Source: Patulibacter sp.
GTDB lineage: Bacteria > Actinomycetota > Thermoleophilia > Solirubrobacterales > Solirubrobacteraceae
Assembly (NCBI GenBank): GCA_015478825.1
Contig: JADMKN010000024.1
Location: 1-43,713 of the forward strand
Direction: 5' to 3'
DNA: 43,713 nt
Shown here: one piece after another, positions 1 through 43,713 of the stretch
Position numbering within the stretch: the stretch's first letter is position 1
Layout: the number at the start of each line of letters is the position of its first letter
Made by a program: the position numbers and the translations under genes
The notes under the pieces: model-generated
What the model saw: only the letters and a program-made list of their open reading frames with translations
The model's database searches: none
Told to the model about the DNA's origin: nothing

Positions 1-1
1 C

Positions 2-334
2 GGCAGCCGGTTCTACTTCCTCACCGGCATCGGCGCCCGCCTCGAGCTGGCGCTCCTCAACGCCGACCTGCTCCCGGTCCACCGCGAGGTGCGCCTGTCG
101 GTGCGCGACCGCATAGACCACGTGGTCGGCCGGATCGGCATCGAGTGCAAGGTGGCCGGCGACCCGGACAGCGTCCGTCGCCAAATGGAGCGCTATGCCG
201 ACCACGACCGAATCGAGGCGCTCGTCCTGGTCACCACCCGCTCGCGGCACGCCGAGCTGCAGGGCTACGTCCTGAGCGCCCGCGGCCGTGCGGTTCCGGT
301 CGCAGTCGTCTACCTCGGAGGGCAGGCGCTGTGA
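2..334 (+). CDS. PD-(D/E)XK-like nuclease, 5' truncated by window edge
   Basis: Open from window start; translated text GSRFYFLTGIGARLELALLNADLLPVHREVRLSVRDRIDHVVGRIGIECKVAG has a D...GIECK nuclease-like motif. Confidence 0.5.
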   Translation, partial: GSRFYFLTGIGARLELALLNADLLPVHREVRLSVRDRIDHVVGRIGIECKVAGDPDSVRRQMERYADHDRIEALVLVTTRSRHAELQGYVLSARGRAVPVAVVYLGGQAL

Positions 335-2070
335 CCGTCGCTGCCCCGACCCGCACGTTCGGAACGCTCCGGCACGCGGCCGGCGTGTGGGTGATCGACG
401 CCGAGCCCAACGTGATGCGCTGGGTCCGCCGGATGCTGCCGCGCGTCAGCTCCGCGAAGGGCGGCGGCTGCTGGGTGAAAGACACCCCCGAGATCGCCCG
501 CGACATCGAATGGTTCCTGGGCCGCTGGCCGCTCGAGCTGGACGACGACACCGCCGAGTATCTCGAAGCGCAGGCGGAGCGCCAGCGCGAGATCGAAGCG
601 TCCGTCTTCCGGATCTTGCAGGGCCATGAGGTCGTCGAGCTTGCCGGCGAGCTGCCGTTCCCGCCGCAGCCGCACCAGGCGCAGGCCGCGGCGATCGCGC
701 TCAACACCGGCCGGCTGCTGCTCGGCGACGACCTGGGCCTCGGCAAGACCTACAGCGCGCTCCTCACGCTCACCGACCCGCAGCGTCTCCCCGCACTGAT
801 CGTCACGCCGACCCACCTGACCCGTCAGTGGCGCCGCGAGATCGCCAAGTTCATGCCGCACCTCGCCGCGCACGAGATCCGCAGGACCGACGTCTACGAC
901 CCGTCGACGCACCGTGAGATGGCCGGTCGTACCCCCGACGTCCTGATCTGCACCTACACCAAGCTGCACGGCTGGGCCAACCACCTCGCCGGCGAGGTCA
1001 AGACCTGCGTTTTCGAAGAGGTCCACGAGCTGCGCCGCACCGAATCACGCAAGTACCAGTCGGCCACCATCGTCGCGCGCGGCGCCAGCCTGAACATGGG
1101 CCTGACCGCCACCCCCGTCTACAACTACGGCGGCGAAGCGCACAGCATCATCTCGGTCCTCGACCCCGACGTGCTCGGCAACCGCCACGAGTTCCTGCGC
1201 GAATGGGGAGCCGGCGACGGCTACGGCAGCAACGACCCCAAGACCAAGGTCGAGAACCCCGCCGGCCTCGGCCGCTACCTCCGCGAGGTCGGCGTCTTCG
1301 TGCGCCGCACCGACGCCGACCTCGGCCGCGACAAGCTGCCCGCCGAACGGATCCCGCACCTGATCGACGCCGACGACCAAACCATGCGCGACGGCATCGC
1401 CTCCGCCCGCGACGTCGCCCGCCGGATCATGGCCAAGGCGACCGCGCCGCTCGAGCGCGGCAAAGCCGCCCGCGAGATCGACTGGCGACTCCGACAGATC
1501 ACCGGCATCGCCAAAGCCCCGTACGTCGCCGCGTTCGCGAAGCTGCTCCTCGAAACCGAGGAGCGCGTGATCGTCTGGGCATGGCACCGCTCCGTGTGGG
1601 ACGAGATCGCCGACGCGCTCGCCTCCTACAACCCGGCGCTTTACACCGGCACCGAATCGCCCGCCGCCAAAGACCGCGCGATCCAGGCGTTCACCTGCCC
1701 GATCGACGACCCCGACGCCAGCCGCGTCCTGCTCATGTCGCTGCGCTCCGGCGCCGGCGTCGACGGGCTGCAAACCACCTGCCGAACCGGCGTCTTCGGC
1801 GAGCTCGACTGGTCACCCGCCATGCACGACCAGTGCATCGGTCGCCTCGACCGCCCCGGCCAGACCCGCCGGGTCCGCGCCTACTTCCTGCACACCGACA
1901 GCGGATCGGACCCCGCCATCATGGACGTCCTCAACGACAAGCGGATGCAAGGCGAACCGATCCGCGACCCTGACCGCGACGTGTTCTCCACCGCCGGCGG
2001 TGGCAACGAGGACCGTGCACGCATGCTCGCGCAGGCCGTGCTCGAGCAGGGCGGGGGTGGACGGTCGTGA
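331..2070 (+). CDS. SNF2/DEAD-like helicase
   Basis: GTG start at 331 overlapping the previous stop; motifs LLLGDDLGLGKTYSALL (Walker A), VFEEVHELRR (DExH-like), GLTATPVYN, and C-terminal QCIGRLDRPGQTRRVRAYFL (motif VI). Confidence 0.85.
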   Translation: MTVAAPTRTFGTLRHAAGVWVIDAEPNVMRWVRRMLPRVSSAKGGGCWVKDTPEIARDIEWFLGRWPLELDDDTAEYLEAQAERQREIEASVFRILQGHEVVELAGELPFPPQPHQAQAAAIALNTGRLLLGDDLGLGKTYSALLTLTDPQRLPALIVTPTHLTRQWRREIAKFMPHLAAHEIRRTDVYDPSTHREMAGRTPDVLICTYTKLHGWANHLAGEVKTCVFEEVHELRRTESRKYQSATIVARGASLNMGLTATPVYNYGGEAHSIISVLDPDVLGNRHEFLREWGAGDGYGSNDPKTKVENPAGLGRYLREVGVFVRRTDADLGRDKLPAERIPHLIDADDQTMRDGIASARDVARRIMAKATAPLERGKAAREIDWRLRQITGIAKAPYVAAFAKLLLETEERVIVWAWHRSVWDEIADALASYNPALYTGTESPAAKDRAIQAFTCPIDDPDASRVLLMSLRSGAGVDGLQTTCRTGVFGELDWSPAMHDQCIGRLDRPGQTRRVRAYFLHTDSGSDPAIMDVLNDKRMQGEPIRDPDRDVFSTAGGGNEDRARMLAQAVLEQGGGGRS

Positions 2071-3413
2071 CCGTTCTGATCGGGGACTGCCTCGAGCAGA
2101 TGCGCCAGCTCGACGACGAGTCGATCGACGCGGTGGTGACCGATCCGCCGTACGGGATCGGGTTCATGGGCCACGAGTGGGACCAGCCCGGCGACCACGC
2201 GGCGACTCGGAGCGTCGGCCGGCCGGCACCGTTCGCGAACGGCCGCCCCGTCGTCAAGAACGGGAGGACGTCGGCCGGCGTGCCCGGCTCCGGCGGGGCT
2301 ATGGAGGCTGGCCGCTACGACCTCTCGCCGTCGGCAAACCGCAGCTTTCAGGCGTGGTGCGAGGCGTGGGGCGCCGAGGTTCTGCGGGTCCTTAAGCCCG
2401 GTGGTCACGCGGTCGTCTTCGGTAGCACCCGGACGTACCACCGCCTCGCTGTCGGCCTCGAGGACGCCGGGTTGGAGATCCGCGACACGCTCGCGTGGAT
2501 GTTCGGGTCGGGATTCCCAAAGTCGCTGAACGTCGCGAGGGCCATCGACGCACCGTTCTACGGGCCGCAATGCCAGGACGGGTGGATCACCCCCGACGCC
2601 CGCGCACACGCGGCACTTGGCACCGCCCTGAAGCCTGGCTACGAGCCGATCGTCCTGGCGCGCCGGCCCTTGGCCGCCACCGTGGCCGCGACGGTACTTG
2701 CGCACGGGACTGGGGCGCTAAACATCGACGGGTGCCGCGTGACCCCCGTCGATGGACGCTGGCCCGCGAACGTGATGCTCGACGAGGAGGCTGCCGCGGT
2801 GCTCGACGAGCAGACCGGGACGCTGACGTCCGGCAAGGAGGCTGCCGATGGGCGCCACCGCGACGCCGACAAGTTCCGCAACGCCTACGGCAAGTTCGCG
2901 GGGACCGACGTCGAGCGAGGCGTCCTCTACGGCGACTCGGGTGGCGCGTCGCGGTTCTTCTACGTGGCGAAGGCGAGCACCGCGGAGCGCAACGCCGGCC
3001 TCGACGGCATGGCGGCGCAGCAGCCGCCCGGTTGGTCCAGCGGAGACGAGAACCCCGGGAGCTTCCAGCGCGGCGAGACGCGGCCGCGGCCGAACGTCCA
3101 CCCGACGGTGAAGCCGATCGATGTCATGCGTTGGCTGATCCGGCTCGTCACGCCACCCGGCGGCCTGGTGCTCGACCCGTTCCTCGGCTCGGGCACGACG
3201 GGCGCGGCCGCGGCGCTGGAGGGGTTCCGGTTCGTCGGGATCGAGCGGAACGAGAACTACGCGGCGATCGCCGAAGCACGGATCGCGTGGTGGTCCCGCT
3301 GGGAGTCCGGCACGGAGACCAAGGTCGCGACGTCCGTTGGGTGTCGCGAGTCCAAGAAGGCGGCCGCCGGCGCCCTCTCGATGTTCGACGCGATCGAGGC
3401 GGCAACCACATGA
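2067..3413 (+). CDS. site-specific DNA methyltransferase (N4/N6 type)
   Basis: DPPYGIGFMGHEWD catalytic motif, VHPTVKPIDVMRWLIRLVTPPGGLVLDPFLGSGTTGAAA SAM-binding motif; overlaps upstream stop. Confidence 0.9.
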   Translation: MTVLIGDCLEQMRQLDDESIDAVVTDPPYGIGFMGHEWDQPGDHAATRSVGRPAPFANGRPVVKNGRTSAGVPGSGGAMEAGRYDLSPSANRSFQAWCEAWGAEVLRVLKPGGHAVVFGSTRTYHRLAVGLEDAGLEIRDTLAWMFGSGFPKSLNVARAIDAPFYGPQCQDGWITPDARAHAALGTALKPGYEPIVLARRPLAATVAATVLAHGTGALNIDGCRVTPVDGRWPANVMLDEEAAAVLDEQTGTLTSGKEAADGRHRDADKFRNAYGKFAGTDVERGVLYGDSGGASRFFYVAKASTAERNAGLDGMAAQQPPGWSSGDENPGSFQRGETRPRPNVHPTVKPIDVMRWLIRLVTPPGGLVLDPFLGSGTTGAAAALEGFRFVGIERNENYAAIAEARIAWWSRWESGTETKVATSVGCRESKKAAAGALSMFDAIEAATT

Positions 3414-3640
3414 CCGCCCGCCGTCTCACCGCGTCGAGCCTGGACTCCGTCGAAGCTCAGTGCCAGGGCTGCACGTGGACCGCGCGTTCCCGCAACGCGC
3501 AGGGCATCGCTGCACAGCACCACGACCGCACCGGCCATCCCGTGCGGGTCGTCACCACCCGCGCCGTCACCTACGGCGACATCACGGCCGCGCCCCACGG
3601 CCAGGAATCCCTCCTCGACCAGATGGAGTCGACGACGTGA
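3410..3640 (+). CDS. small hypothetical protein
   Basis: ATG overlapping the previous stop; MTARRLTASSLDSVEAQCQGCTWTARSRNAQGIAAQHHDRTGH... Confidence 0.6.
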   Translation: MTARRLTASSLDSVEAQCQGCTWTARSRNAQGIAAQHHDRTGHPVRVVTTRAVTYGDITAAPHGQESLLDQMESTT

Positions 3641-3978
3641 AGCGCACCACGACAGATCTCCACCCGCACGACCTCGACGAACGGATCCGGGCGAGGATCG
3701 GCGAGGGCCGCCTCGACATCTCACGGATCGCACGGCGCGCCAACAAGAAGAAGACACCGGAACGCCCGACGCCCGAGGTTGCCATGTGGATCGCGATCAG
3801 CGCCGCGACCTGCACTCGCGTCCGAGCCGTCAAGCATCGGGTCTACCTCGCCGAGTTTCTCCGCTACCTGCTCGGCATCGACGCCACACCGCCGTCGCAC
3901 GCGCTGAAGCGCGACGACGCGACGTGGATCGAGACGGTAGCCCAGAGCCTGACCGAGTCCAGCAAGGCCGCAGCGTGA
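3637..3978 (+). CDS. hypothetical protein
   Basis: GTG start overlapping the previous stop codon (4-nt overlap); tightly packed early operon. Confidence 0.6.
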   Translation: MKRTTTDLHPHDLDERIRARIGEGRLDISRIARRANKKKTPERPTPEVAMWIAISAATCTRVRAVKHRVYLAEFLRYLLGIDATPPSHALKRDDATWIETVAQSLTESSKAAA

Positions 3979-4157
3979 TCCCCGGCGTCCCGATCACCGT
4001 GGAGACGGCAGGCCAGCTCAAGAAGCTGCGCCGCACCGAGCGCATGCTCGCCACGAAGGCCCAGAACCAGGCGGACAGCCACCGCGCCAAGGCCGACGCG
4101 GTTACCGAGGCGCTCCGTGCGATGGGCGTCGAAACCGAGAACGAGGAGCAGCCGTGA
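3975..4157 (+). CDS. small hypothetical protein
   Basis: GTG at 3975 with 4-nt overlap; MIPGVPITVETAGQLKKLRRTERMLATKAQNQADSHRAKADAVTEALRAMGVETENEEQP. Confidence 0.55.
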   Translation: MIPGVPITVETAGQLKKLRRTERMLATKAQNQADSHRAKADAVTEALRAMGVETENEEQP

Positions 4158-4372
4158 TCGTCCCGACCCTCGACGCGATGCACCCCGTCGACTGCGCGCG
4201 CCGCTACGGCAAGCCGGTCGCTGAGCTGCTCGTCGCCTACCGCGAGCGCCGCAACGCGCTTGAGCAGCTCGCCGCCCAGGTCGATGAGCTGCTCGACACC
4301 ACGCCCACGACCCGTCAGGCCGGCGTGCATCTGGTCTGCGAGCTCGACGAGACGTTGGGAGCCCTCCGGTGA
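4154..4372 (+). CDS. small hypothetical protein
   Basis: 4-nt overlaps with neighbours on both sides. Confidence 0.55.
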   Translation: MIVPTLDAMHPVDCARRYGKPVAELLVAYRERRNALEQLAAQVDELLDTTPTTRQAGVHLVCELDETLGALR

Positions 4373-4662
4373 CCGTCATCGACCCCGACGACGAGAAGCA
4401 CTTCCCGCACGGCTTCCCGATCGAGCTCGACTTCCTCGTCGACCAGTTCGTGTGGGTGCGCGACCACGTGCGGCGCCGCGTGGTCTCCGCGGACGGTCGC
4501 TTCTGGACCGACGAGGACGGCATCGAGCTGGACCTGACGGCGATCGACCGCGTGATCGTCGGCGGCAGCCAGCTCAACGTTGAGCATGCGATGCAGATCC
4601 TCGACCAGCCGCAGAACGCCGAGTACTGCGACTACCGCGCGATGAACGGCGGGTACTGCTGA
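4369..4662 (+). CDS. hypothetical protein
   Basis: 4-nt overlap with upstream gene; MTVIDPDDEKHFPHGFPIELDFLVDQFVWVRDHVRRRVV... Confidence 0.6.
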   Translation: MTVIDPDDEKHFPHGFPIELDFLVDQFVWVRDHVRRRVVSADGRFWTDEDGIELDLTAIDRVIVGGSQLNVEHAMQILDQPQNAEYCDYRAMNGGYC

Positions 4663-5045
4663 TGCCCCGCACGATCAAGCGCCACGCCGCGGACGGCACT
4701 CTGACCGAGCAGGCGTGGCAGCACCAGGTCATCGGTATCGCCCGCCTGGGCGGCTGGCGGCGCATCTACCACGCCCCGCACGGCGGCCGCTCAGGCCGTG
4801 CCGCCTACGGCCAGATTCCCGAAGGGACCGGCTTCCCGGACCTCCTGCTGATCCGCGTGCGGACCGACGGCACCGCCGACATCCTCGTCGCCGAGCTGAA
4901 GACCCAGCGCGGCAAGCTCGGCAAGCAGCAGCCCGAATGGCTAAAGGCGTTCATGGCTGCCGGGATCGAAGCCTACGTCTGGCGGCCTGACGACCTCGAC
5001 CAGGTCACCCAGCGGCTCACCGGCAACCGAAAGGCGGCTGCGTGA
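4662..5045 (+). CDS. VRR-NUC domain nuclease
   Basis: YHAPHGGRSGRAAYGQIPEGTGFPDLLLI...ILVAELKTQRGKLGKQQPEWLKAFMAAGIEAYVWRPDD: typical VRR-NUC layout (GFPDLLL / AELK / Q..WL). Confidence 0.85.
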   Translation: MPRTIKRHAADGTLTEQAWQHQVIGIARLGGWRRIYHAPHGGRSGRAAYGQIPEGTGFPDLLLIRVRTDGTADILVAELKTQRGKLGKQQPEWLKAFMAAGIEAYVWRPDDLDQVTQRLTGNRKAAA

Positions 5046-6235
5046 GCTCGACCGTGTCACAGGGCCGCCTGGTGCGCGACGGACGGCGTCTGCCGTTCTT
5101 CGTCGTTACAAAGGCCGCGACCGCGGTGATCCGCCACTCCTTCGACGCGAAGAGGCGCACGACGGCGCTAGCGATCTACGCCACCCTGGTCGAGCAGGCC
5201 AACGACGAGGGATCCGACACCTTCGAGGCGGCGCGCGGTCGGATCGCCGCCGCAGCGGGCGTCCACGCGTCGACACTGACCCGGTTCGCGAACCTCCTTG
5301 AGGAGGCCGGGCTCCTAACGATCCAGCGCCGCAAAGCGGGCTCGGCGAACCTGCCGAACCTCTGGACGCTCGCCGACCCGCCCCTCCTCGCCTCAGACGA
5401 TGAGGGGTCGCCTGGCGCTACCCCTCCTCGCCTCAGACGAGGACCCTCCTCGCCTGAGAGCACGGACCTCCTCGCCTCAGACGAGGACCCCTCCTCGCCT
5501 CAGACGAGGGTGTTTAAAGAACCGTCGGAAGAACAAGAACCAGCAGCTAACGCTGCTGCCGCGAGCGCGGACGCGCCCGACGGCAGCAACGACGCCGCTG
5601 GCAGCAGCAGCAAGAACGACGAGAAGATCCGGGAGCACTGGGGGAACGTCACCGCCTACCTCAAGGCCTACGGCTTCGACCGCGCCACGCTCATCGAAGC
5701 CGCACCCCGCCTCAAGGCGCTCTGCCGGCGCCGCGTCAACGACCTCGCCGACATCGACTGGCCCGGCGTCACCGCGCTCATGCTCGACGCCAAGGGCACC
5801 CCGGCGCTCTACGCCGACCAGCCCGCCGGCGTGCTGGCCTGGGCGCTCGGCCAGCGCGGCGCCGAAGCGAAGCGCTCCACGGCCGCCGCAGCCCCACCGA
5901 ACATCAAACCGCCCGCCGGTGCCGCCCCGAAGATCGTGGTCGACCCCGACAGCGAGATCGTGCTCGCCTGGGACCGCGTCCTCCAGGACGCTCGGAAGCA
6001 CATCGACGGCGACGCCTGGGACACCTGGCTGTCGGTGATCGTGCCCGTCGACGTCAGCGAAGGCGAGCTTCGCATCGCCGTGCCGTCTCACGCCAGGTCG
6101 TGGATCGACCACGGCCTGTCCCCGCTACTCGCGGCATCCACCACCCGGGTCATCGACAAGCACGTCACCAAGGTGCGGATCCTGCCGCGCGACCAAGTCA
6201 TCCTCAGCGACCAGCAGACCGAGTCCTCGGCATGA
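5042..6235 (+). CDS. phage replication initiator: N-terminal winged-helix-like, C-terminal DnaA domain-I-like
   Basis: N-terminal AAAAGVHASTLTRFANLLEEAGLLTIQRR helix-turn-helix; C-terminal IVLAWDRVLQDARKHIDGDAWDTWLSVIVPVDVSEGELRIAVPSHARSWIDHGLSPLL resembles the DnaA N-terminal domain. Confidence 0.75.
   Translation: MSSTVSQGRLVRDGRRLPFFVVTKAATAVIRHSFDAKRRTTALAIYATLVEQANDEGSDTFEAARGRIAAAAGVHASTLTRFANLLEEAGLLTIQRRKAGSANLPNLWTLADPPLLASDDEGSPGATPPRLRRGPSSPESTDLLASDEDPSSPQTRVFKEPSEEQEPAANAAAASADAPDGSNDAAGSSSKNDEKIREHWGNVTAYLKAYGFDRATLIEAAPRLKALCRRRVNDLADIDWPGVTALMLDAKGTPALYADQPAGVLAWALGQRGAEAKRSTAAAAPPNIKPPAGAAPKIVVDPDSEIVLAWDRVLQDARKHIDGDAWDTWLSVIVPVDVSEGELRIAVPSHARSWIDHGLSPLLAASTTRVIDKHVTKVRILPRDQVILSDQQTESSA
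5384..5510 (+). repeat. iteron array (five copies of CTCCTCGCCTCAGACGAGG-type repeat), candidate replication origin
   Basis: Core CTCCTCGCCT at 5384, 5424, 5446, 5468 and 5491 (spacing 40, 22, 22, 23); most copies continue CAGACGA(GG). AT-richer stretch TGTTTAAAGAA begins at 5511. Confidence 0.8.
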
Positions 6236-6528
6236 AGACCGCCCTCGAAGCCCTCGACGGCCTGGCGCTGCCTCACGGGGTCAAGCAGGACGTAGCCGAG
6301 CGTCTCCGCAAGGGCGCCGAAGAGTACGGCGACGACAGCTTCCGCCGCGCCCGCCGCGAGCTGCTCCGCGAGATCCGGGAGGAAGCCCTCGACGCGATCG
6401 GCTGGACCGTAGTCCTCATGGTCCGCGACGGCATCGACCTGCTCGACGCGCCCCTGCAGGACGTCGTCACCCACGCAGGCTGGATCGTTCGGCACCTCGA
6501 CAGCCTGCTCGACGAGGACGCCACATGA
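6232..6528 (+). CDS. hypothetical protein
   Basis: ATG overlapping the rep stop; MKTALEALDGLALPHGVKQDVAERLRKGAEEYGDDSFRRARRELLREIREEALDAIGWTVVLM, vaguely reminiscent of MazG/dATP pyrophosphohydrolase helices. Confidence 0.6.
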   Translation: MKTALEALDGLALPHGVKQDVAERLRKGAEEYGDDSFRRARRELLREIREEALDAIGWTVVLMVRDGIDLLDAPLQDVVTHAGWIVRHLDSLLDEDAT

Positions 6529-6905
6529 GCACCGTCGCCCGGCCGCTCTCCTGCTGCGACTGCGGTCGCGAATGGACCTGCCGCATCGTCGGCCGACGCA
6601 CCGTCGACGTGCGATGCCCGATGTGCAGCGCCATCCACCAACGGCGCGTCGAGCTGCGCGCCCAGGTCGACCAGCTCGCCATCACCGACCGCGGCACCCG
6701 CAACGCCCGCGCGGCGCTCGCCGCCGCCCGGCACGCCGGCACGCTCAGCCCCGGCTCAGCCGGCCCGTCGCCGCTCGCCGACGCCATGCACGCCCTCGCC
6801 CGATCCGGCCACGCCGAAGAGCACGTCCGCGAACGCCTGCTCGTACGGATCGCCGCCGCCGCCGTCCTCTGGGCCGCCGAGATCTCAGGAGCGCTAGATG
6901 GCTAG
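6525..6905 (+). CDS. zinc-ribbon protein
   Basis: CCDCGREWTC...VRCPMCSAIH paired Cys motifs. Confidence 0.6.
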   Translation: MSTVARPLSCCDCGREWTCRIVGRRTVDVRCPMCSAIHQRRVELRAQVDQLAITDRGTRNARAALAAARHAGTLSPGSAGPSPLADAMHALARSGHAEEHVRERLLVRIAAAAVLWAAEISGALDG

Positions 6906-7245
6906 ATCGTCCACCACCCTGCAGCCCGGCACGTTCGCCGCCGCCCAGGCCGCCGGCGTCGCCGCACGACGCCGCAAGGCCGAGATCCGCGCCGGACTGC
7001 GCGGCGGCACGCTTCGCCTCGAGCAGCTACTCGTCCCGGCCCAGCGTGGCGAGCTCACCGCCCAAGCCGAACGGATGCAGGTCGACCAGCTGCTGCGCTG
7101 GTGCCCCGGGATGGGCGAGCGCCGCATCGCCCACGCGCTCAGCGAGATGCAGTTGCAGCCCGCCACCCGCGTCAGTGACCTGGACCCCGCCCACCGGCGC
7201 GCCCTCGTCGCCGTCGCCAACGCCTACCAGCCCCGGGAGACCTGA
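6898..7245 (+). CDS. integration host factor, actinobacterial type (mIHF-like)
   Basis: AAGVAARRRKAEIRAGLRGGTLRLEQLLVPAQRGELTAQAERMQVDQLLRWCPGMGERRIAHALSEMQLQPATRVSDLDPAHRRALVAVANAY matches the mIHF layout: basic N-terminal helix, then S13-like H2TH with a PGMGERRI loop. Confidence 0.82.
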   Translation: MARSSTTLQPGTFAAAQAAGVAARRRKAEIRAGLRGGTLRLEQLLVPAQRGELTAQAERMQVDQLLRWCPGMGERRIAHALSEMQLQPATRVSDLDPAHRRALVAVANAYQPRET

Positions 7246-7463
7246 TGTCCGCCATGAACGAAGCGATCGGCGAGCGGATCCGCGACCTGTGCCGTGAGCG
7301 CGACATGACCGTCGTCGAGCTCGCCAACGCCACGCGGCTCCCGGTCGCCGAGGTCAACGCCTACGCCGCCGGCCGCGCCCGGCCGTGCCCGACCCGCATG
7401 CGGCGCCTGGCGCGCGCCCTCGGCGTCACCACCGACGCTCTGCTCCGCGTCGAGGCGCTCTGA
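7245..7463 (+). CDS. XRE-like helix-turn-helix protein
   Basis: IGERIRDLCRERDMTVVELANATRLPVAEVNAYAAGRARPCPTRMRRLARALGVTTDALL. Confidence 0.75.
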   Translation: MSAMNEAIGERIRDLCRERDMTVVELANATRLPVAEVNAYAAGRARPCPTRMRRLARALGVTTDALLRVEAL

Positions 7464-7798
7464 TGCCGACCTACGCCTGCCACGACTGCGGACGCCCGTC
7501 CGCGCGGACCAAGTTCTGCGACGACTGCGCGGCGGCCCACAACCGCACCGACGGTCAGGGCCGGTCGCGACGCAGCACCACGAACGTGAGCCGCCAGCAG
7601 CGCGAGCGCCTGCGCGCCCATGCCTTCGAGGACTACGACGGGCGGTGTGGACGCTGCGGCGAGCCGATCGAACCCGACGAGGAATGGGACCTAGGCCACG
7701 TCGTTGGGCACGCAGCCGGCGGCTCCATGGCCCGAGAGAACCTACGGCCCGAGCACCGCGGCCGATGCAACCGAGCAGCAGGAGGACGACGAGTATGA
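7463..7798 (+). CDS. HNH endonuclease
   Basis: CHDCGRPSARTKFCDDC zinc ribbon plus DGRCGRCGEPIEPDEEWDLGHVVGHAAGGSMARENLRPEHRGRCNRAAG. Confidence 0.85.
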   Translation: MPTYACHDCGRPSARTKFCDDCAAAHNRTDGQGRSRRSTTNVSRQQRERLRAHAFEDYDGRCGRCGEPIEPDEEWDLGHVVGHAAGGSMARENLRPEHRGRCNRAAGGRRV

Positions 7799-8010
7799 GC
7801 GACGACGAAGCCAACGGATCGATCAACCACGACGAGTGGGCCGCTGCCCAGATGGCACAGGGCGACCAGGCGGCCACCGCGGCCGCAGAGATCGCCCGGA
7901 TCATCTCGAGCTTCATGAAGAAGCTCGACAAGGAAGGGCACAACCCCTACGAGCAGCTCGAGCTGGCCAAGGTCTACCTCGCCACGATGCTGAGCGGTGG
8001 TCAGTCGTGA
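7795..8010 (+). CDS. small hypothetical protein
   Basis: ATG overlapping the HNH stop; MSDDEANGSINHDEWAAAQMAQGDQAATAAAEIARIISSFMKKL... Confidence 0.6.
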   Translation: MSDDEANGSINHDEWAAAQMAQGDQAATAAAEIARIISSFMKKLDKEGHNPYEQLELAKVYLATMLSGGQS

Positions 8011-8207
8011 GTGCGCAGATCACGAGCGCCCGCCTCCTTAGCTGCGCGCGCTGCGGCGGCGATCACGCCGACGTCGAGTGGCAGCCGCTGGAGCGTCCCG
8101 TCCTTGAGGACGGGAAGACGGTCGCGACGCACTGGGCACCGTGCCCGACCAACGGCCAGCCGATCCTGATGATCCAGGTCGAGCGCGAGGACAGTGATCG
8201 GTCGTGA
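8007..8207 (+). CDS. small protein with CxxC motif
   Basis: GTG at 8007; LLSCARCGGDHADVEWQPLERPV...WAPCPTNGQPILM. Confidence 0.55.
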   Translation: MSAQITSARLLSCARCGGDHADVEWQPLERPVLEDGKTVATHWAPCPTNGQPILMIQVEREDSDRS

Positions 8208-8884
8208 GCGACGTCATCAAGATGCAAGCGACCCTGCTTGGCACGGCTGTCAAAGGACCGTCCGGCGAGCCCGTCGGGTTCATCAGCGACGTCGAGACGA
8301 GCGCCGACGGGGTCCGCTACGGGATGACGATCACCGACGAGGCGACCAAGGCGCTGCTCTCAAGGCCTCTCGATGTCAGCTTCAGCGACCGCCACGACCT
8401 CGGATACGAGCTCAGGCGCACGATCAGCACCCACCTGACGGGACTTCTGCACGACGCTCTCTGCGACGTTGAGCGGCGCCTCGTACCGCCACCGTTCGTG
8501 TTCAGCTTTGCGGAGGGCGAGCCGCTGGTCCACCGCGCGGAGCCGGTCGTAGAGCTGTACGGCTGCCGGGTTCAGGCGCACCCCGCCGTCCGTCGGGGAT
8601 GGGTGCATGTCATCGACGCCACCGGCGCACACCACCCGTTCGAGCTGAAGGCACCTCGCCCGCCGGGCTTCGCGGCCCTCGCCGACCCCGACGGGGAGGG
8701 GGGCGTCTCAATCACGGGCGACCCCGTTTCCGCAGCTACCAGTGGCCCTGAGCGTGAGAAAAAATCTCAGAAAAACGGTGAGTCCAGGATCGGAGGGCCC
8801 GAGAAGCCGGCCCCCGACGACCGCCGAATCGACGACCAGCGCCATGTCGAGCGCGACCGAAAGGACACCAGCGATGGCCGGTGA
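8204..8884 (+). CDS. hypothetical protein
   Basis: GTG start overlapping upstream stop; long in-frame ORF with a low-complexity charged tail. Confidence 0.55.
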   Translation: MSDVIKMQATLLGTAVKGPSGEPVGFISDVETSADGVRYGMTITDEATKALLSRPLDVSFSDRHDLGYELRRTISTHLTGLLHDALCDVERRLVPPPFVFSFAEGEPLVHRAEPVVELYGCRVQAHPAVRRGWVHVIDATGAHHPFELKAPRPPGFAALADPDGEGGVSITGDPVSAATSGPEREKKSQKNGESRIGGPEKPAPDDRRIDDQRHVERDRKDTSDGR

Positions 8885-9305
8885 GATGCCCCCGATCGTT
8901 CACGGCGAGCCCGACGACGAGTGGGACGACGACCTGGAGATGGTCTTCGAGAAGGCGCGGCCGGTTGGCGGCGCCGATCAGCTCGCCGACGCGTTTGCCA
9001 ACCAGGGGCGGATGGACCGCGAGCTCGCGGAGAAGCAGCGGCGCGCCGAGCGTCGGAACCGCAAGGACATCCGCCGGGTGTTCCGGCTCCCCCGGTGGGC
9101 GGTCCGAGTTTCCCGCCGTCGTCGGACCTGGCGAGAGCAGTGGGTGGCTGGGCTCGCGGCCGGCATCGGGTTCATGAGCCTCGCGTACGTGGCGGAAGCC
9201 GCTGGCTTCGGGGCCTCGCCATCGCCCGAGGTCCTCGCTGTCGCCGGCGCCGCGAACCTGGCGGTCTCTGCGGCGATCATGCGGAACCCGCGTGGTGACT
9301 CGTGA
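8874..9305 (+). CDS. hypothetical protein with C-terminal hydrophobic segments
   Basis: ATG preceded by GAAAGGA; WVAGLAAGIGFMSLAYVAEAAGF and VLAVAGAANLAVSAAIM are likely membrane segments. Confidence 0.6.
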   Translation: MAGEMPPIVHGEPDDEWDDDLEMVFEKARPVGGADQLADAFANQGRMDRELAEKQRRAERRNRKDIRRVFRLPRWAVRVSRRRRTWREQWVAGLAAGIGFMSLAYVAEAAGFGASPSPEVLAVAGAANLAVSAAIMRNPRGDS

Positions 9306-9889
9306 GCCACGGAATCCGTCCCGAGCTCGTGAAGCACGCGGTCAAGGTCGAGGAGCTGACGCCCTACCCGGGCAACGCGCGCCGCGGTGACGTCGACGCG
9401 ATCGCCGAGTCGCTCGAGGCGCACGGCCAGTACCGTCCGATCGTGGTCCGCCGCGAGACCAAGGAGGTGCTGGCCGGCAACCACACGCTGCGTGCCGCGA
9501 TCCAGCTCGAGTGGACACACGTCGCGGTGACGTACGTCGACGTCGACGAGGAGCAGGCCGCGCGGATCGTCCTGGTCGACAACCGCACCAACGATGCCGC
9601 CGGCTACGACGACCAGGCGCTCGCCGACCTACTCAAGCCGCTGCAGGAGTCCGACAACGGCCTGATCGGGACCGGCTTCGACGTCGAGGCGTGCGAGGCG
9701 TTGCTCGAGTCGCTCAAGCCGGCGGTGCCCGACCCGCCGACGGAGGACGATCCGGAGCCCGCGGTCTACGCGGTCGGGGTGGCGTGCGCAACCGAGGAGG
9801 ACCGCGCGAACCTGATCTCGCAGCTGGAGGAGTGGGGCTACAACCCGCGCAAGGTCGACGGCCGCTGGGCCGGACAGATCACGGAGTAG
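9302..9889 (+). CDS. ParB N-terminal-like (ParB/Srx) domain protein
   Basis: VEELTPYPGNARRGDVDAIAESLEAHGQYRPIVVRRETKEVLAGNHTLRAAIQLEWTHVAVTYVDVDEEQAARIVLVDNRT. Confidence 0.85.
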   Translation: MSHGIRPELVKHAVKVEELTPYPGNARRGDVDAIAESLEAHGQYRPIVVRRETKEVLAGNHTLRAAIQLEWTHVAVTYVDVDEEQAARIVLVDNRTNDAAGYDDQALADLLKPLQESDNGLIGTGFDVEACEALLESLKPAVPDPPTEDDPEPAVYAVGVACATEEDRANLISQLEEWGYNPRKVDGRWAGQITE

Positions 9890-9894
9890 TCGCG

Positions 9895-10320
9895 TTGCCG
9901 GCACGCCCAAAATTCGACGAGGCCGCCCCGAAGATCGTGGACTACCTCAAGGCGTGCGTGCCGCGTGACGTCGCGGCCGAGATGTCGGGAGTGAGCCGCG
10001 CGACGTTCTACGCCTGGATGAAGGAGGGGCGGAAGGCGAAGTCCGGCAAGAAGCACGATTGGGCACGCGAGGTCGACGAGGCGATCGCCGGTGCGGAGGC
10101 GGGCCTCGTGATGACGATCGCCGTGAAAGCCAAGGCCGGGGACGTCAAGTCGGCGATGTGGCTGCTCGAGCGCTCGCACGGCGAGCGGTGGGCGCGCAAG
10201 CCGGTGTCCGGACGTGTCGCGCCCGGCCAGGGCGGGGAGGGTGCCGCGCGTCCGCCGGTCGGCGGCGAGGGCGAGGGCGACGACTGGGACCTGGACAACG
10301 TGGTCCCGTTCACGGGCTGA
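9895..10320 (+). CDS. terminase small subunit-like HTH protein
   Basis: TTG start; VDYLKACVPRDVAAEMSGVSRATFYAWMKEGR HTH, AMWLLERSHGERWARK; immediately upstream of terminase large subunit. Confidence 0.7.
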   Translation: MPARPKFDEAAPKIVDYLKACVPRDVAAEMSGVSRATFYAWMKEGRKAKSGKKHDWAREVDEAIAGAEAGLVMTIAVKAKAGDVKSAMWLLERSHGERWARKPVSGRVAPGQGGEGAARPPVGGEGEGDDWDLDNVVPFTG

Positions 10321-10323
10321 CCG

Positions 10324-11895
10324 GTGACCGCGACGGCCGTGGAGCAGCCGCGGCTAGAGCCGGGCACCGTTGAGCACTTCAAGGCGTTCTGCTCCCGCCT
10401 GACGCTACCGCCGAAGGCGTCGGTCAAGAAGAAGCGCCGCCGTCGCCGGCGCGGCGCCGACTGCGAGACCGCGGTCCCGGGTCCGTCGGCCGCGCACCAG
10501 TCGCGCTCACGCCGGCCGGCCGCGCAGCGGCTGATCATCGAGCCATTCCAGGAGGTCGCGCTCGAGGACTACTTCGACGGCATCGCGGAGACCTTCGTGA
10601 TGCTGCCGAAAGGCAATGCAAAGTCGATGCTCGCCGCGGCACTGGGCATCTACCACCTCTGCTTCGTCGACGAGGCCGAAGCGTTCATCTTCGCGGCGTC
10701 GCGCGACCAGGCGGCCCGCCTCCTGAAGTACGCCGCGGGCTTCGTGCGCCGCTCGCCGGTGCTGCAGAAGCACCTGATCCTTCGGCTGGGCTCCCGCGAG
10801 ATCCGCGCCCGCCGCGACGGCGGGTCGCTCAAGGTTCTCGCCGCGGATCCGGACACCGCCGACGGCATCGCGCCGACCCTCGTCATCTGCGATGAGCTGC
10901 ACCGCTGGAAGACGCTCGAGCCGTACGTGCTCGCCAAGGAGGGCCTCGGCAAGCGCGACGGCCAGCTGATCGGCATCTCGACCGCGGGAGAGGACAAGAA
11001 CAGCGAGTTCGGCCGGATGCGGACCGAGGCGCTGAAGCACATCGTCGAGCAGCTCGGTGCCTACAAGTGCGCGCTCGCACCGTCCGACGAGTTCATCTGG
11101 CACGAGTGGTCGCTCAGCGAAACCGACGACCTGACCGACATGGAGCTCGTCAAGTCGGCGAACCCCCTCGCGCAGATCACCGTCGAGTCGCTCCGCGAGC
11201 GCTACCTCTCGCCAGGCACCCGCCGCGCGTGGTGGGCACGCTTTGTGTGCGGAATCTGGACCCGCGACGACGACGCCGCGATCTCCGCGATGGAGTGGGC
11301 GCCCAACCAGGTCGACCACTGCGAGATCCCAGACGACGCGCTGAACGTGATGATCGGCGTCGACCTCGGCTGGCGACGCGACACCACGGCGATCGTCCCC
11401 GTCTGGATGATGAACACCAAGCCGCTAACGGTCCGCGTCGACCGACGGCTCGCGATCGAGACACCGCCCGGAGAAGGCAAGTCGCTCGCCGAGGACATCG
11501 TCTGGGCGCACCTCGAGGAAATGGCCGAGCGCTGGCCGAACGCGAAGTTCGTATTCGACCCCAACGCCAACGCCGGCCACCTCATCGAGCGAATCGAGAC
11601 CGAGCTGCAGCGCGAGGTGATCATCCAGGCGCAGGACCCGGCGCCGATGGCCCAGGCCGCGGGCCTGGTCATGGAGCTGGTCCGCAACAAGCGGCTCGAG
11701 CACCCCGGCGTTGTCGAGTACTCGTCGCAGATCCTGGCCGCCTACCTGCGGTCCGTCGGCGGCGAGAAGTACCGCTTCGACAAGGGGCCCGGCGGCAGCC
11801 ACATGGACGCCGCGATCGCGACCGCCCAGGCGGTCCGCCAGCTGCACGTATTGGCGACCGCCCCCCCACCAATCCGACCGTACGTCATCTCCTAG
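10324..11895 (+). CDS. terL: terminase large subunit
   Basis: FVMLPKGNAKSMLAAALGIYHL (Walker A-like), TLVICDELHRW (Walker B), DLGWRRDTTAIVPVW (nuclease), GSHMDAAIATAQAV. Confidence 0.9.
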   Translation: MTATAVEQPRLEPGTVEHFKAFCSRLTLPPKASVKKKRRRRRRGADCETAVPGPSAAHQSRSRRPAAQRLIIEPFQEVALEDYFDGIAETFVMLPKGNAKSMLAAALGIYHLCFVDEAEAFIFAASRDQAARLLKYAAGFVRRSPVLQKHLILRLGSREIRARRDGGSLKVLAADPDTADGIAPTLVICDELHRWKTLEPYVLAKEGLGKRDGQLIGISTAGEDKNSEFGRMRTEALKHIVEQLGAYKCALAPSDEFIWHEWSLSETDDLTDMELVKSANPLAQITVESLRERYLSPGTRRAWWARFVCGIWTRDDDAAISAMEWAPNQVDHCEIPDDALNVMIGVDLGWRRDTTAIVPVWMMNTKPLTVRVDRRLAIETPPGEGKSLAEDIVWAHLEEMAERWPNAKFVFDPNANAGHLIERIETELQREVIIQAQDPAPMAQAAGLVMELVRNKRLEHPGVVEYSSQILAAYLRSVGGEKYRFDKGPGGSHMDAAIATAQAVRQLHVLATAPPPIRPYVIS

Positions 11896-11903
11896 GAGGA
11901 ACC

Positions 11904-12320
11904 ATGGAAACCACCATCACCACCGTCGTGCTCGCCGTCATCGTCGTGCTGCTCCTGTGGCGCCTGACCGCGACCGAGCGTGCGGCAACCGAGGCCGCCG
12001 CCGAGCGCGAACGCAGCCATGTCGCGGAGGTCGAAGACGACCTCGCCCGGATCGCTCGGATCGAAGAGCTGGAGACGGACATCGCCGACCTCACCGCGGG
12101 CCCGCTGATCCACAAGCGCGTGATCGCGTCGCTCACCGGCGACGAGGGCGGCATCGACGGAATTCTGACCGACTGGCGGGGCGAATGGGTCCGCTTCGAG
12201 AGCGTGAGATTCATCGGCGGCAAGGGGCAGGTCGAGCCCGTCGACGGTGCCGTGTACGTGCAGCGGACCAAGATCCTGACGTTGCACGACCCGCCGGCGG
12301 CGTCGGTCGAGGCCGAGTAG
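11904..12320 (+). CDS. membrane-anchored hypothetical protein
   Basis: Strong SD AGGAGG just upstream of ATG; N-terminal TM TTVVLAVIVVLLLWRLT followed by a coiled-coil-like segment. Confidence 0.7.
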   Translation: METTITTVVLAVIVVLLLWRLTATERAATEAAAERERSHVAEVEDDLARIARIEELETDIADLTAGPLIHKRVIASLTGDEGGIDGILTDWRGEWVRFESVRFIGGKGQVEPVDGAVYVQRTKILTLHDPPAASVEAE

Positions 12321-12321
12321 C

Positions 12322-12338
12322 GGCCAGTCCGACAGGGC
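12322..12338 (+). repeat. dispersed 17-bp motif GGCCAGTCCGACAGGGC, copy 1
   Basis: Exact copy starting 1 nt after a TAG stop codon; same motif at 13704, 18438 and 31179. Confidence 0.85.
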
Positions 12339-12389
12339 GCGCGTCGCCCGCGCCCGGCCGCGTCGACGCGCGGTCCGCACCGTGGCGAC

Positions 12390-13697
12390 ATGGCGGTCTT
12401 CGGCGGTAGCGGTGGGGCGTACGTCTGGGCGGACGGGTCGACGCAGTCGATGGCCCGCCCGTCGATGGCGATCGGGGAGATCGCCGCCAGCGTCACGCTG
12501 ATCGGTGACCGGCCGATCAGCTACGACCGGATCTATCGCACCCAGCCGTGGGTCGCGGCGGCTGTGCACCTGCTGCAGCGCCAGGTCGCGCGACTGCCGA
12601 TCGGCACGTTCATCCCGACCGGCGACGGGGAGAGCTACAACCGCAGGCGGACCAAGGATCACGGGTTCGCGAGCCTGCTTTCGACCCCGGCCGACGGCCG
12701 GGCGCCGGTGGACCTGAAGGCCGAGATCATGCTCGACCTCGCGGTGCAGGGAAACCACCTCGAGCGGATCGTCCGCCGGACCGGCAGCCAAGAGCCGATC
12801 GGCCTGGAGAAGATCGACTGGCGCTCGGTGATGCCTGCCCTGTCCACGGACGGGATGCACGTGCTGGCATGGCGCGTAACCCCGATCGGCGGCGGGGCGA
12901 CCGAGGTCCTGATGCCGGAGGACGTCATCCACTTCCGGTGGCCGTCGCCGTCCGGGCCGATCGGCGTCTCGCCGCTGCAGCAGCTCGGCGTCACGATCCG
13001 CTCCGAGGACGGAGCGCAGCGCTACGCCGACTCGGCGATGCGCCACGGCGGCATGCGTGGCGTCGCGGTGCGGGTCGATAAGGAGTTCGCGCAGGACACC
13101 GTCCTGCACGACACGCTCCGCGAGGAGATCCTCCACAAGCACAGCGGGCCCGACCGCGCGCACGTCCCCTACATCATGGGCGGCGTCGAGGCGGTCGAGG
13201 AGATGCCGACGCAGTCGGCCGTCGAGGTTGAGCTGATCAAGCTGCGGCAGGTCAACCGCGAGGAGATCGCCGCCGTCTACGGGGTGCCGCCTGTCCTGAT
13301 CGGCGACCTGTCGCACGCGACCTACTCGAACGTCGAGAAGATGCACGAGATGCTCTACCTCACGGTCCTCGGACCGTGGCTGACGCTGATCGAGGAGCAG
13401 ATCGCAGCGCAGCTGGTCGCGCGCTACCTGCCGTGGCAGCTCGAGGGCGTGTGGTGCGAATGGTCGCTCGACGCCGTCATGAAGGGCGACGTCAAGGGCC
13501 GAATGGAGAGCTACCTCATCGGCCTGCGCGCCGGCGCGCTCACCATCAACGACATCCGCCGGCGCGAGAACCTCCCGCCGTTCAAGAACCCGCTCGCCGA
13601 CGAGCCGCTGATCCAGACGAACAACGTCTCGCCGCTCAGCACGATCGGCAACGACACCGAGGGCGAGCCGGCGTCGAAGGTTCCGGCCGCCGCGTAG
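12390..13697 (+). CDS. phage portal protein (HK97 family)
   Basis: RTQPWVAAAVHLLQRQVARLPIGTF, VIHFRWPSPSGPIGVSPLQQLG, VNREEIAAVYGVPPVLIGDLSHATYSNVEKMHEMLY. Confidence 0.93.
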   Translation: MAVFGGSGGAYVWADGSTQSMARPSMAIGEIAASVTLIGDRPISYDRIYRTQPWVAAAVHLLQRQVARLPIGTFIPTGDGESYNRRRTKDHGFASLLSTPADGRAPVDLKAEIMLDLAVQGNHLERIVRRTGSQEPIGLEKIDWRSVMPALSTDGMHVLAWRVTPIGGGATEVLMPEDVIHFRWPSPSGPIGVSPLQQLGVTIRSEDGAQRYADSAMRHGGMRGVAVRVDKEFAQDTVLHDTLREEILHKHSGPDRAHVPYIMGGVEAVEEMPTQSAVEVELIKLRQVNREEIAAVYGVPPVLIGDLSHATYSNVEKMHEMLYLTVLGPWLTLIEEQIAAQLVARYLPWQLEGVWCEWSLDAVMKGDVKGRMESYLIGLRAGALTINDIRRRENLPPFKNPLADEPLIQTNNVSPLSTIGNDTEGEPASKVPAAA

Positions 13698-13703
13698 CAC
13701 TGC

Positions 13704-13720
13704 GGCCAGTCCGACAGGGC
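13704..13720 (+). repeat. dispersed 17-bp motif GGCCAGTCCGACAGGGC, copy 2
   Basis: Exact copy starting 6 nt after the portal stop codon. Confidence 0.85.
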
Positions 13721-13751
13721 TACAGCGCGGCGATTCCTAGAGCGCCGGGCG

Positions 13752-14501
13752 GTGCCGCGCACGGTGGGCTGCGTGAAGCGCCAGCTCATAGGCACCGAGG
13801 AGCACAAGACCGCCGACCTGGCGCAGCTCACCGTCAAGACCGACGACGGCGCGCCCGGCCGATTCCAGGCACTCGCTGCGGTCTACGGAAACATCGACAG
13901 CCACGGCGACCGGATGGTCCGCGGCTGCTTCGAGGTGTCCCTCAAGGAGCGCGGATTCCCAAAGCTCGTCTGGTCGCACGATCGGCTCATTCCGCCGATC
14001 GGGATCGTCGAAGCCGCCGAGGAGGTCGACGCGGGCCTCCTGATCGACGGTCGCCTGTTCGTCGACAAGGACGCAGGGGAGGACCACCCGATCGCCCGCC
14101 AGGTCTGGGCCGCGATGTCCACCAAGGGCGGCGACGGGCGCCCGGGACTAGGCGACTTCTCGTTCGGTGCCCGGGTCCAGGCGGCGACGCTCGTCGAGGT
14201 CGACCCGGCAACCCTGCCCGACGATCTCCAGTGGACCGGCGGGCGGATCCGCGAGATCACCCGCTGCCGCCTCTGGGAGATCGGCCCCTGCCTGGTCGGC
14301 GCCAATGAGCAGGCCGGCCTCCTCACCGTCAAGTCGCTCGTCGACGCCCTCGGCGTCACGCCCGAGCAGGCCGCCGCCGCCCTCGAGCGGCGCGACGTCG
14401 GCCCCACCAAGACCTCCAGCCGCGGCGAGGTCGCGGACCGGACGCACGCCACGCGGCTCGCCGAGCTGCGGATCAAGCACCCCATCCCCAGCGAGGACTG
14501 A
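13752..14501 (+). CDS. HK97-type prohead protease
   Basis: FQALAAVYGNIDSHGDRMVRGCFEVSLKERGFPKLVWSHDRLIPPIGIVEAAEE, EITRCRLWEIGPCLVGANEQAGLL; alternative GTG start at 13773. Confidence 0.88.
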   Translation: MPRTVGCVKRQLIGTEEHKTADLAQLTVKTDDGAPGRFQALAAVYGNIDSHGDRMVRGCFEVSLKERGFPKLVWSHDRLIPPIGIVEAAEEVDAGLLIDGRLFVDKDAGEDHPIARQVWAAMSTKGGDGRPGLGDFSFGARVQAATLVEVDPATLPDDLQWTGGRIREITRCRLWEIGPCLVGANEQAGLLTVKSLVDALGVTPEQAAAALERRDVGPTKTSSRGEVADRTHATRLAELRIKHPIPSED

Positions 14502-14502
14502 G

Positions 14503-15918
14503 ATGAAGACCAAGACCCAGGAGGCCCAGGCGGCGATCGCGAAGCTCCGCGCCGACAAGAAGGCCGCCGACAAGAGGGCCGCCGACGCGCGCCTGGCCTT
14601 CGAGAAGTCGGATGCCGACCCGCTCGACCCGGAGACGCCGGAGTTCCAGGCGTTCGACGAGGCGAGCAAGACCGCCGACGAGCTCGGCGAGTCGCTGCGC
14701 AAGTCCACCGAGATGTACGCCCGCCTTTCGGGCGGCAGCTCGCAGCCGGGCCCCGGTCCGGACCCGGAGGACCCCGCCAACAAGATGCGGGGCGACAACT
14801 TCCTGGACCAGGCGGTCGAGGCCCTGAAGTCCGCGTCGGTAGGTCGCAAGGTCCTCGAGAGCGAGGCGACCAAGGCGCTGCTCGAGAAGGGCATCTTGAC
14901 CGGCCAGGCGCAGTTCGGTGCGCTCGAGCTCGGCAAGGCCTACTCGCGAGACGAGGTCAAGGCACTCGTCGGCACCGGCAACACCGCCAGCGGCGTGTCG
15001 AACCTGCTGACGCCCGACCGACTGCCGCTCGTCGACCTGGTGCCCAGCCGCCCGCCGCGGATGGTCGACCTGGTTTCGAAGGGGACCACGGACTCGAAGT
15101 CGATCGAGTACCCGGTCCTGATCCAGCGCGGCATGGCGGCCGGGTACGTCCCGGACCCGACGACCGCCGCGGCGATCGGCTCCGGTGACCCGGAGGTCAC
15201 CCCGGAGCAGGCCGGACGCAAGCCCGAGACGTCGCTCGTGTGGGACATCCGCTCGGCGACCGTCAAGACGCTCGCCACCTGGATCCCCGTCCACCGCAAC
15301 ATGATGGACGACGCGCCATACCTGCAGTCGATGATCGACGCGTACCTGCGCGACGAGCTCGAGCAGCGCATCGACCAGGACATCGCGACCGGCACCGGCG
15401 CCGGCGAGTCGTTCAAGGGGCTGCTGAACACCGACGGGATCGGTGCGGTCACCTACGGCGACGGGTCGATCATCGACTCCGCACACCGCGCGATGACCAC
15501 GGTGCGGCTGCAGTACGAGGAGCCGACCGCCTACGTCATCCACCCGACGACGTGGGAGACCATCCGGCTGCTGCGTGCCAGCCAGGTGATGGTCGACCCG
15601 GGAGACCCGAACGCCGAGCCGCCCGTGCTGCCCACGATGGAGCCGTCCGGCGAGTACCTGTTCGGCCGTCCGTCGCAGGCCGGCGAGGCGACGCTCTGGG
15701 GCAAGACGGTCGTCACGACCGCCGCGATCCCGCAGGGCACCATCCTGACCGGCGACTTTGCCAAGGCGATGCTCTGGTTCCGGACCGGCGTCCGGGTCCT
15801 CGCCAGCGACAGCCACGAGGACTTCTTCACGCGCAACCTCGTCGCGCTGCTCGCCGAGCTGCGCGCCGCATTCGGCGTGATCAAGCCGCTCGCGTTCGCC
15901 AAGGCGACCGCCTCTTGA
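14503..15918 (+). CDS. major capsid protein (HK97 fold)
   Basis: N-terminal helical delta-like domain, then VDLVPSRPPRMVDLVSKGTTDSKSIEYPVL, IPVHRNMMDDAPYLQSMIDAYLRDELEQRIDQDIATGTG, HPTTWETIRLLRASQVM. Confidence 0.93.
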   Translation: MKTKTQEAQAAIAKLRADKKAADKRAADARLAFEKSDADPLDPETPEFQAFDEASKTADELGESLRKSTEMYARLSGGSSQPGPGPDPEDPANKMRGDNFLDQAVEALKSASVGRKVLESEATKALLEKGILTGQAQFGALELGKAYSRDEVKALVGTGNTASGVSNLLTPDRLPLVDLVPSRPPRMVDLVSKGTTDSKSIEYPVLIQRGMAAGYVPDPTTAAAIGSGDPEVTPEQAGRKPETSLVWDIRSATVKTLATWIPVHRNMMDDAPYLQSMIDAYLRDELEQRIDQDIATGTGAGESFKGLLNTDGIGAVTYGDGSIIDSAHRAMTTVRLQYEEPTAYVIHPTTWETIRLLRASQVMVDPGDPNAEPPVLPTMEPSGEYLFGRPSQAGEATLWGKTVVTTAAIPQGTILTGDFAKAMLWFRTGVRVLASDSHEDFFTRNLVALLAELRAAFGVIKPLAFAKATAS

Positions 15919-15924
15919 GTCACG

Positions 15925-15949
15925 GGCGCGCGCCACCACGGCGCGCGCC
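15925..15949 (+). terminator. strong hairpin downstream of major capsid gene
   Basis: GGCGCGCGCC-ACCAC-GGCGCGCGCC: perfect 10-bp stem, 5-nt loop, no U-tract. Confidence 0.55.
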
Positions 15950-15973
15950 GTCCCCTCGATCGAAAGGCACCCG

Positions 15974-16663
15974 ATGGCCCTCGTTACCGCCAACGACAAG
16001 TACACGCTGGTCAAGGCCCCGAAGACGGGCCTCTACTACCACCCCGGCACCGAGCACCAGGCCTGGTACTCGCAGGGTGCGCTCATGCCACCCGAGTACA
16101 AGCCGGTCAAGACCGCGGGCGCCACCGACGTCGTCGACCAGGACGCCGCGCGCCTGCAACAGCTCATCGCCGCTGAGGCCGACGAGCGCGAGCGCCTGCA
16201 AAAGGAGCTCGACGAGCAGCGCGAGAAGACCGAGACGGAGGCGGCCCAGCGCAAGAGTGTCGAGGAGGCGCTCGAGGCGCTGCGCAAGGAGCCCAAGGTC
16301 GCCGAGGACGCCGACGAGCGCGAGCGCCTGCAAAAGGAGCTCGACGAGCAGCGCGAGAAGACCGAGACGGAGGCGGCCCAGCGCAAGAGTGTCGAGGAGG
16401 CGCTCGAGGCGCTGCGCAAGGAGCCCAAGGTCGCCGAGGACGCCGACGAGCGCGAGCGCCTGCAAAAGGAGCTCGACGAGGCGCGCGCCACCATCGCCGC
16501 ACTGCAGGCCGGCAGCGACGACGGCGCCGAGGCCGATGCGGGGGCGGGCGGCGACGATCAGACCGCGACCGCGACCGCCGAGGGCGAGAGCCCGGCACCG
16601 GCTACCCCGGCCGGGACCACGCCGCGGGCGCGGCGGAAGGGCCGGGGTGCCAATCAGTCCTGA
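15974..16663 (+). CDS. virion-associated coiled-coil protein with internal tandem repeat
   Basis: Small N-terminal region YYHPGTEHQAWYSQGALMPPEYKPVK, then repeated charged coiled coil; RBS-like GAAAGGCACCCG before ATG. Confidence 0.75.
   Translation: MALVTANDKYTLVKAPKTGLYYHPGTEHQAWYSQGALMPPEYKPVKTAGATDVVDQDAARLQQLIAAEADERERLQKELDEQREKTETEAAQRKSVEEALEALRKEPKVAEDADERERLQKELDEQREKTETEAAQRKSVEEALEALRKEPKVAEDADERERLQKELDEARATIAALQAGSDDGAEADAGAGGDDQTATATAEGESPAPATPAGTTPRARRKGRGANQS
16178..16480 (+). repeat. 132-bp exact tandem repeat, about 2.3 copies
   Basis: GCCGACGAGCGCGAGCGCCTGCAAAAGGAGCTC... starts at 16178, 16310 and 16442; first two units identical across 132 nt, third identical for 39 nt. 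Confidence 0.95.
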
Positions 16664-17216
16664 CGAGCCTGACGCCGTCGGCCCCGAGGGCCGGCGGCTC
16701 TGCACCCGCGACGAGCTCGTCGAGTTTGTCCGGGTGAAGGACGGCCCCGTCGCCGGCGAGGTGCTCGACCGGCTGATCAATAGTGCCAGCGAGCGCCTGA
16801 ACGCCGTGCGGCAGTTCTACGCGTCGACCGGCACCCGCACCTTCCAGGTCGACGGGCGGATGACCCGCCTGTCCGACCTCGACATCTCCCACGAGTGCAC
16901 GGTCCTCGCCGACGGCGTCGAGCTCACCGCCGCCGACCTGCGCTGGCTGCATCGGATGAACCATCCCGCGCACGCCGTCGTGCTCTACCGCGACGTCGGC
17001 ACCCTCACCGTGACCGGCCACTGGGGCTGGCCCGAGATCCCCGACGGGATCCGCACGGCGTGCCTTGAGTGGGCCAGCCGCGCCTACTTCCAACGTCAGT
17101 CACGGCAGGCCGACGTCGTGATGAACCACGAGACCGGAGTCGAAGACCGCTACTTCGTCCGGATGCCGTCCAGCGTCGGCGCTGCGCTCGTGCCCTACCG
17201 CCTGCTCGGAATATGA
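16647..17216 (+). CDS. head-tail connector / adaptor protein
   Basis: GTG at 16647; LCTRDELVEFVRVKDGPVAGEVLDRLINSASERLNAVRQFYASTGTRTFQVDG...; position after capsid. Confidence 0.65.
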   Translation: MPISPDEPDAVGPEGRRLCTRDELVEFVRVKDGPVAGEVLDRLINSASERLNAVRQFYASTGTRTFQVDGRMTRLSDLDISHECTVLADGVELTAADLRWLHRMNHPAHAVVLYRDVGTLTVTGHWGWPEIPDGIRTACLEWASRAYFQRQSRQADVVMNHETGVEDRYFVRMPSSVGAALVPYRLLGI

Positions 17217-17764
17217 CCGAGCTGATCCTCCGCACCGACGGGCCACGGTCGTGGCACCCCGAGGTCATCGTCGAGGCCGCCCGCCAGGCGGTGCACCACG
17301 TCGAGCCCGTTCTCCGCGCCGCGGCTCGCGAGCAGGCCGATCGAACCCGGACGCTCATCCACAGTCGCAGCGGCGAGCTGGCGCGCTCCGTCCGCGGTCA
17401 GGTCCGCCGCCGGCGGCGAGGCTACGTACTCCGGGTCGGCTCGTTCGGTCGCGGCAACTTCACCGTGCGCAACGGCGGGGCCCGCCGGCAGGAGTCCGGC
17501 TACCAGCTATTCCACGGCTACTTCGTCGAGCACGGCACCGGCGAGCAGGGCCCGCTCGCCCGAAGGATCCCCGATGACCGTCGCGGGCTCGTCCCGACGC
17601 GCGGTGGCCGCCGTCGCCCGACCGGGGCGGGCCAGGCGCCGCAGCGGCCGTTCAGTCGCGCCCGCGATGCGTACGACCGCGGGCCGTCGCACCAGCTTGA
17701 CCGGATGGTTCACGACCTGGTCGACCGCGAGATCGTGACCGCCGTTCGAAGGGCGTCGCGATGA
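17213..17764 (+). CDS. head closure / HK97 gp10-like protein
   Basis: AAREQADRTRTLIHSRSGELARSVRGQVRRRRRGYVLRVGS...YQLFHGYFVEHGTG; position between connector and tail terminator. Confidence 0.6.
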   Translation: MTELILRTDGPRSWHPEVIVEAARQAVHHVEPVLRAAAREQADRTRTLIHSRSGELARSVRGQVRRRRRGYVLRVGSFGRGNFTVRNGGARRQESGYQLFHGYFVEHGTGEQGPLARRIPDDRRGLVPTRGGRRRPTGAGQAPQRPFSRARDAYDRGPSHQLDRMVHDLVDREIVTAVRRASR

Positions 17765-18243
17765 CGACCTTCCGCGAGATCGCCGAGGCGCTCGTCGACA
17801 TCCTCGAGGAGGTCTCCGTTGCGCTCGTCGACGACGACCATCCCGGCAACCCGGACACCGGCCACTGGCTGAACGTGCATCGCTGGAGCTCCGCTCAGGT
17901 CGGCGCGCTGCCGGCAGCATGGCTTTCGCTGCTGCCCGACAGCCGCGTCGACGAGACCCAGAGCGACGGTTGCACCGTCACCGACGAGCTACGGATCGCG
18001 CTGAAGATCGCGGTCGACCCGTACGCCGACGGCGTTGGCGACGACATGTGGGAGATGGAGCGCGTCGTCGACATCGCGGTTCCGGTCGTCGACCGCGCGA
18101 TGGAACAGGCCCACGACCGCTGGGGGATCTCGCTCGCTCGTCGCACCGACATCCAGTTCGCCAACGAGCAGCTCGGCGCCGGCAACGTGCTCGCGCTCGT
18201 CATCCCCCTCCACATCACCTGGACCCACCCGATCCCCGACTAG
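17761..18243 (+). CDS. tail terminator-like protein
   Basis: MTTFREIAEALVDILEEVSVALVDDDHPGN...; position directly upstream of the tail genes. Confidence 0.55.
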   Translation: MTTFREIAEALVDILEEVSVALVDDDHPGNPDTGHWLNVHRWSSAQVGALPAAWLSLLPDSRVDETQSDGCTVTDELRIALKIAVDPYADGVGDDMWEMERVVDIAVPVVDRAMEQAHDRWGISLARRTDIQFANEQLGAGNVLALVIPLHITWTHPIPD

Positions 18244-18251
18244 GGAGCAGC

Positions 18252-18551
18252 ATGCCCACGCCCCGCAGCAAGACCACCACCCGCAAGCCCGCCGACAAGG
18301 ACGTCGAGCCGGACACGGAGCCCAAGAAGGCCCAGGGATCCGACGCCTATCCCGAGCCGCCCGTCGTTGAGCCGACCGAGCCGCCGGCCGTCGACGCATC
18401 GGACCTGCTCGACATCGAGACCTTGCCGATCCCCGACGGCCAGTCCGACAGGGCGTCTGAGGCGAAGGCCGCGCGCACGATCGCCGAGCAGTCCTACATG
18501 GACAACGAGGCGCGCCGGTCGGCGCGGTCCACCGCGAACCCGGAGAACTGA
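18252..18551 (+). CDS. low-complexity hypothetical protein
   Basis: MPTPRSKTTTRKPADKDVEPDTEPKKAQGSDAYPEPPVVEPTEPPAVDASDLL...; SD GGGAG upstream. Confidence 0.6.
   Translation: MPTPRSKTTTRKPADKDVEPDTEPKKAQGSDAYPEPPVVEPTEPPAVDASDLLDIETLPIPDGQSDRASEAKAARTIAEQSYMDNEARRSARSTANPEN
18438..18454 (+). repeat. dispersed 17-bp motif GGCCAGTCCGACAGGGC, copy 3 (intragenic)
   Basis: Exact copy inside the 18252-18551 CDS (codons GGC CAG TCC GAC AGG GCG). Confidence 0.85.
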
Positions 18552-18553
18552 CC

Positions 18554-19627
18554 ATGGCCCGCTGGCTCGGAATCGCCCCCGACCCCAACAGCAACATCGG
18601 GGGATCGACCTACGACCTCCTGACCGAGAGCGGCCCCATCGAGTGGCCGGACCCCACCGTGTTCCTGCCCGCGACCGATGGCAACAGCGAGCGCAACCAC
18701 GAGGACACCCCCCGCAACGACGAGACGACGCTTGGTCGCGGCGCGCTGCCTCCGGTCTCGTACCGTGCGGATCCCGGCTGGTCGTTCTCGGTGCCGCTCT
18801 ACATGCCCGTCGCGCGGCTCGTGCTGCCGGCCGCCTACGGCAAGGTCGGCACACCGGTCGGCACCGCACCGGCGTCCATCTCGACGCCGCTCTCCCCGGT
18901 CGACTACGGGGCACGCCTGCCGTCGCTGATTATCTGGCTCGTCCGCGACGGGCAGCTCGAGCGTCACGCCGGTGCGTGGATCGAGCAGCTCACGCTCAAC
19001 ACGCAGGGTGCGCGCCCGATGCTGCAGGTGTCCGGCAAGTCGCTGTTCCGCGACGTCGACGATGCCGTCGACCTGCCGACGCCGACCCGGATCTCCGCCA
19101 AGGACACCCTCGCCAGCGTCACGTTCTCCGCCAAGACCGGCGAGGGTTCGGGCACGCCAATCGGGTGCGTCACGACGTTCACGTTGACGCACAACAACAA
19201 CTTCGAGGCGGACGCCGACGCCCGGTTCTGCGCCGGCGAGAACGTCGTGACGGAGCTCGTCGACGGCCGCTACAAGCGCCGCCAGTACCCCGGCCAGCAC
19301 ATCCTGGGCGAGCACACCACGACGGGCACGATCGGGATGGCGAAGCCGCGCGTGGACATCGAGGGCCGCACGCTGCTCGGGACGTCCGAGCGTCTGGTCG
19401 CGTCCCTGTCGGGCAACCCGATCGACGGGGCGACGCCGGCGGCCGACGAGTCGCTCGTGTTCGACATGCCGTCCTGGGTTGTCACCGGCGGTGAGGGTGC
19501 CGGCGCACTGACGAAGACCGGCGCGATCAAGGCGACCTACGACTGGGGCGGATTCGTCGACGAGGAGACCGGCGCGGATCTCACCGTGTCGATCGTCGAC
19601 GAGACCGCGGTCGCGCAGCCCGCCTAG
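18554..19627 (+). CDS. major tail protein
   Basis: MARWLGIAPDPNSNIGGSTYDLLTESGPIEWPDP...ATDGNSERNHEDTPRNDETT...; position upstream of tail chaperone and tape measure. Confidence 0.75.
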   Translation: MARWLGIAPDPNSNIGGSTYDLLTESGPIEWPDPTVFLPATDGNSERNHEDTPRNDETTLGRGALPPVSYRADPGWSFSVPLYMPVARLVLPAAYGKVGTPVGTAPASISTPLSPVDYGARLPSLIIWLVRDGQLERHAGAWIEQLTLNTQGARPMLQVSGKSLFRDVDDAVDLPTPTRISAKDTLASVTFSAKTGEGSGTPIGCVTTFTLTHNNNFEADADARFCAGENVVTELVDGRYKRRQYPGQHILGEHTTTGTIGMAKPRVDIEGRTLLGTSERLVASLSGNPIDGATPAADESLVFDMPSWVVTGGEGAGALTKTGAIKATYDWGGFVDEETGADLTVSIVDETAVAQPA

Positions 19628-19665
19628 CCGACCGACCGCGGACGGAACAGCGCCGACCGCGGAAC

Positions 19666-19695
19666 CTGGCCGCCGTCCACCTGGGCGGCGGCCAG
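19666..19695 (+). terminator. hairpin between major tail protein and tail assembly chaperone
   Basis: CTGGCCGCCG-TCCACCTGGG-CGGCGGCCAG: perfect 10-bp stem, 10-nt loop, no U-tract. Confidence 0.55.
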
Positions 19696-19723
19696 CACGA
19701 CCAGCACGACCTCCAGGGGGATC

Positions 19724-20251
19724 ATGAGCACCAAGAGCACCAAGAAGTACGAGGTATTCGACGCCGACGAACGCGACCTCGAGCGGACGTCCGCCGGGCT
19801 GCGGTTCAACGGCAAGCTGTACCGCCGCGCGCGCCGCAACAACAAGGTGCAGCGCACGATCCGCCGGAAGGGCCGCGATCAGATCCGCCTGCTCGAGGAG
19901 ATCGACGAGGCCCGCAAGATTCCCGAGGTCGACCGGCTCACCGCCAAGCTTGCTGAGACCGAGGACGCGGACGAGATCGCCAAGCTCGAGGTCGAGCTGA
20001 AGGAGGTTCGCGACAGCGTCGACGAGGACCACGTCGACGAGCTGCAGGACCAGTACGAGGATGGCCTCTTCGAGGTGCTCGAGCTGCTGCTGGGCGAGGC
20101 CGAGGACGGCACCCGTCTCACGGCCGCCGACCTGGCCGACCTCGACATCGAGGACGCCGTCGGCCTGTCCAACGAGCTGATGGGGATCAACAAGGCCGAG
20201 GACGAGCAGGCCGCGGCCAACGCGGAGGAGGACGCCGAGGACCCTACCTAG
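19724..20251 (+). CDS. tail assembly chaperone, upstream reading frame
   Basis: Acidic helical protein directly upstream of the tape measure; FNGKLYRRARRNNKVQRTIRRKGRDQIRLLEEIDEARKIPEVDRL. Confidence 0.7.
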   Translation: MSTKSTKKYEVFDADERDLERTSAGLRFNGKLYRRARRNNKVQRTIRRKGRDQIRLLEEIDEARKIPEVDRLTAKLAETEDADEIAKLEVELKEVRDSVDEDHVDELQDQYEDGLFEVLELLLGEAEDGTRLTAADLADLDIEDAVGLSNELMGINKAEDEQAAANAEEDAEDPT

Positions 20252-20283
20252 TCGGCCTGGTCACCCTCCAGCGCTACACGTCG

Positions 20284-20436
20284 ATGACGACCGCCGAGTA
20301 CGACGAGATGGACCCCGCAGAGGTGCCGGGGCGTCTCGCTGCGCTCAACAAGGTGCTGGCGGCGGAGGCCGACGAACGTCTCGAGCACACCAAGCTGCTC
20401 GCCGAGGTCCTGATGCTGGCGGCCCGCCGTGGCTGA
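20284..20436 (+). CDS. tail assembly chaperone, downstream (-1) frame
   Basis: In the -1 frame relative to 19724-20251, open across the upstream stop: PYLVGLVTLQRYTSMTTAEYDEMDPAEVPGRLAALNKVLAAEADERLEHTKLLAEVLMLAARRG*. Start shown is the first ATG; expression is probably by frameshift. Confidence 0.55.
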   Translation: MTTAEYDEMDPAEVPGRLAALNKVLAAEADERLEHTKLLAEVLMLAARRG

Positions 20437-23400
20437 TAGTCGGTCACTGGTTACCCGCCACCTGCAGGAGTGGGTGACCCGCGGCGACGAGAAGCTGCTG
20501 CAGGTCGGCCGCCAGCTCGCGACCGCCGACCGCGCCCGCGAGCGCGAGCAGCGCCGACTGCAAGCCAGCTACCGCCAGCTTGCCGTCGCGGCAAGCACCG
20601 CTGGCCTGCGCGAGACCGCAGCATCGCGTAGTGCCACGACGGCGGCGAAGACGAAGACCGGGTCGATCACGCAACTCTCTGCCGCGCAACAGCGGCTGCA
20701 GCGCGAGGTCCTCGGTGCCGCGCGCGCCCAGCTGACCGAAGAGCGCGCAATGCGCTCCGCTACCCGTGCCGCAGCGCAGTACTCGGCCGCGAAGCAGCGC
20801 CAGGTGGAGTCGTTGGCGAAGGTGACCGCCGCGGCGAACACCTCGAGCGCGGCGCTCAGCCGCAACGCGCGTGCGGGGGCCGCGGCGGCGCGCACCGGAG
20901 GAGGGGGCGCGCTGACCGAGGCGCGCCAGGCCGGGTCACGTGGCATCGGCATCGCGACCGGTGTCGCCGGCGCCGCCGGGGCGGCCGGCATTTTCGGTCT
21001 CGCTGGCCTGGCGCGGGAGGCGATCGACTACGAGCGGCAGATGTCGCAGGTCCAGGCGGTGATGGGAGCCACCCGCCAGGAGATGCGGCAGCTCGACGCG
21101 ATGGCGGTTGACCTGGGCGCCAAGACCGCTTTCAGCGCGTCCGAATCGTCGATGGCCCTCTCCGAGCTCGGCAAGGCCGGCTTCACCGCACAGCAATCGC
21201 TCAAGACGCTGCCGGGGACGATCGACCTTGCCGCGGCGTCAGGCACCGAGCTCGCGGACGCCGCGACGATCCAGAGCGACGCGCTGCGCGGGTTCGGAAT
21301 GGACGTCAGCCAGTCCACGCACGTCGCCGACGTCTTCGCCGTCGCCGTCAACCGGTCCGCGATCGAGATGTCGGACCTGGGCTACACGCTCAAATACATG
21401 GCGCCGATCGCGGCGACCACCGGCCAGAGCTTCGAGGACATGAGCGCGGCCGTCGCGATCCTCGGCAACGTCGGCATCCGTGGCGACACCGCCGGCACCA
21501 CGCTGCGGCGCGTCATGACGAGCCTGGTGAAGCCGACAGCGGCATCCACCGAGGCGCTCGCCGAGCTGGGACTCAAGGCGAAGGACTTGCAGGGCCCTGA
21601 CGGGCTGCTGCCGTTGCCGGACATCATCGCCCGACTGGTCGAGGAAGCATCGAAGCTGCCGAAGGCCGACCAGATGCGGGTGATGACCACCATCTTCGGG
21701 CGGGAGTCGATCAGCGGCACGATGGCGCTCCTGGATCACGGCGCGCCGAAGCTTCGAGCGCTCGCCAAGGAGATGCGCAACGCCGACGGCGCCGCCGACG
21801 ACATGGCGCGCACCATGCAGGACAACGTCTACTACCAGATGGAGCAGGTCCAGGGCGCCGTCGAGTCGCTGGCGCTGACGATCTTCAAGGAGTTCGCGCC
21901 CGGACTGCAGGCCGCTGCCACGAGCGCCGCCGGTTCGATCGAGGTGTGGACCGCCACCGAAGGCAACGTCGAGCGGATCACCGACGCGATCGGCGACTTC
22001 ACCGGCATGCTCGGCGACCTGGTCGCCGCCGGCATGCCGGTCGTTGATCTCGCCGTCTCGATGGTCGACGCATGGCAGGGCCTGCCGGACCCCGTCCGCT
22101 CGTCGGTCCTGCAGTTCGGCGCGCTCGCGCTGATCACCCGGAAGCTCGCCGGCTCCGCGGCCGCCGGCGGCCTGATCTCCGTGTTCGACCGGATCCGCGG
22201 CGGACTGCGCGGAACCGCAGCCGAGGCGACCGCCGCCCAGGCCGCGCTGGGCGGTCTGACCACGCCGATTCCGGCATCCACCGTGTCTGCGACGGCCGCC
22301 GGCGCCCGCACCGCGATGGCGGACGGCGGACCGTCACCGGTCACGTTCGCTGCCCGCGACGCAGCAGACGCCAACCGGGCAGCCGCCACGCGCCAGGGGG
22401 CGCTTGCCACCCGCATGCGGATCGAGGCCCGCGACGCCGCGGCTTCCTACGAGCGGGACATGCGACGCATGGCTGCGATGCCGATGGTCGTCGCGCGCGC
22501 CGAGCAGCAGGCGTCCCTGGCCCGTAACACGTCGGCGCTCGGAGGATCCTCCGCAGCTCGCATCCAGGCGGCCGAGGCGACCGCCGCCGCGGCGCGGAAG
22601 GAGCTGCAAACCCTCGGCACCCGGACCGAGGAGAGTCGCCGCTACGCGCTCGAGCGGCGCGCCGCCGCGACGGCGGCCACCACGGAAGCGCGGGCCACCG
22701 CCCAAACCGCGAGGTTGCTGCGCTCCCAGGCCGGCCACCACGCGCGCATGGACACGGTCGCCGCACCGTCCGCCGGCCGGATCGCCCGCGGACGCGAGGG
22801 ACGCCAGCTCGGCGCGATCGGCACCTGGCAGATGACCCGCGGCCTCGGCGGCACCCGCCGCGACGCGCTCGCCGAGTCCGCGCGTCGCACCGCCGGCCGG
22901 GTCCCCATCCCGTCCGGGCGAGGGATCGCCGGCGTCGCCGCGGCCGGCGGGATCGGCGCTGCGCTCTCCGGCGGCGACGTCGCGTCGGCCGCGATCTCCG
23001 GTGGAGCGGTCGGCATGATGGCCGGCCCCTGGGGTGCTGCTGCCGGCGCGGCCGGCGCGGCCGGGATCACCGCGCTGGTCAACGAGTTCAAGAAGGCGTC
23101 GACGAAGCGCGCCGAAGACGCCGCCCGCGAGTTCGGGGAGCGCATCACCGAGAACACCCGCGACGCCATGGATGCCGGATTCCGGCGGCCGTCAGCTCGC
23201 CGCGTCGGCGAGGCGCGCGCGACCGTGGATGCTGCCGAACAGATCCGCAAGCTGGAGCGCCAGGCCCGCGAGGCCCGCGCGCGTACCCCCGGCGTGGGCG
23301 CGGCCGGCGTCCGCGGTCAGACCAGCGGCGACATCGAGGCTCAACGACTGATCAAGCAGGCGCGCGAACGAGCGAAGACCGCCGGCCTGGACTACGACGC

Positions 23401-26400
23401 GGTAATCCGTCGCGACAGCAACGCCGAACGCGGCGCCATAGCGACGCAGCAGCGCGAGGTTCGCGGTGCGTTTGCGAGTGACGCTCGGCGATACAAGTGG
23501 TTCGACGAGCGGCAGTTGCAGGCTGACGCCAAGAAGCAGCTCGAGGCATTGTCTCCGGCCGCGCGCGATGCCGCCGCGCGGTCGATGGCCGAGTGGGCGC
23601 GGACGATCGAGAAGGACGGCCGGCTCCCGAAGGGCGCGACCGGGCGCCTGGTCATGGAGCTTGGCCGCCTGCCCGGCGACCTGCCGCAGAAATGGGAGCG
23701 CTCCACCCGCGCTGCGGTGGACGCGATCGACAGTCAGGTGGAGGATCGCCGGGTGGTGCGGTCCGCGAAGCGGCTGATGGATGAGCTCGGCCGGCTGTCG
23801 CCGTCGCTCGATATCGAACTCGACACCAAGACCCTGCCCGGCAGCGTCGCCAAGATGCGCACCCAGATGGACACACTGCGCAAGATGGCGACGGACAAGT
23901 CGCTGCCGAAGGAGATGCGGGAGGACGCCGAGCGCCAGCTCCCCGGGGTGAAGAAGGCCTACGACGAGTCGCTCACGCGCATGGCGTGGCGCATGGGCAT
24001 GTCCGAAAAGGACGCGGGCACCTGGGCGCGGCGGGTCTCCCGCGCCGCACGGGAGACCGGTGACAGCGCCGACTCGGTGGACGTCCTTCGCAGGGAGGTA
24101 AAGAAGCTCACCGACGAGATGGGCACCTCCCGCGACCCGGTGAAGCGCCTCGAGGCGGCGTTCCGCGATCTCGGATCCACCGCCGCGCAGGCGAAGAAGC
24201 TGGCCGAGGAGGCGACGAAGGTTCCGCCGCCCGCATCCGGGCCGCTGATCGACGACCGCAACACGTTTGATCTTCCCTCGCTGCCGAAGCCGAAGCCGAA
24301 GCCGAAGCGCACCGGCGGTCCGATCAGGGCGTACGCCCACGGCGGCCCGATCGTTGACACGTTGATGTCGGGCGGCGAGGAGTACCTGCCGCCGGACGTC
24401 GCCTCCCGTTACCCGCCGGGGATCCTCGAGACGATCGCCAACGCGCAGCGCCCGCACTTCTACCGCCACGGCGGGCCGGTGGGCGGTCGCTACAACCTGG
24501 GCGGTCACATCATCCCTGGCCCGTCGGACCGCGACGGCACCTACGTGCCGGCCGAGGAAGGCGGTTTCGTTCTCACCGGGCATGGCCGCGAGCTGCGCGA
24601 CGCGATGATGAACTTCGCGAAGGGCGGGTTCGTCGCGACCGCCTACGGGCCGCCGTGGGGCGGCATTCAGGGCCAGGGCGTTACCAAGACCGGTGTCGAC
24701 CTGAAGTCGGGCCCGAAGCGCTACATCATCGCGGTCGACCCGTCGGTGATCCCGCTGCACACCCGCACCGGAGTGTGGCCCAACCCGTTCGGCTACCGCG
24801 GCAAGTTCGCCGCCGAGGACACGGGCGGCGCGATCAAGGGCAAGCGGATCGACTTCTACGACTGGCGCGGACGCGAGTCCCAGAACAAGTGGGGCCGCCG
24901 GACGGTCAGCGTCGGCACGTCAACGACCCGCGCCGATGGAAGCAAGGCGGCGACGCCCGGCTACTCCTACACGAAGGTCACCGACGACGTGAGGGGCATG
25001 GCCGCGCGCGACGCATATCGGCAGCGCGCCGTTCTGCGGACCCCCAACGTGGACGTGTCCGGCGTGTTCGACCAGGCCCGACAGAACGCCTACGACGCGG
25101 TCGCGCGGTCGCAGATGCTGAGCGAAATCGTCGAGGCGGGCCGCGTCAACATCGAGCGGCGCAAGGTCACCGTGGCCGGCGAGCGCGGACGCAAGGCGGA
25201 CAGCGCCGGCGGCAGTGGTGGCCCCTTGCCGTCACGGTCGAAGGTCGTGGAGGCGGCACGTGATCTGAGGTCTCCGAACCTTCGCGGCGCCAACGCCGGA
25301 ATGGGCGTCTACGGCCGCCTGGGCAAGTACTTCGGCCTGACGATTTCGTCAGGCCGTCGATGGGGCGCGGTCACCAGCTCCGGCAACAAGTCCGCCCACG
25401 GGGACGGCAGTGCGATCGACCAGTCGGGTAGCGCGGCGAACATGCTCCGCTACGCGCGGTGGCTCAGCTCAAGCGGTATCGCGCGCGGAATGGATCAGCT
25501 GATCCACACGCCGCTGGGGCACGGCTGGAACAAGGGGTCGAAGGTGCCGCTGTCGTTCTTCGGTCAAAAGGTCAACGACGACCATTACGACCATACGCAT
25601 GCCGCCGACACCACACCGCCGCGGTTCCGCCGTGGCGGCCCGGTCGGGATTCGCCGCATGGCGACCGGCGGCCGGGTAGGGTCGACGTCGCGGATCGTGC
25701 GCGACACCGGACGCGCGATCAACACGAAGCCGGCCGCGGCGGCGCTGCGGTCGCTGTACGGCGCCGGGGTCCGTGAGCAGCGCCAGGTCACCGACGCACT
25801 CGAGCAGCTGCAGACCCTGCTCGGCGAGGCCAGCAAGGTCAGCGTCGAGCGCCTGGCAGCGCTGAACCGCGAGCTGGTGCGCGGCATCGACCGTACCCGC
25901 GCGAAGCGCTCGCCCGGCGGGACGGCGATCACGCGCGGCGAGGAAGCGCAGAACCGGCGCTCCCGGTCCGTGCTTGCGGAGGTGCAATCCGAGATCCTCA
26001 AGCGGGCCGCGTCACCCGCTCGCCGAGCTGACCAGCTCAGCGTCGCGATCGAGGATCAGCGCGCCATGATCGACCGGTCGATGCGCCGCGCCGACGTGGA
26101 TCCCGAGTCGACCATCGGCCTGCAGCGGATGGGCCGGCAGACCGATTGGGAGAAGGCGCAGCGCGGCGTGCAGCTCGCCCGGCTGGAGCGCGCCCGCGAG
26201 ATCGCCAGGAAGGCGGGGCGGTCGGGCCGCGAAACGGTGCAGGGCCTCGACGAGGAGATCAAGGCGCTCCGTGGCGACATCTCAGAGCTCGCGGTGCAGC
26301 AGGTCGAGAACGCCCGCGCCCAGGTCGCCAGCGCGATCGCCGACATGGAGCGCGCGGTCCAGGGCAGCGTCGACGCCGCCCAGTACCGCGTCGACTACAG

Positions 26401-27091
26401 CGGCGCGCAGATGGCCGAGTTCGACGCCTACCAGTCGCTGGGCCGCAACTCGGGCACCGCCGAGGGCATGATGCAGCGCGGCCACTACCAGCAGGCGCAG
26501 TACGGCCCGCTCGTGGAGCTGCGCGACACGCTGCTGCACCAGGCGTCGGTTGCCGCCCAGCTGCACGGCCAGGACTCCGAGCAGTTCCGCAGCGCGATGC
26601 AGTCCGCGCAGCAGGTCGCCGCCCAGGCGGTGCAGACCCTCGCCGACGGTGCCGAGCAGATCCGGCAGGCGTCGATGAAAGCCGTCCAGAACGTCGTCGA
26701 CTACGCGGCGCACGGCTCGTCGATGTCCAGCATGGGACTGCAGGGCCTCGAGCTGCGCCAGCGCCTCGACAAGACCTACGACGGCGGAGGACACCAGCGC
26801 GCCGAGTACATCCGCAACAACGTGATCCCCGCCCTCGAGGCGGAACGCGCCGCGCTGGAGCAGCGCCGTGCCGAGAGCGAGCGCCAGGAAGCTGGCCAGA
26901 CCGACAAGCCGTTGACCCGCGCCGACATGGAGGCGATCGCCGCGAAGCAGAACGAGATCCTGCAGGCGTCGCTGACGGCGCAGGAGGCGATCGAGGCGAA
27001 CACGAACTCGAAGCGAACCGGCGGGTCTCTCGGCTTCGGGTTCGGCGGTGACGTGTACACGGACGTGCTACTTGACGGGGTGGGCGCATGA
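20429..27091 (+). CDS. tape measure protein with internal 3D-like and M15-like peptidase domains
   Basis: 2220 aa; TP901-type N-terminus (YERQMSQVQAVMGATRQEMRQLDAMAVDLGAKTAFSASESSMALSELGKAGF); FVATAYGPPWGG...DPSVIPLHTRTG...FAAEDTGGAIKGKRIDFYDW; and ISSGRRWGAVTSSGNKSAHGDGSAIDQSG...DDHYDHTHAAD. Confidence 0.95.
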   Translation: MADSRSLVTRHLQEWVTRGDEKLLQVGRQLATADRAREREQRRLQASYRQLAVAASTAGLRETAASRSATTAAKTKTGSITQLSAAQQRLQREVLGAARAQLTEERAMRSATRAAAQYSAAKQRQVESLAKVTAAANTSSAALSRNARAGAAAARTGGGGALTEARQAGSRGIGIATGVAGAAGAAGIFGLAGLAREAIDYERQMSQVQAVMGATRQEMRQLDAMAVDLGAKTAFSASESSMALSELGKAGFTAQQSLKTLPGTIDLAAASGTELADAATIQSDALRGFGMDVSQSTHVADVFAVAVNRSAIEMSDLGYTLKYMAPIAATTGQSFEDMSAAVAILGNVGIRGDTAGTTLRRVMTSLVKPTAASTEALAELGLKAKDLQGPDGLLPLPDIIARLVEEASKLPKADQMRVMTTIFGRESISGTMALLDHGAPKLRALAKEMRNADGAADDMARTMQDNVYYQMEQVQGAVESLALTIFKEFAPGLQAAATSAAGSIEVWTATEGNVERITDAIGDFTGMLGDLVAAGMPVVDLAVSMVDAWQGLPDPVRSSVLQFGALALITRKLAGSAAAGGLISVFDRIRGGLRGTAAEATAAQAALGGLTTPIPASTVSATAAGARTAMADGGPSPVTFAARDAADANRAAATRQGALATRMRIEARDAAASYERDMRRMAAMPMVVARAEQQASLARNTSALGGSSAARIQAAEATAAAARKELQTLGTRTEESRRYALERRAAATAATTEARATAQTARLLRSQAGHHARMDTVAAPSAGRIARGREGRQLGAIGTWQMTRGLGGTRRDALAESARRTAGRVPIPSGRGIAGVAAAGGIGAALSGGDVASAAISGGAVGMMAGPWGAAAGAAGAAGITALVNEFKKASTKRAEDAAREFGERITENTRDAMDAGFRRPSARRVGEARATVDAAEQIRKLERQAREARARTPGVGAAGVRGQTSGDIEAQRLIKQARERAKTAGLDYDAVIRRDSNAERGAIATQQREVRGAFASDARRYKWFDERQLQADAKKQLEALSPAARDAAARSMAEWARTIEKDGRLPKGATGRLVMELGRLPGDLPQKWERSTRAAVDAIDSQVEDRRVVRSAKRLMDELGRLSPSLDIELDTKTLPGSVAKMRTQMDTLRKMATDKSLPKEMREDAERQLPGVKKAYDESLTRMAWRMGMSEKDAGTWARRVSRAARETGDSADSVDVLRREVKKLTDEMGTSRDPVKRLEAAFRDLGSTAAQAKKLAEEATKVPPPASGPLIDDRNTFDLPSLPKPKPKPKRTGGPIRAYAHGGPIVDTLMSGGEEYLPPDVASRYPPGILETIANAQRPHFYRHGGPVGGRYNLGGHIIPGPSDRDGTYVPAEEGGFVLTGHGRELRDAMMNFAKGGFVATAYGPPWGGIQGQGVTKTGVDLKSGPKRYIIAVDPSVIPLHTRTGVWPNPFGYRGKFAAEDTGGAIKGKRIDFYDWRGRESQNKWGRRTVSVGTSTTRADGSKAATPGYSYTKVTDDVRGMAARDAYRQRAVLRTPNVDVSGVFDQARQNAYDAVARSQMLSEIVEAGRVNIERRKVTVAGERGRKADSAGGSGGPLPSRSKVVEAARDLRSPNLRGANAGMGVYGRLGKYFGLTISSGRRWGAVTSSGNKSAHGDGSAIDQSGSAANMLRYARWLSSSGIARGMDQLIHTPLGHGWNKGSKVPLSFFGQKVNDDHYDHTHAADTTPPRFRRGGPVGIRRMATGGRVGSTSRIVRDTGRAINTKPAAAALRSLYGAGVREQRQVTDALEQLQTLLGEASKVSVERLAALNRELVRGIDRTRAKRSPGGTAITRGEEAQNRRSRSVLAEVQSEILKRAASPARRADQLSVAIEDQRAMIDRSMRRADVDPESTIGLQRMGRQTDWEKAQRGVQLARLERAREIARKAGRSGRETVQGLDEEIKALRGDISELAVQQVENARAQVASAIADMERAVQGSVDAAQYRVDYSGAQMAEFDAYQSLGRNSGTAEGMMQRGHYQQAQYGPLVELRDTLLHQASVAAQLHGQDSEQFRSAMQSAQQVAAQAVQTLADGAEQIRQASMKAVQNVVDYAAHGSSMSSMGLQGLELRQRLDKTYDGGGHQRAEYIRNNVIPALEAERAALEQRRAESERQEAGQTDKPLTRADMEAIAAKQNEILQASLTAQEAIEANTNSKRTGGSLGFGFGGDVYTDVLLDGVGA

Positions 27092-28497
27092 GCGACCCGA
27101 CGTGGTACCCGGTCCGGTTCGGGCCGCTGCGATTCGCGTCGCTCGTCGGCCCGGAGACCGAATCGTTGGGTGACAAGCTCGAGGCGGTCGGATCAGCGTT
27201 GGTGCCTGGCGAGCGGGGTGCGACGTCCCGCCCGCTGACGCTCCCGGTGCGCGGATCTCTGCGCGAGGTCGACGATCGCGCAGCGGGGCTGCGGCTGCGT
27301 CGCCAGGTGCGCGCGCTGCTGGGCAACCGGACATGGCTTAGTGGCGGCCTGTACCTCGAGACGGGTGCCGATCCTGAGTCCCGATGCTGGCTGGCCGTCG
27401 GGTCGGGTGAGCTGGCCGGGAACGGTCGGGGGATCACGTTCGCCGATTGGCGCCTCGAGCTGGAGGCATACCGGGTTGGGAGTCCTGCAGAGGTGTGCCG
27501 TGGTCGCCGGATCGTGATCGCGGACCGTGCCCAACCGGGCGTCGCGTCGGACACCCGCCGGACGCTCTACACCACCGACCGTGCAGGTTGGGACATCGAC
27601 GACGCGCCGCGCGCGTACCTGCCGGGGTCGATCAGCACCGTCCGGCAGCTCAACGAGCCATGGACCCACTACGCCGGCCCGTCGGTCGACGGGAGGCCGC
27701 TGTGGACGGAGGGCGCGGAGGACGCGACCGCTGGCGGGGTGTCCTGGTCGCCTGACCGTAGCGCCCTGCCGAGCCCGGTGGAGCGGGAGCCGCGCGTCGA
27801 AGAGCATGGCGAGGTGCGCGCGTGGTGGATGCCGACGCCGTGGTCGGACGTGGTCCCCACCGCCGTCGGTGATCGTGACCCGACCGTCTACGGCTGGGAG
27901 CGCCTGCTGGGCGCCGCGCACGACCCGGGCATCCGGGTGGCGATCGACAACGGCTGGTGCCGCCTGGTGTGGATCGGGACGGGGTACAACGACGGTGTCC
28001 AGCTGGAGCGTTGGGACGATGCCGACGGCGGCCGGTACGTGCCGGTCATCCGGCTTGAGCTGGGTGCCGACCCTACGGGGCACAGCGACATGCAGGTGAT
28101 CGAGCTGACCCCGGAGCGGGCTGTGATCGCCCGGTATGTGGGCGGAGCGGAGTACCGGATGATCCTGCAGCGCGGATGGCCCGGCCCGCGGATCGAGGCG
28201 TACCCGCGCGGGACAGGGATCGCTGCACGCCTCGCGGTGCTGGATGCCATCACCCGCACGAACCTGGAGCCGGGCGTCGACCGGATCGAGCTCGGAGGCG
28301 AGGCGGCACTCGTTGCGCTCGCCACCGACGATGTCGACTGGGGCATCTCGTGGAACACGTGGAGCGTCTTTGGGCAGCCGGTCGTGGCGCAGTTCGACCT
28401 GCATCCGCCGCCCGTCATCGGGCCCGCGGATGCCGACGACGTCAAGCGTCTCGCCCGTTGGGACGTGCAGCAGCAGCCGATCCTGATGACGAGGTAA
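27088..28497 (+). CDS. distal tail protein-like
   Basis: Immediately downstream of tape measure with 4-nt overlap; WYPVRFGPLRFASLVGPETESLGDKLEAVGSALVPGERGATSRPLTLPVRGSL. Confidence 0.65.
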   Translation: MSDPTWYPVRFGPLRFASLVGPETESLGDKLEAVGSALVPGERGATSRPLTLPVRGSLREVDDRAAGLRLRRQVRALLGNRTWLSGGLYLETGADPESRCWLAVGSGELAGNGRGITFADWRLELEAYRVGSPAEVCRGRRIVIADRAQPGVASDTRRTLYTTDRAGWDIDDAPRAYLPGSISTVRQLNEPWTHYAGPSVDGRPLWTEGAEDATAGGVSWSPDRSALPSPVEREPRVEEHGEVRAWWMPTPWSDVVPTAVGDRDPTVYGWERLLGAAHDPGIRVAIDNGWCRLVWIGTGYNDGVQLERWDDADGGRYVPVIRLELGADPTGHSDMQVIELTPERAVIARYVGGAEYRMILQRGWPGPRIEAYPRGTGIAARLAVLDAITRTNLEPGVDRIELGGEAALVALATDDVDWGISWNTWSVFGQPVVAQFDLHPPPVIGPADADDVKRLARWDVQQQPILMTR

Positions 28498-28503
28498 CGG
28501 GCG

Positions 28504-31170
28504 ATGGCCACCACAGTCCTTGGCGGCGACCGGCCGCTCACCCTGCTGGACGACACCGCGGTGACCGCACGGCACATCGTGCGCGCCGCCGAATCCGATC
28601 CCGGCGCCGTGGAGGTACTGCCCGGCCAGTGGTGGGCGCCGGCCCCCGGCAACGCCTTGGAGGGCGAGCAGGGTTGGGTATCGGCGAGCGTCGAGCGTCG
28701 ACTGTCGGACCATGGGCTGCTCAGCTCGCTGACGTTGCCCAACGCGCCGGGCCCCGACGGGATCGAGCATCGCGAACGGTTCGCTGTGCGGTCCGGGCCG
28801 CGGTACAAGGCGGGGCACGAATGGGTTGAGCTCACCGATCGCGCGTCCCAGCGCGCACTAGCGGTGGAATCCCCCACCACCGCCCGGGTCGACGGGTCGA
28901 CGGTCAACGTCTCCGGCGTCGACGCTGGTGCCCTCCCGTCCGGCTGGCGCGAGGGGAAGCTCGCAATGTGGACCGCGTCGGCACCACAGGACGTGGTCGA
29001 TCACTACAGCCAGGCGCCCATGGCGGTCGTCGCCGACAGTTTCCTCCAGTCCCAAACGTCCGGCTGGACCCTCAACGGCGCGCCGACCCATCCGACCGCC
29101 TCGTCCCTTGGGCTCGCGTTCGCGCCCACATCCTCGGGCTCCAATGCCGCATCGAAGCCGGTGACCACCCCGACAGAGCCCGGTGGGTCATGGTCCGCGA
29201 AGTTCGAAGTTGTTCCGCACGCATTGCCACCCGCCGGGTACATGCAGTTCGGCTGCGGCACCCCGGCGGGTACCGTCTTCTGCGCCCTCTCCTACGCCAG
29301 CGGTGCGTGGAGCGTGTCGCTGTGGTCGGGGCCGTCGAGCCGGAAAGCGAACGTGCCAGCGCTGACAGCAGGTGAGACGACCGCGATCGAGATCATCGCC
29401 TCGAATGGCTGGATCTCATTGGTCGTTGACGGTGCCGTCGCGCTGCAGGTTCGCCGGGCCGGCGACGACCGTCCGACCAGCCTCGTCGCACTCGCGACCA
29501 ACGGCGTCAACGTGACGTTGCGGCGTGCAGAGCTCAGGGCGCTGGTCCCGTTCCTGCGGCGAGCAGCCGCGGCGATCGACTATCGGCTGCCGGGCGCACC
29601 ACCGCCCGGCGGACTGACGGGCGACTACTACCTCGAGACCGACACGTGGGCCAAGGCCGCCGGCGACTACGCCTCATTCTGGGCAACGGCGCTCGCCCCG
29701 GCGTCCGAGCCGTACGCGACGCGGGTCGATCCGCAGCTCCAGTTCGGCGCGGACGGCTGGATGCCACCCGGTCCGCCCGGGTGGCGCCAGTTTTCGGTGC
29801 GCTGGCACGGGGCGGTCTACCTGCCGCTCGCCGAGCGCGACGTGTGGTGCGGCCTCTACGGCGTCGCGGGACTGAACATCGTCGGTATGGCGCGTATGTG
29901 GATCGGGTCGACCCGTGCCGGCTCCCCCTACCTCGACAAGGCGTGGTCCGGTGAACAGCAAGCCCCCGGAAGCGGCGGCAGTCTCCGATCACATCTCGGC
30001 TCCAGCAAGTCGGGGTGGTATCCGATCGTGATCGAGTACGCGGCGGGAGCGACCGGAGACGCGCCGCGGATCGCCCTGACCAGCAGCACGGGCGCGTCGG
30101 CAACCCCCCAGGTAACGATCCCGTCTGCGCAGTTGTCTCCCTATGGCTGCTGGTCCGGCGACGTCGCCGGCGAATCGCACCGCGAGATCATCGATGCGGT
30201 GGCTACCGCGAGCGGCCTGCAATGGCGGGTACAGCCGTGCACGCTGGAGTCCGGGGAGTTCCCGGGCAGATTGGAGTTCGGGCGACCGCTCGGCCAGCAG
30301 ACCGACTACGTTCTCGAGGAGCACGCGGCCACCGAGTACATGGCGGAAGTCGACGCGGGCGAGACGTGTAACCACATCCACGGAGACGGTGCTGGACTCG
30401 GCAAGGCGGACGGGTCCGACCGAGGATTGACGGTCGACATCCTCGACCCCGACGCCACGGACGATCCGTGGCTGACCACCCGATACGAGCAGCTACAGGA
30501 CATCACGGAGCTCTCGCTGATGCAGCAGCGACTCGACGCACTGCTGGCGCTCTACTCCACGCCGCACGAGCAGGTGGCCGCCCGACCGAAAAGCTCATCC
30601 GACGAGCAGGTCTACGAGTGGGGTGACGCATTTCCCGCCGTCGGTTCGGTACGACAGATGCACTGGGAGCCCGGCGACGGGATCCGTCTGCACCTACCGT
30701 CGGTTGGCGTGAACGACCTGACGCCGCGGCAGATTGCGACGGTGCAGCAGACGCTGCGGCCGGCGGGCCGCGTCCCACCGGTACTCGGGTTCCGCCAGCG
30801 GCCGCGGCACCTGCGCGAGCGTCTGCGGACGCTGACACGGCAGGCGACCGTTGGTCGCCGCAGCTACCAGGGGCAGTTGGCGATGATCACGGGCTCCAGC
30901 GGGTCAACGTCGACGACCATCGCCCCGGACGGCTACAGCCGACTGGGGTTGCCGTCGCGCGGGATCGTGCGGGTCGAGCTGCGGATCGTCGGGATGAGCG
31001 GGTCCGCCCAGATCGAGGTACTTGGTGTCGCGACCGGGATCACCGCCACCCGACCGGGCACCTACGACGTCACCGCCTGGGTGCCGCCCGGCGCAGCCGA
31101 GGCCTATGCCCGCCTGACCTCGCCCACGGGCGTCTACAACATCCAGCTCGTCGCAACGTTGGCCATCTAG
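28504..31170 (+). CDS. minor tail / tail tip protein with LamG/concanavalin-like region
   Basis: 888 aa; central region VADSFLQSQTSGWTLNGAPTH...GSWSAKFEVVP...GETTAIEIIASNGWISLVVDGAVALQVRRAGDDRPTSLVALATNGVNVTLRRAELRAL resembles a jelly-roll lectin fold. Confidence 0.65.
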   Translation: MATTVLGGDRPLTLLDDTAVTARHIVRAAESDPGAVEVLPGQWWAPAPGNALEGEQGWVSASVERRLSDHGLLSSLTLPNAPGPDGIEHRERFAVRSGPRYKAGHEWVELTDRASQRALAVESPTTARVDGSTVNVSGVDAGALPSGWREGKLAMWTASAPQDVVDHYSQAPMAVVADSFLQSQTSGWTLNGAPTHPTASSLGLAFAPTSSGSNAASKPVTTPTEPGGSWSAKFEVVPHALPPAGYMQFGCGTPAGTVFCALSYASGAWSVSLWSGPSSRKANVPALTAGETTAIEIIASNGWISLVVDGAVALQVRRAGDDRPTSLVALATNGVNVTLRRAELRALVPFLRRAAAAIDYRLPGAPPPGGLTGDYYLETDTWAKAAGDYASFWATALAPASEPYATRVDPQLQFGADGWMPPGPPGWRQFSVRWHGAVYLPLAERDVWCGLYGVAGLNIVGMARMWIGSTRAGSPYLDKAWSGEQQAPGSGGSLRSHLGSSKSGWYPIVIEYAAGATGDAPRIALTSSTGASATPQVTIPSAQLSPYGCWSGDVAGESHREIIDAVATASGLQWRVQPCTLESGEFPGRLEFGRPLGQQTDYVLEEHAATEYMAEVDAGETCNHIHGDGAGLGKADGSDRGLTVDILDPDATDDPWLTTRYEQLQDITELSLMQQRLDALLALYSTPHEQVAARPKSSSDEQVYEWGDAFPAVGSVRQMHWEPGDGIRLHLPSVGVNDLTPRQIATVQQTLRPAGRVPPVLGFRQRPRHLRERLRTLTRQATVGRRSYQGQLAMITGSSGSTSTTIAPDGYSRLGLPSRGIVRVELRIVGMSGSAQIEVLGVATGITATRPGTYDVTAWVPPGAAEAYARLTSPTGVYNIQLVATLAI

Positions 31171-31178
31171 AGCGCAGG

Positions 31179-31194
31179 GGCCAGTCCGACAGGG
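31179..31194 (+). repeat. dispersed motif GGCCAGTCCGACAGGG, copy 4 (16 of 17 nt)
   Basis: Exact 16-mer starting 8 nt after the tail-tip stop codon; 17th base is A instead of C. Confidence 0.85.
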
Positions 31195-31286
31195 ATCAGC
31201 GCGTCGCGCCACGCCGCCGCCGCGACGATACAGAGCACGATCGCAGCGTGTTGACTCCGAACCGGCCCCAGAACGGCGCGTCGTGA

Positions 31287-31558
31287 GTGCGCCCCTCGGA
31301 TCCGATTTCGACCGCCGAGGCGTGGCTGTTGCGCATCCTGTCGCCGACGGCCGGCCTCGGATTCGCGGCATGGCTGATCGCCAGTCGATCCCTCTCAGCC
31401 GAGGGGGTCGCGCTAGTGCTGGGCCTCATCACCGCTCGACCACTCGCCGGGGCGATTGCACCCGGCTCCCGCGATGCGTCGTCTACCCGCGGATCTTCGC
31501 CACCTGGGGACTGATCGCCGTCGTGTCTGCCGTCGCGCGCATCACGGGGGTCTCATGA
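31287..31558 (+). pseudogene. holin-like small membrane protein split over two frames (frameshifted or programmed)
   Basis: Frame of 31287: STAEAWLLRILSPTAGLGFAAWLIASRSLSAEGVALVLGLITARPLAG (membrane segments); frame ending at 31558: RIFATWGLIAVVSAVARITGVS* (membrane segment) overlapping the next ATG. Confidence 0.5.
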
Positions 31559-31911
31559 TCCGGTCCAAGGTCCGGCGCTGGGGCCGGCTGGCGTGGGGCC
31601 TGTTCGTGATCGCCATCGCCTTCTACGCGCTGTGGCAGCAGGACCGCCGCGGCGACCGCGGCGACCAGGTCTCTGCCGAGCGCGATGCCGCGCGCGCCTA
31701 CCAGCGATGCGAGCAGCAACGCCCGACGATCCTCGTGGTCTCCGTCGCGCTCGACACGTTCCCGCCACTACGCCAGGCGGTCCTCAAGGAGTATCCCGGC
31801 GCCCTTGAGCGCGGGCGCCTGACCGTTCCGGACTGCGCCGGGACCTACCCCACCGGTGCGGCGGTCTCGCACCGCTACCCCGATCTCACCCCGACCCGGA
31901 GTACCCCATGA
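31555..31911 (+). CDS. small N-terminally membrane-anchored protein of the lysis cassette
   Basis: RRWGRLAWGLFVIAIAFYALWQQDRRGDRG N-terminal TM; between holin-like ORF and endolysin. Confidence 0.6.
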   Translation: MIRSKVRRWGRLAWGLFVIAIAFYALWQQDRRGDRGDQVSAERDAARAYQRCEQQRPTILVVSVALDTFPPLRQAVLKEYPGALERGRLTVPDCAGTYPTGAAVSHRYPDLTPTRSTP

Positions 31912-33044
31912 CCCGCAAGGTTCGCGTCGCCCTCGTCGCGCTCGCGCTCGCCGCCGTCGCACTGCTCGCCGCGGTGCTCGGCATCGACCTGCCCACCAGC
32001 AGCGACCAGCCGGACCGCGAAGCGATCGTCACGCAGCCGCTCGCGCCGGCCGCGATCGCCGACCCCGCCCAGCCCGACACCATCGAGATCCCGGCCGACG
32101 ACCTCGAGCAGGCCAACGAGGCGCTCGACGATCACCAGGACGCCCGCGACGAACGACCGGCCGGCGTCCCGCCCGCGGAGCTCGACGCCGGCGCCCAGCA
32201 GCAACGCGACGCCGCGCGTGAGGATCAGCTACCGCCGACCGCGCCGCTCGCCGCGCCCGCGCAGGCTGGCTGCAGTTCGGCGTTCGTGCGCAACTACAGC
32301 TCGCGTGGTGGCGTAGCGCCGCGGATCATCGTCCCGCACTACACCGTCTCCGCGAACCGGCCGGGGTGGGGCGACGTCAACGCCGTCGTCGGCTGGTTCA
32401 ACCAGGCCCGCTCCGGCGCGAGCTCGAACTATGTCGTCGACGACGAAGCGCACTGCAGGTACATCGTGCGCGAGTCCGACAAGGCGTGGACGCAGGCCGG
32501 GTTCAACCCGTGGGCAATCTCGATCGAGATCATCAACACCGGCAAGGAGGGGCGCCTCACGTCCGCCGCCGGCTACCGGCGGCTCGGCCAGATCATCAGC
32601 GACTCCGCGGAGCGGTGGAACATCCCGCTGCGCCAGGGCGCCATCGTCGGCTGCCGCGTCACCCGGTCGGGGATCATCGACCACGGCCGCCTCGGCTCCT
32701 GCGGCGGCAACCACCACGACATCGCGCCTTACCCGCTGCAGCCCGTCATCGACGCCGCGATCGCCCATCGCCGCGGCACGACGTCGACCGCCGACCCGCG
32801 CTACCGGCTCCTCGTCGCCGGCGAGCGCAAGCACGTCGACGAGCTGCTGTACCGCCGCCGCGTCGCCAACCGCAACGGCGGCTGGTCGAAGGTCGCGCCG
32901 CTGCACCTCGCGCGGGCCAGCGCCTCCCGCAAGTGGATCCGGCAACGGCTGCGCGTCATCGGCGCCGGCTCCCAGGCCAACCGGCCGAAGCGCCGCGCCT
33001 ACCTGCGGAAGGTCGAGAGCCGGCCCGCGCTACTGCAGCCCTGA
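31908..33044 (+). CDS. N-acetylmuramoyl-L-alanine amidase endolysin with N-terminal signal/anchor
   Basis: RKVRVALVALALAAVALLAAVLGIDL signal/anchor; amidase_2-like IIVPHYTVSANRPGW...SNYVVDDEAHCRYIVRESDKAWTQAGFNPWAISIEIINTG...IIDHGRLGSCGGNHHDIAPYPL. Confidence 0.88.
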   Translation: MTRKVRVALVALALAAVALLAAVLGIDLPTSSDQPDREAIVTQPLAPAAIADPAQPDTIEIPADDLEQANEALDDHQDARDERPAGVPPAELDAGAQQQRDAAREDQLPPTAPLAAPAQAGCSSAFVRNYSSRGGVAPRIIVPHYTVSANRPGWGDVNAVVGWFNQARSGASSNYVVDDEAHCRYIVRESDKAWTQAGFNPWAISIEIINTGKEGRLTSAAGYRRLGQIISDSAERWNIPLRQGAIVGCRVTRSGIIDHGRLGSCGGNHHDIAPYPLQPVIDAAIAHRRGTTSTADPRYRLLVAGERKHVDELLYRRRVANRNGGWSKVAPLHLARASASRKWIRQRLRVIGAGSQANRPKRRAYLRKVESRPALLQP

Positions 33045-33051
33045 CCGCGGA

Positions 33052-33258
33052 CTAGCGGAGGTGTCCGAGCCGCTCCAGCGCGGCGACGGACGCAGCTGCG
33101 CTCGCCTTCCAGGATCGACGGATCGGTCCTGGGAGGTTGGGGGAGTTCCACGAAACGGTGACCGGGGTGCCCCGCCCGCTGTCGATGTAGAGCTGCTCAG
33201 CGAGCTCCTCGATGATCTGCACTCGCCGTCCGGGCCCCATGCGAACGTATGTTCCCAT
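33052..33258 (-). CDS. small hypothetical protein
   Basis: MGTYVRMGPGRRVQIIEELAEQLYIDSGRGTPVTVSWNSPNLPGPIRRSWKASAAASVAALERLGHLR; same strand as the lipoprotein and repressor. Confidence 0.55.
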   Translation of the reverse strand: MGTYVRMGPGRRVQIIEELAEQLYIDSGRGTPVTVSWNSPNLPGPIRRSWKASAAASVAALERLGHLR

Positions 33259-33267
33259 CTGGGATGA

Positions 33268-33789
33268 TCAGTCGCGAGTCTCCAGTGCGTAGCGGTCAGC
33301 CAGGACCAGGATGACTGTGTCGGCAAAGTGATCCAGCGCAGACCCGCCCCTGTCGGTTGCGCATGACGAGCTGATCTCTTCGGCAAACGTCTCCTCGGTG
33401 AACCGCGACTCGTTGCCCTCCAGGCCCTCATACACCGCGTCGGTGATCTCCTCGAGGAAGTCACCCGGAGCGGCAAGCCAATCCGTACAGGCGATGTCGT
33501 CGGGGGACCCCGAGGTCTGTGCCCCCCTTAGATCCAGCTCCCGCTTGATCTCGCCTGCGACTCCGCGCAGCCCCGCCTGATGCTCGGCGGGCAGCGCCGC
33601 GATTCCCGTCTTCGACGCGTCGCCGTCGAGGCGATCGAGCGCGGCGGAGCGGGTGTCGGGTGCCTCGGCCGCCTCACTCGTCGCCTCGGCAGGCGCGGGA
33701 TCGGCGGTGACGGCCGGCGCCGGGCGGCCCTCCCCGCAACCTGCGAGCGCGAAGGCGATGACTAGGGCTGTCGCTGGCGTCCGGAGCAT
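33268..33789 (-). CDS. predicted lipoprotein
   Basis: Signal peptide MLRTPATALVIAFALAGC with lipobox LAGC, then low-complexity linker and a folded-looking domain. Confidence 0.75.
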   Translation of the reverse strand: MLRTPATALVIAFALAGCGEGRPAPAVTADPAPAEATSEAAEAPDTRSAALDRLDGDASKTGIAALPAEHQAGLRGVAGEIKRELDLRGAQTSGSPDDIACTDWLAAPGDFLEEITDAVYEGLEGNESRFTEETFAEEISSSCATDRGGSALDHFADTVILVLADRYALETRD

Positions 33790-33987
33790 GGCGGCAGCTT
33801 ACGCTGTTCCACACGCCTGTGTCTGCAAGGTCTCGTGCGGATCGCTATCGCCCGTTGACATTGCGAGAGTGTGCCTGGTGCGATCGGGCTCTCGCTCGGT
33901 TCGACTGGGGGTGTTGGGTGGGGGTGGTTGATCGAGCGATGTGGACGGCGCTAAGGGCATTCGCCCGTGGCTGGCGCCTAGAGCGCC

Positions 33988-34431
33988 TCAGCCCGCGGTG
34001 CGCTGCGATGCTCGCCCAGATCGAGGCGCTGGCGTCTTCCGAGCTGCTCGAGTCCCAGCGACTACGGCGCCGACTATCGCCTCCTGAGTCGCGGTCAGCT
34101 CGACGTCGCCGCCGCCGCCGCTGATCGCCCGCAGGATCGCGAGCACATCGTCCCGGGTTTCGAGAAGGGTGTCGAGCTTCGACTCGATGCGAGCGAGGTG
34201 CGGGTCTAGTACCGGGGCGTCCGTGAGGAAGTCCTCAATCGGTCGCTGAGCAAAGGCCGCGACCTTCCGCGCGCTGTTCTCGGAGATTGTTGCGCCGCCC
34301 ATCCAGCCACTAACCGATCGTGGCGAGACGCCAATCAGTCGGGCAGCTTCGTCTTGCGCGAGACCGCGCTCTCTCATGGTGCGACGCACGACGTCGAGCA
34401 CCAGCTCGCTGTCGACACGTTGGGGGATCAT
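33988..34431 (-). CDS. HTH transcriptional regulator, candidate immunity repressor
   Basis: VVRRTMRERGLAQDEAARLIGVSPRSVSGWMGGATISENSARKVAAFAQRPIEDFL; divergent from a + strand gene cluster leading to the integrase. Confidence 0.7.
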   Translation of the reverse strand: MIPQRVDSELVLDVVRRTMRERGLAQDEAARLIGVSPRSVSGWMGGATISENSARKVAAFAQRPIEDFLTDAPVLDPHLARIESKLDTLLETRDDVLAILRAISGGGGDVELTATQEAIVGAVVAGTRAARKTPAPRSGRASQRTAG

Positions 34432-34451
34432 GGGCGAAATGTAACCGTATA

Positions 34452-34513
34452 TGCGCGCAGACTGCGCGCACTCGCAACCATACGTTGCGCGCAATTGCTG
34501 GTTGCGCTACGCT
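34452..34513. promoter_or_regulatory. divergent operator/promoter region
   Basis: TGCGCGCA at 34452, 34463 and 34486; inverted repeat CGCAAC-CATAC-GTTGCG at 34473-34489; + strand TTGCGC (34485) with 17-nt spacer to TACGCT (34508). Confidence 0.5.
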
Positions 34514-34521
34514 GCGGGCAG

Positions 34522-34722
34522 ATGGAAGCGGCAGGTCAGACAACGAAGCGCCGGCCGAAGCCCCACGTCTCGCTGCGTCTAAGTCCGTCGATTCACCAGG
34601 AGCTGCAGCGCCGCGCCTCGGAGGAGAACCGGTCGATGGTTCAGCACGTCGTGGAGCTCGTGAAGGCCGATGCCAACGCCAACAAGAAGGACCCCGCGGC
34701 GTTGTCGCGCCCGGGGTCGTGA
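34522..34722 (+). CDS. ribbon-helix-helix (Arc-like) DNA-binding protein
   Basis: KPHVSLRLSPSIHQELQRRASEENRSMVQHVVELVKAD. Confidence 0.75.
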   Translation: MEAAGQTTKRRPKPHVSLRLSPSIHQELQRRASEENRSMVQHVVELVKADANANKKDPAALSRPGS

Positions 34723-34740
34723 TCCACATCCAAGAAGGGG

Positions 34741-35061
34741 ATGCAGATGCCCGAGAACTCTACCGACCTTGACGGCCCGAGCCCGCGCGAGTCGCTGCTG
34801 GTGACGCGTGCGGACGGCACGGCGATCCTGTTTGCCGGTGCCGCGGCCCGCGTGCTGCGCGGCGTGCTGCAGGACGCCGAGTCCTACAACGCGGACGTCG
34901 CGGTCGACCGCGAAGGTGCCGCGGTCCGCGCACGGTGCGCCGACGCGCTTCGCGGCTGGATGACCGGCGACACGCCCGACAGCGAGGTCGACCAGGCGTT
35001 CGTCGCCATGAGCGAGCTGCAGGTCTTCCTCGAGGAGATCGGCGAGGAGGTCCCGTGCTGA
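34741..35061 (+). CDS. hypothetical protein
   Basis: Preceded by AAGAAGGGG; MQMPENSTDLDGPSPRESLLVTRADGTAILFAGAAARVLRGVLQDAESYNADVAVDREG... Confidence 0.6.
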   Translation: MQMPENSTDLDGPSPRESLLVTRADGTAILFAGAAARVLRGVLQDAESYNADVAVDREGAAVRARCADALRGWMTGDTPDSEVDQAFVAMSELQVFLEEIGEEVPC

Positions 35062-35249
35062 CCACCTGGATCCTGATCGGTGCGGCGGCGACCGTCGCCT
35101 GGACGGGCCGCAAGCCCGTCGCCGCGCTCCTGTGGGATGGCGTCGCGCGCTTCCGGCGCCCGCGGCAGCTCGAGCTGGTCGTGCCGCCCCGCCTGGACCG
35201 CTGGGCCGAGCTCGACGCGCCCGCTCGTGATGGGGGCGTCGAGTGGTAG
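35055..35249 (+). CDS. small hypothetical protein with N-terminal TM
   Basis: GTG at 35055; MLTTWILIGAAATVAWTGRKPVAALLWDG... Confidence 0.5.
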   Translation: MLTTWILIGAAATVAWTGRKPVAALLWDGVARFRRPRQLELVVPPRLDRWAELDAPARDGGVEW

Positions 35250-35251
35250 CC

Positions 35252-35509
35252 ATGCCGCGAGAGGTCGTTGCGACCGGCGAGTTCCGGATCGTGTCCGCCA
35301 GCGCGAGCGACCCTCGGCGCGGCGACGTGTTCGGGATCCGCAGCACGCGGATGTTCATCGAGTGGTCGCTGATCCTGGAGCACACCGGCGACCGCGGCCG
35401 GCACGCCGGAACGATGGTCACCCGCGAGGGCACGACCCTCACGGTCGACCAGCTGATCCGCGGCGACGTCGACAACTACGGCCGATTCAAGCGGGATAAG
35501 ACCCGATGA
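35252..35509 (+). CDS. hypothetical protein
   Basis: MPREVVATGEFRIVSASASDPRRGDVFGIRSTRMFIEWSLILEHTGDRG...; GTG alternative at 35243. Confidence 0.55.
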   Translation: MPREVVATGEFRIVSASASDPRRGDVFGIRSTRMFIEWSLILEHTGDRGRHAGTMVTREGTTLTVDQLIRGDVDNYGRFKRDKTR

Positions 35510-35820
35510 GGGCTGTCGTCGTAGACATCCGGTCGGCACGGTCTCGCCGTGCCGCCGCGCCCGGTCGCGCCCTGCGGCGAACCGCCGGCAACGTCGACCC
35601 CGTCGCGGTGGCCCGTCGCTCCGCCGCGGGGGAGCCGCTGCTCACCACCGCCGAGCTCTGCCGCGACCTGCAGGTCAGCGACCGTGAGGTGCGCCGCTGG
35701 CGCCACGAGGATCCGCCGGTTCCGTCGATCCCGGTAACCGAACGCTGTGTGCGCTACTTCCTGGCCGACGTGCTTGCGTGGCGCGCCGGCCGCGGCGGCC
35801 AGATCGGACAGGCGTCGTGA
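35506..35820 (+). CDS. excisionase-like HTH protein
   Basis: LLTTAELCRDLQVSDREVRRWRHEDPPVPSIPVTERCVRYFLADVLAWRA, a DNA-binding winged-helix of excisionase/MerR type; adjacent to integrase. Confidence 0.65.
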   Translation: MRAVVVDIRSARSRRAAAPGRALRRTAGNVDPVAVARRSAAGEPLLTTAELCRDLQVSDREVRRWRHEDPPVPSIPVTERCVRYFLADVLAWRAGRGGQIGQAS

Positions 35821-36884
35821 GCGTCGACGACTACTTCACCAAGGGCGGCAAGCGCCGCTGGCGGGTGCGCGTCTACAACCCGCACACGAAGAAGGTCGAG
35901 CACGTCGGCGTTCGGGACACGAAGAAGCTCGCCAAGGCCCTCGAGGTGAAGGCGATCGCCAAGCTGACGCCGCTGACCGTCGAGCAGATCACCGTCAACC
36001 GGTGGCGCAAGCTCTGGCTGGAGACCCATCCGGTTGGCGAGAGCACCAAGAAGTGGCACGAGGAGCGCACCCGCCGGTTCGCTGACGAGTACGGCGAGAA
36101 GCTGCTCGTCGATATCGGCCGGCCGTTCGCGCTCGAATGGCACGCCCGACACCCGAGCACCACCCAAGTGCTGTCGGCGATGTGGGCGGCGGCGATCGCG
36201 AAGGACCTCGCCGAGGTCCAGCCGTGGCGCGGCCTGACCGCGCGCGGTCCCGGTCGCAAGCTGCTGCCCGGTTGGCTTGTCGAGCAGGACGTCGCGGACC
36301 TGGCGACCGCCGCGCTCGAGGTGCACCAGGGCCTCTACGGCGTCGTGGCCCGCGCGATGATCCTGACCGGCGCCTACGTCGGACTGCGACCCGGCGAGCT
36401 GGCCGGCCTGCAGTGGCCGGACGTGCGGTTCGACGCTGGCCGGATCCACGTCGAGCACCAGGCCAACGCCAAGCTCCGCCGGCTCACGCTGCCCAAGCAC
36501 GAGAAGACCCGTGTGTCGGTGATGCCCCCGATCGTCGCCGAAGCGCTCTCGTCGCTTCCGCGCCTACACGCGAACCTGGTCTTCCCGACGCCGCGCGGCG
36601 CCATCCACTGGCCCAACGCACGGGACCGCCTCTGGCACCCGATCCGCGCTGCGGTTGGCCGGCCGCGGATGGTCATGCACGAGCTGCGGCATTACACCGC
36701 GACGTGGCTCCTCGAGCACGGCGTCTCGGATTCCGACGTCGCCGACCAGCTCGGCCATCAGGACGGCGGCGTGCAGGTGCGCCGCACCTACGACCACCAC
36801 CGTGTCGAGCCTGCGCTCGAGCGCGTCGCGGCTGCGCTGAACGCCGTCCCCACCCTCGAGCTGCCGGCCGCCGCCGGGGCCTGA
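35817..36884 (+). CDS. int: tyrosine recombinase (phage integrase)
   Basis: TGAYVGLRPGELAGLQWPDVRF (Arg), LPKHEKTRVSVMP, MHELRHYTATWLLEHGVSDSDVADQLGHQDGGVQVRRTYDHH (HxxR...H...Y). Confidence 0.93.
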   Translation: MSVDDYFTKGGKRRWRVRVYNPHTKKVEHVGVRDTKKLAKALEVKAIAKLTPLTVEQITVNRWRKLWLETHPVGESTKKWHEERTRRFADEYGEKLLVDIGRPFALEWHARHPSTTQVLSAMWAAAIAKDLAEVQPWRGLTARGPGRKLLPGWLVEQDVADLATAALEVHQGLYGVVARAMILTGAYVGLRPGELAGLQWPDVRFDAGRIHVEHQANAKLRRLTLPKHEKTRVSVMPPIVAEALSSLPRLHANLVFPTPRGAIHWPNARDRLWHPIRAAVGRPRMVMHELRHYTATWLLEHGVSDSDVADQLGHQDGGVQVRRTYDHHRVEPALERVAAALNAVPTLELPAAAGA

Positions 36885-37008
36885 CCCGAACTTTTTCGCT
36901 CCCGGAGCTGTCATTCAGATGTCATCGAGCACCCAAATCCCCCGCCCCGGCGGCTGTGGGGACCTTGTCCCGCAGTCCCCTCCGCCGACCGGACGTCGGC
37001 GGACCAGC

Positions 37009-37069
37009 CCGGCAGAGACGGCAGATCCGGTCTCTGCCGGGGCCCGAGCTGATCGGGCCCCCGGCAGAG
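37009..37069. terminator. three-arm hairpin cluster between convergent integrase and DUF4352-like gene
   Basis: CCGGCAGAGAC(37009-37019)/GTCTCTGCCGG(37030-37040); GGGGCCCGA(37039-37047)/TCGGGCCCC(37053-37061); extended CTCTGCCGGGGCCCGA/TCGGGCCCC-C-GGCAGAG with one bulge. Confidence 0.6.
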
Positions 37070-37090
37070 CGGACGGCCGCCGGCGGTCAG

Positions 37091-38236
37091 CTAGTCCGTG
37101 GACCCACGAAGGTCAACGCCGATGTAGGTCTCGCGCTGCGGGTCGGCGGGCGCGTCGCTGTTCCACAGCGCGAGCATGTCCGGTTCAGCATCGTCCGGCA
37201 TCTGGAAGAGGAGCTTCACCGTCGCCTTGAACCCCGGCTGGACGTCCTCGCACGTACCACCGTCCGCAACATCGATCGTGCGATCGTCGATGTCGAAGTT
37301 GCGATACTCCCCGTCAACGAGAACGGCTCCGCGATCTCCGCAGAAGTTACGTGCGCTCGTGCTTGTGTTGTTCTTCCACGTCACGGTTGCGATGTAGAAC
37401 GCGGCGTCGTCGTCTCCCGTGATCGGATCCGAGAACTCGCTGACCGGAACGGACGACACGCGATCGAACGACTCGACCTTGAACGTCATGTCATCGTCGG
37501 TGGCCGCCTTGCCGATCCGCGTGACCTTGCGGTCCCCAGCCTCATCGGCGGCATCTGCTTCACCGTCAGCGGACGCGTCTGGTGCGTTGGTCTCGGAGTC
37601 GCCACCTGTCGCCGGTTCGGCCTGCTCCGTCTCGGTGCTGGTATCCCAGTCTGCTGGTTCGGCGTTGTCGCCTGAAGGGTCATCGGCCGCGTCGCTGAGG
37701 GCCGTTTCGTCCTGGCTGTTGCCGTCGTTACCAGCTCGGTCGACCACGCCGAGCGCGACGGCGCCGGCGAACGCAAGGACCGTGAGCACGCCGGCGATGA
37801 CCCGCTGACGTGCGGGCGTACCAGGCAGGGCGGTGGCTCCCCATACGGCGAGCGACGCCGAAGCGACGATCACGAGCACCAGGCCCCAGCCGATCGAGAT
37901 GCTGAACCACTCGTTCGTGCTGTCGTTGCCCGAAAGGAAGTGAATCGCGTCGCCGAGGCCGATTCCCCCGGCGATGATCCCGCCGGGGAGGGCGAGCCAA
38001 GGTACCCGACGAACCGCGATGAGCACGCCGAGGGCCGCGGCGATGGCGAGGGTGATCCAGCCGTCTCCGCCGCCCGTGGTGCCGGCGACTGACCACGGAC
38101 CAGCGGTGACCCAGGTGCCGATCGACCCGACGGCCATGGCGACGGCTGAGGCGAGGCCCCAGGCGAGCCGCCGATCGATCGTGATGCTGCCGGCTGGGGG
38201 CTTCTCGACGGGCGCTGGTTCGTGTGTGCTGCTCAT
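37091..38236 (-). CDS. multi-TM protein with C-terminal DUF4352-like domain
   Basis: Several N-terminal TM segments, acidic linker, then DMTFKVESFDRV...AAFYIATVTWKNNTSTSARNFCGDRGAVLVDGEYRNFDIDDRT...VKLLFQMPDDAEPDMLALW. Confidence 0.7.
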   Translation of the reverse strand: MSSTHEPAPVEKPPAGSITIDRRLAWGLASAVAMAVGSIGTWVTAGPWSVAGTTGGGDGWITLAIAAALGVLIAVRRVPWLALPGGIIAGGIGLGDAIHFLSGNDSTNEWFSISIGWGLVLVIVASASLAVWGATALPGTPARQRVIAGVLTVLAFAGAVALGVVDRAGNDGNSQDETALSDAADDPSGDNAEPADWDTSTETEQAEPATGGDSETNAPDASADGEADAADEAGDRKVTRIGKAATDDDMTFKVESFDRVSSVPVSEFSDPITGDDDAAFYIATVTWKNNTSTSARNFCGDRGAVLVDGEYRNFDIDDRTIDVADGGTCEDVQPGFKATVKLLFQMPDDAEPDMLALWNSDAPADPQRETYIGVDLRGSTD

Positions 38237-38653
38237 GCCACGGCAGCCTACGCGAACGGTGTACGGGTGGACGCGTCAACCAGCCGCGAAGATAGCCCGC
38301 TAGGGCGCGGACCGCAGGATTCTTCTGCCGGCTTGGAACGCCACCCGGCGGGGCGGCGTTGCTCGTTCGGCCCTACAACCGGGCCTTGTGGTCGTGCCCG
38401 TCGAGACGTTGCGGGCTCCGCCGGTGGAAGGGTGGACACCAAGTCCCCGTATGCGCCCCGACCGGTATCCCGCTGGGCGTCGTTTCACGTTCCACCGCAT
38501 GGGTACGAAACTGACGTGACCCCGGTTACGCCCGACGCCCCTTCGCACGCGAGCAACCGCCCGTTCGTGCCGATCCTCACGGCCCGGCTGCGACGATCGG
38601 CACGACCGATCCGTCCGCTGGTCTCAAGCGGCTTTCCGGCCTAGGCTCGTCGT

Positions 38654-40039
38654 ATGGCTTGGAACGTCGTGATCGCCGGTGGAGGCTTCGGGGGGTTCGA
38701 GGTCGCGCGCAAGCTCGAACGGATGCTGCCGCGGCACAGCGCGCAGGTGACGCTCGTCAGCGACCAGAACTACCTGCTCTACACGCCGCTGCTGCCGGGG
38801 GCCGCCGCGGGGACGCTCGAGCCGCGGCACACGGTGGTGCCGCTGCGCGACCAGCTCTGCGACACGAACCTGCGGCTCGGCACGATCACCGGAGCGGATC
38901 CGGCCCGCCAGGTCGTCCGGCTGACGACCGGCGACGGCCGCGAGGACGAGCTGCGCTACGACCACCTCATCGTCTCGGTCGGATCGGTCTCGCGGACGCT
39001 GCCGATCCCCGGCCTGGCCGAGCACGCCTTCGGGATGAAGACGCTGCCCGAGGCGATCGCGCTGCGCAACCGACTGCTCCAGAGCCTGGAGATCGCCGAG
39101 GGGATCGACAACCCGGCCGATCGCGAGCCGTGGCTGACCTACGTCTTCGTCGGCGCCGGCTACGCCGGGCTGGAAGGGCTGGCGGAGCTGCAGGACTTCG
39201 CGACCGACCTGCTCGACGTCTACCCGCGCTGCCGCCTCCAAGGCGTGCGGTTCATCCTCGTCGAGGCGCAGGCCCGCGTGATGCCGGAGATCCCGTCCTC
39301 GTTGGCCGACTTCGCGATCGACGAGCTGCGGGCCCGCGGGATCGAGGTCCGCACGAGCACCACGATCGACCGCCTGACCGAGGAGTCCGCCACGCTCTCG
39401 TCGCGCACCGGCGAGAACGAGGACACGGTCGAGGAGCGGGTGCCGACCCGCACCGTCGTCTGGACCGCCGGGGTCAAGCCGAGCCCCGTCGTCAAGCGGC
39501 TCGGCCTGCCGCTCGACGAGCGCAGCGGCCGGATCGTCGTCGACCGCCAGCTCCGGGTCGAGGGCGTCGACGGGGTCTGGGCGATTGGCGACGCCGCCCA
39601 CGTGCCCGATCCCCGCGACCTGACGCGACCCGCCCCGCCGACCGCCCAGCACGCGATCCGTCAGGGCCGCACCGTCGCGCACAACGTCGCCGCGGCGCTC
39701 TCGGGCGGTCGGGCGCGGACGTTCAACTACAAGACGCTCGGGGTCTTCGTCGACCTCGGCCACGGCAAGGCCGTCGCGTCGACGCTCGGCCTGCGCTGGC
39801 GCGGGGTCCCGGCCTGGTTCCTCGCCCGCACCTACCATCTCGCCTCGATGCCGGGCCTGACCCGCAAGATCCGCCTGATCGCCGACTGGACCGTCGGCCT
39901 GTTCTTCGGCCGCGACGGCGCCGAGCTCGGCCGGCTCGGGCACCCGGGCAAGCTCGACACGCCCGACCAGCTCGCCGCGGCCCAGCACGCCGCCGAGGAC
40001 GCGCCCGGCACGGGGGACGATCGCCCCGACGCGCCCTAG
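38654..40039 (+). CDS. ndh: type II NADH dehydrogenase / NAD(P)/FAD-dependent oxidoreductase
   Basis: VVIAGGGFGGFEVARKLE (FAD), YVFVGAGYAGLEGLAEL (NAD), VWAIGDAAHVPD. Confidence 0.9.
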   Translation: MAWNVVIAGGGFGGFEVARKLERMLPRHSAQVTLVSDQNYLLYTPLLPGAAAGTLEPRHTVVPLRDQLCDTNLRLGTITGADPARQVVRLTTGDGREDELRYDHLIVSVGSVSRTLPIPGLAEHAFGMKTLPEAIALRNRLLQSLEIAEGIDNPADREPWLTYVFVGAGYAGLEGLAELQDFATDLLDVYPRCRLQGVRFILVEAQARVMPEIPSSLADFAIDELRARGIEVRTSTTIDRLTEESATLSSRTGENEDTVEERVPTRTVVWTAGVKPSPVVKRLGLPLDERSGRIVVDRQLRVEGVDGVWAIGDAAHVPDPRDLTRPAPPTAQHAIRQGRTVAHNVAAALSGGRARTFNYKTLGVFVDLGHGKAVASTLGLRWRGVPAWFLARTYHLASMPGLTRKIRLIADWTVGLFFGRDGAELGRLGHPGKLDTPDQLAAAQHAAEDAPGTGDDRPDAP

Positions 40040-40123
40040 AGCGGACAGCGGCCGTCGCGTTCCGGACGCGGAGCGCCGACGGGGACCGACGGGTCGCGGG
40101 GCGCGAACCCCGAGACGGCCGCC

Positions 40124-41152
40124 CTACCGGTCGTAGGGCGTCAGCGGCAGCGACTTGTTGGTGATCAGGCGGATCAGCAGGTTCGCGTAGCTCGGGTCGG
40201 TCGCGTAGCCCGCCTTGGCGATCGCGCGCGCGAAGTTCGCCGGGTCGTCCGAGTGCTTGAACGCGGGGGCGTAGCGGCTGTTCTCGCGCAGGAACATGCC
40301 GTGGTCGTAGAACGACTCCTGCATCCCCCGGTACATCCGGAACTGGCCGATCTGCCGGACCAGGCGCTTGCCCTCCGACTCGTAGGTCGGCTTGTGGACG
40401 CAGCCGACCGCGGTCGACTCCCAGCGGAAGATCCCGTCGTCCTCGTCGACGACCCGCGCCTTGATCCCGAAGTAGTTGTTGGCGCCCGCGGTCAGCGTGC
40501 CGGACGCCGACTCGAGGATCGCCTGGGCGAGCGTGACCGAGGCGGGGACGCCGGTCCGGGCGGACGACGCGCGGGCCAGCGGGCCGGCGGCCTTCACGAA
40601 GGCGGCCCGATCGGCGGGGCCGTCGACGAGCGGCACGGTGGCGGTCGACGAGCACCGGCCCTGCTGCGGGTTGTCGCCCTCGGGCTTGCCCGGGTTCGGC
40701 CAGCCGCAGTACGGCGCGACGAGCGCGGTCTTGACGACCTCGACCGAGGCGTCGGCGACGTACCCGGTCCTGCCGTTGGAGAGCTTGATCCGGTTCCAGA
40801 TCCGCGAGTGACCGTACTTCCCGGACGCGACGCCGGCGTTGACCTGGCAGATGATCCGGATCGCCTGGTTGCGGCGGACGGTGCCGACGTAGCTCGCGCG
40901 CCCCGGGGTGCGCCGGACCTTCAGGCCGCTGCCCGACTTCAACCGGATGTAGCCGGTCGAGGACGACTTCGAGGAGGTCGCCCGCGACGTGGTCGGCTTC
41001 GACGACGCCTCGGTCGTCGTGGTTGGCGCGGTCACGGTGCTCGGCGCCGCGCCGCCGGTACTGGCGTGCGCCGCGCTGGGCACCGCGATCGCGCCGACGG
41101 CGAGGATCGCGCAGGTCGCCAGGGGAGCGGTGGCGTGACGAAGAAGCATCAT
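40124..41152 (-). CDS. secreted SH3-like plus glucosaminidase-domain protein
   Basis: Signal peptide; KSGSGLKVRRTPGRASYVGTVRRNQAIRIICQVN (SH3-like); RTGVPASVTLAQAILESASGTLTAGANNYFGIKA (glucosaminidase). Confidence 0.85.
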   Translation of the reverse strand: MMLLRHATAPLATCAILAVGAIAVPSAAHASTGGAAPSTVTAPTTTTEASSKPTTSRATSSKSSSTGYIRLKSGSGLKVRRTPGRASYVGTVRRNQAIRIICQVNAGVASGKYGHSRIWNRIKLSNGRTGYVADASVEVVKTALVAPYCGWPNPGKPEGDNPQQGRCSSTATVPLVDGPADRAAFVKAAGPLARASSARTGVPASVTLAQAILESASGTLTAGANNYFGIKARVVDEDDGIFRWESTAVGCVHKPTYESEGKRLVRQIGQFRMYRGMQESFYDHGMFLRENSRYAPAFKHSDDPANFARAIAKAGYATDPSYANLLIRLITNKSLPLTPYDR

Positions 41153-41259
41153 GAGGGGAAACCCGTGGTCGTCGGCATGGTTGCGGTCGGCGTGACGTTT
41201 CCGTGCGGCATCGGACGGAGAGATGGCCGCCGCACCGCCGGCGGCCCGGATGCAGGGCC

Positions 41260-43161
41260 CTAGGGTACGACGGACGCTTCGGTCCCGTGCTGCCAGTCCC
41301 GGTGGAGCTTGCCGTACATCCCGCCCCGGGCCAGCAACTCTTCGTGCGTGCCCTGCTCGGCGACCCGTCCGTCGGCGACCACGACGATCAGATCGGCGGC
41401 ACGGATCGTCGACAGCCGGTGGGCGATCACGATCGCCGTACGGCCCTCCAGCAGGGTGTGCAGCGCCCGTTCGATCCGCCGCTCGGTCCGCAGGTCGACG
41501 TTGGCGGTCGCCTCGTCGAGGACCAATATGGCGGGCCCGCCCGCCACCCCCGCAGCCTCGCCCGCCGGGCCTCCGATTCGGTCGTCGGCGCCCGAGGGCT
41601 CCCCGCTGACCAGGGCCCGCGCGAACGCGACGAGCTGCCGCTGCCCGGCCGAGAGGTTCGACCCGCGCTCGCCGACCTCGGTGTCGAGCCCGCGGGGCAG
41701 CGCCTCGATCGCATCGCGGGCGCCGATCTGGTCCAGCGCGCGCACGACGTCGTCGCGGGTCGCGTCGGCGCGGCCGAAGGCGATGTTGTCGGCGACGCTG
41801 CCGCTGAACAGGAAGCTCTCCTGCGGCACGATCCCCATCCGGTCGCGCAGGTCGTTCTGTCGCAGGTCGCGCAGGTCGACGCCGTCGAGCAGCACGCGGC
41901 CCTCGACCGGGTCGATGAACCGGATCGCGAGCTTGGCGAGCGTCGACTTGCCGGCGCCGGTGGCGCCGACCAGCGCCACCGTCGCCCCGGCGGGGATCGT
42001 CAGGTCGATGTCGCTCAGCACCTGACTCGGAGCCCGCCCACCCCCTCGCCCCCCGTCTGCGACCGCGGGGCCGTACGAGAACGAGACGTGCTCGAATCGC
42101 AGCTCGCCGCGCAGCGGGTCGGGCATCGGCCGCGGGTGCTCGGGGTCGACCAGGGTCGAGCGCTGCTCGAGCAGCCCGCTGATCTTGTCGAGCGCGGCCA
42201 TCCCGGACTGGAACGTGGTGTAGACGTTGGAGAGCTCGGCGATCGGTCCGAAGAAGTTGTCCAGCGCGGTCACGAAGCCGACCAGCACGCCGATCGTCAC
42301 CGCGCCGGTCAGCGCCTCCCCGCCGCCGACCAGCAGCACGATCACGATCGCCGCGGTCGACAGGTACTCGACCGCGGGGAAGTACGCCGCGTTCAGGTAG
42401 ACCGTCTTCATGTTCGCGGCCCGGTTGTCGTCGTTGAGCGCGTTGAAGCGGGCGATGTGCCCCGCCTCGCGCCCGTACGAGCGGACGATCCGGACCCCGG
42501 ACAGGGTCTCCTGGAGCTGCGCGGTGATCGCGCCGATCGTCTCGCGGGTGCGGGCGAACGCGTCGACCGACGCCAGCCGGAAGGCGAGCGACCCGAGCAA
42601 CAGGATCGGGATCGTCGTGAAGGTGATCAGCGCCAGCTTGACGTCGAGCGACAGCAGCACCGCGATCGAGCCGACCAGCAGCAGCAGCGAGCGGACGAGC
42701 GTGACCAGGCTCGACGAGATCATCTGCTGGAGCGCCTCGACGTCGTTGGTCATCCGCGAGACGAGCACGCCGGCCCGCTGCCGCTCGTGGAACGCCACCG
42801 GCATCGTCAGCAGGTGGCGGAAGATCCGCTCGCGCAGGTCGCTGAGCAGGCGCGCGCCGAGCCAGCCGACGGTCCGGTCGAGCACCAGGCTGGCGCCGAG
42901 ACCGACCAGCGAGATCCCGACGAAGCCGACGACCAGCCAGGTCAGCCGGTTGAGGTCGCCGTCGGAGAGCCCGTCGTCGATCGCCCGCTGGACGAGCGGA
43001 GCGGGGGCGAGCAGCGCGCCGGTCGATAGCAGCATCGCGACGGCCAGCACGGCGAGCTGGGGGCGGTACGGCCGCAGCATCGAGAACAGGCTGCGGATCC
43101 GCCGGCTGCGGCCCTTGGTCGCTGCCTGCCGCCGCCGGACGTCGGCCAGGAACCCGCTCAT
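41260..43161 (-). CDS. ABC transporter ATP-binding/permease (exporter type)
   Basis: TM domain followed by ALVGATGAGKSTLAKLAIRF (Walker A), LSAGQRQLVAFARAL (signature), ILVLDEATANVD (Walker B). Confidence 0.93.
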   Translation of the reverse strand: MSGFLADVRRRQAATKGRSRRIRSLFSMLRPYRPQLAVLAVAMLLSTGALLAPAPLVQRAIDDGLSDGDLNRLTWLVVGFVGISLVGLGASLVLDRTVGWLGARLLSDLRERIFRHLLTMPVAFHERQRAGVLVSRMTNDVEALQQMISSSLVTLVRSLLLLVGSIAVLLSLDVKLALITFTTIPILLLGSLAFRLASVDAFARTRETIGAITAQLQETLSGVRIVRSYGREAGHIARFNALNDDNRAANMKTVYLNAAYFPAVEYLSTAAIVIVLLVGGGEALTGAVTIGVLVGFVTALDNFFGPIAELSNVYTTFQSGMAALDKISGLLEQRSTLVDPEHPRPMPDPLRGELRFEHVSFSYGPAVADGGRGGGRAPSQVLSDIDLTIPAGATVALVGATGAGKSTLAKLAIRFIDPVEGRVLLDGVDLRDLRQNDLRDRMGIVPQESFLFSGSVADNIAFGRADATRDDVVRALDQIGARDAIEALPRGLDTEVGERGSNLSAGQRQLVAFARALVSGEPSGADDRIGGPAGEAAGVAGGPAILVLDEATANVDLRTERRIERALHTLLEGRTAIVIAHRLSTIRAADLIVVVADGRVAEQGTHEELLARGGMYGKLHRDWQHGTEASVVP

Positions 43162-43713
43162 GCGTCGACCTCCGTCGGGCGCTCGTCGCGGGTCAGGAAG
43201 ACCTGATCGGCCAGGCCGTAGGTGACGATCTCGCGGTACAGCTCCGACCGCTCCGACAGCTCCTCGTGGTGGCCGACGTCGACGACGCGCCCGTGGTCGA
43301 GTACGACGACCCGGTCGGCGAGCAGCACGGTCGACAGGCGGTGGGCGATCACCAGCGTGGTGCGGCCCTGCATCACGGTCTGCAGGTGCCCGGTGATCCG
43401 CTGCTCGGTCGACGCGTCGACGTTCGACGTGGCGTCGTCGAGCACCAGGATCCGCGGGCCGCGGGGACGGACCTCGCGTCCGTCGACGCTCTCCGCCGCC
43501 GGCCCCGCGAGGATCGAGCGGGCGATCGCGATCCGCTGCCGCTGCCCACCCGAGAGCGTCAGGCCGCGCTCGCCGACCACCGTGTCGTAGCCGTCGGGCA
43601 GCGCCTCGACGAAGCCCGCGGCCTCGGCCTGCTCGGCGGCGCGGCGGATCTCGTCGCGACTCGCGTCGGGGGCGGCGTAGGCGATGTTCTCGGCGATCGT
43701 GGCGGTGAACAGG
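43158..43713 (-). CDS. ABC transporter ATP-binding/permease, truncated by window edge
   Basis: LTLSGGQRQRIAIARSIL and ILVLDDATSNVD; frame stays open to the end of the window; 4-nt overlap with the other half-transporter. Confidence 0.9.
   Translation of the reverse strand, partial: LFTATIAENIAYAAPDASRDEIRRAAEQAEAAGFVEALPDGYDTVVGERGLTLSGGQRQRIAIARSILAGPAAESVDGREVRPRGPRILVLDDATSNVDASTEQRITGHLQTVMQGRTTLVIAHRLSTVLLADRVVVLDHGRVVDVGHHEELSERSELYREIVTYGLADQVFLTRDERPTEVDA

What the first reader, a model, noticed from the sequence alone, without database searches (positions are those of the whole stretch)
5384..5560. Phased iterons inside the replication-initiator gene: candidate lambda-O-like internal origin
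Seen: CTCCTCGCCT(CAGACGAGG) occurs at 5384, 5424, 5446, 5468 and 5491; the last four are 22-23 bp apart (about two helical turns). Copies have dyad symmetry (CCTCG...CGAGG). 22-23 is not a multiple of 3, so the same DNA is read in different frames (LLASDD, PRLRRG, SSPES, LLASDE, SSPQTR): the repeat is conserved as DNA, not protein. An AT-richer stretch (TGTTTAAAGAA...) follows immediately. Established: in phage lambda the O initiator binds iterons inside its own gene next to an AT-rich unwinding region. Inference: the N-terminal winged helix binds the iterons, and the C-terminal DnaA-domain-I-like segment recruits helicase.
Basis: partly seen in the sequence, partly recalled or inferred. Interest (0 to 1): 0.83.

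Follow-up and report, generated by a model that had tools for sequence, protein, structure and literature searches.

The report
Prophage origin inside its initiator gene
A prophage in an actinobacterium seems to carry its replication start site inside the gene for its own starter protein, whose tail looks taken from the host's chromosome-starter protein DnaA, which makes it testable how a phage borrows the host's replication machine.

Summary
ORF 5042-6235 (397 aa: winged helix, linker, DnaA domain I) holds five 24-nt repeats; their TCGCCT core occurs six times (5388-5495; spacing 20, 20, 22, 22, 23). No synonymous-codon shuffle reproduces them (0/500), and they occur only in this gene. The DNA just after them (5505-5560) is among the most AT-rich of the window. 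In a blind scan of 147 genes the five highest scores are all initiators sharing this winged helix, all at exactly 22/22-bp spacing, at the same place in the gene, although the repeat sequences differ between lineages. Lambda O, run as positive control, behaves alike. Best reading: a self-contained origin that works like lambda O or RepA_N plasmids. The new part is the tail: a DnaA domain I that groups with this host's own DnaA (95/88) and genus (100/99), on an element that encodes no DnaB or DnaC-like loader; relatives without this tail bring their own. Further elements of the same bacterial family carry such tails. C-terminal DnaA_N tails have a precedent on Rickettsia plasmids. Nothing was tested at the bench. 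Filed as a new variant of a known kind.

The parts
5042..6235 (+). Replication-initiator ORF, 397 aa, GTG start overlapping the stop of the upstream gene
   Evidence: PHROG 391 'replication initiation O-like' 4.8e-7, PHROG 270 'replication initiation protein' 1.2e-4; codon-position GC pattern of a real gene
5147..5377 (+). Winged-helix DNA-binding domain (aa 36-112), presumed iteron binder
   Evidence: HTH_Crp_2 E 0.0012, below Pfam cut-off; AF2 model on a 5-row alignment, mean pLDDT 70, helices 24-33, 36-56, 62-72, 76-88 and strands 92-95, 107-110; best PDB fold matches include RepA_N initiator N-terminal domains 4pql, 4pt7, 5kbj, E 5.5e-3 to 1.3e-2
5386..5402 (+). Iteron 1, CCTCGCCTCAGACGATG (one mismatch to consensus)
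5406..5422 (+).
   Evidence: TCGCCT at 5388, 5408, 5428, 5450, 5472, 5495
5426..5442 (+). Iteron 2, perfect dyad CCTCG-CCTCAGA-CGAGG
5448..5464 (+). Iteron 3, half-site (right arm lost: CCTCGCCTGAGAGCACG)
5470..5486 (+). Iteron 4, perfect dyad
5493..5509 (+). Iteron 5, perfect dyad, next to the AT-rich stretch
5505..5560 (.). AT-rich stretch, candidate unwinding element (GTTTAAAGAACCGTCGGAAGAACAAGAACC)
   Evidence: 40-bp GC 0.42, lowest 0.01% of the window; 60-bp GC 0.517
5609..5866 (+). Middle helical segment (about aa 190-275) of unknown role
   Evidence: low-confidence single-sequence model only
5969..6181 (+). DnaA domain I (aa 310-380), presumed contact to host DnaB and/or DnaA
   Evidence: PF11638 E 2.9e-7, above cut-off; 50% identical to the host DnaA domain I, tree support 95/88 with it
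4662..5045 (+). Upstream overlapping gene, VRR-NUC nuclease (replication/recombination module)
   Evidence: PF08774 4.5e-7
10324..36884 (+). Phage context: terminase 10324, portal 12390, major head protein 14167, endolysin 31908, tyrosine integrase 35778-36884; host-type genes beyond about 37 kb

Best explanation
The stretch 5384-5560 is the prophage's replication origin, carried inside its initiator gene. The winged helix of the initiator binds the row of six sites spaced 20-23 bp, i.e. about two helical turns (inferred), the AT-rich stretch next to the last perfect site melts (inferred), and the C-terminal DnaA domain I, which comes from the host genus's chromosomal DnaA (supported by the tree), brings in the host replicative helicase DnaB (inferred), since the window codes for no DnaB or DnaC-like loader of its own (shown by search). 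The linker that the repeats encode is constrained as DNA, not as peptide (shown by synonymous shuffles and by relatives).
For: (1) Repeats exceed all 500 synonymous-codon shuffles and are confined to this gene. (2) Blind scan of 147 genes with free spacing 19-25: the five top scores are all initiators sharing this winged helix (window, L056, L057, L079, L058), every one at 22/22 bp; the only four genes with 0/200 shuffles are among them. (3) Lambda O as positive control: 0/500, codon 116; its annotated iterons are spaced 20, 24, 23. (4) Iterons begin about 10-40 nt after the last strand of the winged helix in window, L055, L056, L057 and L079. (5) In window, L055, L056, L058, L079 and lambda an extreme GC low lies just 3' of the iterons. 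(6) L055, the nearest relative by winged helix (45%), has TCGCCTC twice at 22-bp spacing plus an inverted copy at the same place, the same core as the window; more distant relatives have another core. (7) Replication neighbours: relatives sit next to DnaB (L056, L057, L058), ParA/ParB, or a DnaC-like AAA+ protein (L055). (8) Domain I groups with this host's DnaA, 95/88, in a genus clade, 100/99. (9) No DnaB_C or IstB/DnaC-like match in the window; a chromosomal DnaB in the host.
Against: No binding, melting or replication data. GC skew shows no switch at 5.4 kb. In the one close pair (L056/L058) the iteron block is not more conserved than the domains (84/90 and 79/90 against mostly 83-88/90), only more than the following linker (71/90). 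L055 does not reach significance in the three-copy test and L079 is marginal (2/200). L057's AT dip is weaker (3rd percentile of the gene). L056, L057 and L058 share an iteron core and are related, so they are not fully independent. The winged-helix model is of moderate confidence and its fold matches have E above 1e-3.
Confidence: 0.8

Rival explanations
1. Same internal origin, but domain I recruits host DnaA (through domain I-domain I pairing) rather than DnaB directly; DnaA then loads the helicase.
For: Actinomycete DnaA domain I forms a conserved weak dimer (PMC13270200); the phage domain is most like its own host's DnaA; the window has no DnaA box (0 against 2.86 expected), so DnaA would have to come by protein contact.
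Against: Domain I is established as the DnaB-contacting domain of DnaA (PMC13270200); phage initiators usually replace DnaA rather than use it (general knowledge).
Confidence: 0.25
2. The array is an operator or partition site: the initiator or another protein binds it to switch the early genes or to segregate the element, not to start replication.
For: Dyad repeats can be operators; a ParB-like gene lies at 9302-9889 and plasmid-like relatives carry ParA/ParB.
Against: The array lies mid-gene; the window's ParB-like protein has no ParA partner among the genes identified; the same mid-gene place and AT dip recur with a DnaC-like instead of a ParAB neighbour (L055); the lambda O control matches in position and order.
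Confidence: 0.08
3. Neutral tandem duplication in an unconstrained protein linker, with no function as DNA.
For: Linkers tolerate expansion; Tandem Repeats Finder sees 4 units at 83% matches; the linker is low-complexity.
Against: Duplications that shift the reading frame at exactly 22 bp in relatives with unrelated repeat sequence, always in the same place and at that strength in no other of 147 genes; core retained with decayed flanks at 5408 and 5450.
Confidence: 0.05

Closest known systems
Bacteriophage lambda O / ori-lambda (Pfam Phage_rep_O PF04492)
   Same: Iterons with dyads inside the initiator gene, right after the DNA-binding domain (codon 116 against 115), similar pitch (20, 24, 23 against 20, 20, 22, 22, 23), AT-rich stretch directly 3' (PMC7466680). 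The iterons even look alike, CCTCAAAACGAGG against CCTC-AGACGAGG (shuffle p 0.0065), a resemblance that may be chance.
   Different: Not detected by PF04492; the tail is DnaA domain I, not the lambda O C-terminal domain; no P-like loader found.
RepA_N plasmid initiators (pSK41, PF06970)
   Same: Winged-helix head, binding boxes centrally within the rep gene, linker encoded by the origin, genus-specific C-terminal domain (PMC5703833); among the best PDB fold hits of the winged-helix model.
   Different: No PF06970 match; pSK41's tail resembles DnaD and binds DnaG; here it is a DnaA domain I.
Rickettsia plasmid DnaA-like proteins (DALP)
   Same: Variable N-terminus with a C-terminal DnaA_N domain (PMC4316617).
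   Different: The R. peacockii pRPR gene shows no 19-25-bp in-gene iterons by the same test (154/200 shuffles as good).
SPP1 gp38 / oriL
   Different: SPP1 supplies its own loader gp39 and helicase gp40; this phage supplies neither in the window.

Membership tests
Lambda O (Phage_rep_O, PF04492) | Match to the PF04492 domain | tested here: not met
   Lambda O itself 5.7e-36; window ORF no match at E up to 1
Lambda O (Phage_rep_O, PF04492) | Iterons inside the initiator gene after the DNA-binding domain, followed by AT-rich DNA | tested here: met
Lambda O (Phage_rep_O, PF04492) | C-terminal domain that works with a phage helicase loader (P) encoded next door | tested here: not met
   C-terminus is DnaA domain I; no DnaC/IstB-like match in the window; a loader of an unknown family cannot be excluded
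RepA_N initiators (PF06970) | RepA_N domain by sequence | tested here: not met
   no match in the Pfam scan
RepA_N initiators (PF06970) | RepA_N-like winged-helix fold | tested here: inconclusive
   top PDB hits 4pql/4pt7/5kbj but E 5e-3 to 1e-2 and TM about 0.5
RepA_N initiators (PF06970) | Host-genus-specific C-terminal domain | tested here: met
   domain I in a host-genus clade, 100/99
In-gene-iteron replicon (general kind) | Initiator binds the in-gene repeats and replication starts there | not testable with these tools
   needs EMSA/footprint and a mini-replicon
DnaA (chromosomal initiator) | AAA+ domain III and DnaA-box-binding domain IV | tested here: not met
   only PF11638 found in the ORF; host DnaA has PF00308 and PF08299

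The most novel reading that the evidence does not exclude
Solirubrobacterales mobile elements share a modular initiator design: a winged-helix head that coevolves with its own in-gene iterons, held at a fixed 22-bp (or 66-bp) pitch, plus a swappable helicase-recruiting tail that has repeatedly been taken from the host genus's DnaA domain I. Elements with the DnaA tail carry no helicase or loader; elements without it bring their own DnaB or DnaC-like protein. Host range would then depend on which DnaA domain I an element has acquired.
Probability: 0.5. Interest if true: 0.75.

Novelty: new variant of a known kind. Interest (0 to 1): 0.62.

Why it matters
For RepA_N-type initiators it is stated as unknown how they start replication, and their tails are genus-specific (PMC7145576). 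Here the genus-specific tail is recognisable: it is the host's own DnaA domain I. That turns the question into a pull-down and a tail swap. It also offers a rule for finding origins in poorly known actinobacterial phages and plasmids from sequence alone: look for a 22-bp period just after the winged helix of the initiator.

Tried and rejected
No relatives in the phage, plasmid or viral-contig collections; relatives were found only in Thermoleophilia-type genomes. The exact iteron is absent from viral contigs. Crp-like regulators of genus mates (L048, L049) hit the winged helix but look like cAMP-receptor-type transcription factors, not initiators. L043 (G190) has DnaA domain I on an unrelated N-terminus (PHROG 2447) and no 19-25-bp iterons (466/500 shuffles as good). 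GC skew gave no origin signal. Single-sequence folding of the whole protein was too poor to use (pLDDT 45). A programmed frameshift at a C7/G6 hairpin in the g13 initiators was considered and dropped: the frame breaks lie at different places and six single-frame members exist. The lambda/window iteron resemblance is reported but not relied on. DNA of the iteron block is not slower-evolving than the domains in the one close pair.

Full report
WHAT WAS CHECKED. The finding names five copies of CTCCTCGCCT(CAGACGAGG) at 5384, 5424, 5446, 5468 and 5491 inside an initiator gene. All five are there, and the last four form a 22-bp tandem array. Three copies carry the full dyad CCTCG-N7-CGAGG; copy 5386 has one mismatch in the right arm; copy 5448 keeps only the left arm. 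The core TCGCCT also occurs at 5408, inside the 40-bp gap, so the array is better read as six sites at 5388, 5408, 5428, 5450, 5472 and 5495, spaced 20, 20, 22, 22, 23. The 17-mer with up to three mismatches has 8 matches in the window, against 0.72 expected; all but one lie in the array. In the host genome and seven genus mates no further copy with 0-1 mismatch exists.

DNA, NOT PEPTIDE. A three-copy score (identity of three 20-nt stretches at spacings 19-25) was compared with shuffles that keep the protein and the codon usage. Window: 16 against a maximum of 12 in 500 shuffles. Lambda O, a known case: 13 against 10, at codon 116, which recovers the annotated iterons. So the test finds a true in-gene origin, and the window scores above it.

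THE PROTEIN. The 397-aa product has a winged helix at about 36-112, a low-complexity linker encoded by the repeats, a middle helical part (low-confidence model), and DnaA domain I (PF11638, E 2.9e-7, above the cut-off) at 310-356. The N-terminus is linked remotely to 'replication initiation O-like' PHROG 391, which lambda O also hits, though mainly with its C-terminal part. The fold model of the winged helix (mean pLDDT 70) has the N-terminal domains of RepA_N plasmid initiators among its best PDB matches, at E about 5e-3. The element is a prophage: terminase, portal, head protein, endolysin and integrase follow, and host genes begin near 37 kb.

RELATIVES. No relative is in the phage, plasmid or viral-contig sets. 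A profile of four winged helices found loci in genomes labelled Thermoleophilaceae, Solirubrobacterales or Actinomycetes. L056, L057 and L058 are plasmid-like elements (initiator with two winged helices, DnaB, ParA, and ParB in L056 and L057; L056 also has a conjugation coupling protein). L055 is followed by a DnaC-like AAA+ gene. L079 lies near a serine recombinase. L056, L057 and L058 have 22-bp-pitch repeats directly after the second winged helix, of a sequence unrelated to the window's. L079 has GCCGCA-N3-TGCGGC-type dyads at 22 and 23 bp. L055 has TCGCCTC twice at 22 bp plus one inverted copy, the same core as the window, and it is the relative with the most similar winged helix, as expected if head and iteron coevolve. 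In a blind scan of all 147 genes of 200 aa or more in these and other loci the five highest scores are exactly these initiators (window, L056, L057, L079, L058), all at 22/22 although 19-25 was allowed; four of the five had 0 of 200 shuffles as good, L079 had 2.

THE AT-RICH STRETCH. In 5505-5560 GC over 40 bp falls to 0.42, reached by 0.01% of window positions. In L056, L058, L079 and lambda the GC minimum of the whole gene lies at or just after the end of the iterons; in L055 the low after the repeats is in the lowest 0.06% of its locus; in L057 the dip is weaker. Order and direction (winged helix, iterons, AT dip, tail) are the same throughout.

THE TAIL. In a tree of DnaA domain I sequences the window's copy groups with the DnaA of its own host genome (95/88), inside a clade of that genus (100/99) (an earlier, smaller tree gave the genus clade at 97/96). 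The window's own branch is long, so the exchange is not recent. Neither a DnaB_C nor an IstB/DnaC-like match lies in the window; the host has a chromosomal DnaB on C62 with a DnaC-like gene just downstream. A survey of PF11638 in 146 genomes of the family turned up further non-DnaA carriers: in one genus (g13) initiators with two winged helices, 66-bp (3 x 22) dyad repeats and a DnaA domain I at the C-terminus, six of them in a single open frame, two of these in a one-contig genome; the 66-bp repeat beats all 200 synonymous shuffles in three of the six (L164, L166, L168). Because 66 is a multiple of 3 the evidence there is weaker than at 22 bp. Their domain I sequences form one clade nested among the DnaA of their own genus. 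L043 shows a third kind of N-terminus with such a tail. Thus host-type DnaA domain I tails occur in at least two genera on different heads.

HOW IT MOST LIKELY WORKS. Shown: the repeats, their DNA-level constraint, their recurrence and geometry, the AT dip, the host-type domain I, the lack of a recognisable helicase or loader in the window. Inferred: the initiator binds the iterons, melts the AT-rich stretch and uses domain I to bring host DnaB. That domain I binds DnaB is established for DnaA (PMC13270200). An alternative is that domain I pairs with host DnaA's domain I (actinomycete domain I dimerises, same paper); the absence of DnaA boxes fits both.

KNOWN OR NEW. Origins inside initiator genes are known from lambda (PMC7466680), SPP1 oriL (PMC6316719) and RepA_N plasmids such as pSK41, whose tail is genus-specific (PMC5703833). 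C-terminal DnaA_N domains are known on Rickettsia plasmid proteins (PMC4316617), where the same iteron test was negative in the one gene tried. I found no report of the combination in the literature held here; that library lacks most subscription journals. The protein fails the sequence definitions of both Phage_rep_O and RepA_N, so it works like them without being a member by these tests. Hence: new variant of a known kind.

Noticed in passing
L131, L133, L134 (G371:C370, G391:C37, G416:C243): The winged-helix frame and the DnaA domain I frame are out of register through single-base indels at different places (decay, assembly error or separate products), while L164-L169 keep both in one frame.
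   Followed up: partly
L131:1759, L134:1133, L133 reverse strand 3944, L132 reverse strand 296: Conserved C-run/G-run hairpin (CCCCCCCAGCCCCCCTGAAGGGGGG) between the 66-bp iterons and the DnaA domain I of the g13 initiators; role unknown.
   Followed up: partly
L043 (G190:C62:10000-24000), 6140-7303: PHROG 2447-type initiator with a DnaA domain I tail of the host genus and no 19-25-bp iterons; GGAC/GTCC motifs repeat at about 11, 33 and 44 bp after the N-terminal domain.
   Followed up: partly
G385: C504, C455 (L044), C90: Three separate DnaA-domain-I ORFs of 515-579 aa in one genome of the host genus, suggesting extra DnaA copies.
   Followed up: no
L058:2179-3560: The DnaB gene next to the iteron initiator is also frameshifted, so this contig is decayed or poorly assembled.
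   Followed up: no
window 1-43713: No DnaA box (TTGTCCACA, up to 1 mismatch) at all, against 2.86 expected.
   Followed up: no
G000:C62:2687-4237: Host DnaB gene followed by a DnaC/IstB-like AAA+ gene, the likely host loading machinery.
   Followed up: no

What the first reader, a model, noticed from the sequence alone, without database searches (positions are those of the whole stretch)
12322..31194. Unidirectional dispersed motif GGCCAGTCCGACAGGG(C), four copies across the structural operon
Seen: identical 16-17 bp at 12322-12338, 13704-13720, 18438-18454 and 31179-31194, all on + strand. Three copies sit 1-8 nt after stop codons in the few real intergenic gaps; one is inside a low-complexity gene. 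The motif is a near-palindrome (CCaGTCcGACaGG), as expected of a dimeric protein site, yet every copy has the same orientation. A 16-mer recurring four times in 44 kb is not expected by chance. Established: mycobacteriophage L5-type stoperators are asymmetric, co-oriented repressor sites in short intergenic gaps, and other actinophages carry start-associated repeats; this motif matches none that I recognise. Inference: stoperator-like silencing site, RNA element, or recombination joint between late-gene modules.
Basis: partly seen in the sequence, partly recalled or inferred. Interest (0 to 1): 0.82.

Follow-up and report, generated by a model that had tools for sequence, protein, structure and literature searches.

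The report
Prophage-specific repeat between late genes
One bacterial prophage carries the same 16-letter DNA word four times, always facing the same way and mostly in the tiny gaps between its late (capsid, tail and lysis) genes; it is real and specific to this phage, probably a binding site for a phage regulator, and resembles several unexplained repeats already described in phages of Actinobacteria.

Summary
GGCCAGTCCGACAGGG occurs exactly four times in the 43.7-kb window, all on the + strand (12322, 13704, 18438, 31179). No other copy exists in the 3.37-Mb genome, even with one mismatch. Simulated sequences never repeat a 16-mer more than twice. Three copies lie wholly in non-coding gaps, 1, 6 and 8 nt after TAG stops (P about 2e-5 for 3 of 4).

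The near-palindrome is not unusual (P about 0.16-0.20), so dimer symmetry is not evidence. The word is absent from the immunity region; the likely repressor operator is a different box (TGCGCGCA x3). A classical stoperator bound by that repressor is therefore unlikely. A recombination joint is unlikely for copies 1 and 2: the flanking genes are syntenic and similarly diverged (58-68% identity) in the closest relative (L013), whose same gaps lack the word. No RNA fold, Rfam family, sigma-70 promoter or terminator marks the sites.

Best reading: a phage-specific, orientation-dependent regulatory site acting on late transcription; the binding factor is unknown. It belongs to the loose known class of lineage-specific co-oriented intergenic repeats of actinophages (Microbacterium clusters EC and EI), with a new sequence and few copies.

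The parts
12322..12337 (+). motif copy 1, in the 69-nt gap between gene 11904-12320 and the portal gene
   Evidence: exact match; 1 nt after TAG, 52 nt before ATG 12390; removing exactly these 16 bp gives the best alignment of the gap to the L013 gap
13704..13719 (+). motif copy 2, in the gap between portal and head maturation protease
   Evidence: exact match; 6 nt after TAG; 53 nt before GTG 13773, a start supported by the alignment with L013
18438..18453 (+). motif copy 3, inside a 99-aa low-complexity gene, read in frame as part of DGQSDRA
   Evidence: exact match; in-frame AGG is 2.8% of Arg codons here
31179..31194 (+). motif copy 4, after the 888-aa tail-region gene, before the small genes that precede the endolysin
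   Evidence: exact match; 8 nt after TAG; 92 nt before GTG 31287
10324..11895 (+). terminase large subunit (context)
   Evidence: PHROG 9, E 7e-69
11904..12320 (+). small gene between TerL and portal, predicted N-terminal helix plus a conserved small domain; position equivalent of Arthrobacter phage Eesa gp4, annotated 'RNA binding protein'
   Evidence: alignment with relatives, annotation
12390..13697 (+). portal protein (context)
   Evidence: PHROG 12, E 3e-61
13773..14501 (+). head maturation protease (context)
   Evidence: PHROG 80; 58% identity to L013
34452..34493 (.). three TGCGCGCA boxes in the divergent repressor/RHH promoter region: probable immunity operators, unrelated to the motif
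   Evidence: repeat search and window-wide count

Best explanation
The 16-18 bp word is a phage-specific, orientation-dependent cis-acting site in the late (head-tail-lysis) operon. A phage-encoded, still unidentified factor most likely recognises it and acts on transcription running through the operon, for example by slowing, stopping or re-licensing the polymerase between genes, much as stoperators work in Cluster A mycobacteriophages but with a different protein and different site. Shown: the repeat, its orientation, its placement in gaps, its restriction to the prophage, and its difference from the immunity operators. Inferred: that a protein binds it, that the binding is to DNA rather than to the transcript, and that elongation is what is affected.
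For: Four 16/16 identical copies sit in unrelated flanks. No 16-mer recurs more than twice in simulations. All four lie in the direction of transcription; three lie in the few gaps, just after stop codons (P 2e-5). There are no other copies in the genome, which points to a phage-encoded ligand rather than a host one. The coding copy keeps all 16 bases at the price of a rare Arg codon. In gap 1 the word behaves as a discrete unit gained or lost relative to L013: its exact removal gives the best of 54 possible alignments (P about 0.03-0.04 against shuffles). Other phages with related head genes carry their own, different repeats, some also in the portal-protease gap: G025, the L285/L286/L300 lineage and Elener. 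Rapid turnover of the word with persistence of the habit is what co-evolving site and binder would give.
Against: There are only four copies, one of them inside a gene. The prophage's repressor region lacks the word, so no binder can be named. No relative carries the word, so conservation over time cannot be tested. Exact identity of all copies could also reflect recent spread without function.
Confidence: 0.4

Rival explanations
1. The word acts in the mRNA: a linear recognition site for an RNA-binding protein or RNase that separates or protects the late-gene transcripts.
For: Orientation and position just after stop codons fit equally well. The gene directly upstream of copy 1 sits where the related phage Eesa has a protein annotated as RNA-binding.
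Against: No structure beyond shuffles at any copy, no Rfam match. The small gene is conserved in phages that lack the word. Copy 3 is not after a stop codon.
Confidence: 0.2
2. The copies are a short sequence that spread by recombination or copying errors and has no function now.
For: In gap 1 the word looks like a discrete insertion relative to L013. Three copies share 18 bp. It sits where insertion is harmless: gaps and one disordered, low-complexity protein segment. Short direct repeats at gene junctions are known in Corndog (PMC4351075).
Against: All four have the same orientation. The portal gene framed by copies 1 and 2 is as similar to L013 as TerL and MCP are, so no swapped module is seen. 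No mobile element accompanies the copies.
Confidence: 0.22
3. The word is an activator or promoter element for internal late promoters.
For: Copies 1 and 2 lie 52 and 53 nt upstream of the next start codon.
Against: Copies 3 and 4 are 100 and 92 nt away. No sigma-70-like promoter was found in 9300-20500 or 30500-37200. The 52 nt after copy 1 are almost pure G+C, without a -10-like stretch.
Confidence: 0.1
4. Classical stoperators of the repressor encoded at 33988-34431.
For: Short, co-oriented, mostly intergenic sites that are prophage-specific.
Against: The repressor's own promoter region has no copy, not even with 4 mismatches, but has TGCGCGCA three times and nowhere else in the window. Four copies, against 14 in MabJ prophages (PMC9934374).
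Confidence: 0.05
5. Partition (parS-like) sites of a ParB protein.
For: A ParB_N protein is encoded at 9302-9889. A related phage, G025, does have a ParB with a ParB helix-turn-helix and a dispersed palindrome.
Against: The window's protein has ParB_N only, no HTH_ParB. The word is not significantly palindromic. The copies are co-oriented and confined to the late operon. An integrase is present.
Confidence: 0.03

Closest known systems
18-bp asymmetric repeats of Microbacterium Cluster EC phages, and the 30-bp repeats of Cluster EI (PMC7302621)
   Same: Asymmetric short words in small intergenic regions of actinophages, unknown function, specific to one phage group
   Different: EC has 12 imperfect copies 22-30 bp upstream of start codons, many among non-structural genes; here 4 perfect copies 52-100 nt upstream of the next start, all in the late operon, in a prophage
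Stoperators of Cluster A / MabJ mycobacteriophages (PMC9934374, PMC9283540)
   Same: Asymmetric, one orientation relative to transcription, short intergenic gaps
   Different: No copy at an immunity operator or early promoter, only four copies, different sequence, unrelated to the local operator box
Start-associated sequences (SAS) of Cluster K mycobacteriophages (PMC3203893)
   Same: Short repeated, co-oriented words tied to gene boundaries
   Different: SAS overlap the ribosome-binding site; here the word is tied to the end of the upstream gene and at least 52 nt from the next start
17-bp palindromes of Cluster O mycobacteriophages (PMC4351075)
   Same: Dispersed, about one third inside genes
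   Different: Cluster O sites are true dyads in both orientations with more than 30 copies; this word is not significantly palindromic

Membership tests
[quoted passage not shown]
   four of four on +, same as the late genes; symmetry not above chance
Stoperator system (Cluster A type) | sites mostly in short intergenic regions | tested here: met
   three of four, P 2e-5
Stoperator system (Cluster A type) | at least one copy is a true operator overlapping the early lytic promoter / immunity region | tested here: not met
   no match within 4 mismatches in the repressor-RHH region or in the 6.9-7.8 kb gaps; no further copy in the genome
Stoperator system (Cluster A type) | sites are bound by the phage repressor and stop transcription | not testable with these tools
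   needs EMSA and transcription assays
Start-associated sequence (Cluster K / EF) | word directly upstream of start codons in the RBS position | tested here: not met
   distances to the next start 52, 53, 100 and 92 nt
Lineage-specific dispersed intergenic repeat of actinophages (EC/EI kind) | several copies in small intergenic gaps of one phage group | tested here: met
Lineage-specific dispersed intergenic repeat of actinophages (EC/EI kind) | conserved in the other members of the phage group | tested here: inconclusive
   no close relative available; nearest (L013, about 67% protein identity) lacks it
parS/ParB partition sites | palindromic site plus a ParB with a ParB HTH domain | tested here: not met
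   palindrome P 0.16-0.20; ParB_N only
Structured RNA element / riboswitch | folding beyond composition or match to a known family | tested here: not met
   z-scores 0.1, -0.4, -0.4, 0.8; no Rfam match
Intrinsic terminator | GC hairpin followed by a T run at the copies | tested here: not met
   none at any copy

The most novel reading that the evidence does not exclude
A second, repressor-independent elongation-control system: a phage factor other than the immunity repressor binds a 16-18 bp polar site between late genes and tunes or silences head-tail-lysis transcription, with the site sequence turning over quickly between phage lineages while its place in the head-gene gaps persists.
Probability: 0.12. 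Interest if true: 0.65.

Novelty: new member of a known kind. Interest (0 to 1): 0.36.

Why it matters
Short co-oriented repeats between phage genes have been reported in several actinophage clusters, and their function was left open in the reports read here apart from stoperators. This one is compact (four perfect copies), confined to the late operon and clearly distinct from the immunity operator, so it could separate 'repressor stoperator' from 'other late-gene control' in a direct experiment. The comparison also suggests that the gaps around the portal, protease and capsid genes repeatedly host different lineage-specific words.

Tried and rejected
Promoter and terminator scans around the copies: nothing at the sites. 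RNA folding and Rfam: nothing. An apparent motif-plus-hairpin pattern seen by eye did not survive shuffles. Constant 52-53 nt spacing to start codons: true for copies 1 and 2, but the GTG at 31248 near copy 4 opens only a 12-codon frame closed by TGA, and the next gene starts at 31287. Motif hits in IMG/VR: eight exact hits, all single, four of them one coding sequence in near-identical contigs, three others in GC-poor contigs. A version with two free positions gave more than 100 stretches; all those listed were single hits. Motif hits in GTDB genomes: at least 118 contigs; all those listed were single hits, many in Rhodobacterales. Order-wide scan: one stray single hit in 231 other genomes. 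Searches for closer relatives by TerL, MCP, major-tail-region protein and portal found only L013 above 50% identity. Structure prediction of the 11904-12320 product was poor over its conserved domain (pLDDT below 50) and was not used.

Full report
Setting. It holds most of a siphophage-type prophage: helicase, methyltransferase and replication genes at the left, then terminase (10324-11895), a small gene (11904-12320), portal (12390-13697), protease (13773-14501), major capsid protein (14503-15918), connector and tail genes, tape measure (20429-27091), tail genes to 31170, endolysin (31908-33044), repressor (33988-34431, minus strand), RHH protein (34522-34722) and tyrosine integrase (35817-36884). 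Host genes follow, such as an oxidoreductase at 38654-40039. The contig begins inside the prophage, so its left edge is missing here, but all other contigs were included in the whole-genome scans. The host could not be named with the tools; high G+C and phage relatives point to Actinobacteria (inference).

The observation. GGCCAGTCCGACAGGG is present exactly four times, always on +. The shared stretch is 18 bp (CGGCCAGTCCGACAGGGC) in copies 1-3 and 16 bp in copy 4. An order-3 Markov model of the window never produced a 16-mer more than twice in 30 runs. The rest of the genome has no copy at up to one mismatch. At up to two mismatches it has 3, against 15 for the reversed control pattern. The symmetric core CCNGTCNGACNGG is likewise near its control count in the genome (19 sites including these four, against 15). 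The word is therefore specific to the prophage and not a host regulatory, Chi-like or KOPS-like sequence.

Placement. In the late region (9302-33044) only 2.4% of bases are non-coding, and only 1.7% of 16-mer positions lie wholly in gaps, yet three of four copies do (P 2e-5). They start 1, 6 and 8 nt after TAG stops. The fourth lies in a low-complexity 99-aa protein and is read as GQSDR, with the rare codon AGG (2.8% of Arg codons). Distances to the next start are 52, 53, 100 and 92 nt; the similarity of the first two is not shared by the others. Other late-operon gaps (9890-9936, 15919-15973, 19628-19723, 20252-20283, 31515-31554) do not carry the word.

What it is not. RNA folding around the copies equals shuffles, Rfam finds nothing, and no sigma-70 promoter or T-tailed terminator lies at the sites. 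The divergent repressor/RHH region holds TGCGCGCA three times within 42 bp, an 8-mer found nowhere else in the window, and nothing resembling the word. A stoperator of that repressor should share its operator, so this membership test fails, although the general way of working is not excluded.

Comparison with relatives. The only relative above 50% identity is the 7-kb IMG/VR contig L013. Its TerL, portal and MCP are 67-68% identical and its protease 58%, in the same order. Its two corresponding gaps (49 and 76 nt) lack the word. Because the portal gene framed by copies 1 and 2 is no more divergent than its neighbours, the copies do not mark the joint of a swapped module. When the word is removed from gap 1, the remainder aligns to the L013 gap better than after any other 16-bp deletion (rank 1 of 54; P 0.03-0.04 against dinucleotide shuffles), which suggests gain or loss of a discrete unit. 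Gap 2 gives no such signal. Nineteen further portal relatives in IMG/VR have at best 3-mismatch, single matches.

Other phages in the same comparison have their own words. G025:C14 has a palindrome CGGCAANNTTGCCG about every 3 kb, including the portal-protease gap and the gap after the capsid gene. L285/L286/L300 have GCCGATAGGCGCG 3-4 nt before start codons, including the protease start. G035 has CTTCGACCGAGGACSGGGG, in several cases just before start codons. Curtobacterium phage Elener has a 3-copy element whose first copy follows the portal gene. This parallels published cases: Microbacterium clusters EC, EI, EG and EF (PMC7302621), Cluster O (PMC4351075), Cluster K SAS (PMC3203893) and stoperators (PMC9934374).

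Judgement. The finding is a genuine, prophage-specific, co-oriented repeat of the late operon. The most likely explanation is a polar binding site for an unidentified phage factor acting on late transcription (0.4). An mRNA-level site (0.2) and a non-functional spread repeat (0.22) remain serious rivals. It is a new example of a known, functionally unresolved kind of feature, hence moderate interest.

Noticed in passing
G025:C14 (L026+L027), sites at 2767, 8768, 10503, 13022, 15757, 18807, 21987, 26241, 29564, 32188 of the contig: A related phage contig carries palindrome CGGCAANNTTGCCG about every 3 kb (one other copy in its 3.5-Mb genome) and encodes a 767-aa protein with ParB_N and HTH_ParB domains, one site lying just upstream of that gene: probably a dispersed parS array. 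Cluster O phages, with more than 30 unexplained palindromes and a ParB-like protein, may be comparable, although the authors of PMC4351075 thought their ParB-like protein unlikely to act in genome stability.
   Followed up: partly
L300:6138-13200, L286:11578-18640, L285:4207 and 7085: A start-associated-sequence-like word GCCGATAGGCGCG lies 3-4 nt before ATG/GTG at three head-tail genes in a phage lineage seen in three IMG/VR contigs.
   Followed up: partly
L030:8245-9630 (G035:C3 about 423.2-424.6 kb): CTTCGACCGAGGACSGGGG occurs six times in 1.4 kb, in several cases just before start codons: another SAS-like family in a prophage of the same host family.
   Followed up: no
window 34452-34493: Three TGCGCGCA boxes between the divergent repressor and RHH genes, absent elsewhere in the window: probable immunity operators.
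   Followed up: partly
window 15919-15973: The gap after the major capsid gene holds a perfect GC-rich inverted repeat (GGCGCGCGCC-ACCAC-GGCGCGCGCC) without a T tail.
   Followed up: no
window 16167-16562: Two 132-bp direct repeats (98% identical) plus a diverged third copy inside gene 15974-16663.
   Followed up: no
window 5383-5513: Four close copies of CCTCCTCGCCTCAGACGA inside the replication-initiator gene, a possible origin iteron array.
   Followed up: no
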